Positions 1 to 64,000 of a DNA stretch of 64,000 nucleotides are shown piece after piece. The stretch's first letter is position 1. Every line of letters begins with the position of its first letter. The notes beneath the pieces are model-generated. The model was not told the origin of the DNA. It did not search any database and saw only the letters and a list, made by a program, of their open reading frames with translations. Origin of the DNA: Kalmusia sp. IMI 367209 (Eukaryota; Ascomycota; Dothideomycetes; Pleosporales; Didymosphaeriaceae); assembly GCA_027946365.1 (NCBI GenBank), contig JAPEUQ010000008.1, positions 2,070,234 through 2,134,233 on the forward strand. The letters are read 5' to 3'. The position numbers were made by a program, and so were the translations under genes.

Positions 1-2665
1 TTTAAGAATTTATCTCTTTAGTAGCCTACGGGGTTACGTTTATAGTAAAAAGGACGACTCTATACTATACTTTTATATAGATTACTAAAAACGAATAATA
101 TTACTATTAAAGATAAATATCCTCTATCCTTAATATTAGACCTTTAAGATTAACTATGATATGTTAAGCATTTTACTTAATTAGATATAAAAATATATAC
201 CACCAGATTAGGATAAAAGAGAGATATAAATAGAAGATAATTTTCTATACTAAGATAGGACTATATAAATAAAATATAATACCATTTAGTTTTATAAATA
301 TATTAGCCTTCTTCTAGTAGTAAATAAATACTATCTTTAAAGACTATCTAGAAAAATATACTATAGCCTATCTTAACGACGTCCTAATCTATTCGGAAAA
401 ACTAGAAGAACATAAGTAATAGGTAAGTAAGATCCTTAGTAAATAAGGAATACTAAATTCTACCTTAAACTCTAAAAATGCGAATTTAATATAACTATAA
501 CTACCTTCCTAAGATATATAATAGAACTAGGAAGAATTAAAATAGAACTAGTAAAGGTTAAAGATATCCTTAAATAACTAGAATTAAAGAATATTAAGGA
601 AGTATAATCTTTTTTAGGATTCTATAACTTTTATAGAAAGTTTATTCTATATTAGTCTAAAATAACTAATCCTTTAATAAAATTAATAAAAAGAATACCC
701 TTTTAAATAGACTTAGGAATACGCAACGGCGATAAGTACCCTAAAAAAGAAATTTATAAAGTATCTAGTATTATAAATCTTTAACCTATACCTATTAATA
801 ATCTTAGAAATGAATATATCTAACTTTATAATTAGAGTATATCTACTCTAGAGACCCCAAATAGATAAAAATACCTAGTAGAATATTACTTATGAAAGAT
901 GAAATCACTAGAGTTAAACTACAATATATATAATAAAGAAATACTAGCCATATTTATAGTATTTAAGGAATAGAGGATATATCTCTAAGGGATAAAGTAT
1001 TAAATCCTAGTCTACTTAAACTATAAAAATCTTACTAGATTTATAATAACTAAGGTCTTAAACTAATAATAAACTAGATAGATAGAATAATTAACTACGT
1101 TTAATTTTAAAATTATTTATACTAAGGAATTAAATAACTTAAGGGCCGACGCCTTAAGTAGAAGACTAGACTTATAGGAAATAATCTAAGTCTTAGCAAC
1201 CTTATTAATATATAATAATAAGAAAAATATAATCTATAATTATCCTAAACTAGTAGCCTTAATAGAACTTTAAACTAGTAAGTAGAAGAAATAGATTCGA
1301 CGGGAAATAGAATAAGCGACGAAAGACTTAAGCCATCTATTAAAAGAAATTACTACTAAGATAGAACTAATAAAAGTCTTTAATTAAACCTATATCTCTA
1401 AGAAAGTATAATGAGAGTTTATTAGACAATTCTATAAAGTATTAGCACACGGATACTAGGGAATTAAAAGAACCCTAGAGTAACTTATATAAAGCTACTA
1501 CTTTCTAAAAATAAGATAAATAGTTACTAAAGTTCTTTATAATTATACTAATTATTACTAAATAAACCTAAATAACACGCACCCTATAAAGAACTCTAAC
1601 TAGTGGAAACCCCTAAATAACTATAGGAAATAGTAATAATAAATTTTATTATATAATTACTAAAATTCAAGGACCCTAATAATAGGGTAGAATATAATAG
1701 GATTATAGTAATCATTAATAAAATAATAAAGTATAGTTACTTTCTTCTATATTAAGAAACTAGTAAAGTAGAACAGATAGCCTTTAGATTCCTATTAATA
1801 GTAGTAGCCCATTATGGGATACTAGATAAAATTATTATAGACCGAGATATCTAATTTACCTTAAAACTATAGATAATAGTAATTAGATTAATTAAAATTA
1901 AGTATAGCATATCTATAGCATACTACCCCTAAATAGACGGATAAACTAAACGTATAAATTAAATAGTAGAATAATACCTAAGGTACTACTTAAACTATTA
2001 ATAAAATAACTAGATAGGACTACTCCTATAGCCTAGTTAATCTATAACAGCTCATAATATAGCGCTATAGGGTTACGCCGTTCTACGCAAATTATGGGTT
2101 TATACTAAAAGTATACTAGGTACTAAAAGTAATAGAATTATAGAGCATTAATAGAAAACTAGGCAAAAAGGATTATATAAATATATAATATATTAAAGAA
2201 TAATATCACGTTCTTATAACTCTAGATAAAGAAATACTATAATTATAAGTAAAAGGCTACACCCTGCTAGAAAAAGAGAGAAAGTCTAGCTACTATAAAA
2301 AAATATAGCTAGTAAACGACCTTCCGGAAAACTTAATCACCTAAAAATTAGACTATATAAGATAATAGAATAAATCATACTAGTTATATATTAACTAAAG
2401 CTACTAGAATCTATAAAAATTTACTCTATCTTTTATATAGCACTATTAGAAAAAGCACCTCAGGATACACAACCAACGGTGTATAAAGCGAATATATATA
2501 AATAAAAAAAAATAGGAAGTCTTATATATAACTAACTATTACTACTAAAATAGAAAACTATTATTAGGTTAGATGGACTAGAATAGACAAAAACGGAAAC
2601 CCATAAGATAATACCTAGAAACTAAAAGAAAACCTTAACTACTTTAAGAAGCTAGAGGAGTACTA
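1..2665 (+). pseudogene. pol: Chromovirus A pol remnant: RT, RNase H, integrase, chromodomain
   Basis: The RT active site reads Y-L-N-D-V-L-I-Y-S at 369-395; the family motif is YLDD, and the Asp-to-Asn change is what a TpG-to-TpA mutation gives. RNase H ends with an intact R-A-D-A-L-S-R-R at 1142-1165. The integrase HHCC region lies around 1425-1570 (LAHGY.GIKRTLE is legible) and the core around 1620-1990, ending in a decayed YHPQTDGQTERINQ-type motif near 1920-1960. A chromodomain tail is legible at 2607-2663 (DNT-stop-KLKENLNYFKKLEEY), where the stop sits at the family's conserved Trp. Chromodomains are known to target integration to heterochromatin. Stops and several frame changes make it non-functional. 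Confidence 0.87.
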
Positions 2666-2759
2666 GCTAAACTAATCTTATAAAGGAAACTAAAAGATAA
2701 TAGACTAAGATCTAGACTACCTAGTTATAAATTAAGAAGAATAAAGTTACCGCTAGAGG

Positions 2760-3025
2760 TATAAATAATACTTAGGTTAACTTCTACCTCCTCTAAACTA
2801 TCCTATAGGCTAGTAATCTATAAATCTACCTCTTTTTAATCTAACTCCACCTCTAGAACTATAGACTAATAATCCTCCTATTTATTAAAAACTCTTTCTA
2901 TTTTCGAAGCCTTACCACCCTAATATAAATAGTAGCTAATATATCTAGTGCTACCTTCTAAGCTTTCTTAATCTTATTTAGTTTAGCTTAAATTTTAGTT
3001 TAGGAACGACCAATAGATCGCACTA
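2760..3025 (-). pseudogene. Antisense accessory frame of element A
   Basis: Between the chromodomain and the LTR, the minus strand from about 3022 down to 2878 reads as a Lys/Arg-rich helical segment containing RVVRLRKQKEFL, with only TAA/TAG interruptions, and seems to continue in another frame to about 2760. The plus strand here shows no comparable frame. The RLRKQK..L pattern resembles hypothetical fungal proteins I have seen encoded near retrotransposons, but I cannot name a family. It is antisense to pol, downstream of it and inside the element, so it would need its own promoter. It could be a chance open stretch; the position and similar frames in G, K and E argue otherwise. Confidence 0.45.
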
Positions 3026-3383
3026 TAAGTAATTAATATAAGGTAGAATACTTAAATAAATTACTTACTCTTAGTTACTAAAATACTATTTACGTTATAA
3101 AAATATTAAACGCTAGATCTTATATAAGGCTTATAAGCCAACCTTTTTAGAGTATTATGAGGGGAAACGATACAATCCAAATTTAGCCTAGTATATTAAA
3201 AATAAGATATAGTAATAAACCCGCAACGACTAATTTTATTAGTAAGTATAAGACATTCGATAATTTTATAAGAAGGTATAAAGGGCGATAACGACCTAAA
3301 ACTAATAGAAACTATCCTACTAATATAGCTTTATCTTTATAACGGAACATTCTTCGGGCCAAAGAACTAAGAGGGGGAAATAG

Positions 3384-3819
3384 TATTATAACTACTATAC
3401 CATAATAGAATTACGATAATAATAACGTTAGTAGTAATAACTAATAGGATTAAAAGGACTAGTATTATAATCATAGAAATAATACTAAGTATAATATAGA
3501 CACGTGATATAATTATATAATAGCTCTATAGGCTCTATCTATAGAGCCCGTTAGAGCCAACTCTATAGGCTCTATCTATAGAGCCCATAGAGCCAACCCC
3601 AGATAGTAGTATATAGAGATAATAGATAACCACCGGTAATCCTTATTATTAATTCATTAAGTTCTCTTATAAGTAGTTTCTTATAGAAGACTATTATTAA
3701 TCCTATTAGTAATTAATACTTATAGTAGTTAATTAACGTTCACCCCTTATAATCATACAACCCTACACGCCCTCATTTCCACTTAACCCTTTAAGACAGC
3801 CTCACGGCCGCCCGTTACA
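3384..3819 (+). repeat. 3' LTR of chromovirus A
   Basis: A purine-rich tract (agagggggaaa, ending near 3380) precedes a segment starting tattata, read as a mutated TGTTATA, and ending gttaca at 3819. TG...CA-type ends after a polypurine tract are the expected 3' LTR structure. Only one LTR is in the window, so the ends are inferred rather than proven by a pair. Confidence 0.55.
3524..3596 (+). repeat. Tandem hairpin repeat inside LTR A
   Basis: Two tandem units (37 and 36 bp) each carry ggctctat-ct-atagagcc, an 8-bp perfect stem with a 2-nt loop, at 3531-3548 and 3568-3585. Each is followed by agagccaa. In an LTR this could be a protein-binding or RNA-structure element; the function is unknown. 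Confidence 0.85.
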
Positions 3820-3836
3820 CGTACTTAGTTACCTTA

Positions 3837-5027
3837 TAATATTATCTTTTATTAAATTTTCTACTCCTTTATTATTATTTTTCTTTATTTTACTATCCTT
3901 TTAAAATTATTCTTAAGATAGTGATTATTTTTAAATCTACTTATATAACTTCTAACTATAATAGGTAATTCCTTATTATATTCTAGTAATTCGTTAATAT
4001 CTATATTAGAAGTTCTAAAATTATAACTATCTATAATATTATTAATCTTATTATTAAACTTTTTAGTCGTATTTATATTAAAAATATATAATCTAAAAAC
4101 TATTACTTACTAGATTTAAAACATGTGCGAAACATTTAATATCTACTATAGAATTATTATATTTAAATTTAAAATTATTTTTAATAAATCTATAGTATTA
4201 TTAATAGAACTAGCATTATCTCTAGTAACTCCTAATAATTTATTATTTAAATTATAGTCTAATAAGACGTTTTCTATAATAGGATAAATATTACTACTAC
4301 TATAACTATCTAAATCATTTAAATCCTCAAAACCTATTAAGTAACTTTCTAGTTTAAATTTATTATTATAGAAATGTATAGTAATAGCTAGAAAATCTAA
4401 ATTATTACTAGATTTCCATTCATCTAAAGTAATTAAAAATTTACTATTATTATTATTAATTTTATTTTTAATTTATTAATTTCTATATTATATATATTAT
4501 TTAATTCTTTTCTAATAGTTTCCCTACTAATAGTAGATAGATTATCTTTTAAATATTTTAATAGATTTTAAAACTATTACTATCTATTAAACTAAAAGGT
4601 AAGTTATTATTAATAATAAATTTTAAGATTAAATTTTTATATTCCTCTTTATTAAAAAATATAAAACTAGGTCTTTTTCTTACTAAGTTATTACTACTAG
4701 AAGTACTAAAATAATTATTAATCATATTTATACTACTAGTTTCATCTATATTAGAACTATTTTCATCTAAATTAGGCTCTAAGTAAGTAAAATGCTTATG
4801 TTTAAAATGACTATTTAAATTAGTAGTATTAAAAGGCCACGTACTTACTTTATTATATTCACATAAATTACAGCTAGCTTTAAAAGTTCTAGTTTCATTT
4901 TCTTTAAAAGGTAAAACCTCTAATTTAAATTTTCTAGAACTAAAAATATTAGCTAATTTAGAAATATTAGGTAATTCTAAATTAGGATCTAGTAGATCCT
5001 CTTTGTAAAATAAAATTTAGAAGCCAT
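3837..5027 (-). pseudogene. hAT transposase, N-terminal half (copy A)
   Basis: This is a cut-and-paste DNA transposase remnant. Reading the minus strand, an ATG at 5027-5025 (MASKFYF) is followed by a frame change and then a BED zinc finger: CNLC near 4875-4864 and LNSHFKHKHF near 4815-4788. The hAT core follows: TLDEW (first catalytic Asp codon at 4424-4422), LESYLIGFEDL, NKLLGVTRDNAS (second Asp at 4220-4218) and CFAHVLNLV near 4130-4105. The C-terminal dimerisation region is missing, because the copy stops at about 3837 next to LTR A. A few frameshifts interrupt it, but most of the frame is open and CA/TG dinucleotides survive, unlike its neighbours. Codons are extremely A/T-biased. Copy B (18368-19483) supplies the complementary half. 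Confidence 0.85.
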
Positions 5028-5204
5028 AATAAATAAAGATAAATAAAGATAATAAGATAGTATAGTTATAGTTATAGTTAATAATGTAAAAACTATCAAC
5101 TTAAAATTAAAGAACTTAAAGAAGTATATATATATATCTCTCTAGGTTAAGAGCTTAATAATCTATATTATAAATCAAAATTATAGAATTTACTAAATAA
5201 TAAC
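5028..5204. other. A/T-rich spacer with short simple repeats
   Basis: The spacer lies upstream of the hAT frame. It contains runs of aaataaagat and tagttatagt-type short repeats and a (ta)n tract near 5130. I see no gene. It may include the hAT 5' untranslated end, but no inverted terminal repeat could be paired because the other end of this copy is gone. Confidence 0.5.
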
Positions 5205-5745
5205 TTAACTCCATGATTTATTATAAATCCTTATTAAATAATAGCCTAAGTCCGTAATTTATTATAAATCCTTATTAAATAATAGCCTAAGTCCGTAATT
5301 TATTATAAATCCTTATTAAATAATAGCCTAAGTCCGTGATTTATTATAAATCCTTATTAAATAATAGCCTAAGTCCGTGATTTATTATAAATCCTTATTA
5401 AATAATAGCCTAAGTCCGTGATTTATTATAAATCCTTATTAAATAATAGCCTAAGTCCGTGATTTATTATAAATCCTTATTAAATAATAGCCTAAGTCCG
5501 TGATTTATTTTAAATCCTTATTAAATTATATCCTAAGTTCGTAATTAATTATAAATCCTAGTTAAATAATAGCCTAAGTCCGTGATTTATTATAAATCTT
5601 TATTAAATAATAGTCTAAGTCCGTGATTTATTTTAAACCCTTATTAAATTAAATCCTAAGTCCGTAATTAATTATAAATCCTAGTTAAATAATAGCCTAA
5701 GTCCGTGATTTATTATAAATCCTAGTTAAATAATAGCCGAAGTCT
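5205..5745 (+). repeat. 41-bp tandem satellite, about 13 units, with a higher-order trimer
   Basis: A unit reading ttattataaatcc...gcctaagtccgtga repeats every 41 bp (junctions at 5338 and 5379, for example). The first units are nearly identical. From about 5500 three variants alternate in fixed order (ttttaaa..., attataaatcctag..., ttataaat...), and the trio occurs twice, giving a 123-bp higher-order unit. There are no spacers, so this is not a CRISPR array. Confidence 0.93.
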
Positions 5746-5924
5746 ATAATAAAAATTAATTAATTAATTACTAGGTTTAATACTTTATAGAAAGAATAAT
5801 ATATAAGTCTATAGGTTTCTTTATTCTATTCTAATTAAGTTAACTTTTAAGTTACTTATTACATTATCTACTACGTTATCTACTACGTTATCTACTATTT
5901 ATTACTATATCTAGCCTTACTACG

Positions 5925-6661
5925 CAAGATATTATTCGAACTTCTATTAATAGAAGTATAGTAGTTAAATCTACTAAAATAGATTCTACTATAAAAGCTC
6001 TAATTAATAGTTTTAAAAGAATAACTCTAATAGTACTATTATAGAATATTTAAATATTTTAAGAATAGTTTATTATTTAAAACGACTTAAGTACTATAAT
6101 ATTAATAAGTTTAAAATTACTTTAAGTAAGTTTTTATCTTTTTATAAATAATTACTAACTAATATATTTCTAGACCTTATTAAAGAGAATAAAATAGATC
6201 TAGACTATAAAGATCTATTATATACTCCTAATAGTAAAGAACGAGCTATTCTTAAAAGGATAAATACTTATTTACTCTATTTAAGTATTTTATTTAAAGA
6301 TTATAGTAAGTATTACTTTATTATATTTTATATATACTAATATCCTCTAGATTTAATTAATAGCTTTAAAGCTAAGAATATAATTAATAATAAAGAGGAC
6401 GTCTTTATTAAAGATAAAGTCTTTAATAAAGAGGACTATAAAAATAATAAAGATTTCTTCTTAAAAGAGGATCTTTATTTTCTTAATACTATTAATTTTC
6501 TAAATAAAGACTATTATTCACTAGAAGAGATTAGACTTTATAAGGATAAAAAGATAGAGATTCTATTAATATAAAAGAAAATACTAAGGAGGATTTTAGT
6601 AAAATATAAAAGAAAAGAGGAAGAAGTTAAAATGGATTTAGATGAGGATACTATATTTTAA
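5925..6661 (+). pseudogene. Unidentified broken ORF, Lys/Asn/Ile-rich
   Basis: A frame beginning around LTTQDIIRTSINRS (near 5919-5960) runs to about 6035. It then continues in another frame from about 6017 to the TAA at 6659-6661, with in-frame stops only at 6149, in the Tyr-rich stretch near 6340, and near 6572. That is far fewer than in other frames here. Legible segments include KENKIDLDYKDLLYTP and YSLEEIRLYKDKK, and the end is acidic (MDLDEDTIF). It is rich in Lys, Asn, Leu and Ile and has acidic/basic alternation suggesting helices. I do not recognise it. It sits directly after the satellite and, like the hAT frames, has A/T-biased codons but a surviving frame. It could be a transposon accessory gene or a host-derived gene. 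Confidence 0.5.
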
Positions 6662-7314
6662 TTTTTTCTTATTTTTCATCTAATCTTATATGGGCTTCTT
6701 AGTATATAAAAATCTATTTTCTATTTTTATTATATATAAATATAAAGTATTTTGGTTCTATAATCCTTTATAACTTAAACGAGTCTAGTAATTCTTTTTA
6801 AAAAGTCAACTACCAAGCTACTTATAGACGTAGTTAAAAATTTTAGTTTTTAAAAAATAATTTTCTAGTCACTAGATTATATAATCTAAATAATTTGAAC
6901 TATATTAAGATTACGTTAAGGTACTACGTTAGTAATATAATATAGCTTAGTTATACTATTTATATTAGATTTTATAGCTAGTATCTTTCGTTTTTTATAG
7001 TTATTAACTACGCTTATAACTAGTTATCAAAATTGGTTTTTTTCAAAAATTAATTTCTTATTCCTTAATTAAGTATTTTGAGTAATTCTAATTAAATTAT
7101 TATTATTATATAGAATTCTACTACTTTTATTAATTACTATAATTATAATATTTTAAATTAATACTATAATTAGTATTTTCTATTAGAACTACTAACTATA
7201 CTTCTTATACATTTATACTTAGTTATAGAAAGTAGCGTTTTTAATTAATTATTTTCTAGGTATTAAATTATATAATTTAAATAATCTTAATTATATTAAG
7301 ATTAATCTAGACTA
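6662..7314. other. A/T-rich non-coding region with an imperfect direct repeat (target of X1)
   Basis: No gene is seen. A segment at about 6862-7000 (attatataatctaaataatt ... agattttatagctagtat) recurs imperfectly at about 7250-7314 and continues after X1 at 10396-10475. X1 was therefore inserted into the second copy of this repeat. The repeat family is not identified. Confidence 0.5.
7303..7314. repeat. Target duplication, left of X1
   Basis: taatctagacta occurs here and again at 10384-10395, directly flanking the two ends of X1. A 12-bp duplication is longer than LTR elements (4-6 bp), hAT (8 bp) or pogo (TA) make. Confidence 0.75.
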
Positions 7315-7958
7315 GGCCGTACTAGTTCCTTTAGAATAGTATTAGTTATCTTTTTTAAAATCTTTTAAATCCTTTTATATTTAATATTAGCATAGACTTT
7401 ATTAATAATCACTCTAACCCAGCGACTAAATCTAGTTTACATAGCTACCTACTATATAATAGCTTAAGCTTCTCTTACTTATATACCATAAATAAAACAA
7501 CATACTATAAGCTCTATATTTAAAAAAGTTTACTCATTCTATATATAGTAATCTAAATTTCTATTACCTTATTACTATCCTTTATACTACGCGCTTAGGT
7601 TAACCTCACTACGCTATAGAGGATTTTATATATCTAGGTAATACTCGTTATTTATTAACTTAAAGATAAACTCTTAGTTATTATTATCTAATATTAGAAT
7701 ACTAGCACCTACCTAGTTTATAACCCCTAGAGCTCCTTTCTATATAACGTTATTATCTACCTACTACTATCTTCTCTTTTAAGGCTTACTATTACTACCT
7801 AGCTTAACTTATAAACCTATAGTACTTTATTAATACTTAAGTATATATACTACTAGTAACTTCCTTTAACTATCCTATATACTTTTAAGATCTCCTTATT
7901 ATAGTTATCTTTAGTAATCCCAGACTAAACTTACTATCTATAATATATAGTATCTATA

Positions 7959-8006
7959 ACGTGGTTTATAAGTAAGTTAGTAGCCTAAGTAAGTTAGTAG
8001 CTTTTC
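7959..8006 (+). repeat. F1 left terminal inverted repeat with subterminal direct repeat
   Basis: The inverted repeat pairs with 9758-9805. Inside it taagtaagttagtag occurs twice, at 7969-7983 and 7986-8000, a 17-bp period. Such doubled motifs are candidate transposase binding sites. Confidence 0.88.
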
Positions 8007-8224
8007 ACCAGCGTTCTACTATCACGACAACTTCGCATAATGTCTTAACAACATAACATATAAAAGACCTATATAGAAGGAGATATATAGCTAGCTATCT
8101 TTAATATTAAAAGAAAATAAATATAAAGTGAAAAACGCGCTATAATTATCTATAATATACTATAAATAACTATATAAGAGAGATATACTAGGAGACGCCT
8201 TTAACGCGACTGTGAAGTAAACTT

Positions 8225-9665
8225 AAAGCGTATAAATATATTAGAAGAGAAGGTAATTATTTAAGAGGTACTTAAGTAGAGTACATATAGTATAGCACCT
8301 ATAAAGGATAGAGTACGTAGTATAGTAAATAGATTACTATAAGCACGAGATAGTAAATCTATTAGTAAAAACTAGGTTAACAACTTTATTAAATAAATTC
8401 TAGAGCTGAAAACCCATTAGACTCATCTATATAATAGCCAGCGTACTACCTATAAAGACCCAGCGCTTATACGATACTAGTTAGCACTAGTTTAGTTAAT
8501 AAAGTAGAAGTATAATATTCTAAATAAGAATATCTAGAATTTTAATAAGACTGGCTTTATAATAGATAAGATATCATCTTAGCTAGTTATTATAAGCTTA
8601 GAAGGATCTAGTAAGAAGAAATAAATATAGCCTAGTAACTATAAATAGATTACCCTAGTATAAGGCGTCGCTATAATAGGGTTATAATTCTACCTTTTAT
8701 TATCTTTATAGATAAGGTGTTAATCACCACCTAGTTTAAAGATCTATCCCTAGAATAGATTATTACTATTAGCCCTAATGGCTAGATTAATAATAACCTT
8801 ATACTTATCTAGCTAGACTACTTTAAGAAGCATTCGCAGTGCTAGCGCGTAGAAGGATACTACTTACTTATTATTAATAGCTATAAGAGTTACTACTCTA
8901 CCGATTTCTAGGATTACTATAAGGAGAAGAATATTATTACTTTCTATATACCTTCTTATTTATTATATCTATTATAGTCCTTAGATGTTACCTGCTTCGC
9001 GCCGTTAAAGCGCGCGTATAATAATAAGATCTCAGCCTTAATATATAATTATACCTACTATATTAGTAAAGATACCTTTCTTTTAGCCTTTAAAAATACT
9101 TTTAGTAAGGCATTTATTAAGGATAATATTTACATAGGCTTTTAAGGCGCTAGGCTAGTCCTAATTAACCTAGAAGCTATATTATTAAAGCTTAATATAA
9201 GACTATATACGTTTACTCCACCCCAGCGTAATAACGTCGTATAAGAGGTAAAGACCCTATATAACGCTAAAAAATTAGAAGTATAAAGTATATTTATTTA
9301 AATAAGAATAAGAAATTACCTAGGGTTCTTAGTAAGCTCTCTAGACGAATCAATTAGGCAGTTAAATAAAGATACTTAGTAGATAGTATATAATATAGAG
9401 TTAATAAAGGAAAAAAATAAATAGCCTTAAAAGCGCTATTAATATAATAGCGAAGCATAAGAGCCGTAAATAGTAATATATATAAATAGAGGAGACGTTT
9501 ATAGTTAGAGAGGTAGATAAATTAATTACTATAAGAGAGGGTAGTAGTCGTAGTAGTAATAAGAAGCCGGTAAAGAAGATTTATACTAAGAGATACTATA
9601 GTTATTATTATGAGAAAGGATATAATTCCTGTATCTATATAGTAGAGATAGAGGACTTAGATAAT
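8225..9665 (+). pseudogene. Fot1/pogo-family DDE transposase remnant
   Basis: The N-terminal DNA-binding part is legible around 8330-8480 (SKSISKN-stop-VNNFIK). The catalytic core opens with NFNKTGFIIDKISS at 8538-8579; the family has NFDETGF, so the first catalytic Asp is now Asn. QGVAIIG follows. A frame change lies near 8680-8690. The core continues with ITISPNG, YYLLIINSYKSYYS (family LLILDGHGSH) and SLDVTCFAPLKRAYN around 8980-9020, where the last Asp survives. A decayed CCHC-like knuckle (YSYYYEKGYNSCIY, 9597-9638) sits near the C terminus. The frame is crossed by TAA/TAG at Gln/Trp sites. Identification as DDE_1, Fot1 type, is firm; it is inactive. Confidence 0.92.
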
Positions 9666-9757
9666 AGTAACAACTCTAAGGAATAGAATAGTATATAGTA
9701 AACTACTATTAGTTTTAGTAGTATTAAGATACTACGCTACGATAGTGGGGCGCTAGC

Positions 9758-9805
9758 AAAAAGCTATTAACTCGCTTAAACTATTAACTTACTTATAAAT
9801 CACGT
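9758..9805 (-). repeat. F1 right terminal inverted repeat
   Basis: This is the reverse complement of the left end with only transition differences. The outermost bases acttataaatcacgt mirror acgtggtttataagt. Confidence 0.88.
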
Positions 9806-10383
9806 TAAGGGCTTTAGTATACACCTTATTATCTATAGGGTAGATAATAGGACTATAGATAATAGATTTAGATGGTTTAGTAAGGTCGATTCTAATATAA
9901 AAATTATTTATAAATATAATAGAATCTAGATAATATATTAATAATAATTATTTATATAAGATTACGTAGCGTACCTAGCCTAAAAAAGAAAGAGAATATA
10001 TTAGTAAGGCGGATATTAACGTTATAGTTAATAAGGTAGAGAGATAACGGTTACTACTTATAATAATCTTAATAGATGGCAACTTATCATAACTATCACT
10101 ATAATAAAAGTTATTATTAAAAGATAGTACGCGTACCGTGTCCTTTCTTTAATAAATTAAATAACTTTTAATTAGAGCGTGCGCCAAGCCTTACTTTATA
10201 ATCTAGTGTAATAATCTTATAATCTAATCTAATAATCTAATAAGTCTAATAGAAATATAATATCTTTACTATTAATACCTTTTAAAATACCTTTTAAGTT
10301 AGAAAAGTAGGAGGAACTGCTACTATCTTTTTAGTTTACTATCCTTCATACTACGTATAATCTTTCGATGATTAAAATATATA

Positions 10384-10395
10384 TAATCTAGACTA
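10384..10395. repeat. Target duplication, right of X1
   Basis: taatctagacta is identical to 7303-7314. Confidence 0.75.
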
Positions 10396-10705
10396 TACTT
10401 TTAGTTATAGTAGTTAATCTTATTATACTATCTATATTAGACTTTATAACTAGTACTTCTCGTTTTTTTTTTTAGTATTAGTATATAGTAATAAATAGTT
10501 AATAAACTTATCCTATATAGTAAAATATTAGTATATTACTTTATTATTTATATTATTTCTATCTATTAGTAGAATTTTATTAATAATATTTAGTAAACTA
10601 TAGTTTTACTATAAATTATTATAGTTTTTATATAAGTTACTATTGATTTTATATTCTTAAAAACAAAATATAACTTAAATAACTTAAATAGTCTAAATAT
10701 CTATA
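10396..10705. other. A/T-rich non-coding region
   Basis: The first 80 bp continue the direct repeat interrupted by X1. The rest is A/T-rich DNA with no recognisable gene or motif. It runs without a break into repeat R1. Confidence 0.5.
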
Positions 10706-10972
10706 TATCTTAAAACTATAGTATAATATAATATATTATAAACGCTATATTTATATTTTTCTTATATATTTCTACTATTTTTAATCTCAGTTACTAATTA
10801 GTAACTGAGTAATTACTTAGTATTACTAAGTCAGTTACTAATTACTAATTACTAATTATATTTACTAAAAATCTCAGTTACTAATTACTAACTCAGTTAC
10901 TATAAGATAAATTAGTAACTGAGTAATTAGTTACTAATATTATATAGTAATTACTAAAAATTTGCAACACTG
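10706..10972 (+). repeat. Direct repeat R1 with clustered GTTACTAATTAGTAAC palindromes
   Basis: It starts tatcttaaaactatag and is near-identical to 18101-18367, with transitions only. It contains repeated agttactaatta and its inverse, forming short perfect palindromes. R1 keeps cagt/actg where R2 has tagt/acta, so R1 is less RIP-mutated. Its right edge coincides with the truncation point of E1 at 10969-10973. Confidence 0.85.
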
Positions 10973-12343
10973 CTTATAGGTAGATAGGAAACTTTAAAAG
11001 ATCCCTTTATATACTCTTATTATAGCTATATATTCTAAATGTTAATATAGCGTAGACGTGTAGTTATATACTTATTTTTTCTATAATAAGCCTAATTATC
11101 TACTTATTATTATAGAAAATTCACTATATATCTCCTAAGTCTAAAGTAAGCTTATAAAAGAGACGCTTTAGAGTTATTACTTCCTTACTTATATACTCTA
11201 AAGCTAGAAGCTCTACTTCTATTATAGATATTATTATTATACTTTAGTAAACTACTTTCCACAAGATCAGTCCTCTAAATAGTATAATAATATACTTATA
11301 AGAAGATTATTTAGTCTCTAAATTATCTATAAATAAGATATCTCTATAAATTAATAGATTAAGGTTATTATACCCTCTATATTAAATGGATTTCTAGCGT
11401 ATTCTATATAGAAAAGTGATTATATAATCTACTACTATAAGGTATTTTAGACCTAGATTTATAAGAAAGTGTAAGAGTTTTAATATTATAAAAGTAACGT
11501 CTAGTTATATTATAATCGCCATATAAAGTACTAATTTAATATACTTTTAATAGATTTTAATATCTCTCTTTATTACTTCTCTAGAATATTTTCTAAGCTC
11601 TTCTAATAGTAAGAATATAGCTAGAAAGCTTTTTATTAGTATTTAACTTAAACCGTTTCGTGATTTTATTAATATAGATATTATGTATTAGGGTAATTAT
11701 CCTATATTCTTAATCTTTTATAACGTATCTCTAAAAACTACTTAATAGATCCTTATTACTCTATCTTATATTTTTTATAATTTAATTTTATATTGCTTAA
11801 GCTTCTCACTTATATCTTTCTTAAAAAATAAGAAGAATATTATCTATATAGAAGATTACTAAAATCCTTTATTCCTTATTAAAGAATAAATATAGTTCTT
11901 CTTTTAATACGCTGAGTCCTCTAGCTTTAAGTATACCTAAGAACTCCTTATACTAAAGGAGTAATAAATCTCTTAAGTTATATAGAATTCTATTAAGTTT
12001 TATATATTTTCTAGCTTTCTTAAAACTATCTAGGAGTTTATAGAGTACTAGATTTTCTACTATAATATAGATATTTAGAAATACGCCTACTATATTATAC
12101 TAAAGGATTTCTAGATTAAATTCTACTATAATTACTATAGCTATTCTAAAAGAATAGGCTGCTAAAGTAGCTATATATATTAAACTAAATATATTTTTCT
12201 CTTAGAGATCTCCTTTTATAATAATATGAGCTTTATACTTAAGAAAATACCCATTTTAATTATATTTATATATCTAAACCTATTTTAGTAGAAGTAGATA
12301 TTTAAAAGCTTTATCTTATTAAATTTCTAATTATATCTCTTTC

Positions 12344-12356
12344 TTTTAAAGTATAT
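12344..12356. repeat. Target duplication, left of X2
   Basis: ttttaaagtatat flanks X2 here and at 13581-13593. The uninterrupted site exists in E4 near 52780-52795 (cttttaaagtatgttaattt), which shows what was there before insertion. Confidence 0.85.
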
Positions 12357-13580
12357 ATATATTACTGAGCATCGAAAGATTGTACGTAGTTTTAAAAGAT
12401 AGCAAACTAAAAAAGATAGTAGTAGTTTCCTCCTACTTATTAATATAAAAGGCGTGTTAAAGGTGGTAATAATAAAGGTGTTACGCTCCCTCTAAGCTAA
12501 TTAGATTATTAAGCAAGGCTTGGCGCACGCTCCAATTAAAAGTTATTCAACTTAAATAAAGAGAAAGGATACGGTATACGTACCGTCCGTTAAGGACAGG
12601 CCCATTATAGTGACAGCTATGTTAAGTTATAGTCCTCCCTTCGTTAATAAATTATCACAAATAGCAATCTCTCCACCTTATAATATTCTCCTTCTTCTCT
12701 ACTAGGCCAGGTACGCCGCGCGAGCCGCGCGATCTTATATTAACGACTACTATTTATATATTATTCTACTAGCTTCTACTTTGCCTACAAAAAACATGTG
12801 TGTTAAAATTAACCTTATCACTTAACCATCTACTACTGCCAGTCCTGCTGTCTTTCCTATGAACGATGACGCGTACGTTAAAGCCCTTATAGATTCTATA
12901 TAATACGTATATAGAGTCTGGTTAGAGATAGCTATATTATATAAAGACCATAGGATTGTCCGCCTAGTCCGTGAAATGATTAAAAGGCAGTATAAGGGAG
13001 GGTAGTAGGAGACCCTGTGCTTGAATATAGAGTAGGCGCTCAAGGTGTATAAGCTAGGGTGGATAGCGATAGCAAACCTGAAGAACGTAGACATAGTTAC
13101 CCCTAATAGATATATAGCGCCGCTATAGGGATAGGAGCTTTAGGGTGTTACACGTTGGGTGAGTGCTGAAGGTGCCGTTCTGGTAATGGGAAGCGATGAC
13201 TAGGAGTTTATCTATAAGTTATTAGGTGATGAGAGCGTCGCCTAAATACGCGAGATCCTTCTTAGCGTAGTGAGGTTGGACTAGGCGCGCTGCTTAAATA
13301 GCGACGGCGACAAGACGGTGGACATCTAGGTTATTATATATAGAATGAGTGAACTTTTTTTTAAGCGTAAAGCTTATAGTAGTTTTGTATATTTTCGGGT
13401 TGCGAAGGCGCTTAAGCAAGTAAAGCTTAAGCTATTATAAGGTTAAGTAGCTATGTAGACTAGATTTAGTCGCTGGGTTAGAGCGACTATTAATAAAGTC
13501 TACGCCAACATTAAATGTAAAAGGATTTAGAAGATTTTAAAAAAGGTGACCAACACTGTTCCAAGGGAACTAGTGCGGCC
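12357..13580 (+). mobile_element. Unclassified element X, copy 2 (1224 bp)
   Basis: This insertion in copia E1 is proven by the empty site in E4 and a 13-bp direct duplication. The ends are atatattactgagcatcg and ctagtgcggcc, without inverted repeats. It is clearly richer in G+C, CpA and TpG than the E1 sequence around it, so it is less RIP-mutated and probably younger. The plus strand carries one long frame (12833-13580). Long variable duplications suggest target-primed retroposition, but there is no poly-A tail; reading the element in the other direction would give an A/T tail (atatat). Class undecided. Confidence 0.8.
12833..13580 (+). pseudogene. Protein frame of element X (unrecognised)
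   Basis: One plus-strand frame runs through about 250 codons, to the very end of the element. Every stop is TAA or TAG and none is TGA, as expected if Gln and Trp codons were hit by RIP. Legible pieces include SPAVFPMNDDAYVKALIDS, YKDHRIVRLVREMIKRQYKGG, GVTRWVSAEGAVLVMGSDD, LLGDESVA and RFSRWVRATINKVYANIKCK. It looks helical and basic towards the C terminus. The mid-part is gcgtagtgaggttgg-type sequence of near-normal base composition. I recognise no transposase, RT or nuclease motif. X1 preserves the same frame more decayed. An open 90-codon frame on the opposite strand (13094-12822) overlaps it and I take it as a shadow. Confidence 0.55.
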
Positions 13581-13593
13581 TTTTAAAGTATAT
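13581..13593. repeat. Target duplication, right of X2
   Basis: ttttaaagtatat is identical to 12344-12356. E1 resumes immediately after. Confidence 0.85.
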
Positions 13594-16500
13594 CAATTTC
13601 TTTATAAGAGGCTTATTTAAAAAGCTTCCTAAGTAAATATATACTTAGTTACTTTTAATTTAAGGGTTCTTTCGGAAGCTTATCCTTATATAGATAAATA
13701 GAAGATACTACTAACTATAACTTTAAGAGTATAGCTAACTCTATAATTAAATTAATTATAATAAAGGGTTGCCACTCATCCTAGACCTCTATTACTCTAA
13801 GAAAGAATATATTTATAAAGTTTTACTAAGGATTATTAGATAGATTTATAATTAGTATATAAATACTTTAATTTATTTTATCCTCTAGTTAATTACTAGA
13901 TCTAGATCTTCTGCTCCTCTATTATCTAAGTAGTAAGTATCTATATACTTAATTATCTATAGGAGTATTTTCCTATAGTCTTATATTTATATAAATAGTA
14001 TAATTACTAACGTGTCTTTATCTTTAGTATACTAGTGGGTTTACTACTTTATTTAGGATTATAGGATCTTCTAACCTAGTTTAAGAGGTAGGTATTAAGC
14101 TTTAGGAAGCATACTAAGGGATATCTTTATTCTCTAGGAGCGGTATTTTAGTTCTACCTAGTTAGTATATATCTAGTTAGGCGCCGATCTCCTAGTAATC
14201 CCTTAATAAATTATCCTCTAAAATATCTAGCTCTAGTATTCTATTAGGGTTATAAGTCTTATATTCTTAGATCTCTTTATATAAGCTTTTAACTATTTAC
14301 TAGTTATATTTATAGTCCACGTAGAGTCTAATCTTAAGGTTTTATAACTAGAAGACTAGCTAATCGTCTTTTTAATCTACTTAATTTCTTTTCCTCTAAG
14401 GATCTCCTTAGTAGTAGATCTAGTTTTAATATTTACTTACTTAAATAGTTTAGATAAAGGATTAAGGATTTATTTATAGATTTTTTCTAGATTAGTAATT
14501 TCTCCTTTATTAAGAATCTTAACGATCTTTCTATTTTTCTTTTAGAATCCCCTTATTAGAAGTCCCTTTATAGAATAGATTTTTATTAAACGTAACGTTA
14601 TATATTATAATTACCTAATTAAGTATTAGAATCTATATTCTATAGATATTAGAAGCTCTATATCCTACTAGATATTTAATATAAGCTTTTAAATTTACTT
14701 TAAATCCTCGTCTATCACGCCCGCTGCGCGCTCTATTCAAAGGATATATATAGTAGCTATAGATAAAGATTCTACTCTAGTCTAGATATAGATTAGCTAT
14801 TATAGCTCTTATAGCTATAGGCTTATAATATTAAAAATATTATTAAAATTAGCTATCTAGTACTTCGTTTAGAGATTAAAGGCTATAAGTAGTAGAAGGA
14901 TTTATTCTATAAAGCTATACTACTATATTTATAATCTTAGGCTATAGTTTAATAGGAAGATTTACTCCTATTCTTATTTTAATAATTTTTATTATAATTT
15001 CTTACTCTACTCTTTCCGGTGTACCATTTGGCTTATATATATAAGATAATGACTAACTAATCTCTATACCTTCTTATTTTATCTAGATTTTATATCTTAA
15101 TCTTCCTCTTTATAGTAGTGTTATAGTATTATTATTCTAATAAATTATAATAATAGTAAGTTTATATTTTATTATAATATATTTTATAAAGCTTTTAATT
15201 ATTATTATAATTTCTATGATTATTTTTACTTAAAGGTTATTATTATAGATCTTCCCACTAAACTCTTCTTTTATAATTAATAACCAGTTCTCATTCAATT
15301 ATTCTATAGATATATTAAATAGATTTTAGGAGATCCTATAAAAGGTCTAGATAATCTTTCCTTAGTCGTCTTAAGATTATCTATATAGTATAGGTAGTTA
15401 TATAATGCTTATAGTTTAATTATATAGTCCCTTTAATCTATATATTACGTACGCTATAGACTAAGGCTTTTAACGCTTTTAGGCCTAGGTAACTAGAGTA
15501 CTAATACTAGAGCTTTTTACTATCTATTTTTAGTATATTATATATTATTCGGTGTTTAGCTAATTATATTATATTTATTATTAATAGATAGTAGGGATCG
15601 GTTTATATTCTAAAACGTAAGGTTATATTTATAGTTTAGCTTAGCTAAAATAATGCTCTATTTTATAGTTTCTATATATAGTATATTATCTAAGCTAAAG
15701 TATTAGATCTCTATCTTCTTTAAATAAGCTTCTAATACTATATTAATATAAAAATCTTTAATAATCTTTATATTCTTAAGTAATAGATCTTTAGATTAAG
15801 CTTTATTTTCGCCATATAGTACTTTTTAAGAAGTCTTTCTCTAGTTCCTAAGATTAGAAATATTTATATCTCTACTTTTACACTCTAAATTATAGGTAGC
15901 TTCTTAAATATTCTAGGTATTAGTAAAGTGTAATTATTAATAAAATATATTATAGTTTCTCTATTTAAGATTATACTCTCTAAGAAAGGATAAGCACTAA
16001 AAGTTATAGTGGAATATATATTTATAGTATTATTATTAAATTAAGGAAGCTTATCTAGGTCTATAAGTATAGTAATTATTATTCCTAGAAATTTTAAAAT
16101 TAGTATAGTATAGCTAATCTATTCTTCTTTAGTTATTTTAATATATAGATTATTCTATTTAGGTTTAGTAAGATAATTAAGGATCACCTTCTTTTCCTAT
16201 TTAGAGAGCGACATAGGTTATACCCTAATAGTAATAATTCTATAATAGCTAGTTATAGACGTTTATAGGTTATTAGATCCTATTTATATTTTTATTCTTA
16301 TAGAGATAGGGCTTTCCCTAGTTTCCCTACGCTTTATTATCTTTTATTAATCTAGCTTATTTTACATCCGAGCTTTATCCTATAAAAGTAGAGAATACTT
16401 TTAAGGCTTTTCCATTATTTATTTAGAGTGTATATTCTTATAATAATAAGAAAAGATCTTTCTAATTTATACTAAATTAAAGGATTTATTATCTAGAGCT

Positions 16501-17271
16501 TAATTTTAGATAATATATTAATTTATGGATTATACCTAATCTGGCGCGATCCTAGAGTTAGTGTATCTAAGATATTATATACTATAAGTTCCCTTTAACG
16601 TTAATAATCTTATAGGTTTTAGCTTTATTATAGATGAGTAGCTAGTCCTTATACTAGGTTTTAGAATTTAGTCTAGTGTTCTTGGCCTTTTTAAAGTAAA
16701 TATAGTATTAAGCTTAAATTAGGTTTTTATATTAACTTTAGTTAGTATAAGATCACCCTTTAAAGTTTATATAAGAGCTTATAATATTAATTTATCCTTA
16801 CTTACTAATTTAATTATTATAGGAGTAAGGAGATTAGGAGATACTATAGTATAAATCTAGTTCTAGATATTTTATACTTTTAATATAAGTATTAATCATT
16901 CCGTCATTCATAATCTATACTTAGTAAGCTTAAGATTATAATTTTTAGCTACTTATTAGAGGCGCTTATTAATTAACTTAGATATATTAATACTATATTA
17001 TTGATCATTTTAGCGTTATAAATATCTAGATCTATTTAATTCTATACTCTACGGTTTTTAGCGTGGAATTAGAGCTATATATACTAGTAGGGCTAGCTTA
17101 TATAATCTATAAGTTAATACCTTTCTATTAGGATCGCTATATTAGTTATTTTTATAAATAGAAGAGTTGATCAGGATCTTTAAGATTAGAGTGGTAAAGA
17201 AATATAGTAATCCTTAATATCTAAAGTATATAGGAGAACTTTCCTACGTCCTAAAGTACTAGGCTTATAAC

Positions 17272-17478
17272 TATAGAGTTAATATTAGATTACTATTTTT
17301 AGTAAGTAAATTAATTAGATTACTATATAAGAAATATAAGCTAGATAGATAGAATTTATAGATTATAAGATCTTCTACTTATAAAACTCTAAGCGTTTAG
17401 TATTTAAATTATTAGAATCCTTTGGATTGTGATCGTTCCGTTGCTTGAAGCTTAACCTAGAGCCTCATATTTATAATA
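17272..17478 (-). repeat. 5' LTR of E1 (207 bp)
   Basis: It aligns over its whole length with the six other LTRs of the family. On its own strand it starts with a mutated TGTCGTAGACATGAGGCTC and ends ttaactctata (mutated CTACA). Confidence 0.92.
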
Positions 17479-17483
17479 ATAAT

Positions 17484-18100
17484 AAAATCTTATCTATTAT
17501 AAACCTAGTTTTATTAAAGTTATAAATATTATTATTTATAATCCCCTATTTCTATTTTATCTTTTATATTAAGTTAAATTAGCGCTAGATAGTTATAGAA
17601 TCTTTATAGATAGTTTACTAATAGTTATATAAATAGCTTTAATACTTCTAAAGCTTAGAAATCTACTTAATAAAATTATTAACCTAGTTTTTACTAGTAG
17701 GGTTACTATCTTATAATTTAAGAAGTCTATCTACTATTTTTTATACGTAAAACCTTAGAAGTATAAGATTTTATTTAGATAGCTTAATAATCCTTTAGAC
17801 TATAACCTCCTCTTTTAATTTTATTAGACGCTTTAAGTTTACTTTATAGTTATATTATATACGCTTCTTAGTACGTTATCTATTAAGAGTCCTTTAAGAT
17901 ATATTATATATATCTATAGCCTAATTTTCACTTTAAACGCGTTATATATTAATATTAAAGATAGTAAACTATATATTAGCTTTAGTATAAGTTTTTTTAG
18001 TTTATTATGGTTGAGACATTACGCGATAGTTATACGTAGGTAGTATATTAGTTTAGTATTATATATTTACTTAGGGTGCGCGCTCGCTTATAAAACACGT
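17484..18100 (-). mobile_element. Fot1/pogo-like element F2, 5' half only
   Basis: The right end cttataaaacacgt followed by TA (18101-18102) is the same terminal sequence as F1 (acgtg.tttataag). Reading leftwards on the minus strand gives the 5' part of a transposase similar to F1, including the agtaaaaactaggttaa stretch found in F1 near 8360. It is broken at 17483 by the insertion of copia E1, whose ataat duplicate adjoins it. The other half, which should lie beyond the 3' end of E1, is absent. Confidence 0.8.
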
Positions 18101-18367
18101 TATCTTAAAACTATAGTATAATATAATATATTATAAACGCTATATTTATATTTTTCTTATATATTTCTACTATTTTTAATCTTAGTTACTAATTAGTAAC
18201 TAAGTAATTACTTAGTATTACTAAGTTAGTTACTAATTACTAATTACTAATTATATTTACTAAAAATCTCAATTACTAATTACTAACTTAGTTACTATAA
18301 GATAAATTAGTAACTAAGTAATTAGTTACTAATATTATATAGTAATTACTAAAAATTTGTAATATTA
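18101..18367 (+). repeat. Direct repeat R2
   Basis: This is the second copy of R1, more RIP-mutated (cagt to tagt, actg to acta). Its left edge is the TA insertion site of F2. On its right it passes straight into hAT copy B, so it may be the 5' region of that element. Confidence 0.85.
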
Positions 18368-19483
18368 ATAAATATTAATAATCTATTAGAATATAGTAAA
18401 AATTTACCTATTATAGTTAGAAATTATATAAGTAAATTTAAAAATAATCACTTTTAAAGAATAATTTTAAAAGAATAGTAAAATAAAGAAGAAATAATAA
18501 TAAAGATATAGAAAATTTAATTAAGAATAATTTAACTAGGTGGCTATCTATCTATAATATAATAGATAGATTTATATATTTTAAAGATGAAATTAATATA
18601 ATTATTAATAAAGTTAATAATTTAGATTCTACTAGAAAAGAAAAATATTAATTTAGAATATAAATTAATAGAAAAGGATTGACTTTATTTAGAAGAAATT
18701 AGATCTATTTTAGAAATATTTAGAAAGCCTACTATTAAGTTATAAATAGTTAATTATTCTAATAATTATTTTACTATTATTTATATTTATAGATTATATA
18801 ATAGTTTAGAGTCTTTAAGTAAAAAAATTATAATAATCCTTTTATTACTACGGGATTACTAGAAGTGAAAAGAAATTACTAGAATATTACCCTATTCTAG
18901 ATAATAATATTAATAAATTAAAAGATCTATATTTAATTACTATTCTTAATCCGTAATTTAAATTAGATATATTTAATAAATTAAATTATAGTGATAAAAC
19001 TATTATTAATATAAAAACTATTTTATAGAAGTTTATAATAAATATAAAGAAATTTATAAAACTAATCTTATAGATACTACTATTAATAATAATACTACTA
19101 CTACTATAGATTTAGATTTAGATTATTTAGATACTAATAGTAGTAGTAATGATGAATTATATATTACTAGTAATAATATTAATAATTTAATAATAGAAAA
19201 TAAGCTAGAATTATATTTAAATGAGGCTAGAGTACCTAAAGATATTAATATAGAAGACTATTATAATTCTAATAAAACTAGATTTCTATAATATATAAAA
19301 TAGCTAAAGACTACTTAGCTATTTTATCTACTTAATACTAGTGAATCTACTTTTTCTAAAGTAGATGATATAGTTACTAAAAAAAAAAATAGACTATTAC
19401 CTAGTACTATTAAAAACTTATAATTTTAAAAGATAGAAATATAGTAGAAGATAAAGAAGAAGAGATTAATAATAATAAATTAC
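18368..19483 (+). pseudogene. hAT transposase, C-terminal half (copy B)
   Basis: The first 140 bp match hAT copy A (3837-3980 reversed) at roughly 85% by eye. The rest supplies the missing end: LEEIRSILEIFRKPTIK (near 18690-18745), ILNP.FKLDIFNKLNYSDKT (18940-19005) and the dimerisation region SESTFSKVDDIVTKKKNRL (19341-19400), matching the family's S.ERVFS.AG...T..R..L. An acidic tail (VEDKEEEINNNKLLS) ends where copia E2 is inserted. Codons are strongly A/T-biased, and stops are few for such sequence. Copies A and B differ, so they are two elements rather than one split gene. Confidence 0.83.
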
Positions 19484-19690
19484 TATCGTAGATATAAGGC
19501 TCTAAGTTAAACTTTAAGCAACGGAACGATTATAATTTAAAAATCCTAATAATCTAAAATACTAAATACTTAGAGTTTTATAATTAAAAGATCTTATAAT
19601 CTATAAATTCTATCTATTTAGCTTATATTTCTTATATAGTAATCTGATTAATTCGCTTACTAAAAATAATAATCTAACATTAACTTTATA
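19484..19690 (+). repeat. 5' LTR of E2
   Basis: It starts tatcgtagatataagg (mutated TGTCGTAGACATGAGG) and ends ttaactttata. Its 207 bp equal the LTRs of E1, E3 and E4. Confidence 0.92.
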
Positions 19691-21236
19691 GTTATAAGCC
19701 TAGTACTTTAGGACGTAGAAAAGTTCTTCCTATATACTTTAGATATTAAGGATTACTGTATTTCTTTACCACTCTAATCTTAAAGATCCTAATTAACTCT
19801 TCTATTTATAAAAATAACTAATATAGTAATTCTAGTAGGAAGATATTAGTTTATAAATTATATAAGCTGGCCCTATTAGTATATATAGCTCTAATTCTAC
19901 GCTAAAAACTATAAAGTATAGGATTAAATAGACCTAGATATTCGCGATACTAAAATAATTAATAATATAGTATTAATATATTTAAGTTAACTAATAAACG
20001 CCTCTAATAAGTAGCTAAAAGTTATAATCTTAAGCTTACTAAGTATAGATTATAAACGATGGAATAGTTAATATTTATATTAAGAGTATAAAATATCTAG
20101 AATTAGGTCTATATTATAGTATCTCCTAATCTCCTTACTCCTATAATAATTAAATTAATAAGTAAGGATAAATTAATATTATAAGCTCTTATATGAGCTT
20201 TAAAGGGTGATCTTACACTAACTAAAGCTAATATAAAAAAATCTAGTTTAAGCTTAATATTATACTTACCTTAAAAGGCTAAGAACGCTAGGCTAAATTT
20301 TAAAATCTAGTATAATGACTAGCTGCTTATCTATAATAAAGCTAAAACCTATAAGATTACTAACGTTAAGAGTGAGCTCATAGTATATAATTTTCTAAAT
20401 ATACTAACTTTTAGAATTATACTAGATTAGGTATAATCTATAAATTAATATATTATTTAAAACTAAGCTCTAGATAATAAATCTCTTAATCTAGTATAAG
20501 TTAGAAAGATCTTTTCTTATTATTATAAGAATATACGCTTCAAATAAATAATAGAAAAGTCTTAAAATATTCTTTACTTTTATAGGATAAAGCTTAGATG
20601 TGAAATAAGCTAGATTAATAAAAAGATAATAAAGCGTAGGGAAACTAGAGGAAGCCCTATTCTTATAAGAATAGAAAACATAAATAGGATTTAATAATTT
20701 ATAAATATCTATAACTAGCTATTATAGAATTATTACTACTAGGGTATAACCTATATTACTCTCTAAATAGAAAAAGAAGGCGATCCTTAATTATCTTACT
20801 AAACCTAAATAGAATAATCTATATATTAAAATAACTAAAAAAGGATAAATTAGCTCTACTATATTAATTCTAAAATTTCTAGGAATAATAGTTACTACTC
20901 TTATAGACCTAGAAGAGTTTCCTTAATTTAATAATAATATTATAAGTATATATTTTACTATAACTTTTAGTACTTATCCTTTCTTAAAGAATATAATCCT
21001 AGATAGAGGAGTTATAATATATTTTATTAATAATTACGCTTTACTAGTATCTAAAATATTTAAGAAGTTATCTATAATTTAGAGTATAGAAGTAGATATA
21101 TAAGTGTTTTTAATCTTAGAAACTAGAGAAAGACTTCTTAAAAGAGTACTATATGGCAAAAATAGAGCTTAATCTAAAGATTTATTACTTAAGAATATAA
21201 AGGTTATTAAAGGTTTTTATATTAATATAGTATTAG
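19691..21236 (+). pseudogene. Copia gag and protease part of E2
   Basis: It aligns collinearly with E3 34345-35890. The protease region near 21000-21120 reads ILDRGV-type (family ILDSGASxH), followed by FINNYALLVSKIFKK. The frame is broken by many TAA/TAG. It stops at 21236, where G is inserted between codons of the sequence that continues at 43920 with ...EAHLK. Confidence 0.8.
21232..21236. repeat. Target duplication left of G
   Basis: attag recurs at 43915-43919. The intact site in E3 at 35887-35891 (agtattagaagctc) confirms it. Confidence 0.92.
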
Positions 21237-21545
21237 TATTATAATACAGTACTATTAGGAGGTATTAAGTGGTAATTAGTAGTTAGAGGTCCTATATATC
21301 CCTAACTACTAAGAGGAGGATAATATCTAATAACTTACTCTATACTTTATATAGATAGGCTATATATCTTAACGACTAGAGTACTGTACTATGGTTAAGA
21401 AGAGTCTATTATCTTATAACTAGGAGATAAAAGGGATCTACTATATAGATATAGTCTAGTAGTAATTTATTTACTTTCTATTATATAATATATTATATTA
21501 TTAACTATTATACTAAATCTATATTATTTATCTAATAATCTAACA
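21237..21545 (+). repeat. 5' LTR of G
   Basis: It starts tattataatacagtac (mutated TGTTATAATA) and ends aatctaaca. It pairs with 43612-43914; almost all differences are transitions. Confidence 0.92.
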
Positions 21546-21699
21546 TTTAAATTACTCTAAAATATTATAAATAATCTAGATTAGTATACTACTAAGATCT
21601 TATAGATAAGCCCTATTATAGGAAGTATTAGACTTAATAGATTATATTAAAGAGATTTTTAATAATAATCCTTAGTCTTAAGAAGCCTAAGTTTAGGAG

Positions 21700-23637
21700 G
21701 GCCATTTACTAAAAGTAGTGCCCCTAACGTACTCTAATACTAGTTCCTAATAATTAATAATTACTAGGACTATTAAGTATCTAGATAACCCCTCTAATAA
21801 CTACTATATTTAGCTAGCTATAAGCTATTACTATTAGACAAACTGTTCTCAACGATTAAAGAAGCCTATAAGTAGTTATAAAAGAAGTATAATAAAGATA
21901 AGATATATTATATTATTAAAATAAAGGAGAAGTATAATTAGAGAGATTATAAAATAGTCTTAGATACTACTAAAACTACTAAGGGTATAATTAAATATTA
22001 GAGATATTAACCCTACGCCTTCTAACCCTAAAAGTATTATAGAAATATACTAGAAAAATTATTATAACTTTAATCTTTAAAAAAATAACTATAAGCGTTA
22101 TTTTAAATAGTTAATTATCTACTTCCTATAAAATAGTCTAAGGTAGACTTTATAATTATCTATATCTTTAAAGTAATACGGACAACCTAAACTATAAAGA
22201 TAATATTTTAATAAAATTAAAATCTAATCTAGTAAAAGACTTAGGAAGAGCTAAAGAAAAAAATATTAAATATACTAGATACTAAAGATAAATAGTACTA
22301 GTTAGCATATAATAGCCTTAAAAAGTATAAATAATATTTAAATTAAACTCTAATAGACCTTTTAGACTATATCTAGAACTATTAAAAGGAGCTAAAGATA
22401 ATAGATAAAGATATATATATCTTAGATTATATAGGATGTCTAAGTAATAGTATTACTATAAAATTATATTTATTATTTATTAAACGTTATAATACTATTA
22501 CCCTTATTAAAGAGTAAGCTATAAACGTTTATTAAAGTAACTAGCTTTTAAGACTACTAAAGAATGATAAAAATAAGAAAGATAAGATAAAGTAGAATAA
22601 ATCCTACTACTCTAATTTTAAAGGGGATGATAAGCCTCTAAAGAAGAATAGGAAGAATAATAAAATATAAAGTGGCGCTAATAGAATTAATAAAATATAA
22701 AGTAACTCTAAAAGTACTTCTAAAAACGTTAAATATTATTATTATAAAAATAGGGCTACTATAAGCCTAAGTATCTTAATAAAGATAAACCTATAGCTCT
22801 AGAATTAAAAATATTAAAAAGAAGTCTAAAGATTTAGGAAAAGATAAAGAGTAAAAGGGATTATAGCTATTTTTATTACCTATATAAATCTAATAATCAG
22901 TTACCTAGAAAAGATTCTAAATATTAAGGACTATAGTTATCTATTTAATTAGTTATATAACCCACTGAAAGATATAATAACCCTAAAGATAAAAGTTAAT
23001 AAAAAGGATACTATTAATACTCTAGTAGACTTAGGCTTTTTATTAAATCTACTTTTAGCTAAATTAGCGAAGCGGATGAATATAAAAGTTATTTCTCTTA
23101 TAGACCTATTAGTAAGTACTATAAATAGGTTAGATATAAAGATATATAGCACTACTATTAAGGAGATAGAGTTAATTAACTCTAGAGGTTATAAATAGGT
23201 TTAGGAGATTCTATTTATAGTAGCTAATCTTTATAAATATAAGATTTTCTTTAGTTTATCTTAATTAGACTAAGAAAATTTAAAACTAAATATTACTACT
23301 TACTATATTTTATTTAGGAAAAGATTAAGTAAGGATAAAAGTTTTAAAAGAATAATTATAAAAGGACTTAAAGACTTTAATTATATTATAAAAAAACTAT
23401 ATTTAGTAATATATATCTATATAATAGATATAATAGATTAAAAGATTTTAAGTAGATCTAATAGATATAAAGAGTACTTACTTTTAAAAAAATATTTAGA
23501 GTTTACGTATCTAGCCTTAGAAGAGGATACTAGGTTATACTAGCGTACGGTCTAAGTAATCTATATATTAATCTTAAGTCTAATATCTAACTACTATACT
23601 TCCCTATATATAATCTTTTAGTGTCTAAATTAGAGAC
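21700..23637 (+). pseudogene. gag-pro: G gag, zinc knuckle and protease
   Basis: A capsid-like region precedes a Lys/Asn/Ser-rich stretch and a decayed CCHC knuckle around 22727-22790 (KYYYYKN, where Tyr stands for Cys). The aspartic protease is legible from 23019: TLVDLGFLLNLL, aligned to the family's LVDSGASLNLL, then AKLAKRMNIKVISL. The segment to 23637 is the linker with PLYN..SKLE, the start of the RT domain. It is interrupted at 23637 by H and continues at 30865. A 67-codon open frame on the minus strand over the protease (23152-22949) is a shadow. Confidence 0.8.
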
Positions 23638-23642
23638 GTTTA
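23638..23642. repeat. Target duplication left of H
   Basis: gttta recurs at 30860-30864, directly after the 3' LTR of H. Confidence 0.92.
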
Positions 23643-24124
23643 TATTAATAGTACCTATTAATAAGCCAAAGAATTACGCGTAATAAGTAATTATAGGCGA
23701 ACCTATAATAGGTATAGTAAATATAATAAGGTTCTTAGATAAGTTAGTAAAATTAGTAACTTAGTAATTATATAATAATATCTTACTAAGAAGAGTTAAA
23801 ATAAGAAAGGTATTAGAATAAAAATAATATCCTATATTAAGAGTAATATCCTACTAAAATTAGGGATATTAGGAAAATAGATAGGATATCTAGGACTAGA
23901 GAAAGGATATATAAGAAGGAAGATTTCTAGTCTTTATTAGATTTCTTATAGTTAACTTAAATTATTAACTTATCTCTTATCTAGATTAATATAAGATAAT
24001 ATTAGCTTTAATATACTTTATTAAAGTAGTATAAGCTTTATCTATTACCTAATTAAATAGTACTAGACCTCCTAAAGCCTACCTTACTTAGCCTACTTAA
24101 GATAAGTAATCCCCATGTGTAATA
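23643..24124 (+). repeat. 5' LTR of H (482 bp)
   Basis: Pairs with 30381-30859. Differences are nearly all transitions. Confidence 0.93.
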
Positions 24125-24359
24125 CTTTAACTACCTAATAGGTCCTAGTTATATATTAAAATAATAGTAATTAATATACTATTAAGTAGCTTATATATAG
24201 CGACTAGTAGTAATATTATAGTATTAACTACTAACTTAGTAGTACTACTAGTAGCGTAGACGGAATAAATTTAAACGCTTATAGCTTAAGTAGAGTAGTT
24301 AATAGTAGTAACTCTATAGGGACTACTAAAAGTATCTATTAAGGTTCCCTTACTAGAAA

Positions 24360-25140
24360 AGTTTAATAGAAATATAAAGAAAATTAAAACCTTCTATACT
24401 AGTATAAAACTATATTTTAAATTTTATACTAATAGTTTTAGAATTAATTAAGTAAAAATTCTTATGGCCGGACTTTATATAATAGGAAAATTAATAGACT
24501 AGCTTTAACCCCTTATAGAAGACTACCTAAATAACGAAGCTAATATAAAAGAATATATAAATAATATAAAGAAAATATTCTAAAGCTAAAGATATTTTAA
24601 AAGAAAAATATTAATTATATTTAGAGAAGTAGATGTAAAATACTAAATAGAATATAAAATCTAGTTACTTTACTAAAGATAGTTAGCTAGAATATATACT
24701 ATAGACTTTAGATACCTAGTAACTAGGATTAATTAGAATAATATATTACTTAGAGTAGCCTACTATAATAGACTAAAAGAGACTATTAAGGATAATCTAA
24801 TCTATTATAAGAAGACGGAAACCCTAAATAAAATAATTAAATTATCTATTAAAATTAATAACCGTCTCTACAAAAGATAATAGAAAAGAAAAGAAAAACC
24901 TCTTAGTCTAAATTAGTATAACCTAAGTACTAAAAAAATGATTAAAATTAAGTATAATTAAGATAGTAACGTAATAATAATTAATAAAATATAGGAGAAA
25001 AAAAGGAATAGAGACCTAAGTGGGAATATAGAGGAATAAGTAAAGAAGAGAAATAATAATACTTTAAAAATAAGGCCTACTTATTCTATAGAGAAATAGG
25101 CTATTTTAGGAAAGACTATCTAAAGAAAAATAAAAAAATA
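24360..25140 (+). pseudogene. gag: H gag with zinc knuckle erased to tyrosines
   Basis: The capsid region reads IKTFYTSIKLYFKFYT, then VKILMAGLYIIGKLID, as in Ty3/gypsy gag. The nucleic-acid-binding knuckle at 25078-25119 reads Y-L-F-Y-REIG-Y-FRKD-Y, exactly the C-x2-C-x4-H-x4-C spacing with all four zinc ligands now tyrosine. TGC/TGT and CAC/CAT become TAC/TAT through the single transition RIP makes. It would not bind zinc. Confidence 0.85.
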
Positions 25141-28100
25141 AAGATTAAAGTAATATATATTATAATACTCTAGACTACTCTAATAACTAAAGAATATTAA
25201 TATTATTTTACTAAAGTATAGATTCTAGACTAACTTATAATATAACTATATTAGATATATAGGAGTTAGGAATATAAAGGTAATAGGTGTGAAGTAAAAC
25301 TATTATTAATAGAGTAATATTAAAAGAACTCTATAAATAGCCCTATAATAATAGGGACCTATAATAAAGTATAACTTAACTTAAATCTAGATATATACTA
25401 ACTATATAAACCTACTATAGACCTAATATAAAAAAGAAAATAAATACTAGTATTATAAAAAAGAATACTAAGAGATAGAGATATAACTAGGATACTATTT
25501 ATACGTCTTTCTATAAAATAATGAATGTAACGTTAAGTTATACTATATATATAATTACGATAAATGGCACTAGAAATATATAATTCTATAATAGGATAAA
25601 TACTATAATAAATAATATAAAATATATAAGAATAATAAATATCTTATAGACTAGTTATCTATTAGACTAGTAGCTATAAACGCGATTTTATACTAAACCT
25701 AAGGATATAGATTAGGTATTCTAATAATAAATATAAATAGCTACTATAAAATAAATATTAAGTAATATACTATATATTTTATACCTTAGAAAAGGAAGAA
25801 GTAATCTATAGTGGGTTACTAGAGTACTAACACCTTAATAAAAGGGAATATATAAAGAATAGCTATTAATAGTATAAATAGACTAATTATAAATATATAA
25901 CTAGTCTATAGATCTAATATATTATATAGATATAATATACTATTATATAAAATAAAATTAGAACTATATAAAAATTACTAGAAGGGACTAGATTACTAGA
26001 AGTGGAACTAGAAATAAAACTCCTAGACCTTATTTAAGAAGATTTAGAAGGATGGGTTATATATAGAGAAGAATTCTAATAAATAGAAAAGATACCTATA
26101 CTAGAAATATTAGAATAAGAGGTATATATATAAATTATATAAGTATTCTACTACTAAGACGATTATAGTATACACCTATCTAATAAAGAAGGAAGTAGAT
26201 ACTTTCTATAAAAAGAAATAGAAGAATAAAAACTAAGATACTACTAGCTAAAGAGTCTTACTAGTAAGAGTATTATAAAATAGACTTAATTATAAATATA
26301 ATAAATATACCTACTAATAATAGTATATATATAAGGAAAAAAATATACATACTATTAAATAGTGAAATATAAATTATAATTATCTCACCCTAAGTAGTAA
26401 AGAAGTAAAGGTTACAATATAAAATAAAAAGTATCTAATATCTATTAGTCTAGCTAATAATTTAATAATAGAATATAGCTTAGAAAAATATAATTAAAGA
26501 TAGGAATAGTAACCCTATAGATTAAAAACTTTATAGAAAATAAAAGATACCTATTATAGATATAAAATCCTTAATATAATAATAGGATATGATTAGCTAG
26601 TTAAGTATAATCTAGATATTAACTAGTAAATAGTAAAAATAACTAAATGCTTAATAAAAGCTAGAGTTACATAACTATAAATAATATCTATAGTAGCGAA
26701 AATTAGAAAGATATTACTATAATAGATTAGGAAAATCTAAGAAAAAGACCCTTAATAGATAGAAGTTATATAGATACGAAAACTAGAGACTAAGGAAATA
26801 ATAAAAGCTTAACCTATAATTTCTAAAAAATATAAGAAATATAAAAAGCTATTTAAAGAATATAGTAAAATGGATTTACTAGAATATTAAGACTAGGATT
26901 ATAAAATTATCCTAGAAGAAGGTATAAAATTATATCTAAGACTAATATATCTATTATCTTATAATTAGTAATAAGAACTAAAAAGTATATTAAAAAGAAT
27001 ATTAAAAGGGGATTTATAAGAGTTAGTAAGAGTTTAATAGTATTACTAATATTATTTATTTTAAAGAAAATAAATAGCTATAGCTCTATATAGACTATAG
27101 ATAACTGAATAATATTATAAAAAGAATAGATACCTACTACCCTTAATATAAGAGCTTATAAAATAACTCTAAAAAGTAAAATAGTTTATAAAATTTAATA
27201 TATAAGATGATTACTATTAAATAAAAATTAAAGAAGACTATAAATAGAAAATAGTCTTTAAAACTAGATATAAACTATATAAATACGCGGTTATATCCTT
27301 TAGATTAATAAATATACTAGTAATCTTTTAAGTCCTAGTAAATAAGACCTTATATAAATACTTAGATATATTCTATATAGTATATCTAGACGATATATTA
27401 ATTTACTCTAAGGTATACTAGAGGAATATATTAAATATGTTAGAAAGTACTAGATAAAATAAAATAATATAACCTACTACTTTACTTAAATAAATATAAA
27501 TTCTACGTTAAGGAAATTAACTACCTAGGTTTCATTATTTTAAATTAAGGAGTGGCTATGAACCTAAAAAAGTATAGGTAGTATAAGAATAGCTAATACT
27601 AAAGACTATATAAAAGGTATAATTCTTCTTAGAATTTATTAACTTTTATTAAAAGTTTATTAAAGAATACTTAAATACTATAGTACCCCTAATAGAAATT
27701 ACTAAAAGGAAGTAGGCTATAGTTAAAGTAAAGAATAAGAAAAAGTATTTAAAAACTAAAATAGCTATTCCTAGAAGTACCAATATTACAGATAAATGAC
27801 CTAATAAAAAGAAAATAAGTAGAAATTAATATATTAAACTATATACTGGCTATTATACTATTATAAGAATATAAAGATAGGAAATAGAGACTAGTATTCT
27901 ACTATATAAGAAAGTTCTTAGAGTAGAACTAAATTATAATATTTATAATAAGGAACTACTAGTAGTAGTTAAAGCCTTTAAATAATAGAAAGTATAGTTA
28001 CTAGGAGTACTAGAATAGATAGAAGTCTTTTTAGACTATAAAAACCGAACTAGCTTTACTATAACTAAGAAACTAAACTAACGATAAATTAGATAGTTAG

Positions 28101-29760
28101 AAATACTAGCTAACTTTAATTTTAAAATCTATTATAGAGCCGGAATATTAAACGGCGTTATAGATATATTTAACTAAAGAAGTAATCTAATAGAAAATGA
28201 TAATTCAACTATATATAATATAGTATTAATATATAATAAAGATAATATACTTAGATATAACTAGACTATAGAGTATATTAAGCTTACCAGTATTACTCTA
28301 CTAAAAACTAGAAATTAAAAATTACTAAGACTATGTAAGATTGCCAGAAAAGTAATAAAAATAATATAAACTAGTAGAATATCTTAGAAAAGCTAAAAGA
28401 GATAGCTTAGAAAGGATAGTAGTAGACGACTACTACGTAATTAAAGTAATATAATAACTTTATAAATCTAAGAAATGGGGATATATAGGGATAGATAAAA
28501 TAATTTAGTGACTTAGCCATAAATATAATATCTAAAACCTAAGGATATAAATAATAGAAATTATAGATAACTATTTAGCCTACTTAAAAATAAGCCTAAG
28601 AGATATAAGTCCTATAGGTTATTATAACCCTTATAACCGCCTTAGAGACTATAGACTTATATAATAATAGACTTTATAGTAAAGCTCCTAGTATTAATAA
28701 AACCTAGATTAAATAAAGTATATAACTTAATACTAGTAATTATAAAATAATTAACTAAAGTCGTATACTTTATCCTAATAATAGAAGTAATTATAGCCTT
28801 AGAAATAGCTTATAAAGTAAAACGAACCCTTATTATAAACTATAAAAACTAGAATAGATTTTTATAGATAAGAATAAACTCTTTATATCTAAGTTTTAAA
28901 AATATTACTAGCCAAGCTAGGTATTAAAAGAAAACTCTCGATGAGCTTTCACCTATAAACGGACGAATAAATGGAAAGGATTAATTAAGTTCTAGAGTAG
29001 TACTTACGAATATATATAAATAAATTATAGAATAATTAAGTAAAACTATTATCTATAATATAGTTAATATATAATAGTTTATAATTAAGTATAACTAAGT
29101 AGTTATTATATTACGTAAATTATAGATATGAGCTAACGGTATATTAAAACCTATAGGACGTAGTTAGTATCACGACCTTAGTAGAATATAAAGTAAGACT
29201 TATAAATAAACTATATTAATAGCTATATATAAATATTAAAAAAAAAGAACCTTATAACGTCTAGACAGGTGAATAAAAAAGAATTAAGGACTAACCCTTA
29301 AGAAGGGGATAAAGTCTTCCTATTATAAAAAAATTTAAAGACTAAAAGATCTAGTAATAAGCTTAATAGTTTATAGATAGAACTATTTAAAATTATTAAA
29401 GAAATAGGACTAGTAAACTTTAAACTTAAGCTACTATAAGGAACCTATATATATCTAATATTCTATAAATCTCTACTAGAACTAGTACTAATTAATACTA
29501 AGCTAAAAACTATACTAGAACTTAAAGATAAGGAATATAAGGTTAAAGTAATTAAGGATCTATGGAAATTTAAAAGTTAGTAGAAATACTTAGTTAAGTA
29601 AAAAGGATAGCTAAAGGACTAAAATACCTAGGAACTACTATAAAATCTTATAAATTATAAGAAACTAGTATTAAACTACTATAAGTAGAACCTATAAAAA
29701 TAAATTTAAAAGAAGGAACTAAACTAAGATTAGAAAAGATAGAAAATTAAAATAAAAAAG
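25140..29760 (+). pseudogene. pol: H pol: protease, RT, RNase H, integrase, chromodomain
   Basis: RT carries an intact VYLDDILIYSK at 27380-27412, preceded by KIKEDYKQKIVFKTRY-like and VISFRLINI segments. RNase H ends near 28085-28160 with NFKIYYRAGILNGVID. The integrase core lies around 28660-29010 (IDFIVKLLVL with the first Asp, later SFHL-stop-TDGR-stop-ERIN). A GPY/F-type region around 29370-29480 (KLLQGTYIYLIFYKSLLELV) precedes a chromodomain at 29535-29700 (EYKVKVIKDL, KYLVK-stop-KG, where the stop replaces Trp). The protease is not clearly seen. TAA/TAG codons make it dead. Confidence 0.88.
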
Positions 29761-30380
29761 AAATTAAGGAAAGAGAATTTAACCTATAACTAGCCTAGAT
29801 TAGTTAATAATTTAAATAGTAGTAGTTTAGAAATAGTAGTAGTAACTATATTCTTTAAGGTCTCTCTTATTCTAAATAATCTATAGAAGACGCTACGCGA
29901 AGATTATAAAAGACTAGTATTTACTTAGCCTCCTTAATAGTAAATAATTCATGACGAAGATAAGTAGTTTCTATAATAGTAATAGTTTAACACTCTTTAA
30001 TAGTAAAAGCTTAGTCTTCTTATAATAACGTTCTACTTAAACCCTTTCCTACTTTTTCTCTAGTACCTAAAGACTATATTTAGAATAAATAGTTAGATAA
30101 CTAGTATAATAACTAGATATAGTATTAATAAAGTACTATAAATCTTTCTCTTTATAATAAGTATATCTATAAATTATTTTAAGATTCCGGGAAATAATAT
30201 AGGACGTACATTCTTAATAAGATATAACTAAAGATTTAGGGGCTTTAGGTATAGTTAGGAAGGCTTATAAGATAAATTAGAAAGATAGTAGTAGTATATC
30301 TTTATAAATACCTAGTAGAAGAACTAGTAGTATAATAAAGACTAAATAATATTAAAATAATTATTATAAAAAGGAGTAAG
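29760..30380. other. H region between chromodomain and 3' LTR
   Basis: About 0.6 kb of non-pol sequence. A short minus-strand frame near 30040-29900 is suggestive, but I cannot support a gene. The polypurine stretch lies at its right end. Confidence 0.4.
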
Positions 30381-30859
30381 TATTAATAGTATCTATTAAT
30401 AAATTAAAAAATTACGCGTAATAAGTAATTATAGGCGAACCTATAGTAGATATAATAGATATAATAAGGTTCTTAGATAAACTAATAGAGTTAGTAACTT
30501 AGTAGTTATATAATAATATCCTGCTAAGAAGAGCCAAAATAGAAAAGGTGCTAGAATAAAATAATATCCTACGCTAAGAGTAATATCCTACTAAGATTAA
30601 GGATATTAGAAAATAAATGAGATATCTAGGACTAGAGAAAGGATATATAAAAGGAAGGTTTCTAGTCTTTATTAGATTCCTTATAATTAACTTAAATTAT
30701 TAACTCATCTCTTATCTAGATTAATATAAGATAACGTTAGCTTTAATATACTTTATTAAAGTAGTATAAGCTTTATTTATTATCTAATTAACTAGTACTA
30801 GACCTCCTAAAGCCTACCTTACTCAGCCTACTTAAGGTAAGTAATCCCTATATATAATA
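30381..30859 (+). repeat. 3' LTR of H
   Basis: Pairs with 23643-24124 and is followed by the gttta target duplicate. Confidence 0.93.
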
Positions 30860-30864
30860 GTTTA

Positions 30865-33740
30865 GAAAGTACTTAGAGGATTATTTAGATTAGGGTTAGA
30901 TATATTACTTAAAGTTATTAGTAGGAGCGCTAATTTCTTTATAAAGAAGAAAGATAGTACTCTTAGACTCTATATAGATTATTAGGGCTTAAATAGAATT
31001 ATAGTAAAGAACTATAGTTCTTTATTTTTAATTTTAGAGTCTCTAGATTACTTAATAAAAGTAAAAATCTATACTAAACTTAATTTATAAGAAGCGTATT
31101 ATTAAGTCTATATTATAGAAGGGGATAAGTGGAAGACTATCTTTTATATAAAATATAACTACTTTAAGTATATAGTTATATCTTTTAGTTTAATAAATAT
31201 CTCTATATAGTTTTTAGGTATTAATTATATAAACACTAGTAGAACTAGTTAATATAACTTATATTATATATTTAGATGATATACTAATCTTCTCTAACTT
31301 AGAGGAAAATTATAGAAGTTATATTTAGAAGATATTATAATAGTTACGTAATGCAAAGTTATTTATTAATCTAAAGAAATATAAATAGTATACTAGATTT
31401 ATAGAGTACCTAGGTTTTATTATTATACCTAAAGGCCTTAGTATTAATCCTAGTAAAATTAAGATAATCTAAAAATAACTAATACCTAAAATAATTAGAA
31501 ATATATAAATATTTATAGGCTTTATAAATTATTATTATTAATTTATAGTTAACTTTTAAAGATTATACTTCCTTTAACTAAATTAATCTAGAAAGCGTTA
31601 GGTAGCGCCTAGACTAGGCCAGCCATAAGAAGGGAGGAAAGCGTAAAGCTAGACCTAGGCCCTAAAGATAGGAAATCTTTTAAGGAGATATAAGATACCT
31701 TTTTATAAGTCCTAATCTTAGTATATTTTAAATATAGAAGATAAATCTATATTAAAATAAACGTCTTAGGAGGAGCTATTAGTACTATATTAAGCTAATT
31801 AGTCCCTAATATAGATAAACTAGGGTATTAATGCCTAATTAATTTCTTTTAAAGAAACTAAATAGCGCGTAGTATAATTATAATATCTATAATAAGGAAT
31901 TTCTTATAATAGTAGAATATATTAAGTATTAATATTATTACCTAGGAGGTTAATATTTTAAAATCCTAATAAACTATTATAACCTTTAGTAGTTTATAAA
32001 GATAAAGGTTCTATTATTCTATTATATTTAATTATATTTAACTTTGACTAAATATAACTTTATAATAATATATAGAGCTAAATTAATAAATCTAGCTAAC
32101 GTACTATTATATCACCCTAACTATATACTTAAAGCCGTATAACTAAAATATAAGTATAATAAGATCTTTATTAACTTATTAAAAGAGATATTATTTTAAT
32201 AGAAGGATAATAAAATAGAGATATCTATAATTACTAGATTTTATAAAAACTAAGAGTATAACTTAGAACTAAAAAAGATATCTAGAAGTTTAAAAACGTA
32301 ATAAAGATTATCTTAAGAAATATAATTAAGTCTTAGAGTTACTAGACTTAGACGAAGGGGAGTTAGATATCTTAAATAATAAAGATAATGTTTAGGTATA
32401 AAGTAGCCCTAAATAGTCTAGTAAAATCTCTATATTATAAATAAGGATAGAAACGCTAGCTAAGTAAGCTCAAGCTATTAAGAGTTATTATAATAGCCCT
32501 CTATCTAAACACTTTAGTATTACTAAAATACTTAAACGCGTAAAGTATAAGTATATTTAGCTAAATATAATAAAGGATATCTCTAATTACGTTTATAACT
32601 ATAAATATTACTAAAGAGTCACTTTAAAAAAGTATAAACCTTATAGGCTCTTATAACCTCTACTAGTCTCTAATAGTCTTTAGTAGTATATAACTATAAA
32701 TTTTATTATTAATCTACTACTAAATAAGTTTACTAGAGTGGTATATAATATAATTCTTATTATTTATAATTATTTCTTAAAAATATATTATTATATACCT
32801 ACTTAAATAGATTAGGACGGTGACGATCTTATATAGATATAAATCTATAAAATAATCTATCTATATAATAATCCTTAAAGCGTGATTTTAAATAGAGAAC
32901 TAATTATAAGAGCTAAATATTAGGATACCTTTTACTACTATCTAAATATAAAGCGTATATTAACGTTAGCTTTTATTTATAGACTAATAGGTAGACTAAA
33001 TATTAAAATTAGATTCTAGAGTAGTATCTTTATATATTTTATATACTAGAATAGGATGATTAGATCTTATAAATCTTATTAATAGAATTCACCTATAATA
33101 ATAGTAAATATATATCTACTAATTATACGTCATTCTAAGTATATTTTAGGTATAATCTATAAGAGCTTAATTAGCCTAATTAGGCGCTAGATAGTAGAGA
33201 AAGCCTTTAAGAATTTACTTTAGCCTCTAGACTAATTAATATACGTTTAGAATACTATAGAAAGTTAAAAGTAGTAAAGGCTTACTAAAAGTATTTATAG
33301 ATAAGAAAAAACTCCCACTAGAGCTTAAAGTAGGGATAAGGTATATATCTTAAATAGGTATATAAGATTTATAAGACTAAGTAAGAAACTAGATTAGAAA
33401 TTCCTAGACCTAGAAATAATTACTAAAACTATTAATAATTCGCTAATAATATACTATATAAAACTAACTAGTCTAGATAAAGTCTATTTAATATTTTATT
33501 CTTCTTTATTAAAACTATAACTGCTACGCGGCTCTTTATTATACCTATAAGAGCTAATTAACGACACAATGCGCCAATTTAGGGATAATATCTATAAAGT
33601 AAATAAAATTCTAAAATAAAGATATAATAAATAGGACTAATAAAAATATCTTATTAAATAGACTAATTATAGCCCTAATAATAACTCCTAGGAACTAAAA
33701 GTAAATCTTAATAGAGAAATACTAAAATAGTATTAGAAGA
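30865..33740 (+). pseudogene. pol: G pol: RT, RNase H, integrase, chromodomain
   Basis: This is the continuation of G after H. RT reads ANFFIKKKDSTLRLYIDY, KIYTKLNLQEAYYQ and an intact IYLDDILIFSN (YLDD at 31269-31280), even though it contains a TpG that RIP could have hit. RNase H spans about 31700-32080 (KIN.LGGAI...LSQ; YNIYNKEFLIIVEYIK). Integrase spans about 32460-33250 with VILNRELIIRAKY and a decayed FHPQTDGQTE. A chromodomain lies near 33590-33730 (KYLIK-stop-TNYSPNNNS-stop-EL). Between RT and RNase H there is an unusual G/C-rich, basic insertion (31590-31675). Confidence 0.87.
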
Positions 33741-34137
33741 AGTTTAAAATAAAACCTTAAAGGTTTACTATAAAGTAACTAGCGTAGAAGTAGGACTATA
33801 AATATCCCTTAAAAAGAGGAGAGATAATTAATAGCTAGGATTTAGTCTAATTAAGGACTGAGAAAGTACTACTTAGGGGCTAATAACGCTAAATTAGACT
33901 TATCTATAGATAAAAGATCTTACTATTATCTTTTATCTTTAAGACTTACTATATATCTCCTATAGGGAGTTTAGTAGAGGAGTCATCTTATATAGATAGA
34001 ATGTTTTAATAGTATAGTTAAATATAGAAAAAAGATCTTTTAGAAAAATATAAACTTTATAAATATAAGAATTAGAAACGTTAATTAAAAAGAATTTTAT
34101 TTAAAGAAGAGCTAAAGCTTATAAGAAGTTAGACTAT
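33741..34137. other. G 3' region, first part
   Basis: Non-pol sequence of G between its chromodomain and the E3 insertion. No gene is recognised. It ends with actat (34133-34137), the E3 target site. Confidence 0.5.
34133..34137. repeat. Target duplication left of E3
   Basis: actat recurs at 41695-41699. Confidence 0.92.
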
Positions 34138-34344
34138 TATCATGGATATGAGGCTCTAGGTTAAGCTTTAAGCAACGGAACGATCACGATCCGAAGGATT
34201 CTAATAATCTAAATATTAAATACTTAGAGTTTTATAAGTAGAAGATCTTATAATCTATAAATTCTATCTATCTAGCTTATATTTCTTATATAGTAATCTG
34301 ATTAATTCGCTTACTAAAAATAATAATCTAATATTAACTCTATA
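34138..34344 (+). repeat. 5' LTR of E3
   Basis: It starts tatcatggatatgaggctc and ends ttaactctata. It is less mutated than the 3' LTR at its start. Confidence 0.95.
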
Positions 34345-34399
34345 ATTATAAGCCTAGCGCTTTAGGACGTAGAAAAGTTCTTCTTATATACTTTAAACG

Positions 34400-37300
34400 T
34401 TAAGGATTACTGTATTTCTTTACCACTCCAATCTTAAAGATCCCGATTAACTCTTCTATTTATAAAAATAACTAATATAGTGATCCTAGTAGAAAGATAT
34501 TAATTTATAAATTATATAAGCTAGCCCTACTAGTACGTACAGCTCCAATTCCACGCTAAAAACCGTAGAGTATAAAATTAAGTAGACCTAGACGCTTATA
34601 ACGCCAAAATAATCAATAATATAATACTAGTATATCTAAGTTAACTAATAAACGCCTCTAATAAATAGCTAAAAAGTTATAATCTTAAGCTTACTAAGTA
34701 TAAATTATAAATGATGGAATGATTAATACTTATATTAAGAGTATAAAATATCTAAAACTAAGTTTATATTATAATATCTCTAATCTCCTTACTCCTATAA
34801 TAATTAAATTAGTAAGTAAGGATAAATTAATATTATAAGCTCTTATATAAGCTTTAAAGAGTAATCTTATACTAACTAAAGCTAATATAAAAAACCTAGT
34901 TTAAGCTAATATTATACTTACCTTAAAAGGCTAAGAACGCTAGGCCAAATCCTAAAACCTAGTATAAGGACTAGCTACTTATCTATAATAAAGCTAAAAC
35001 CTATAAGATTACTAATATTAAGGAGGAGTTTATAGTACATGATTTTCTAGATACGCTAACTCCTAAGATCGCGTTAGATTAGATACGATCTATAAATTAA
35101 TATATTATCTAAGACTAAACTTTAGATAATAAATCCCTTAATTTAGTATAAGTTAGAAAGATCTTTTCTTTACTATTATAAGAATATACGCTCTAAATAA
35201 ATAATAGAAAAGCCTTAGAAATATTCTCTACTTTTATAGGATAAAGCTTAGATGTGAAATAAGCTAGATTAATAAAAGATAATAAAGCGTAGGAAACTAG
35301 AGGAAACCCTACCCTTATAAGAATGGAAAATACAAATGGGATTTAATAATCTATAAATATCTATAACTAACTATTATAGGATTATTACTACTAGGGTATA
35401 ACCTATATCACTCTCTAAATAGGAAAAGAAGGCGATCCTTAATCATCTTACTAAACCTAAATAGAATAATCTATATACTAAGATAACTAAAAAGGATGGA
35501 TTAGCTATACTATACTAACTCTAAAATTTCTAGGAATAATAGTTACTATATTTATAGACCTAGATAAATTTCCTTAATCTAATAATAATACTATAAATAT
35601 ATATTCTACTATAACTTTTAGTACTCATCCTTTCTTAGAGAGTATAATCCTAGATAGAAGAGTTATAATATATTTTATTAATAATCACACTTTACTAGTA
35701 TCTAAAATATTTAAGAAGCCACCTATAATTTAGAGCGTAAAAATAGAGATATAAGTATTTCTAATCTTAGAAACTAGAGAAAGACTTCTTAAAAGAATAC
35801 TATATAACGAAAATAAAGCTTAATCTAAAGATCTATTATTTAAAAATATAAAAGTTATTAAAGATTTTTATATTAATATAGTATTAGAAGCTCATTTAAA
35901 GAAGGTAGGAATCTAGTATCTTAGCTTAAATAATATACTACGTATAGGAACTATAGAATAGAGTATTATTTTAGCTAAGCTAAGTTATAAATATAACCTT
36001 ACGTTTTTAGAATATAAACTAATCCCCTACTATTTATTAATAATAAGTATAATGCGATCAGCTAAACGCCGAATAATATATAATATACTAAAAATAAATA
36101 GTAAAAGCTCTAATATTAGCGCTCTAGTTACCTAGGCTTAAAAGCGTTAAAAGCCTTAGTCTATAACGTATATAATATATAAATTAAAGGGATTATATAA
36201 TTAAACTATAAGTATTATATAACTATCTATACTACGTAGGTAATCTTAAGACGACTAAGGGAAAGATTATCTAGACCTTTTATAGGATCTTCTAGGATCT
36301 ATTTAATATATCTATAGGATAATTAAACGAGAACTGGTTATTAATTATAAAAGAAAAGTTTAGTAGGAAGATCTATAATAATAACCTCTAAGTAAAAATA
36401 ATTATAAAAATTATAATAATAATTAAAAGTTTTATAAAATATATTATAATAAAATATAAATTTACTATTACTATAATCTACTAGAATAACGATACTATAA
36501 TACTACTATAAAGAGGAAGATTAAAATATAAAATCTAGATAGAATAAGAAGGTATAGAGATTAGCTAGCCACTACCTTATATATATAAGCTAAACGGTGC
36601 GCCGGAAAGAGTAGGGTAAAAATTATAATAAAAGCTATTAAAATAAGAATAGAAGTAAATCTCTCTATTAAACTATAGCCTAAGATTATAGATATAATAA
36701 TATAACTTTATAGAATAAGTCCTTTTATTACTTATAGTCTTTAATCTCCAAACGAAGTACTAGATAGCTAGTTTTAATAATATTTTTAATATTATAAGCC
36801 TATAACTATAAGAGCTATAATAGCTAATCTATATTTAAACTAGAGTAGAATCTTTATCTATAACTACTACGCATATCCTTTAAATAGGGAGCGCAGTAGG
36901 ACACGATAGATGAGGATTTAAAGTAAATCTAAAAGCTTATATTAAATATCTAGTAGAATATAGAGTTTTTAATATCTATAGAATATAGATTTTAATACTT
37001 AATTAAGTAATTATAATATATAATATTACGTTTAATAAAAATCTATTCTATAAAGAGACTTCTAATAAGGAGATTCTAAAAAAAAAAATAGAGAAGATTA
37101 TTAAGATTCTTAATAAAGAAGAAATTACTAATCTAGAAAAGATCTATAAATAAATCCTTAATCCTCTATCTAAACTATTTAAGTAAGTAAGTACTAAAAC
37201 TAGATCTACTACTAAAAAGATCCTTAGAGGAGAAGAAATTAAGTAGATTAAAAGACGGCCAGTTAGTTTTTTAGTTATAAAATCTTAAGATTAGACTCTA

Positions 37301-39500
37301 CACAGACTATAAGCGTAGCTAGTAAATAATTAAAAGCTTATATAGAGAGATCTAAGAATATAGAACTTATAACCCTTAATAGAATACTAGAGCTAGGTAT
37401 TTTAGAGAATAATCTATTAAGGGATTACTAGAAGATTAATACCTAACTAGGTATATATTAACTAGGTAGGACTGGAACACCGCTCCTAGAGGATAAAGAT
37501 ACCCCTTAGTATAAGCCTAAGAGCTTAACGCCTACCTCTTAAACTAGATTAGAAGATCCTATAGCCCTAGATAAAGTAGTAAACCTACTAGTATACTAAA
37601 GATAAAGATATATTAATAATTATACTATTTATATAAATATAAGACTATAGGAAATACTCCTATAGATAATTAAGTATATAGATACTTACCATTTAGATAA
37701 TAAAGGAGTAGAAGATCTAGATCTAGTAATTAGCTAGAGGGTAAGATAAACTAAAGTATTTATATACTAATTATAGATCTATCTAATAATCCTTAATAAA
37801 ATTTTATAAATATATTCTTTCTTAGAGTAATAGAGGCCTAGGATAAGCAGCAACCCTTTATTATAATTAATTTAATTATAGAGTTAGTTATACTCTTAAA
37901 GTTATAGTTAATAATACCTCCTATTTATTTATATAGAGATAAGCTTCTAAAAGAACCCTTAAATTAGAAGTAATTAAGTATATATCTACTTAGAAAGTTT
38001 TTTAAATAAGCCTCTTATAAAGAAATCGACACACTTTAAAAGAAAGGAATATAGTTAGAAATTTAATAAGATAAAGCTTCTAAATATCTACTTCTACTAA
38101 AATAGGTTTAGATATATAAATATAATTAAAATAAATACTTTCTTAAGTATAAAGTTTATATTATTATAAAAGGAGATTTCTAAGAGAATGATATACTTAG
38201 TTTAATATATATAGCTACTTTAGTAGCCTATTCTTTTAGAATAGCTATAGCGATTATAGTAGAATTTAATCTAGAAATTCTTTAATATAATATAGTAGGT
38301 ATATTTCTAAATATCTATATTATAGTAAAAATCTAGTACTCTATAAGCTCCTAGATAGTTTTAAAAAGCTAAAAATATATAAAACTTAATAAAACTCTAT
38401 ATAGCTTAAGAGATTTACTACTCCTTTAGTATAAGGAGTTCTTAGGCACGCTTAAAGCTAGAGGGCTTAGCGTATTAAAAGAAGAACTATATTTATTTTT
38501 AATAAGAAATGAAGGATTTTAATAATCTTCTATATAGATAATATTCTTCTTATTTTTAAGAAAGATATAAGTAAGAAGCTTAAGTAATATAGGATTAGAT
38601 TATAGAAAAATATAAGGTAGAGTAATAAGGATCTATTAAGTAATTTTTAGGGTATATATTATAAGAGATTAAGAATATAGGATGATTACCCTAATATATA
38701 ATATCTATATTAATAAGATTATGAAACGGTTTAAGTTAAATATTAATAAGAGCTTTCTAGCTATATCCTTACTATTAGAAGAGCTTAGAAAATATTTTAG
38801 AGAAGTAATAAAGAGAGATATTAAGATCTATTAAAAATATATTAGATTAGTACTTTATATAGCGATTATAATATGACTAGATATTACTTTTATAGTATTA
38901 AAACTCTTATACTTTCTTATAAATCTAGGCTTAGAATATCTTATAATAGTAGATTATATAATCACTTTTCTATATAGAACGCTAGAAATCCATTTAATAT
39001 AGAGGGTATAATAACCCTAATCTACTAATTTATAAAAATATCTTATTTATAGATAATCTAGAGACTAGATAATCTTCTTATAAATATATTATTATACTAT
39101 TTAGAGGATTAATCTTATGGAAAGTAGCTTACTAGAGTATAATAATAATATCTATAATAGAAATAGAGCTTCTAGCTTTAAAGTATATAAGTAAAGAAGT
39201 AATAGCTCTAAAATATTTCTTTTATAAGCTTACCCTAGACTTAGGAGATATATAGCGAATTTTCTATGATAATAAGTAGATAATTAGACTTATTATAGAA
39301 AAAAATAAGCGTATAACTATATGTCTATGCCATATTAACATTTAGAATATATAGCTATAATAAGAGTACGTAAAAGGATCTTTTAAAGTTTTCTATCTAT
39401 CTATAAATAATATACTAGTAGATAGGCTTACTAAACTATTAATAAAATAGTAGTTTATATATTTTATAAAGCTTCTAAATCTATAAGATTTAATTACTAT
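34400..39500 (+). pseudogene. gag-pol: Copia gag-pol of E3
   Basis: The protease region near 35600-35800 reads SIILDRRVIIYFINNHTLLVS, matching the copia ILDSGAS.H...N pattern. Integrase follows (EAHLKKVGIQYLSLNNILRIG, AKLSYKYNLTFLEY) to about 36700. RT spans about 37600-38700; its active site is Y-I-D-N at 38531-38542 (family YVDD). RNase H lies around 38950-39450 with HLEYIAIIR and a decayed AD.LTK..IK segment. The zinc knuckle is not clear. TAA/TAG at Gln/Trp positions and frame slips make it inactive. Confidence 0.85.
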
Positions 39501-39649
39501 ATAGTAGAAAGATTAATAAAGAAACTATAATTAAATTATTATAAAAGAAGCTAAGCTCCTCTATAGGATATCATCTACTAATATAGCTTAAGGGCAATAT
39601 AATATTATAAAAGTATAAAAAATCTATTAACTAAAGTTAAGGAAGAGTA

Positions 39650-41487
39650 AAAGCTCTATTTAATTATTTAAAAAGATTTAAAAACTTATTAAATAGTATA
39701 TAGGCCTTAGTATACTTCTATATATCTATAAGACTACTATGAATCACCTAAGTACTATAGGAAAAGGGAACACCTTAGCTTAGAGTATAGTTAGAAGCGA
39801 TAAAGCCACTTATATAAAAGATTTACTAAAAAGTAAGCTTTAACTAAAATAGTAGAAAGGATCCCTAAATAGGAGCTTATTATTAGAAGTATAGAATTAA
39901 TTATTAGATTTAATAGACTACTTAATAATAGGGGAACTTTAAGCTTAGGTTTTTTAAATATTACTAAGATTACGTTAGAGATGACCGTTAGTGGGAGTCT
40001 TAATAGTAATTAGAATAAAGATAAAAGTATCCTCCTATTTATTTTTAATTTTAAAAGTGCTATATAAATAACCTTTAGCTACTTTTTAATAATTTTAGGT
40101 TTTATAGTTTAATTACTAAAGAGCTCCTCTAGAAGGTTTAGATTAATCTTAGAAATATTCTTATAAGTTTTCTTAATAATAGAATAAGCCTTATTAGTAT
40201 TAGAAGTAGGATTATATTTATAACTCTTCTTAATAATTAGAACTAGGGTAGTCTTATAATTACCTTCTTTACTTAACTTATCTCTATTACTAATTATAAT
40301 TATATCCTAGTCTTATTATAAGCGGATTTAGATTATAGTATAGCTTAGGACTTAGAAGAGATCTTAATATAAGAAGAAATCTTTAACTATAGTAAACCCT
40401 TAGAAGTAAAGAAGATCTTAATCTAATTAAAATTTTTAGTATTACTAGATAAGAGCTGGGAACCTTATATAAAAGACTATAATAAATATAGTTAAAAATA
40501 ATTTTTATAGAATTATATAGCTCTTTAACGTCTTTATTTTAAGATCTATTAGCCTAATAAACGAAACTAGAGATCTAAATAACTTATAGTCTAACCCTTT
40601 TAATAAGCTTAAAGATATTTAGCTATATAAGGCTTAAGATCCTTAAGGCTACTAGATAATTAGTGGAAGAAACTATATAATCTTAAAAAGAAACTTATAC
40701 TTTAATATAATTATAACCTAAAGAGTAACTATAATAATAAGTAGAACTATTAATAAAATTAAAATAGATACTATTAGATTAACTAGAGATTACACTTTAT
40801 ATATATCCTTAATAAGACTCTTTATAGGAGTACTATAAATACGCTTCTTAGTATCTTTCTTTTATATAGAATTACTCTTATTTTTAATTAATAAAGAAGT
40901 ATCTTCACCATTTTTCTAATCTAGAACTCCCTTTTTAATAGTATAATAAGATATAAGAATTAGACTAACTTAAGAATCTTAGGAACTATAAGGACCTTCT
41001 TTAGAACTAGATAATAAGTATAATAGGGATAGAATTATTATAGGCTTATAAGGATGACCGCGCGTTTTCTATAAAATTACCTAAATAAAAAGATTAGTAA
41101 AATAAAAAGTCTAGAGATAGCTATATACTATAATTAAGATCTTAAAGAGCGTAAACGAAAATAAAATAAAACTAAAAGAGTATAAAAATAAAGATTTAGT
41201 ATAATAATTAAAAGAGGTTAAAGAGAATAGAGAAGATAAGAGTATAAGATTATAATAAGTTTATTATTCTAGTCATCCATTTACGCGATCATATATAAGG
41301 CGGTTAAAAGTATTTAAAGGAAAATATATAATTACTAGGATAACTAATAAGGAGCTTACGTATAACTAATTATAATTATTATAATAGAGCCTTATATACT
41401 TATAGGCTTATTACTACTACTAAATTATAGGCTTATTATTATAGGCTCCTCATAAACTTACTACTGACGAAGCTCATCTAGGGGGTA
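39650..41487. other. E3 accessory region between RNase H and 3' LTR
   Basis: About 1.8 kb after the end of pol, much longer than a copia 3' end needs. The plus strand gives only Leu/stop-rich translation. The minus strand has the better frame, homologous to the antisense frame described in E4 at 50488-50769. It ends in the polypurine tract at 41475-41485. Confidence 0.6.
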
Positions 41488-41694
41488 TATTATAAATATA
41501 AGGCTCTAGGTTAAGCTTTAAGTAATAGAATGATCACGATTTAAAGGATTTTAATAATCTAAGTACTAAATACTTAGAGTTTTATAAATAGAAGATCTTA
41601 TAATCTATAAATTCTGCCTATCCGGCTTATATTTCTTATGTAGCAATCTAATCAATTCGCTTACTAAAAATAGTAATCTAATATTAACTCCATA
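41488..41694 (+). repeat. 3' LTR of E3
   Basis: It starts tattataaatataagg, the fully transitioned form of TGTCGTAGACATGAGG, and ends ttaactccata, then actat. Confidence 0.95.
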
Positions 41695-41699
41695 ACTAT
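41695..41699. repeat. Target duplication right of E3
   Basis: actat, identical to 34133-34137. Confidence 0.92.
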
Positions 41700-43611
41700 A
41701 TATAAATCTAATTAGGATCTAAATATATTATTTAGTACTAAATAATATTAGATAATAACTATTTATAACTATCTATTAATATTATCTATATTTAGTTAAG
41801 AATATATTTCGTCTAGTTAACACCGTAGTTAAAAGACTAGAAAGTAAGTTATATACTAGATATACTAAAAAGAGGACCTAATAGCGCTAATTAGCGCCTA
41901 AAGAGATATATTAACTATAACTAACTCTTTAAAAACTAATCCTTATCTAAAGCCTTATAAGTATAATTAATATTATAGAAATAGAGCTTCTATTCTCTAG
42001 AAATCTAGGAAAACTAGTATTATAATAAACCTTAACTTACTTATTAATATTTTATAGAAATTTTTTAGTTAGGAGCCCTTTAGACTTAGACTTACTAACG
42101 TACACATTTATAATAGAAATAGAGAGTAAATAAGTAAAAAAATACTATAACTTTTATTTTTAATAAAGACGCTTATATCTAGTATTAGGGTTAATATAAG
42201 GATTTATAGAGTTTAAACCTTCTAAAATATTAAAAGTAGAGAGAGTAATACTATACTTAAGGTTAATTTAGTATATTCTAAGTAGATTACCACCCTATAG
42301 TACTAGTTAACGCCTAAATAGCCCTAGAAAGAGCTAAAAGTAGTATTTACCTTCTTAGAGAATTTATTAGTATAGCTATTAATATAATTATTCTTAAACT
42401 TTATCTTATACTTCTAACTAACCTTAGAGTAGTTATAACTATCTACTATAATACTAGATTATATATATTAATCCTTTACGTCCGTCTTACCATTATGAAG
42501 ATGAAAGTGAGCGTTAAATCTATCCTTATAAATAATATATAGTACGCGCTAGTAAAGACTATATAAAGTAGTCTTAATCTTATAAGTAAAGACCTTAAGG
42601 TCCTTTCTAAAAGTCGTTACGTTATCTTCTAATAAAGAAGATATAATTTATAATATAAATCTATTATAAATATTAATAATATCTTTAATCTTTATAAGAG
42701 TATTAAGCTTATTTATTCTAAGCTATATAACGTTAGTTAAGACCTAATAGTATTATTTAGCGCCCTCTACTACCTAAAGGAGTAAAACTTACTATATAGT
42801 ACTTCTTATCTCTAAGATAGTATATTTAGTAGATATAGTATATTTTACCCTAGACTTTATTTATAAAGAATAGTTTTTATTAATTAATATTTAGTATTAT
42901 TTATTATTAGTAAATTCGCCCTTAGAGTAGTTACTAAGGCATTTAATATATATAAGCTTATAGTTAATAACTATTATATAGATATTAAGGTGATTTTAGA
43001 GAGATATTAGAAATAATTAGAGACTAATAGTGCTAGTTATTACTAGATAAAAGTAGAGGTGGGAAATTAAATAGATTTTAATAATAAAGAGAGTACGTTA
43101 ATATTATTATTTATAATTAGCTATAATTAGTTACTACTTAATATAAAATAGATTAGAGTAATACTTATAAAAGGGAATAAAAAAGTAGAGATTATAGTAA
43201 ACTAGAATACCCTAATTATATTAATAATGGCCTAGTAATACTATATAGTAATAATATAGTATATTTATAAATTTTAAAAAAAATGGTATTAGGGAGAAGG
43301 AGAAATTAAGGTAGAAAACTACTTATAGGTCTATATAGCCTAAAACTTTTAATATATAGTTATAGTTTTTTACCTTTACCGCCACTATAGGTAGTAAAAG
43401 GAGGTGAGAGACTAAAGAATAGTTTTTTTACTCTAGCTCTTACCTTAAGTTTAGAAGTACTACCCTATTAACTAGATAGAGAAATCTCCTTTATATAACT
43501 TAAATAGATACCTAGGTATTAGTTACTATAGCTATTACTAGATAGGACCTAATAGGTTAGTTAATCTCTAATCTACTCTCTTAGGATAAAAGAGACTCTA
43601 GGAGGGGATAA
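41700..43611. other. G accessory region between pol and 3' LTR
   Basis: About 1.9 kb that belongs to G, since it lies between the E3 target site and the polypurine tract (aggagggga, 43599-43609). There is no gag or pol similarity. The best reading frame is on the minus strand (separate entry). The part from 42900 to 43600 gives no convincing frame on either strand. Confidence 0.65.
42215..42862 (-). pseudogene. Antisense accessory frame of element G
   Basis: On the minus strand one frame runs for about 215 codons, with stops only as TAA/TAG. Legible parts are SKSRVKYTISTKYTILEIRS, EDNVTTFRKDLKVFTYKI, DRFNAHFHLHNGKTDVKD, NSYTNKFSKKVNTTFSSF and YYRVVIYLEYTKLTLS. The plus-strand frames over the same bases are broken far more often. 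It has a mixed hydrophilic composition, unlike random A/T translation. I do not recognise a domain. It lies downstream of and opposite to pol, as in A, K and the copia family E. It might be a captured gene or an element-specific accessory protein. Confidence 0.5.
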
Positions 43612-43914
43612 TATTATAATATAATACTATTAGAAGGTATTAGATAGTAATTAGTAGTTAGAGGTCCTATATATCCCTAATTACTAAAAGGAGAATAATA
43701 TCTAATAACTTACTCTATACTTTATATAGATGGGTTATATATCTTAATAACTAGAATATTATAATTAAGAAGGATCCATTACCTTATAACTAGGGATAAA
43801 AGGAATCTACTATATAGATATAATCTAGTAGTAATTTATCTACTTTCTACTATATAATATATTATATTATTAACTATTATACTAAATCTATATTATTCAC
43901 CCAGTAACCTAATA
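43612..43914 (+). repeat. 3' LTR of G
   Basis: Pairs with 21237-21545. It is preceded by the purine tract and followed by attag (43915-43919). Confidence 0.93.
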
Positions 43915-43919
43915 ATTAG
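43915..43919. repeat. Target duplication right of G
   Basis: attag, identical to 21232-21236. Confidence 0.92.
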
Positions 43920-46900
43920 AAGCTCATTTAAAGAAAATAAGAATCTAGTACCTTAACTTAAATAATATACTATATATAGGAACTATAGAATAGAGTATTA
44001 TTTTAGCTAAGCTAAGTTATAAATATAATCTTACGTTTTTAGAATATAAACTAATCCCCTACTATCTATTAATAATAAGTATAATACGATTAGCTAAACG
44101 CTAAATAATATATAATATACTAAAAATAAATAGTAAAAAGTTCTAATATTAACACTCTAATTATCTAGACCTAAAAGTATTAAAAGCCTTAGTCTATAGT
44201 ATATATAACGTACGGATTAAAGGGATTATATAATTAAATTATAAATATTACGTAACTATCTATACTATATAAATAATCTTAAAATAACTAAGGAAAGATT
44301 ACCTAGACCTTTTTATAGGATCTCCTAAAATCTATTTAATATATCTATAGGATAATTAAATGAGAACTAGTTATTAATTATAAAAGAAAAGTTTAGTAGG
44401 AAGATCTATAATAATAACCTCTAAGTAAAAATAATTATAGAAATTATAATAGTAATTAAAAGTTTTATAAAATATATTATAATAAAATATAAGCTTATTA
44501 TTATTATAATCTACTAGGATAATAATACTATAATACTACTATAAAAGGAAGATTAAGATATAAAATCTAGATAGAATAAGAAGATATAGAGATTAGTTAG
44601 CCACCACCTTATATATATAAGCTAAACGGTGTACTAGAAAGAGTAGGATAAAAAATTATAATAAAAGTTATTAAAATAAGAATAGAAGTAAATCTCTCTA
44701 TTAAACTATAGCCTAAGATTATAGATATAGTAGTATAACTTTATAGAATAAGTCCTTTTACTATTTATAGTCTTTAATCTCTAAACGAAGTACTAGATAG
44801 CTAGTTTTAATAATATTTTTAATATTATAAGTCTATAATTATAAGAGCTATAATAGCTAATCTATATTTAGACTAAAGTAGAATCTTTATCTATAACTAT
44901 TATATATATCTTTTAAATAGGAGCGCGTAGTAGGGCGTAATAGACGAGGATTTAAAGTAAATCTAAGAGCTTATATTAAATATCTAGTAGAATATAGAGC
45001 TTTTAATATCTATAAAATATAGATTCTAATACTTAATTAGATAATTATAATATATAATATTACGTTTAATAAAAATCTATTCTATAAAGAGACTTCTAAT
45101 AAGGGGATTCTAAAAGAAGAAATAGAGAAGATTATTAAGATTCTTAATAAAGGAGAAATTACTAATCTAAAAGAGATCTATAAATAAATCTTTAATTCTC
45201 TATCTAAACTATTTAAGTAAGTAAATACTAAAACTAAATCTACTACTAAAGAGATTCTTAGAGGAGAAGAAATTAAGTAGATTAAAAAGATAGCTAGTTA
45301 GTTTTCTAGTTATAAAATCTTAAGATTAGACTCTATATAGATTATAAATATAACTAGTAAATAGTTAAAAGCTTATATAAAGAGATCTAAGAATATAAAA
45401 TTTATAACTTCTAATTAAATACTAGAGCTAGATATTTTAAGAAATAATTTATTAAGGGATTATTAGAAGATCGGCGCCTAACTAGATATATATTAACTAA
45501 GTAAAACTAGAATACTACTTCTAGAGGATAAAAATACCCTTTGATATAAGTCTAAAAGTTTAATATCTATCTCTTAAACTAGATTAGAAGATCCTATAGC
45601 CCTAGATAAAGTAGTAAACCTACTAGTATACTAAAGATAAAGATATATTAGTAATTATACTATTTATATAAATATAAGACTATAGGAAATACTCTTATAG
45701 ATAATTAAGTATATAGATACTTACTACTTAGATAATAGAGGAGTAGAAGATCTAGATCTAACGATTAACTAGGGAGTAAAATAAACTAAAATATTTATAT
45801 ATTAATTATAAATCTATCTAATAATCCTTAATAAAACTTTATAAATATATTTCTTTTTAGAGTAATAGAGACTTCGAATAAGTAGTAACCTTTATTATAA
45901 TTAACTTAATTATAGAGTTAATTATACTTTTAAAGCTATAATTAGTAGTATCTTCTATTTATCTATATAGAGATAAGCTTCTGAAAGAACCCTAAATTAA
46001 AAGTAGCTAAGTATATATCTACTTAGGAAGCTTTTTAAATAAGCCTCTTATAAAGAAATTAATATACTTTAAAAAGAAAGGGATATAATTAGAAATTTAA
46101 TAAGATAAAGCTCCTAAATATCTATTTCTACTAAAATAGATTTAGATATATAAATATAATTAAAATAGATACTTTCTTAAATATAAAGCTTATATCATTA
46201 TAAAAGAAAATCTCTAAGAGAAAGATATACTTAGTTTAATATATATAGCTACTCTAGTAGCCCATTCTTTTAGAATAGCTATAGTAATTATAATAGAATT
46301 TAATCTAGAGATTCTTTAGTATAATATAGTAGACGTATTTCTAAATATTTATATTATAGTAGAAAATCTAGTGCTCTATAAGCTCCTAGATAATTTTAAG
46401 AAAGTTAGAAAATATATAAAACTTAATAGAATTCTATATAGCTTAAGAGATTCACCGCTTCTTTAGTATAAGGAGTTCTTAGGTATACTTAAAGTTAGAA
46501 GGCTTAATATATTAAAGAAGAACTATACTTATTCTTTAATAAGAAATAAAGAATTTTAGTAATCTTCTATATAGATAATATTCTTCTTATTTTTTAAAAA
46601 AGATATAAGTAAAAAGCTTAAGTAATATAGAATTAAATTATAAAAAAATATAAGGTAGAGTAATAAGGACCTATTAAGTAGTTTTTAGAAGTATACGTTA
46701 TAAGAGATTAAGAATATAGGATAATTACCCTAATATATAATATCTATATTAATAAGATTATAAAATAGTTTAAGTTAGATACTAGTAAGAATTTCTAGCT
46801 ATATCCTTACTATTAGAAGAGCTTGAAAATATTCTAGGAAGTAATAAAGAGAGATATTAAAATTTATTAAAAATATATTAGATTAGTACTTTATATAATA

Positions 46901-49136
46901 ATTATAATATAACTAGATATTACTTTTTTATAGTATTAAAACTCTTATACTTTCTTATAAATCTAGGTCTAAAATACCTTATAGTAGTAGATTATATAAT
47001 TACTTTTCTATATAGAACGCGCTAGAAATCCATTTAATATAAAGGGTATAATAACTTAATCTATTAATTTATAAAGATATCTTATTTATAGATAATCTAG
47101 AGACTAGATAATCTTCTTATAAATATATTATTATACTATTTAAAGGACTAATCTTATAGAAAGTAGCTTACTAAAGTATAATAATAATATCTATAATAAA
47201 AGTAGAGCTTCTAGCTTTAGAGTATATAAGTAAAGAAATAATAGCTCTAAAGTATCTCTTTTATAAGTTTATTTTAGACTTAGAAGATATATAGCGAATT
47301 TTCTATAATAATAAATAAATAATTAGGCTTATTATAGAAAAAAATAAGCGTATAACTACGTCTATATTATATTAATATTTAGAATATGTAGCTATAATAA
47401 GAGTATATAAAGGAATCTTTAAAGTTTTCTATCTATCTATAAATAATATACTAGTAGACGGGCTTACTAAATTATTAATAAAATAATAGTTTATATATTT
47501 TATAAAGCTTTTAAATCTATAAGATTTAATTATTATATAATAGAAAGATTAATGGAGAAACCATAATTAAATTATTATAAAAGAAGCTAAGCTCTCTATA
47601 GAATATTATCTATTAATATAGCTTAAGGGTAATATAATACTATAAGAGTATAAAAATCTATTAACTAAAGTTAAGAAAGAGTAAAAGCTCTATTTAACTA
47701 TTTAAAGAAATTTAAAACTTATTAAATAGTATATAAATCTTAGTATACTTCTATATATTTATAAGACTACTATAGATTACCTAAGTACTATAGGAAAAGG
47801 AATACCCTAGCTTAGAATATAGTTAGAAGTAATAAAGCTATTTATATAAAGAGATTTACTAAAGAGTAAACTTTAACTAAAATAGTAAAAGAATCTCTAA
47901 AAGAGAGCTTATTATTAAAAGTATAAAATTAATTATTAGATTTAATAGACTACTTAATAATAGGGAACTCTAAGCTTAAATTTTTAAATATTACTAAGAT
48001 CGCGTTAGAGAAGGCTATTAGTGGAAGTCTTAATAGTAATTAGAATAAAGATAGAAATATCCCTCTATTTATTTTTAGCTCTAAAAAGCGTTATATAGAT
48101 AACCTCTAGTTACTTTTTAGTAATCTTAGGTTTTATAGTTTAATTACTAAAAAGCTCCTTTAGAAGGTTTAAATTAACCTTAGAAATATTCTTATAAGTT
48201 TTCTTAATAGTAGAATAAGCCTTATTAGCGTTAGAAGTAGGATTATACTTATAACTCTTTTAATAACTAGAATTAAGATAGTCTTATAATTATCTTCTTT
48301 ATTTAATTTATTTCTATCACTAATTATAATTATATTTCTAGTCTTATTATAAGTGGATTTAGATTATAGTATAGCTTAAAACTTAGAAGAAATCTTAATA
48401 TAAGGAGAAATCTTTAACTATAGTAAGCCCTTAGAAGTAAAGGAGATTTTAACCTAACTAAAGTTTTTAATATTATTAAATAAGAGCTAGGAAACCTTAT
48501 ACGAAAGACTATAATAAATATAATTAAAAATAATTTTTATAGGATTATATAGCTTTTTAACATCCTTATTTTAAGATTTATTAGCCTAATAAATAAAACT
48601 AGAGATTTAAATAACTTATAGTCTAACCCTCTTAATAAGCTTAAAGATATTTAGCTATATAAGGCTTAAGATTCTTAGACTATTAGATAATTAGCGGAAG
48701 AAACTATATAATCTTAAAAAAAACTTATATTTTAATATAATTATAATCTAAAGAGTAACTATAATAATAAATAGAGCTATTAATAAGATTAAAATAGATA
48801 TTATTAGATTAACTAGAGATTATACTTTATATATATCCCTAATAAGACTCTTTATAAGGAGTACTATAAATATACTTCTTAGTATCTTTCTTTTTATATA
48901 GAATTACTCTTATTCTTAATTAATAAAAAGTACCTTCGTTATTTTTCTAATTTAAAGCTCCCTTTTTAATAGTATAATAAGATGTAAGAATTAGGCTAAC
49001 TTAAGAATCTTAGAAACTATAAGGATCTTCCTTAGAACTAAATAATAAATATAATAGAAATAGGATTACTATAGACTTATAAGGATAACTATACATTTTC
49101 TAGAAAGTTACCTAGATAAAAAGATTAATAAAATAA
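43920..49136 (+). pseudogene. pol: Copia integrase, RT and RNase H of E2, plus start of its 3' region
   Basis: It resumes with EAHLK..., collinear with E3 35892-41100. The integrase region is followed by RT, where the active site again reads Y-I-D-N (46568-46579), and RNase H around 47030-47480 with ARRLTK-type decay near 47455. It is more heavily mutated than E3, as expected for the older host element. It ends at 49136 with aataa, the E4 target site, inside the accessory region. Confidence 0.83.
49132..49136. repeat. Target duplication left of E4
   Basis: aataa recurs at 56661-56665. E3 at 41092-41100 (aaaataaaaagtctag) shows the uninterrupted sequence. Confidence 0.88.
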
Positions 49137-49343
49137 TATAAAGTTAATATTAGATTACTATTTTTAGTGAGTGAATTGATCAGATTACTACATAAGAAAT
49201 ATAAGCTAAATAGGCAGAATTTATAGATTATAAGATCTTCTACTTATAAAACTCTAAGCATTTAATATTTAGATTATTAAAATCCTTTGGATCGTGATCG
49301 TTCCATTACTTAAAGCTTAACCTAGAGCCTTATATCTATAATA
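49137..49343 (-). repeat. 3' LTR of E4
   Basis: 207 bp, aligned end to end with 56454-56660. Confidence 0.94.
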
Positions 49344-51330
49344 TACCCCCTAGATGAGCTTCGTCAGCAGTAAGTCTACAAGGAGTCTATAATAGTAAGC
49401 CTATAATCTAGTAGTAGTAATAAACCTATAAATATATAAGACTCTATTATAATAATTATAATTAGTTATACGTAAGCTCCTTATTAGTTATCCCTAATAA
49501 TTATATACTTTCTTTAAATATTTCTAACCGCCTCTGTACGTGATCGCGTAAATGGTGACTAGGATAATAAACTTATTATAATCTTATACTTTATTTTCTA
49601 CTTTCTTTAACCTCTCTTTAATTATTACGCTAAATCTCTATTTTTATACTTCTTTAGTTTCGTTTTATTTTCGCTCACACTCTTTAAGATCTTAATTATA
49701 GTATATAGTTATCTCTAGACTCTTTATTTTACTAATCTTTTTATCTAGATAACTCTATAGAAAACGCGTGGTCATCCTTATAAATCTATAGTAATCTTAT
49801 TCCTATTACGCTTATTATCTAGTTCTAAGGAAGGTCCTTATAGTTCTAAGATTCTAAGTTAGTCTAACTTATACCTTATTATACTATTAAAAGAGAACTC
49901 TAAATTAGAAAAATAGTAAAGATACTTCTTCGTTAATTAAAAGTAAAGTAATTCTATATAAAAGAAAGATATTAAGAAGCGTTTATAGTACTCCTCGTAA
50001 AGAGTCTTATTAGAGATATATATAAAGTATAATTCTAGTTAATCTAATAATATCTATTTTAATCTTATTAATAGTTCTATTTATTATTATAGTTACTCTT
50101 TAGGTTATAATTATATTAAAGTATAAGTTTCTTTTAAGATTATATGATTTTTTCCACTAATTATCTAGTAGCCCTAAGGATCTTAAGCCTTATATAGCTA
50201 AATATCTTTAAGTTTATTAAGAGGGTTAGACTATAAGTTATTTAAATCTCCGGTTTCGTTTATTAGGCTAATAAATCTTAGAATAAGGATATTAAAGAGT
50301 TATATAATTCTATAAAAGTTATCTTTAACTATATTTATTATAGTCTTCTATATAAGGTTCCCTAGCTCTTACCTAGTAATACTAAGAACTTTAATTAGGT
50401 TAAGATTTCCTTTACTTCTAAGGGCTTACTATAGTTAAAGATTTCTCCTTATATTAAAATCTCTCCTAAGTTCTAGCCATACCATAATCTAAATCTACTT
50501 ATAATAAGACTAGAGATATAATTATAATTAGTAATAGAGATAAGTTAAGTAAAGAAGATAATTATAAGACTACCTCAGTTCTAGTTATTAAGAAGAGTTA
50601 TAAATATAATTCTACTTCTAATACTAATAAGATTTATTCTACTATTAAGAAAATTTATAAGAATATTTTTAAGATTAATTTAAACCTTCTAGAGGAGCTC
50701 TTTAGTAATTAAATTATAAAACCTAAAATTACTAAAGAGTAGCTAAAAGCTATTTATATAGCACTTTAAAGTTAAAAATAAATAGAGAAATATTTTTATT
50801 TCTACTCTAATTACTGTTAAGACTCCCACTAATAGTTATCTCTAACATGATCTTAGTAACGTTTAAGAAATTTAAACTTAGAGTTCCCTATTATTAAATA
50901 GTCTATTAAATCTAATAATTAATTCTATACTCTAAATAATAAGTTTTATTTAGAAATCCTCCTATTATTCTAGTTAAAGCTTACTTCTTTAGTAAACCTT
51001 CTTATATAAGTAACTTTATTACTTCTAACTATACTCTGAGCTAGGGTGTTCCCTTTTCCTATAGTACTTAAGTGATCTATAGTAGTCTTATAGATATATA
51101 GAAACGTACTAAGGCCTATATACTACTTAATAAGTTCTTAAATCTTTTTAAATAGTTAAATAGAGCTTTCACTCTTCCTTAACTTTAGTTAATAGATTTT
51201 TTTATGCTCTTATAGTATTATATTACCCTTAAGCTATATTAGTAGATGATATTCTATAGAGAGCTTAGCTTCTCCTATAATAATTTAATTATGGTTTCTT
51301 CATTAATCTTTCTATTATATAATAATTAAA
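49344..51330. other. E4 accessory region between RNase H and 3' LTR
   Basis: About 2 kb downstream of pol (pol runs leftwards). It is collinear with the same region of E3 and E2, so it is a fixed part of this copia family. Sense frames are stop-rich. The opposite, plus strand shows longer frames, the clearest at 50488-50769. Confidence 0.65.
50488..50769 (+). pseudogene. Antisense accessory frame of copia family E
   Basis: The frame starts around SKSTYNKTRDIIIISNRDKL, continues through VLVIKKSYKYNSTSNTNKIY and KKIYKNIFKINLNLLEELFS, and closes at TAA 50767-50769. In-frame interruptions occur only at 50710 (TAA) and 50740 (TAG). It is Lys/Asn/Ser-rich and hydrophilic, while the sense strand translates to Leu/Ile with stops. 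Frames further left (49900-50480) may be the upstream part. It is antisense to copia pol and inside the element. No domain recognised. Confidence 0.4.
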
Positions 51331-54300
51331 TCTTATAGATTTAGAAGCTTTATAAAATGTATAAACTACTATTTTATTAATAGTTTAGTAAGCCCGTCTA
51401 CTAGCATATTACTTATAGGTAGATAGAAAACTTTAAAAGATCCTTTATATACTCTTATTATAGCCACATATTCTAAATGTTAATATGGCGTAGATACGTA
51501 GTTATATACTTATTTTTCCTATAATAAGCCTAATTATCTACTTATTATTATAGAAAATTCGCTATATATCTCCTAAGTCTAGGTAAACTTTATAAAAGAG
51601 GCGCTTTAGAATTATTACTTCCTTACTTATATACTTTAAAGCTAGAAGTTCTATTTCTATTATAGATATTATTATTATACTTTAGTAAGCTACTTTTTAT
51701 AAGATCGGTCCTCTAAATAGTATAATAATATATTTATAAAAAGATTATTTAGTCTCTAGATTATCTATAAATAAGGTATCTTTATAAATTAATAGATTAG
51801 GGCTATTATACCCTCTATATTAAATGGATTTCTAGCGTGTTCTATATAGAAAAGTAATTATATAATCTATTACTATAAGGTATTCTAGACCTAAATTCAT
51901 AAGAAAGTATAAGAGTTTTAATACTATAAAAGTAATATTTAGTTATATTATAATCACCGTATAAAGTACTAATCTAATATATTTTTAATAAATTTTAATA
52001 TTTCTCTTTATTACTTCCCGGAATATTTTCCAAGCTTTTCTAATAGTAAGGGTATAGCTAGAAAGCTCTTATTAGTATCTAACTTAAACTATTTTATAAT
52101 CTTATTAATATAGATATTATATATTAGGGTAATTATTCTATATTCTTAATCTCTTATAACGCGCATCTCTAAAAACTACTTAATAGATTCTTATTACTCT
52201 ACCTTATATTTTTTATAATCTAATCCTATATTACTTAAACTTCTTACTTATATCTTTCTTAAAAATAAGAAGAATATTATCTATATAGAAGATTACTAAA
52301 ATCCTTTATTTCTTATTAAAGAATAAGTATAATTCTTCTTTTAATATACTAAGCCCTCTAGCTTTAAGTATACCTAAGAACTCCTCATACTAAAGGAGCG
52401 GTAAATCTCTTAAGCTATATAAAGTTTTATTAAGTTTTATATATTTTCTAGCTTTCTTAAAACTATCTAAGAGCTTATAGAATACTAGATTTTCTACTAT
52501 AATATAAATATTTAGAAATATATCTACTATATTATACTAAAAAATCTTTAAATTAAATTTTACTATAATCACTATAGCTATTCTAAAAGAATAGGTTACT
52601 AGAGTAGTTATATATATTAAACTAAGCGTATCTTTTCTTAAAGATTTCCTTTTATAATAATATAAGCTTTATACTTAAGAAAGTACCTATTTTAATTATA
52701 CTTATATATCTAAACCTATTTTAATAGAGTAGGCATTTAGAAGCTTTATCTCGTTAAATTTCTAACTATATCCCTTTCTTTTAAAGTATGTTAATTTCTT
52801 TATAAAGGCTTATTTAAAAGCTTTCTAAGTGAATATATACTTAGCTACTTTTAATTTAAGGGTTCTTTTAGAAGCTCATCCTATATAGATAAATAGAAGG
52901 TACTATTAACTATAGCTTTAAGAGTATAATTAACTCTATAATTAAGTTAATTATAATAAAGGATCGCCGCTCATCCTAGGCCTCTATTATTCTAGGAAAA
53001 ATATATTTATAAAGTTTTACTAAGAATTATTAGATAGATCTATAATTAGTATATAAATACTTTAGTTTATCTTACCCCTTAGTTAATTACTAAATTTAGA
53101 TCTTCTACTTCTCTATTATCTAAGTGGTAAGTATCTATATACTTAATTATCTATAGGAGTATTTCCCTATAGTCTTATATTTATATAAGTAGTATAATTA
53201 CTAACACGTCTTTATCTTTAATATATTAGTAGGTTTACTACTTTGTCTAGGGCTATAGGATCTTCTAACCTAGTTTAAGAGGTAGGCGTTAAACTCTTAG
53301 ATTTATACTAAGGGTATCTTTACCCTCTAGGAGCGGTGTTCCAGTCCTACCTAGTTAATATATATTTAGTTAGGCGCTAATCTCCTAGTAATCCCTTAAT
53401 AGATTATCCCCTAAAATACCTAGTTCTAGTATTCTATTAGGGGTTATAAGTTCTATATTCCTAGATCTCTCTATATAAGCTCTTAACTATTTACTAGTTA
53501 TACTTATAGTCTATATAGAGTCTAATCTTAAGGTTTTATAACTAGAAAACTAGTTAGCCATCTTTTTAATCTACTTAATTTCTTTTCCTTAAGGATCTCC
53601 TTAGTAGTAGATCTAGTTTTAGTACTTACTTACTTAAATAGTTTAGATAGAGAATTAAGGATTTATTTATAGACCTCTTTTAGATTAGCGATTTCTCCTT
53701 TATTAAGAATCTTAATAATCTTCTCTACTTTTTCTTTAGAATCCCTTATTAGAAGTCCCTTCATAGAATAGATTTTTATTAAACATAACGTTATATATTA
53801 TAATCATCTAATTAAGTATTAAAATCTATATTTTATAGATATTAGAAGCTCTATATCTACTAGATATCTAATATAAGCTCTTAAATTTACTTTAAATCCT
53901 CATCTATCGCGCCTGCTTTGCGCGCCCTATTTAAAGGATATATATAATAGTTATAAATAAAGATTCTACTTTAGTCTAGATAGAATTAACTATTATAGCT
54001 CTTATATTATAGGCTTATAATATTAAAAATATTATTAAAATTAGTTATCTAGTACTTCGTTTAGAGATTAAAGACTATAAGTAGTAGAAAATTTATTTAT
54101 AAAAGCTATACTACTATATCTATAATCTTAGACTATAGTTTAATAGAGAGATTTACTTCTATTCTCATTTTAATAGCTTTTATTATAATTTCTTACTCTA
54201 CTCTTTCCGGTGTACCGTTTAGCTTATATATATAAGGTAGTAGCTGGCTAATCTCTATACCTTCTTATTCTACTTAGATCTTATATCTTAATCTCCCTCT

Positions 54301-56400
54301 CTATAGTAGTGTTATAGTATTATTATCCTAGTAAATTATAGTAATAGTAAGTTTATATTTTATTATAATATATTTTATAAAGCTTTTAATTATTATTATA
54401 ATTTCTATAATTATTTTTACTTAGAGGTTATTATTATAGATCTTCCTACTAAACTCTTCTTTATAATTAATAACTAGTTCTCGTTTAATCGTCCTATAGG
54501 CATATTAAATAGATCCTAGGAGATCCTATAAAAGGTCTAGATAATCTTTCCTTAGTTATCTTAAGATTACCTATATAGTATAGATAGTTACGTAATATTT
54601 ATAGTTTAATTATATGATCCCTTTAATCTTATACGTTATATATACTATAGACTAAGGCTTTTAACGCTTTTAAGCCTAGGTGACTAGAGCGTTAATACTA
54701 GAGCTTTTTACTATTTATTTTTAGTATATTATATATTATTCATGTTTAACTAATCGCATTATATTTATTATTAATAGATAGTAGAGGATTAGTTTATATT
54801 CCAAAAACGTAAGATTATATTTATAGCTTAGCTTAGCTAAAATAATACTCTATTCTATAGTTTCTATATATAGTATATTATTTAAGCTAAGGTATTAGAT
54901 CCCCGTCTTCTTTAAACGAGCCTAATACTATATTAATATAAAAACCTTTAATAATCTTTATATCTTTAAGTAATAGATCTTTAGATTAAACTTTATTTAC
55001 TATATAGTACTCTTTTAAGAAGTCTTTCTCTAATTCTTAAGATTAGAAACGCTTATATTTCTACTTCTACGCTCTAAATTATAGATGGCTTCTTAAATAT
55101 TCTAGATACTAGTAAAGCGTAATTATTAATAAGGTATACTATAGCTCCTCTATCTAGAATTATATTCTCTAAGAAAGGATGAGCACCGAAAGTTATAATA
55201 GAATATATATTTATAGTATTATTATTAGATTAAGGAAGTTTATCTAGGTTTATAAGTATAGTAATTATTATTCCTAGAAATTTTAGAATTAGTATAGTAT
55301 AGCTGATCCATCCTTCTTTAGTTATCTTAATATATAGATTATTCTATTTAGTTTAGTAAGACGATTAAGGATCGTCTTCTTTTTTTATTTAGAGAGTAAT
55401 ATAGGTTATACCCTAATAATAATAATCCTATAATAGCTAGTTATAGATATTTATAGATTATTAAATCCTATTTATATTTTCTATTCTTATAGGTAGGGCT
55501 TCTCTAGTTTCCCCTACGCTTTATTATCTTTATTAATCTAGCTTATTTTACATCTAAGCTTTATCCCATAAAAGTAGAGAATACTTCTAAGGCTTTTCCA
55601 TTATTTATTCGGAGCGTATATTCTTATAATAATAAGAAAAAGATCTTTTAACTTATATTAGATTAAGGATTTATTATCTAGAATTTAGTTTTAAATAATA
55701 CGTTGATTTATAGATCATACTTAATCTAGCGCGATCCTAGAAGTTAATATATCTAGAAAAATTATATACTATAAGCTCCCCTTAATATAGTAATCTTATA
55801 GGTTTTGGCTTTATTATAGATAAGTAGCTAGTCCTTATACTAGGTTTTAGAATTTGGCCTAGCGTTCTTGGCCTTTTAAGGTAAGTATAGTATTAAGCTT
55901 AAACTAGGTTTTTTATATTAACTTTAGTTAGTATAAGATTATTCTTTAAAGCTTATATAAGAGCTTATAACGTTAATTTATCCTTACTTACTAATTTAAT
56001 TATTATAGGAGTAAGGAGATTAGGAGATACTATAGTATAGACTTAGTTCTAGATATTTTATACTCTTAACATAGTATTAACTATTCCGTCATTTATAATC
56101 TATGCTTAGTAAGTTTAAGATTATAACTTTTTAGCTACTTATTAGAATACTTATTAATTAACTTAAATATATTAGTATTATATCATTAATCATTTTAGCG
56201 TTATAAGTATTTAGGTCTATTTAATCTTATACTCCGCGGTTTTTGGCGTAGAATTAAAGCTATACATACTAGTAGGACTAGCTTATATAATCTATAAGTT
56301 AATATCTTCCTATTAGGATTATCATATTAGTTATTTTTATAAATAGAAGAGTTAATCGATCTTTAAGATTAGAGTGGTAAAGAAATATAGTAATCCTTAA
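51330..56400 (-). pseudogene. gag-pol: Copia gag-pol of E4
   Basis: Reading leftwards, gag and protease lie at about 56400-54800, integrase to about 53700, RT to about 51900 and RNase H to about 51370. RNase H ends with FKVFYLPISNMLVDGLTK-like sequence (near 51440-51385), the copia ADxLTKPL signature. The RT site near 52292-52268 is Y-I-D-N. The site corresponding to the X2 insertion in E1 is intact near 52780-52795. TAA/TAG interruptions throughout. Confidence 0.84.
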
Positions 56401-56453
56401 TATCTAAAGTATATAGGAGAACTTTCTATATTCTAAAGCGCTAGGCTTATAAC

Positions 56454-56660
56454 TATAAAATTAATATTAGATTACTATTTTTAGTAAACGAATTGATCAG
56501 ATTACTATATAAGAAATATAAGCTAAATAGGCAGAATTTATAGATTATAAAATCTTCTATTTATAAAACTCTAAGCATTTAGTATTTAGATTATTAGAAT
56601 CCTTTGGATCGTGATCGTTCCGTTGCTTAAAGCTCAACCTAGAGCCTCATGTCTACGATA
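56454..56660 (-). repeat. 5' LTR of E4
   Basis: On its strand it starts tatcgtagacatgaggctc, the least mutated start in the family, and ends attaattttata. Confidence 0.94.
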
Positions 56661-56665
56661 AATAA

Positions 56666-57051
56666 GAAATCTAGAGATAGCTATATATTATAATTAAAAT
56701 CTTAAAGAGCGTAAGCGAAAATAAAATAAAACTAAAAGAGTATAAAAATAGAGATCTAATATAATAATTAAAAGAGAGATTAAAGAGAATAGAGAAGATA
56801 AAAGTATAAGATTATAATAAATTTATTATTTTAGTTACTTATTTACGCGATCATATATAAGGCGGTTAAAAGTATTTAAAGAAGTATATATAATTACTAG
56901 AGATAACTAATAAGAAACTTATATATAACTAATTATAATTATTATAATAAAGAGTTTTATATATTTATAGACTTACTACTATTACTAGATTATAGACTTA
57001 CTATTATAGGTTTCTTATAGACTTACTACTAACGAAGCTCATTTAGGGGTA
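56666..57051 (+). other. E2 accessory region, remainder
   Basis: It resumes gaaatctagagatagc..., collinear with E3 41100-41487, and ends with the purine tract catttaggggta before the 3' LTR of E2. Confidence 0.8.
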
Positions 57052-57255
57052 TATTATAGATATAAGGCTTTAAGTTAAACTTTAAGTAATAGAATAATTA
57101 TAATCTAAAAATTTTAATAATCTAAAATATTAAACGTTTAGAGTTTTATAATTAGAAGATCTCACGATCTATAATTCTATCTATCTAGCTTATATTTTTA
57201 TATAGCAATCTAATCAATTGCTTACTAAAAATAATAATCTAATATTAACTCTATA
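57052..57255 (+). repeat. 3' LTR of E2
   Basis: 204 bp, highly RIP-mutated relative to the other family LTRs. It ends ttaactctata and is followed by ataat. Confidence 0.9.
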
Positions 57256-57605
57256 ATAATTTATTATTATATAAAACTTTAAAAGGAAATTAAGTAAACT
57301 AGCTTTAATCTATTCCTTCTAGGAGTTTTATAGACTACTAGTATAAGCTTAAAATATTTTACTTATATTAATAAAGTATATATAGCGTAAGTATTAAGTC
57401 TTTTAGATATATTATACGAATATAGTAATATATTTAATAAAGAAGTAGTATCTACTCTTCTAAAATTTAAAGAATTTAACTATATAATTCCTATTATAAA
57501 GGGGAAGGAATCTTTCTATAGACCTTTATATAATCTTTTAATACATAAGCTATTAGAATTAAATATAGTAGTGAGTATTCCTTAAGTAATAATAAGATTA
57601 AAATC
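57256..57605 (+). pseudogene. Ty3/gypsy fragment (protease-RT linker)
   Basis: The plus strand reads LDILYEYSNIFNKEVVSTLL, then KFKEFNYIIPIIKGKESFYR and PLYNLL, matching the gypsy pre-RT segment (F....A..LP......H.I....G..PPYRPLYNLS). It stops abruptly near the K LTR. It resembles the linker of G and H but is not obviously the same family. It has no ends, so it is a truncated scrap left by later insertions or rearrangement. Confidence 0.7.
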
Positions 57606-57643
57606 TATCTTTTACCCTCTATCTTCCCCCGCGTTTTAAAGGG

Positions 57644-57966
57644 TGTTATGTTAGCGCGTTCCTAACGCCTCGCTTACGCAGCGCTTTTAGTAAGGAACCA
57701 TTATATAATTATATTATTATGGGATTATGTACTTTACTTCTTATAACTATCCCCTCTTTTACTAATGATTATCTTAGCTACTTATAATTTACTTTTTATA
57801 TAATAGATTTATAGTACTATAATGGGGTAATACTGTCACCTCACCGTCGCTCTATAGTGAGGCAGTTACTATATCTATTATTATAGTAAAGTAGAGGTTG
57901 GTGAAATTACTATTATTATTAGGGATAATAGTAGTAAGGAGAGAAATATATATTCTTAAGCCTCTA
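57644..57966 (-). repeat. Probable 3' LTR of K
   Basis: On the plus strand it begins tgttatgttagcgcg and ends cctcta. Beyond it lies ccgcttctatctc(t)n, whose reverse is a long purine tract, as expected next to a 3' LTR. The partner LTR is outside the window, so the ends are tentative. Confidence 0.5.
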
Positions 57967-58041
57967 CCGCTTCTATCTCTTTTTTTTTTTTCTTTTTAGC
58001 TTAAATTCGTTATTAACTCCTTACGTCTTACTATTATTATT

Positions 58042-59251
58042 ATGTCGTTTAACCCTCTCCTATCTATTACTACGACCTTAGTATCTCTAGATACTTCTAT
58101 TATAGATTTACTCTTTAATTATACTTCGCTGTTGCTAATCCTTTATATAGACTCCTCTCTCTTATTATCTTATCTTAGAGGTAAAACTCTAGTAGTCTTA
58201 TTATCTCTACTATTTAAAGCGCATCGGCGCTAAAGAATAAAAAGTATAACGTCCTCCCCTATAAGAAGTATACGTATTACGTGAGCTTATATAAACCTTA
58301 TAAGTCTATCTCTATTAATTTTATAAGAGAGGTAAATACCCTACTCTACGCCACTAAGGCCCTTATGCTTCCTGGTGATGATAACGCCATTATATATAGG
58401 GCTCTCCTAGACTCTTATAAAGACTATAAGGCCCTAATAGAGGATACCTTATAAAAGGAGGCGAAGTGGGATGGTATCTATAAGCTAATTAGAATAGAGG
58501 TTATCCTTCTTTAAATAGATATAACTAATTATTTTACTACCACTACTAAAGGTATTTTAGATATCTTTTACTTTTTAATATATCCTTTCTCTTTTATTAG
58601 GTATTCTACTATTGTTTTAACGTTGAGTAGTTTAGGTAGACGCCTCTTAACTCTATTAATATATAGACTAATCTTTTATCTATCGCCTCTATATTACCTC
58701 CGTCTCACTCTCCTATTACCCCCCTTATTAAATATTATTAAATTATTACTTTAGGAGGAAGCTTCCGCTTCTTCTCTATTAACTTTAAGTAGTAGCTCTA
58801 CTAATTTATAGTTAAGTAATACTAACTTACCGCTAGAGGAATAAGGAGGAGGAGAGGTAGATTAGGGGGTAGTAGTTATACTAAGCCTAATTCCTATGTT
58901 TTATTTCACCTCCTATTCTACCCTTTATCCTATTTCTATCTGGATCCTTGTGTTTCCGCCTCCTTTCTACTCCTCCCTTAGTAGTATACTGCGTTGGGGT
59001 TAGTACTCTAGTAAGTCTTTATAAATAGGCGCCGCTTATAAAGCTACCGCTTCTATAAGGAAGTAAAAGTGTAGCGATAGTACGCTATCTATAAAGTATA
59101 TTAAGAAGGCCTCCTCTACTAGCTAGTAGAAGAAGAAGAAGAAGGATTTAGCGTTCTTAGTTTTAGTGCCTAAGGCCCTAGCTCCCACCAGTGGTAAGGG
59201 CAGGGGTAAGGATAAGGGTAAAGATAAGACTAAAGCCTAAGTTACCTTATA
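58042..59251 (+). pseudogene. Opposite-strand accessory ORF of element K, unidentified
   Basis: An ATG at 58042 opens 63 codons (MSFNPLLSITTTLVSLDTSI...). Another frame then dominates from 58242 to 59251, about 335 codons with roughly fifteen TAA/TAG and no TGA. Legible parts are KKYNVLPYKKYTYYVSLYKP, INFIREVNTLLYATKALMLP, DDNAIIYRALLDSYKDYKAL and a Ser/Lys/Gly-rich tail (KKKKDLAF, TSGKGRGKDKGKDKTKA). A basic KG(R/K)-repeat tail suggests nucleic-acid or chromatin binding; that is inference. It ends tail-to-tail with K pol. It may instead be gag of another element or an intron-containing captured gene. Confidence 0.5.
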
Positions 59252-62200
59252 GTATAGCCACTTCTAGTTTCTCTAAACGTATAATATTCGCGTAGTAAAG
59301 TTAATATTATAGTAATAGTCTTTAGACCTTATTAAAAATAAAATTTTATATCTTTCTATTCTTTTTCTAATTAAACTATAATGTTAGCTCGCTATTAATA
59401 TCTTTTTTAGATACTTATTAGTTAAATTCTTCTGCCTAGTCTTTCTATTTAACTAAGTACTATATTACTCCCTTATTTTTTCTCTTACCTAATAGCTAGT
59501 TAACTTTATATTATTTCTCTTACTCCTTACCATTATTAAGGTTAATAGAGTTAGGAGGTTTAGGATTATCTTTTAGCCTTTTCCGATATGGCTTTAGTAC
59601 TAAGGTATAAAATATAGGGTGAATCCTTAAACCTAGCGGTAAGTGGAGCCTATAAGTCTATTTACCTATAGGTTCTATTATTAAAAACGGCCTAATATAT
59701 CATGGAGATAACTTTTTACTTAAATACTATAGCTTTAAGTTCTTGGTTAATAATAGAGACTTACTTTTTATTTTAAATATTTATAACTTATACTTCTTAT
59801 CGTAGTACCGTTTTTGGGCTTTTACTACGATAGCCTACTATTCTTCTAGTTTCTAATAGTCTCCTTTTAGATAACTTATCTATTCTATAATAGAGAGGAT
59901 ATTAGGTCACGCTATCGTTTCGCAGTTAAGTCGTGGGTAAAACCTATAGTATATAAAGAATAGAGTATCCTATAGTTACGTTTTTAAATTATTATATGCG
60001 AACTCTACTAAGGGTAGTAGGTATAGCTAGTTCTTTTAATCCTCTAATATATATATTTATAGATATTATTCTAGGGGTTTAGTTTTATTATTCCGTCTAC
60101 CTATTAGTTTATAGATAGAAGGTAGTACTAACTATTACTTTACCTTTATTATAAAGTAGAACTCTAACCAGAACGCTAATATAAATATAGGTTTTTTATT
60201 TAATATTATACCTTTTGGAAATCTAAAAAATCTAATAATCTAAGTCTATAAAGATATTAGTTAGACTAGCTTTACGTTTATATCTTTTTGTTATAGAGAG
60301 ATAGTATATTATCTTAGTATAGTAATTAACTACCATGAGGATCGCATTATAGACGTAGCTATGGCGTCTCTTAGTAGTAGTCCTGTAATAAAATCTATAA
60401 TTGCTCTTACTATAGTCCTATAGGTATAGATAATGGAGTTAAGCTTCCCTATAGGAGCTGCTTTGGCACTTTTATCATAAGTATACTACGTAGGAGTTGT
60501 ACTATACTCCTTTACTATAGTCTTTATATTTAGCTAAAAGTATTAATAATTTATTAGTTTTAGGGTCTTTACCTACCTAAATAGCCTATTAATAGGTTAT
60601 TATAATAGCTATTTTATAGGATTTTCCGCCTAAGCGTCGCTTATTTAGCATATATACCCTATTTCTATAAGTAGTATGCCTCTCTTCTTAACTTCTACTA
60701 TTCTAACCGTCTACCCCTGCCTCGCCTTTATGGCGATAAGGTGATATTAGTATATTTTTATATTTATAAATATATTAGAGTTTATAACTTTTAGATTAGT
60801 TTTAGGAGTAATTTATCTAGTAATTTATATATTTATTATTAGATCTTTAGGGCCTCTTGAGCCTGCCGTCTAGTTACCTACCTTAATGTAATATAGTACT
60901 AACTTCTAATAACTTAGACTAGCTTTAGCTATTCATAATTCCTCTTTAGGCGTTACTATATTAGTTATTTCCCCTATCCTTATTAGGATTGAGTTATAGA
61001 AAGCCTATATTGGATTATTTTTCTTTATCTTCTACTGCCGGTTCTGGGACCATAGAAATATAGACTAGTATTCTTCATTTAGTAGACTCTATAGTGTTAG
61101 GAGTATATCTCTATCTAGAGATGTTATCTTTCTATTTATATCTATTAGTTATCTTAATAGTCTATCTATAGGGTTAGTCTTTTCTATCTTATACTTTATC
61201 TTAAAGTTATATACTGCTAGAAGACCATCTACCTAGTCTATCTACGTGATAGGGCTTTCATTCTTATAAAGCTACGTAAGTTATTATAGTCCATAAGGAC
61301 TTCTAGGGTATATACTAGTTTAATATAGTAACGTTAGTGCTTTATTGTCTTTATAATAGCTACTAGTTCTAAATTATATATAGTATTCTACTTTATCAGC
61401 GTTAACTTTGATGACTAAGAATATAATAGGGTAGCTAACTCTATTTCTACCTTTATGAAGATTTCTATTAATCTATAGATTACAGGCGTCCGTTTTTAGG
61501 TATAAATGGTATTATAGGATTATAATATTATAAGTAGTACTGTTAAAGGCGTTATATAGCTGGCACTTTACTATTCTTAGCATCTATAGTCTATCTAAAG
61601 GAGTTCCACTTCTTTTCTTTTTTAGAATCTTTTAGTAGATCCCGTGATAGGCTTTATAATAGGGGAGAATTCTTTAATAAATCATCTATAAGTTTATAAA
61701 ACCTATAAATACTTAAATATTCTTAGTAGATTTAATCTTTAGCTAGGCTAATATTATTTCTATCTGCTTTATTTATCTACACGCCGTCGAGTCGCACGAT
61801 AAACCCAGAAACTTAAATTTTACTCAGTTCTAAAGATGTATTTCTTTAGTTTATAAATAGCTATATTATTATAGCCTCTAAGGACTTTTTATACGTACTT
61901 CTAGTGGTTTTTCCCTTTTTCTCGAAAAGATAAGGATATTATCCAGATAGACTATATAAAAAAGATGTCAGCATATCTATTAATATATAGTTAATATAGC
62001 CTAAAAAGTTACTAGGCGTTAGTGAGGCTGGAAAGGTATTATTATATACTTAAAGTGGCTGTATATAAAACGCTGTCTTCTACTTATCACCTCACTAGAT
62101 TTATATTTAGTAATAGGTATCCTTATGGTCTGTAGCTTATAGTGCACTAAGCCTAATAGCCTATATTAGTATTTTACTAATTAGTGATAAGGCTAGTTTG

Positions 62201-63100
62201 TTTTTCTAATAACTTTATTTAAGCTCTCTATGTCTACGTAGAGTCTTAGTATTATTCTTTTTAGGGATAAATAGTACTAGGACCTCTACTAGGCTAGTAT
62301 TTTTTAAATTTAATCTTACTCCTTTGCACTTTACTATATAGTTGCACGTAGGGTCTCTAGTCTTTTGGGGATAAGTTATATAGTAGTCTAAAAGACATAG
62401 AGGTGTTTTCTTCAATTTATTATATAATTAATATACTATATTCTAGTAGCGTTTTAGTAGTATTCTTTACTTATAACGTCTTTAAAATCCCATAACACTT
62501 TAGATAGTATAGTTAGGTCTCTATTTTCTTCTTCTATTTCTCTTATATTACTAACCTACTATGGCGTATACCTCTCTATTTAGTCTTTTATTAATTCTAT
62601 AAACAGTAGCGGTATTCTATTTAAAGTATTATCTTTTTAATTTTCTAGCGCTACTTTATCACTTCGTTATAGTTGAGAGAACGTTTCCCTCTATTAAGCT
62701 AGTATTCCTAGAGTTGCTAGGTCTACGTAGTTCGAGTACTCTATAGATTATAGTAGTTACTTAGTATAAGTATACTAGCTATCCTTTATATCACGGTTAC
62801 TTAGTAGGCATAGTAGCTTCACTAGTATAGAGCGAATATCTTTTAAGAAGGATAATAATATATTTATAATTTTTATTAAATATAACTCTACTATTAGTTT
62901 TTTATTAATGGTATTTACTATTACTCTAGAGTTAAGTAAGAGATATATTATCTACTCTTTACCTTCGCTGTCTTAAATTATTTCTTCTATTTAAAAACGC
63001 CCTTACTTATATATATCTATATGGGCAGGTATCCTTCTAGGCTTATCTTTTTTTCGTATTAATGGCGTTAACGCCTATAGTAAGGATTCTAGGTTAGCTT
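59252..63100 (-). pseudogene. pol: K pol: RT, RNase H, integrase, GPY/F, chromodomain
   Basis: Reading the minus strand, the RT start is legible at 62415-62215 (TYPQKTRDPTCNYIVKCK, then EVLVLFIPKKNN), followed by NKVIRKTN. The active site is YLDNILIFS with YLDN at 61949-61938 (family YLDD; a TpG mutation). The integrase C-terminal part is clear near 60008-59930 (EFAYNN...TLFFIYYRFYPRLN). The GPY/F module lies at about 59660-59570 (YRLHLPLGLRIHPIFYTLV, KPYRKR). The chromodomain lies at about 59520-59390 (YLVK-stop-KD-stop-AEEFN, stops at Trp). The protease and HHCC finger could not be read with confidence. Confidence 0.87.
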
Positions 63101-64000
63101 AACTCACCGCGTTTCGCCTAGTAGTCCCTTTCCTAGTATCCCATTTTCTATAAGTATCTATATTAATTCTCAAAAGTATTAAGTCTACTACTCTATCTTA
63201 CTACGTCGTTGGGATGGTAGTGTTTTTAATAGGTTATATTAGCGTATTCCTTATGGTATTATAAGCTTTATACTAGTATTATAACTTAGTGTTTACTATA
63301 GTATCGCTATTATGGCGTTGAATCACTTTATAAGTTATCTTTTAGAGTGGCTATGTATTCTACTAGCTCCCTTTACGTTTAGAAAATTATTATAATTAGT
63401 TACTATTACCGTAGTTCTTATCGTAGCTTACTATATAGATATATAATAAGGTGTTTCTATTCATAGGTGGGGCTAATCTGGTTCTCTAGCGTAGCTAGGT
63501 AAGCTATAAATTATTTACTAATTAAGCCCTTCCTCTATGTGGCCCATTAGTATTATATAGTCACTTATAGCTCACGATTAATAGGCTCTCTTATCTAATT
63601 AAGTAAGAAGCTTATTATTTATTATTAATTTAGCGTCTTAGCGTCGCTTTTTGAGTTTATGCTATAGCTATAGCTAGCGTAGTATTAGCTTTAAGAATTA
63701 TAATATAAAACGCGATCCGCTGGTCTTTAGTTATAATATTTATGATCTAGCTCAGACATGATCTATACCTAGGTCTTAAAGTTATAGTATTCCTAATATT
63801 CTGCCCAAGATGAGGACTAGTTTAATCTTTAAGGCTTGTAATGGAGTAACTTTATTATATCGCTATATAGCATAGTCATTATAATAGATATTTATATTTA
63901 TTACTATCTATTATATTTTGTATCAGGGCTGAAATATATAAATGCCTTGCCTCGTAAGTTAGTTTAGCCTATACTCTCTATCTATAATTTTAGCTTTTAA
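63100..64000 (-). other. K upstream region (expected protease and gag end)
   Basis: By position this should hold the protease and the end of gag. I found no CCHC knuckle or DSG motif I would defend. Short frames such as LQALKIKLVLILGRILGIL (near 63845-63790) are visible on the minus strand. The frame is heavily interrupted. Confidence 0.45.

What the first reader, a model, noticed from the sequence alone, without database searches (positions are those of the whole stretch)
2760..59251. Several LTR retrotransposon families carry an opposite-strand frame between pol and the 3' LTR
In chromoviruses A (2760-3025), G (42215-42862) and K (58042-59251) and in copia family E (50488-50769 in E4, collinear in E2 and E3), the pol-to-LTR region is 0.7-2 kb long, and its best-preserved reading frame is antisense to pol. 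The preserved frames are hydrophilic, and their breaks are TAA/TAG as expected from RIP on real codons. Extra antisense ORFs at this position are known for some plant Ty3/gypsy elements. Finding them in both gypsy and copia elements of one fungal genome would suggest repeated capture or a shared accessory function, such as silencing evasion or chromatin targeting. The proteins are not obviously related to each other by eye.
Basis: partly seen in the sequence, partly recalled or inferred. Interest (0 to 1): 0.75.

Follow-up and report, generated by a model that had tools for sequence, protein, structure and literature searches.

The report
Spliced antisense genes in fungal retrotransposons

Summary
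Partly confirmed. The window is a heavily RIP-mutated contig end of Kalmusia sp. IMI 367209 (Pleosporales). A second chromovirus, M (a RIPed fragment lies at window 57258-57540), has the same layout: a three-exon, 249-aa antisense gene with database homologues in Paraphaeosphaeria and Alternaria (51-63% identity over 59-77% of it, E to 7e-54). K and M proteins share a six-cysteine motif, C-x2-C-x10-C-x7-C-x2-C-x6/7-C, plus VP (hhalign E 1e-4), so the genes are probably related, not captured separately. Family A shows a hint of a similar motif. In copia E and in G the antisense frames are not demonstrated, and the frame named in A is not supported. The general kind is known (brtn in Botrytis Boty elements; antisense ORFs of plant gypsy elements). 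Introns, cysteine motif and sharing between families look new. Function is inferred: an antisense transcript from the 3' LTR side encoding a nuclear regulator of the element.

The parts
57551..57760 (-). 3' LTR of chromovirus K (about 210 nt; pol is on the - strand)
   Evidence: matches of full-length copies end at or near 57551; LTR pair of a full copy, L044 566-774 and 7278-7487
58042..58101 (+). K antisense gene, exon 1 (ATG at 58042), RIP-damaged in this copy
   Evidence: un-RIPed copies mapped to window columns
58102..58150 (+). K antisense gene, predicted intron 1 (49 nt)
   Evidence: GTAGGC..GCTAATC..GCGCAG in 5 of 6 un-RIPed copies; joins the ATG frame to the cysteine frame
58151..58577 (+). 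K antisense gene, exon 2
   Evidence: open in 2 of the 5 un-RIPed copies modelled; RY periodicity 58310-58609 p=2e-4, uncorrected; this window copy is broken by RIP stops and a frameshift
58202..58301 (+). six-cysteine motif C-x2-C-x10-C-x7-C-x2-C-x6-C-x2-VP (place in the window, where most Cys are mutated)
   Evidence: un-RIPed K copies L046-L048, 3 of 6
58578..58630 (+). K antisense gene, predicted intron 2 (52-55 nt in un-RIPed copies)
   Evidence: GTATGT..CTAAC..TAG in 6 of 6 un-RIPed copies
58631..59240 (+). K antisense gene, exon 3 (Pro/Ser-rich, ends in a Lys/Gly-rich tail; stop at 59238)
59349..60490 (-). K pol, C-terminal part: integrase, Tf2-1-like SH3, chromodomain
   Evidence: Pfam rve, SH3_Tf2-1, Chromo on the un-RIPed copy L046; tblastn to window 60239-59349
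57258..57540 (+). RIPed pol fragment of chromovirus M, the second family with a predicted spliced antisense gene (gene seen in L053/L054, not in the window)
   Evidence: 77% identity to L053 8-289
3103..3204 (-). family A: possible six-Cys-like pattern antisense to pol, close to its 3' LTR; suggestive only
   Evidence: TGY in 3, 1 and 1 of 12 copies at 3174, 3135, 3126; TAY in 12, 12 and 11 of 12 at 3204, 3195, 3105
   Evidence: sense frames cleaner in 12 copies, shared stop columns
50485..50709 (+). family E open frame antisense to pol, 75 codons; coding not shown

Best explanation
Chromovirus families K and M of this fungus carry an additional gene on the strand opposite to gag-pol, lying tail to tail with pol between the chromodomain and the 3' LTR. 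The gene starts about 280-360 nt inside the 3' LTR, has three exons, and encodes a protein with a six-cysteine, probably zinc-binding, module near the N-terminus and a highly charged tail (Lys/Gly-rich in K, acidic in M). Supported by computation: the layout, open reading in un-RIPed copies (complete in M, with private breaks in K), splice signals in both families, protein-level conservation of M across genera, and a shared Cys module. Inferred: an antisense promoter in or next to the 3' LTR makes a transcript that the host splices; because the element's own RNA is the opposite strand, these introns are not spliced from it and survive retrotransposition; the protein enters the nucleus and binds nucleic acid or chromatin to regulate the element (expression, integration or silencing), in the manner of other antisense accessory genes of retroelements.
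For: Un-RIPed K copies L045-L049 and L052, GC 0.56-0.58 against 0.20-0.31 in ten RIPed ones. Fewest stops in the antisense frame. K introns: 49 nt in 5 of 6 copies and 52-55 nt in 6 of 6; M introns 51 and 50 nt in L053, the second also in L054. Intron-signal matches: M 3 and K 2 on the gene strand, 0 on the opposite strand, shuffled means 0.085 and 0.045. M protein of 249 aa has six database relatives: Kalmusia, two from Paraphaeosphaeria, Alternaria and two without organism, 51-94% identity over 33-77% of the query. Their models support the junctions: P0001 crosses intron 2, P0002 and P0004 cross intron 1, P0006 diverges at intron 1 as an unspliced reading would. Six real Cys with this spacing: in 4 of 71 sequences held, all K or M, and in 0 of 1500 simulations of each region. 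K to M: hhalign E 1e-4, probability 57.5, 34% over 53 columns; the Alternaria protein finds three K copies at E 0.017-0.037. Both families are chromoviruses.
Against: No transcript was seen; all introns are predictions. Single shuffles reached 4 (M) and 3 (K) intron-signal matches, as many as observed or more. No dN/dS could be made: copies within a family differ mainly by RIP or private indels, and the pol control is equally uninformative. None of the 5 un-RIPed K copies modelled reads unbroken to the shared terminal stop, 2 of 5 read through exons 1 and 2, and L052 lacks the intron-1 pattern and was not modelled; private small indels abound, perhaps assembly errors. The Cys motif is unbroken in 3 of 6 un-RIPed K copies and 1 of 2 M copies; of six relatives P0004 and P0006 have all six Cys, P0002 has Tyr at two of the six, and P0001, P0003 and P0005 lack the module in their annotated form. 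K alone has no database relative (the first was limited to lengths of about 90-285 aa, the second capped at 7992 candidates). No Pfam match over its cut-off in the antisense proteins; the AlphaFold model is poor (mean pLDDT 49), so zinc binding rests on spacing alone. Whether the Paraphaeosphaeria and Alternaria genes lie in retrotransposons was not testable.
Confidence: 0.72

Rival explanations
1. A host gene (for example a fungal zinc-cluster regulator) was captured once in antisense and is carried as cargo without any role for the element.
For: Intron-bearing antisense genes look like a genomic capture; the Cys spacing recalls the fungal Zn2Cys6 class (spacing recalled, not from a call).
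Against: The 1.2 kb region is matched over at least 1100 nt in 17 of 28 places of the genome (the rest are fragments); two chromovirus families share the module, and M relatives occur in other genera: long retention. No host paralogue was found with the Alternaria protein: its 10 matches are four in M copies L053 and L054, three in RIPed M copies (identified) and three in K copies.
Confidence: 0.15
2. The antisense transcript, not the protein, matters (dsRNA, silencing or interference with sense transcription).
For: PMC7264820 discusses this for plant antisense ORFs (passages).
Against: Protein-level conservation across genera and a shared Cys module.
Confidence: 0.08
3. The open antisense frames are chance in GC-rich DNA (K, M) or in AT-rich DNA after RIP (A, E, G).
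For: Both strands of un-RIPed K have long open frames; stop origin does not single out the frame. For A, E and G this stays quite possible.
Against: For K and M: introns, homologues of M, Cys module.
Confidence: 0.05
4. Repeated independent capture of unrelated antisense genes by gypsy and copia elements of this genome.
For: Antisense frames at the same place in several families; E frame open in 16 copies.
Against: K and M are related; no coding evidence for E, G and A.
Confidence: 0.07

Closest known systems
brtn, additional antisense gene of Boty-like Ty3/gypsy elements of Botrytis cinerea (Zhao et al. 2011, Virology 417:248; the paper itself not seen, only cited in passages of PMC8365987, PMC7264820 and PMC4227169)
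   Same: Antisense additional gene in a fungal gypsy element whose gag-pol has a chromodomain (passage in PMC4227169); a Monilinia transcript resembles BRTN (passage in PMC5987419).
   Different: Sequence relation, introns and Cys motif of BRTN unknown to me; none of the six proteins returned for M carries a Botrytis name (two give no organism).
Antisense additional ORFs (aORF-3R) of plant gypsy elements: Grande gene23, RIRE2, Retand with the TRP28 domain
   Same: Antisense, between pol and the 3' LTR, own antisense promoter in Grande, nuclear localisation reported for some (passages).
   Different: No TRP28 match here; the word intron does not occur in the two papers searched; Retand is a non-chromovirus lineage, K and M are chromoviruses.
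Spliced antisense regulator HBZ of HTLV-1 (mentioned in PMC11963269, passage; its splicing recalled)
   Same: Antisense gene, nuclear; expression from the 3' LTR side (antisense promoter of HTLV mentioned in PMC7264820). Works-like analogy only.
   Different: No sequence relation claimed or tested.
Fungal Zn2Cys6 (GAL4-type) DNA-binding domain
   Same: Six cysteines in two C-x2-C pairs.
   Different: Spacing between the second and third Cys is 10, not 6 (consensus recalled), and the Pfam model does not match.

Membership tests
chromovirus (K) | integrase with C-terminal chromodomain, LTR-flanked | tested here: met
   Pfam rve, SH3_Tf2-1, Chromo over cut-off; LTR pair in L044
chromovirus (M) | integrase with C-terminal chromodomain, LTR-flanked | tested here: met
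   Chromo in L054 (E 3e-15) and SH3_Tf2-1 in L053 (E 6e-21) over cut-off, rve just under it; LTRs 221 nt, 97.7% identical
antisense additional ORF of LTR retrotransposons (aORF-3R) | between pol and 3' LTR, opposite to gag-pol, in many copies | tested here: met
   K; M:
antisense additional ORF of LTR retrotransposons (aORF-3R) | antisense transcript | not testable with these tools
   no expression data
Retand-type aORF | TRP28 domain (PF04195) | tested here: not met
   no such Pfam match in K or M-family proteins
brtn of Boty elements | homology to BRTN protein | not tested
   BRTN sequence not at hand
Zn2Cys6 (PF00172) | C-x2-C-x6-C-x5..12-C-x2-C-x6..8-C (recalled) and profile match, in K and M | tested here: not met
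   x10 in place of x6; no PF00172 match at E up to 10 or 1
Zn2Cys6 (PF00172) | same pattern in family A | tested here: inconclusive
   2-6-12-2-6 spacing fits, but only 3 of 6 positions show Cys in any of 12 copies; no profile search was made on the damaged frame
copia element with antisense gene (E) | antisense coding frame between pol and LTR | tested here: inconclusive
   open frame of 75 codons, fixed stops after it, no family match over cut-off

The most novel reading that the evidence does not exclude
A family of intron-bearing antisense genes for a six-cysteine nuclear protein is an old, shared part of filamentous-ascomycete chromoviruses (K, M, probably A, perhaps brtn), reaching into copia elements as well, and acts as a regulator that lets the element manage its own transcription or the host's RIP and silencing: a fungal counterpart of spliced antisense retroviral regulators.
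Probability: 0.15. Interest if true: 0.8.

Novelty: new variant of a known kind. Interest (0 to 1): 0.55.

Why it matters
Antisense accessory genes of retroelements are known from retroviruses, plant gypsy elements and one fungal family, mostly without known function. A conserved, apparently spliced version with a recognisable Cys module, present in un-RIPed copies next to many RIP-killed ones, gives a concrete gene to test for a role in expression, integration or silencing. It also warns annotators: one of these genes sits in public annotation as a hypothetical protein (N0V90_008102).

Tried and rejected
Codon-position test on non-RIP differences between RIPed and un-RIPed K copies: flat, and the pol control gives no usable signal. 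Indels in the K gene are mostly not multiples of three (18 of 139 are), as in pol (12 of 185), so they do not speak for a kept frame in these copies. Share of stops on Gln/Trp/CGA codons as a mark of the coding frame: does not discriminate. Scan for a Cys motif in RIPed copies only: it does not refind the true K motif, so its silence on E says nothing. Purine-periodicity profile: supports K and the E frame, ambiguous for G (p 3e-5 fits + mod 0 and - mod 2 alike), weak for A; windows overlap and p values are uncorrected. Comparison of the two M copies: all 107 differences counted are transitions, so no useful selection test. Protein searches with K: nothing. Viral contigs with the M family, K pol and the K protein: nothing; phage records with the Alternaria protein: nothing. 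PDB by sequence: nothing below E 1. AlphaFold model too poor for a fold search, none was run. The un-RIPed copia of contig C3 does not match E by tblastn. In one search several K loci were aligned in the wrong orientation; orientation and trimming were mended, and only the GC values and the comparison of the six un-RIPed copies are used. L003 was dropped because it is the same locus as L044.
Full report
WHERE IT IS. The window is the last 64 kb of contig C29 of a 42.8 Mb, 30-contig genome. A protein whose contig has the length of C29 (2134233) is registered for Kalmusia sp. IMI 367209, Pleosporales. GC is 0.17-0.34 per kb and CpA/TpG are strongly depleted, as expected from RIP; there is no ATG/GTG/TTG-initiated frame of 100 aa or more.

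FAMILY K. Matches of full-length copies to 57300-60500 end at or near window 57551, and a full copy, L044, has LTRs of about 210 nt. Pol is on the minus strand and ends at about 59349 with a chromodomain. The 1.6 kb between pol and LTR is therefore part of the element. Six copies elsewhere (L045-L049, L052; C13, C25, C29, C10, C18, C12) are not RIPed: GC 0.56-0.58, against 0.20-0.31 in the ten RIPed copies used here. One search listed 28 matches (17 of them over at least 1100 of 1210 nt) and one search listed 42; I used 16 distinct loci including the window. In ten RIPed copies, frame + mod 0 over 58042-59251 has 192 stops against 314-590 in the other five. Intron 1 has the signals GTAGGC..GCTAATC..CAG in 5 of 6 copies, intron 2 GTATGT..CTAAC..TAG in 6 of 6. 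Exons 1 and 2 read through in L046 and L047, 2 of the 5 copies modelled; none of the five reads unbroken to the shared terminal stop. Private 1-7 nt indels look like assembly errors or decay; I cannot tell which.

FAMILY M. A search for the integrase SH3 model found un-RIPed or lightly RIPed chromoviruses besides K. One, L053, belongs to a family of which the window holds a RIPed pol fragment (57258-57540). It has 221-nt LTRs, 97.7% alike; its relative L054 has the chromodomain over cut-off, L053 the SH3 domain. Antisense to pol, between the chromodomain and the LTR, L053 has an ATG, three exons and two introns of 51 and 50 nt (GTAGGT or GTATGT, GCTAATA, AG), for 249 aa with an acidic tail. 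L054 keeps intron 2 by exact pattern but not intron 1 and bears transition changes, among them a stop. Three further, RIPed copies exist. The protein has relatives in public databases: Kalmusia N0V90_008102, two from Paraphaeosphaeria sporulosa, one from Alternaria alternata and two without organism, E from 1.8e-94 to 5.5e-22, covering 33-77% of the query. The annotated Kalmusia protein crosses intron 2 exactly as predicted here; Paraphaeosphaeria P0002 and the Alternaria protein cross intron 1; P0006 departs at that point as an unspliced reading would. These models were made by others. Not all agree with mine: P0003 lacks the Cys module, and P0001 and P0005 start after it.

K AND M ARE RELATED. 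Both carry C-x2-C-x10-C-x7-C-x2-C-x6/7-C followed by VP. With six real cysteines the motif occurs in 4 of 71 sequences held, all K or M (3 of 6 un-RIPed K copies, 1 of 2 M copies), and in 0 of 1500 simulations of each 3' region; P0004 and P0006 have it, P0002 with Tyr at two positions. Profile comparison gives E 1e-4 (probability 57.5, 34% identity over 53 columns), and the Alternaria protein finds K copies in the genome at E 0.017. The probability figure is modest; the spacing plus the same genomic position make common descent the better reading.

FAMILIES A, E, G. A has a 3' LTR from about 3380. E: frame 50485-50709 is open in nearly all of 16 aligned copies; purine periodicity agrees (p 6e-4 uncorrected); the stops after it are fixed; a Pfam match to ORF6C at E 0.0019 lies below its cut-off, and I give it no weight. 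G: two long copies with nearly identical stops. No un-RIPed copy of A, E or G was found: GC was checked in all 21 E and 14 G loci fetched and in 11 of the 56 places listed for A. Searches with RIPed queries could miss diverged copies. Their status stays open.

HOW IT PROBABLY WORKS. The antisense start lies about 280 nt (K) to 360 nt (M) inside the 3' LTR, so the LTR or its edge is the likely promoter. The sense genomic RNA carries the complement of the introns, which cannot be spliced from it, so an antisense gene can keep introns through retrotransposition. The six-Cys module is probably zinc-binding and, with a strongly charged tail, suggests a nuclear protein. Regulation of the element is inferred from position, conservation and the analogy with plant and retroviral antisense genes (passages of PMC7264820 and PMC11963269). 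None of this is shown experimentally.

WHAT IS KNOWN. Antisense additional genes are described in plants (passages of PMC7264820 and PMC11963269) and, by title and citing passages, in Botrytis Boty elements (brtn). PMC3248453, a survey of fungal LTR elements, has no occurrence of the word antisense in its main text. I found no description of introns or of this Cys motif in such genes in the listings and the passages I opened, which cover open-licence PMC papers only; Zhao et al. 2011 itself was not looked at.

Noticed in passing
window 4149-5016 (-): Two of the longest open frames of the window (152 and 108 codons) lie side by side; the first has a weak BED zinc finger match (E 6e-4, just under the cut-off), so this may be a hAT-like transposase in a less damaged stretch.
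   Followed up: partly
window 5067-5845: Tandem array of a 41-nt unit, 13 overlapping register copies, next to the BED-type frame.
   Followed up: no
window 23643-30864: A further likely LTR element (direct repeats 23643-24129 and 30381-30864, 90% alike) with a chromovirus pol match at 28914-29129, apparently nested in family G.
   Followed up: no
L044 and window 8640-9807: Copy L044 of K is inserted in a repeat whose uninterrupted counterpart is window 8640-9807, joining at 9213/9214: a filled and an empty site of the same repeat family.
   Followed up: partly
L045-L049, L052: Un-RIPed K copies coexist with many heavily RIPed ones in one genome; 3 of the 6 (L048, L049, L052) lie within 10 kb of contig ends, and those carry many small deletions that may be assembly errors.
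   Followed up: partly
window 22953-23195 (+): Open frame with a weak retropepsin-like match (E 0.0012, under the cut-off), probably the protease of a gag-pol remnant.
   Followed up: no
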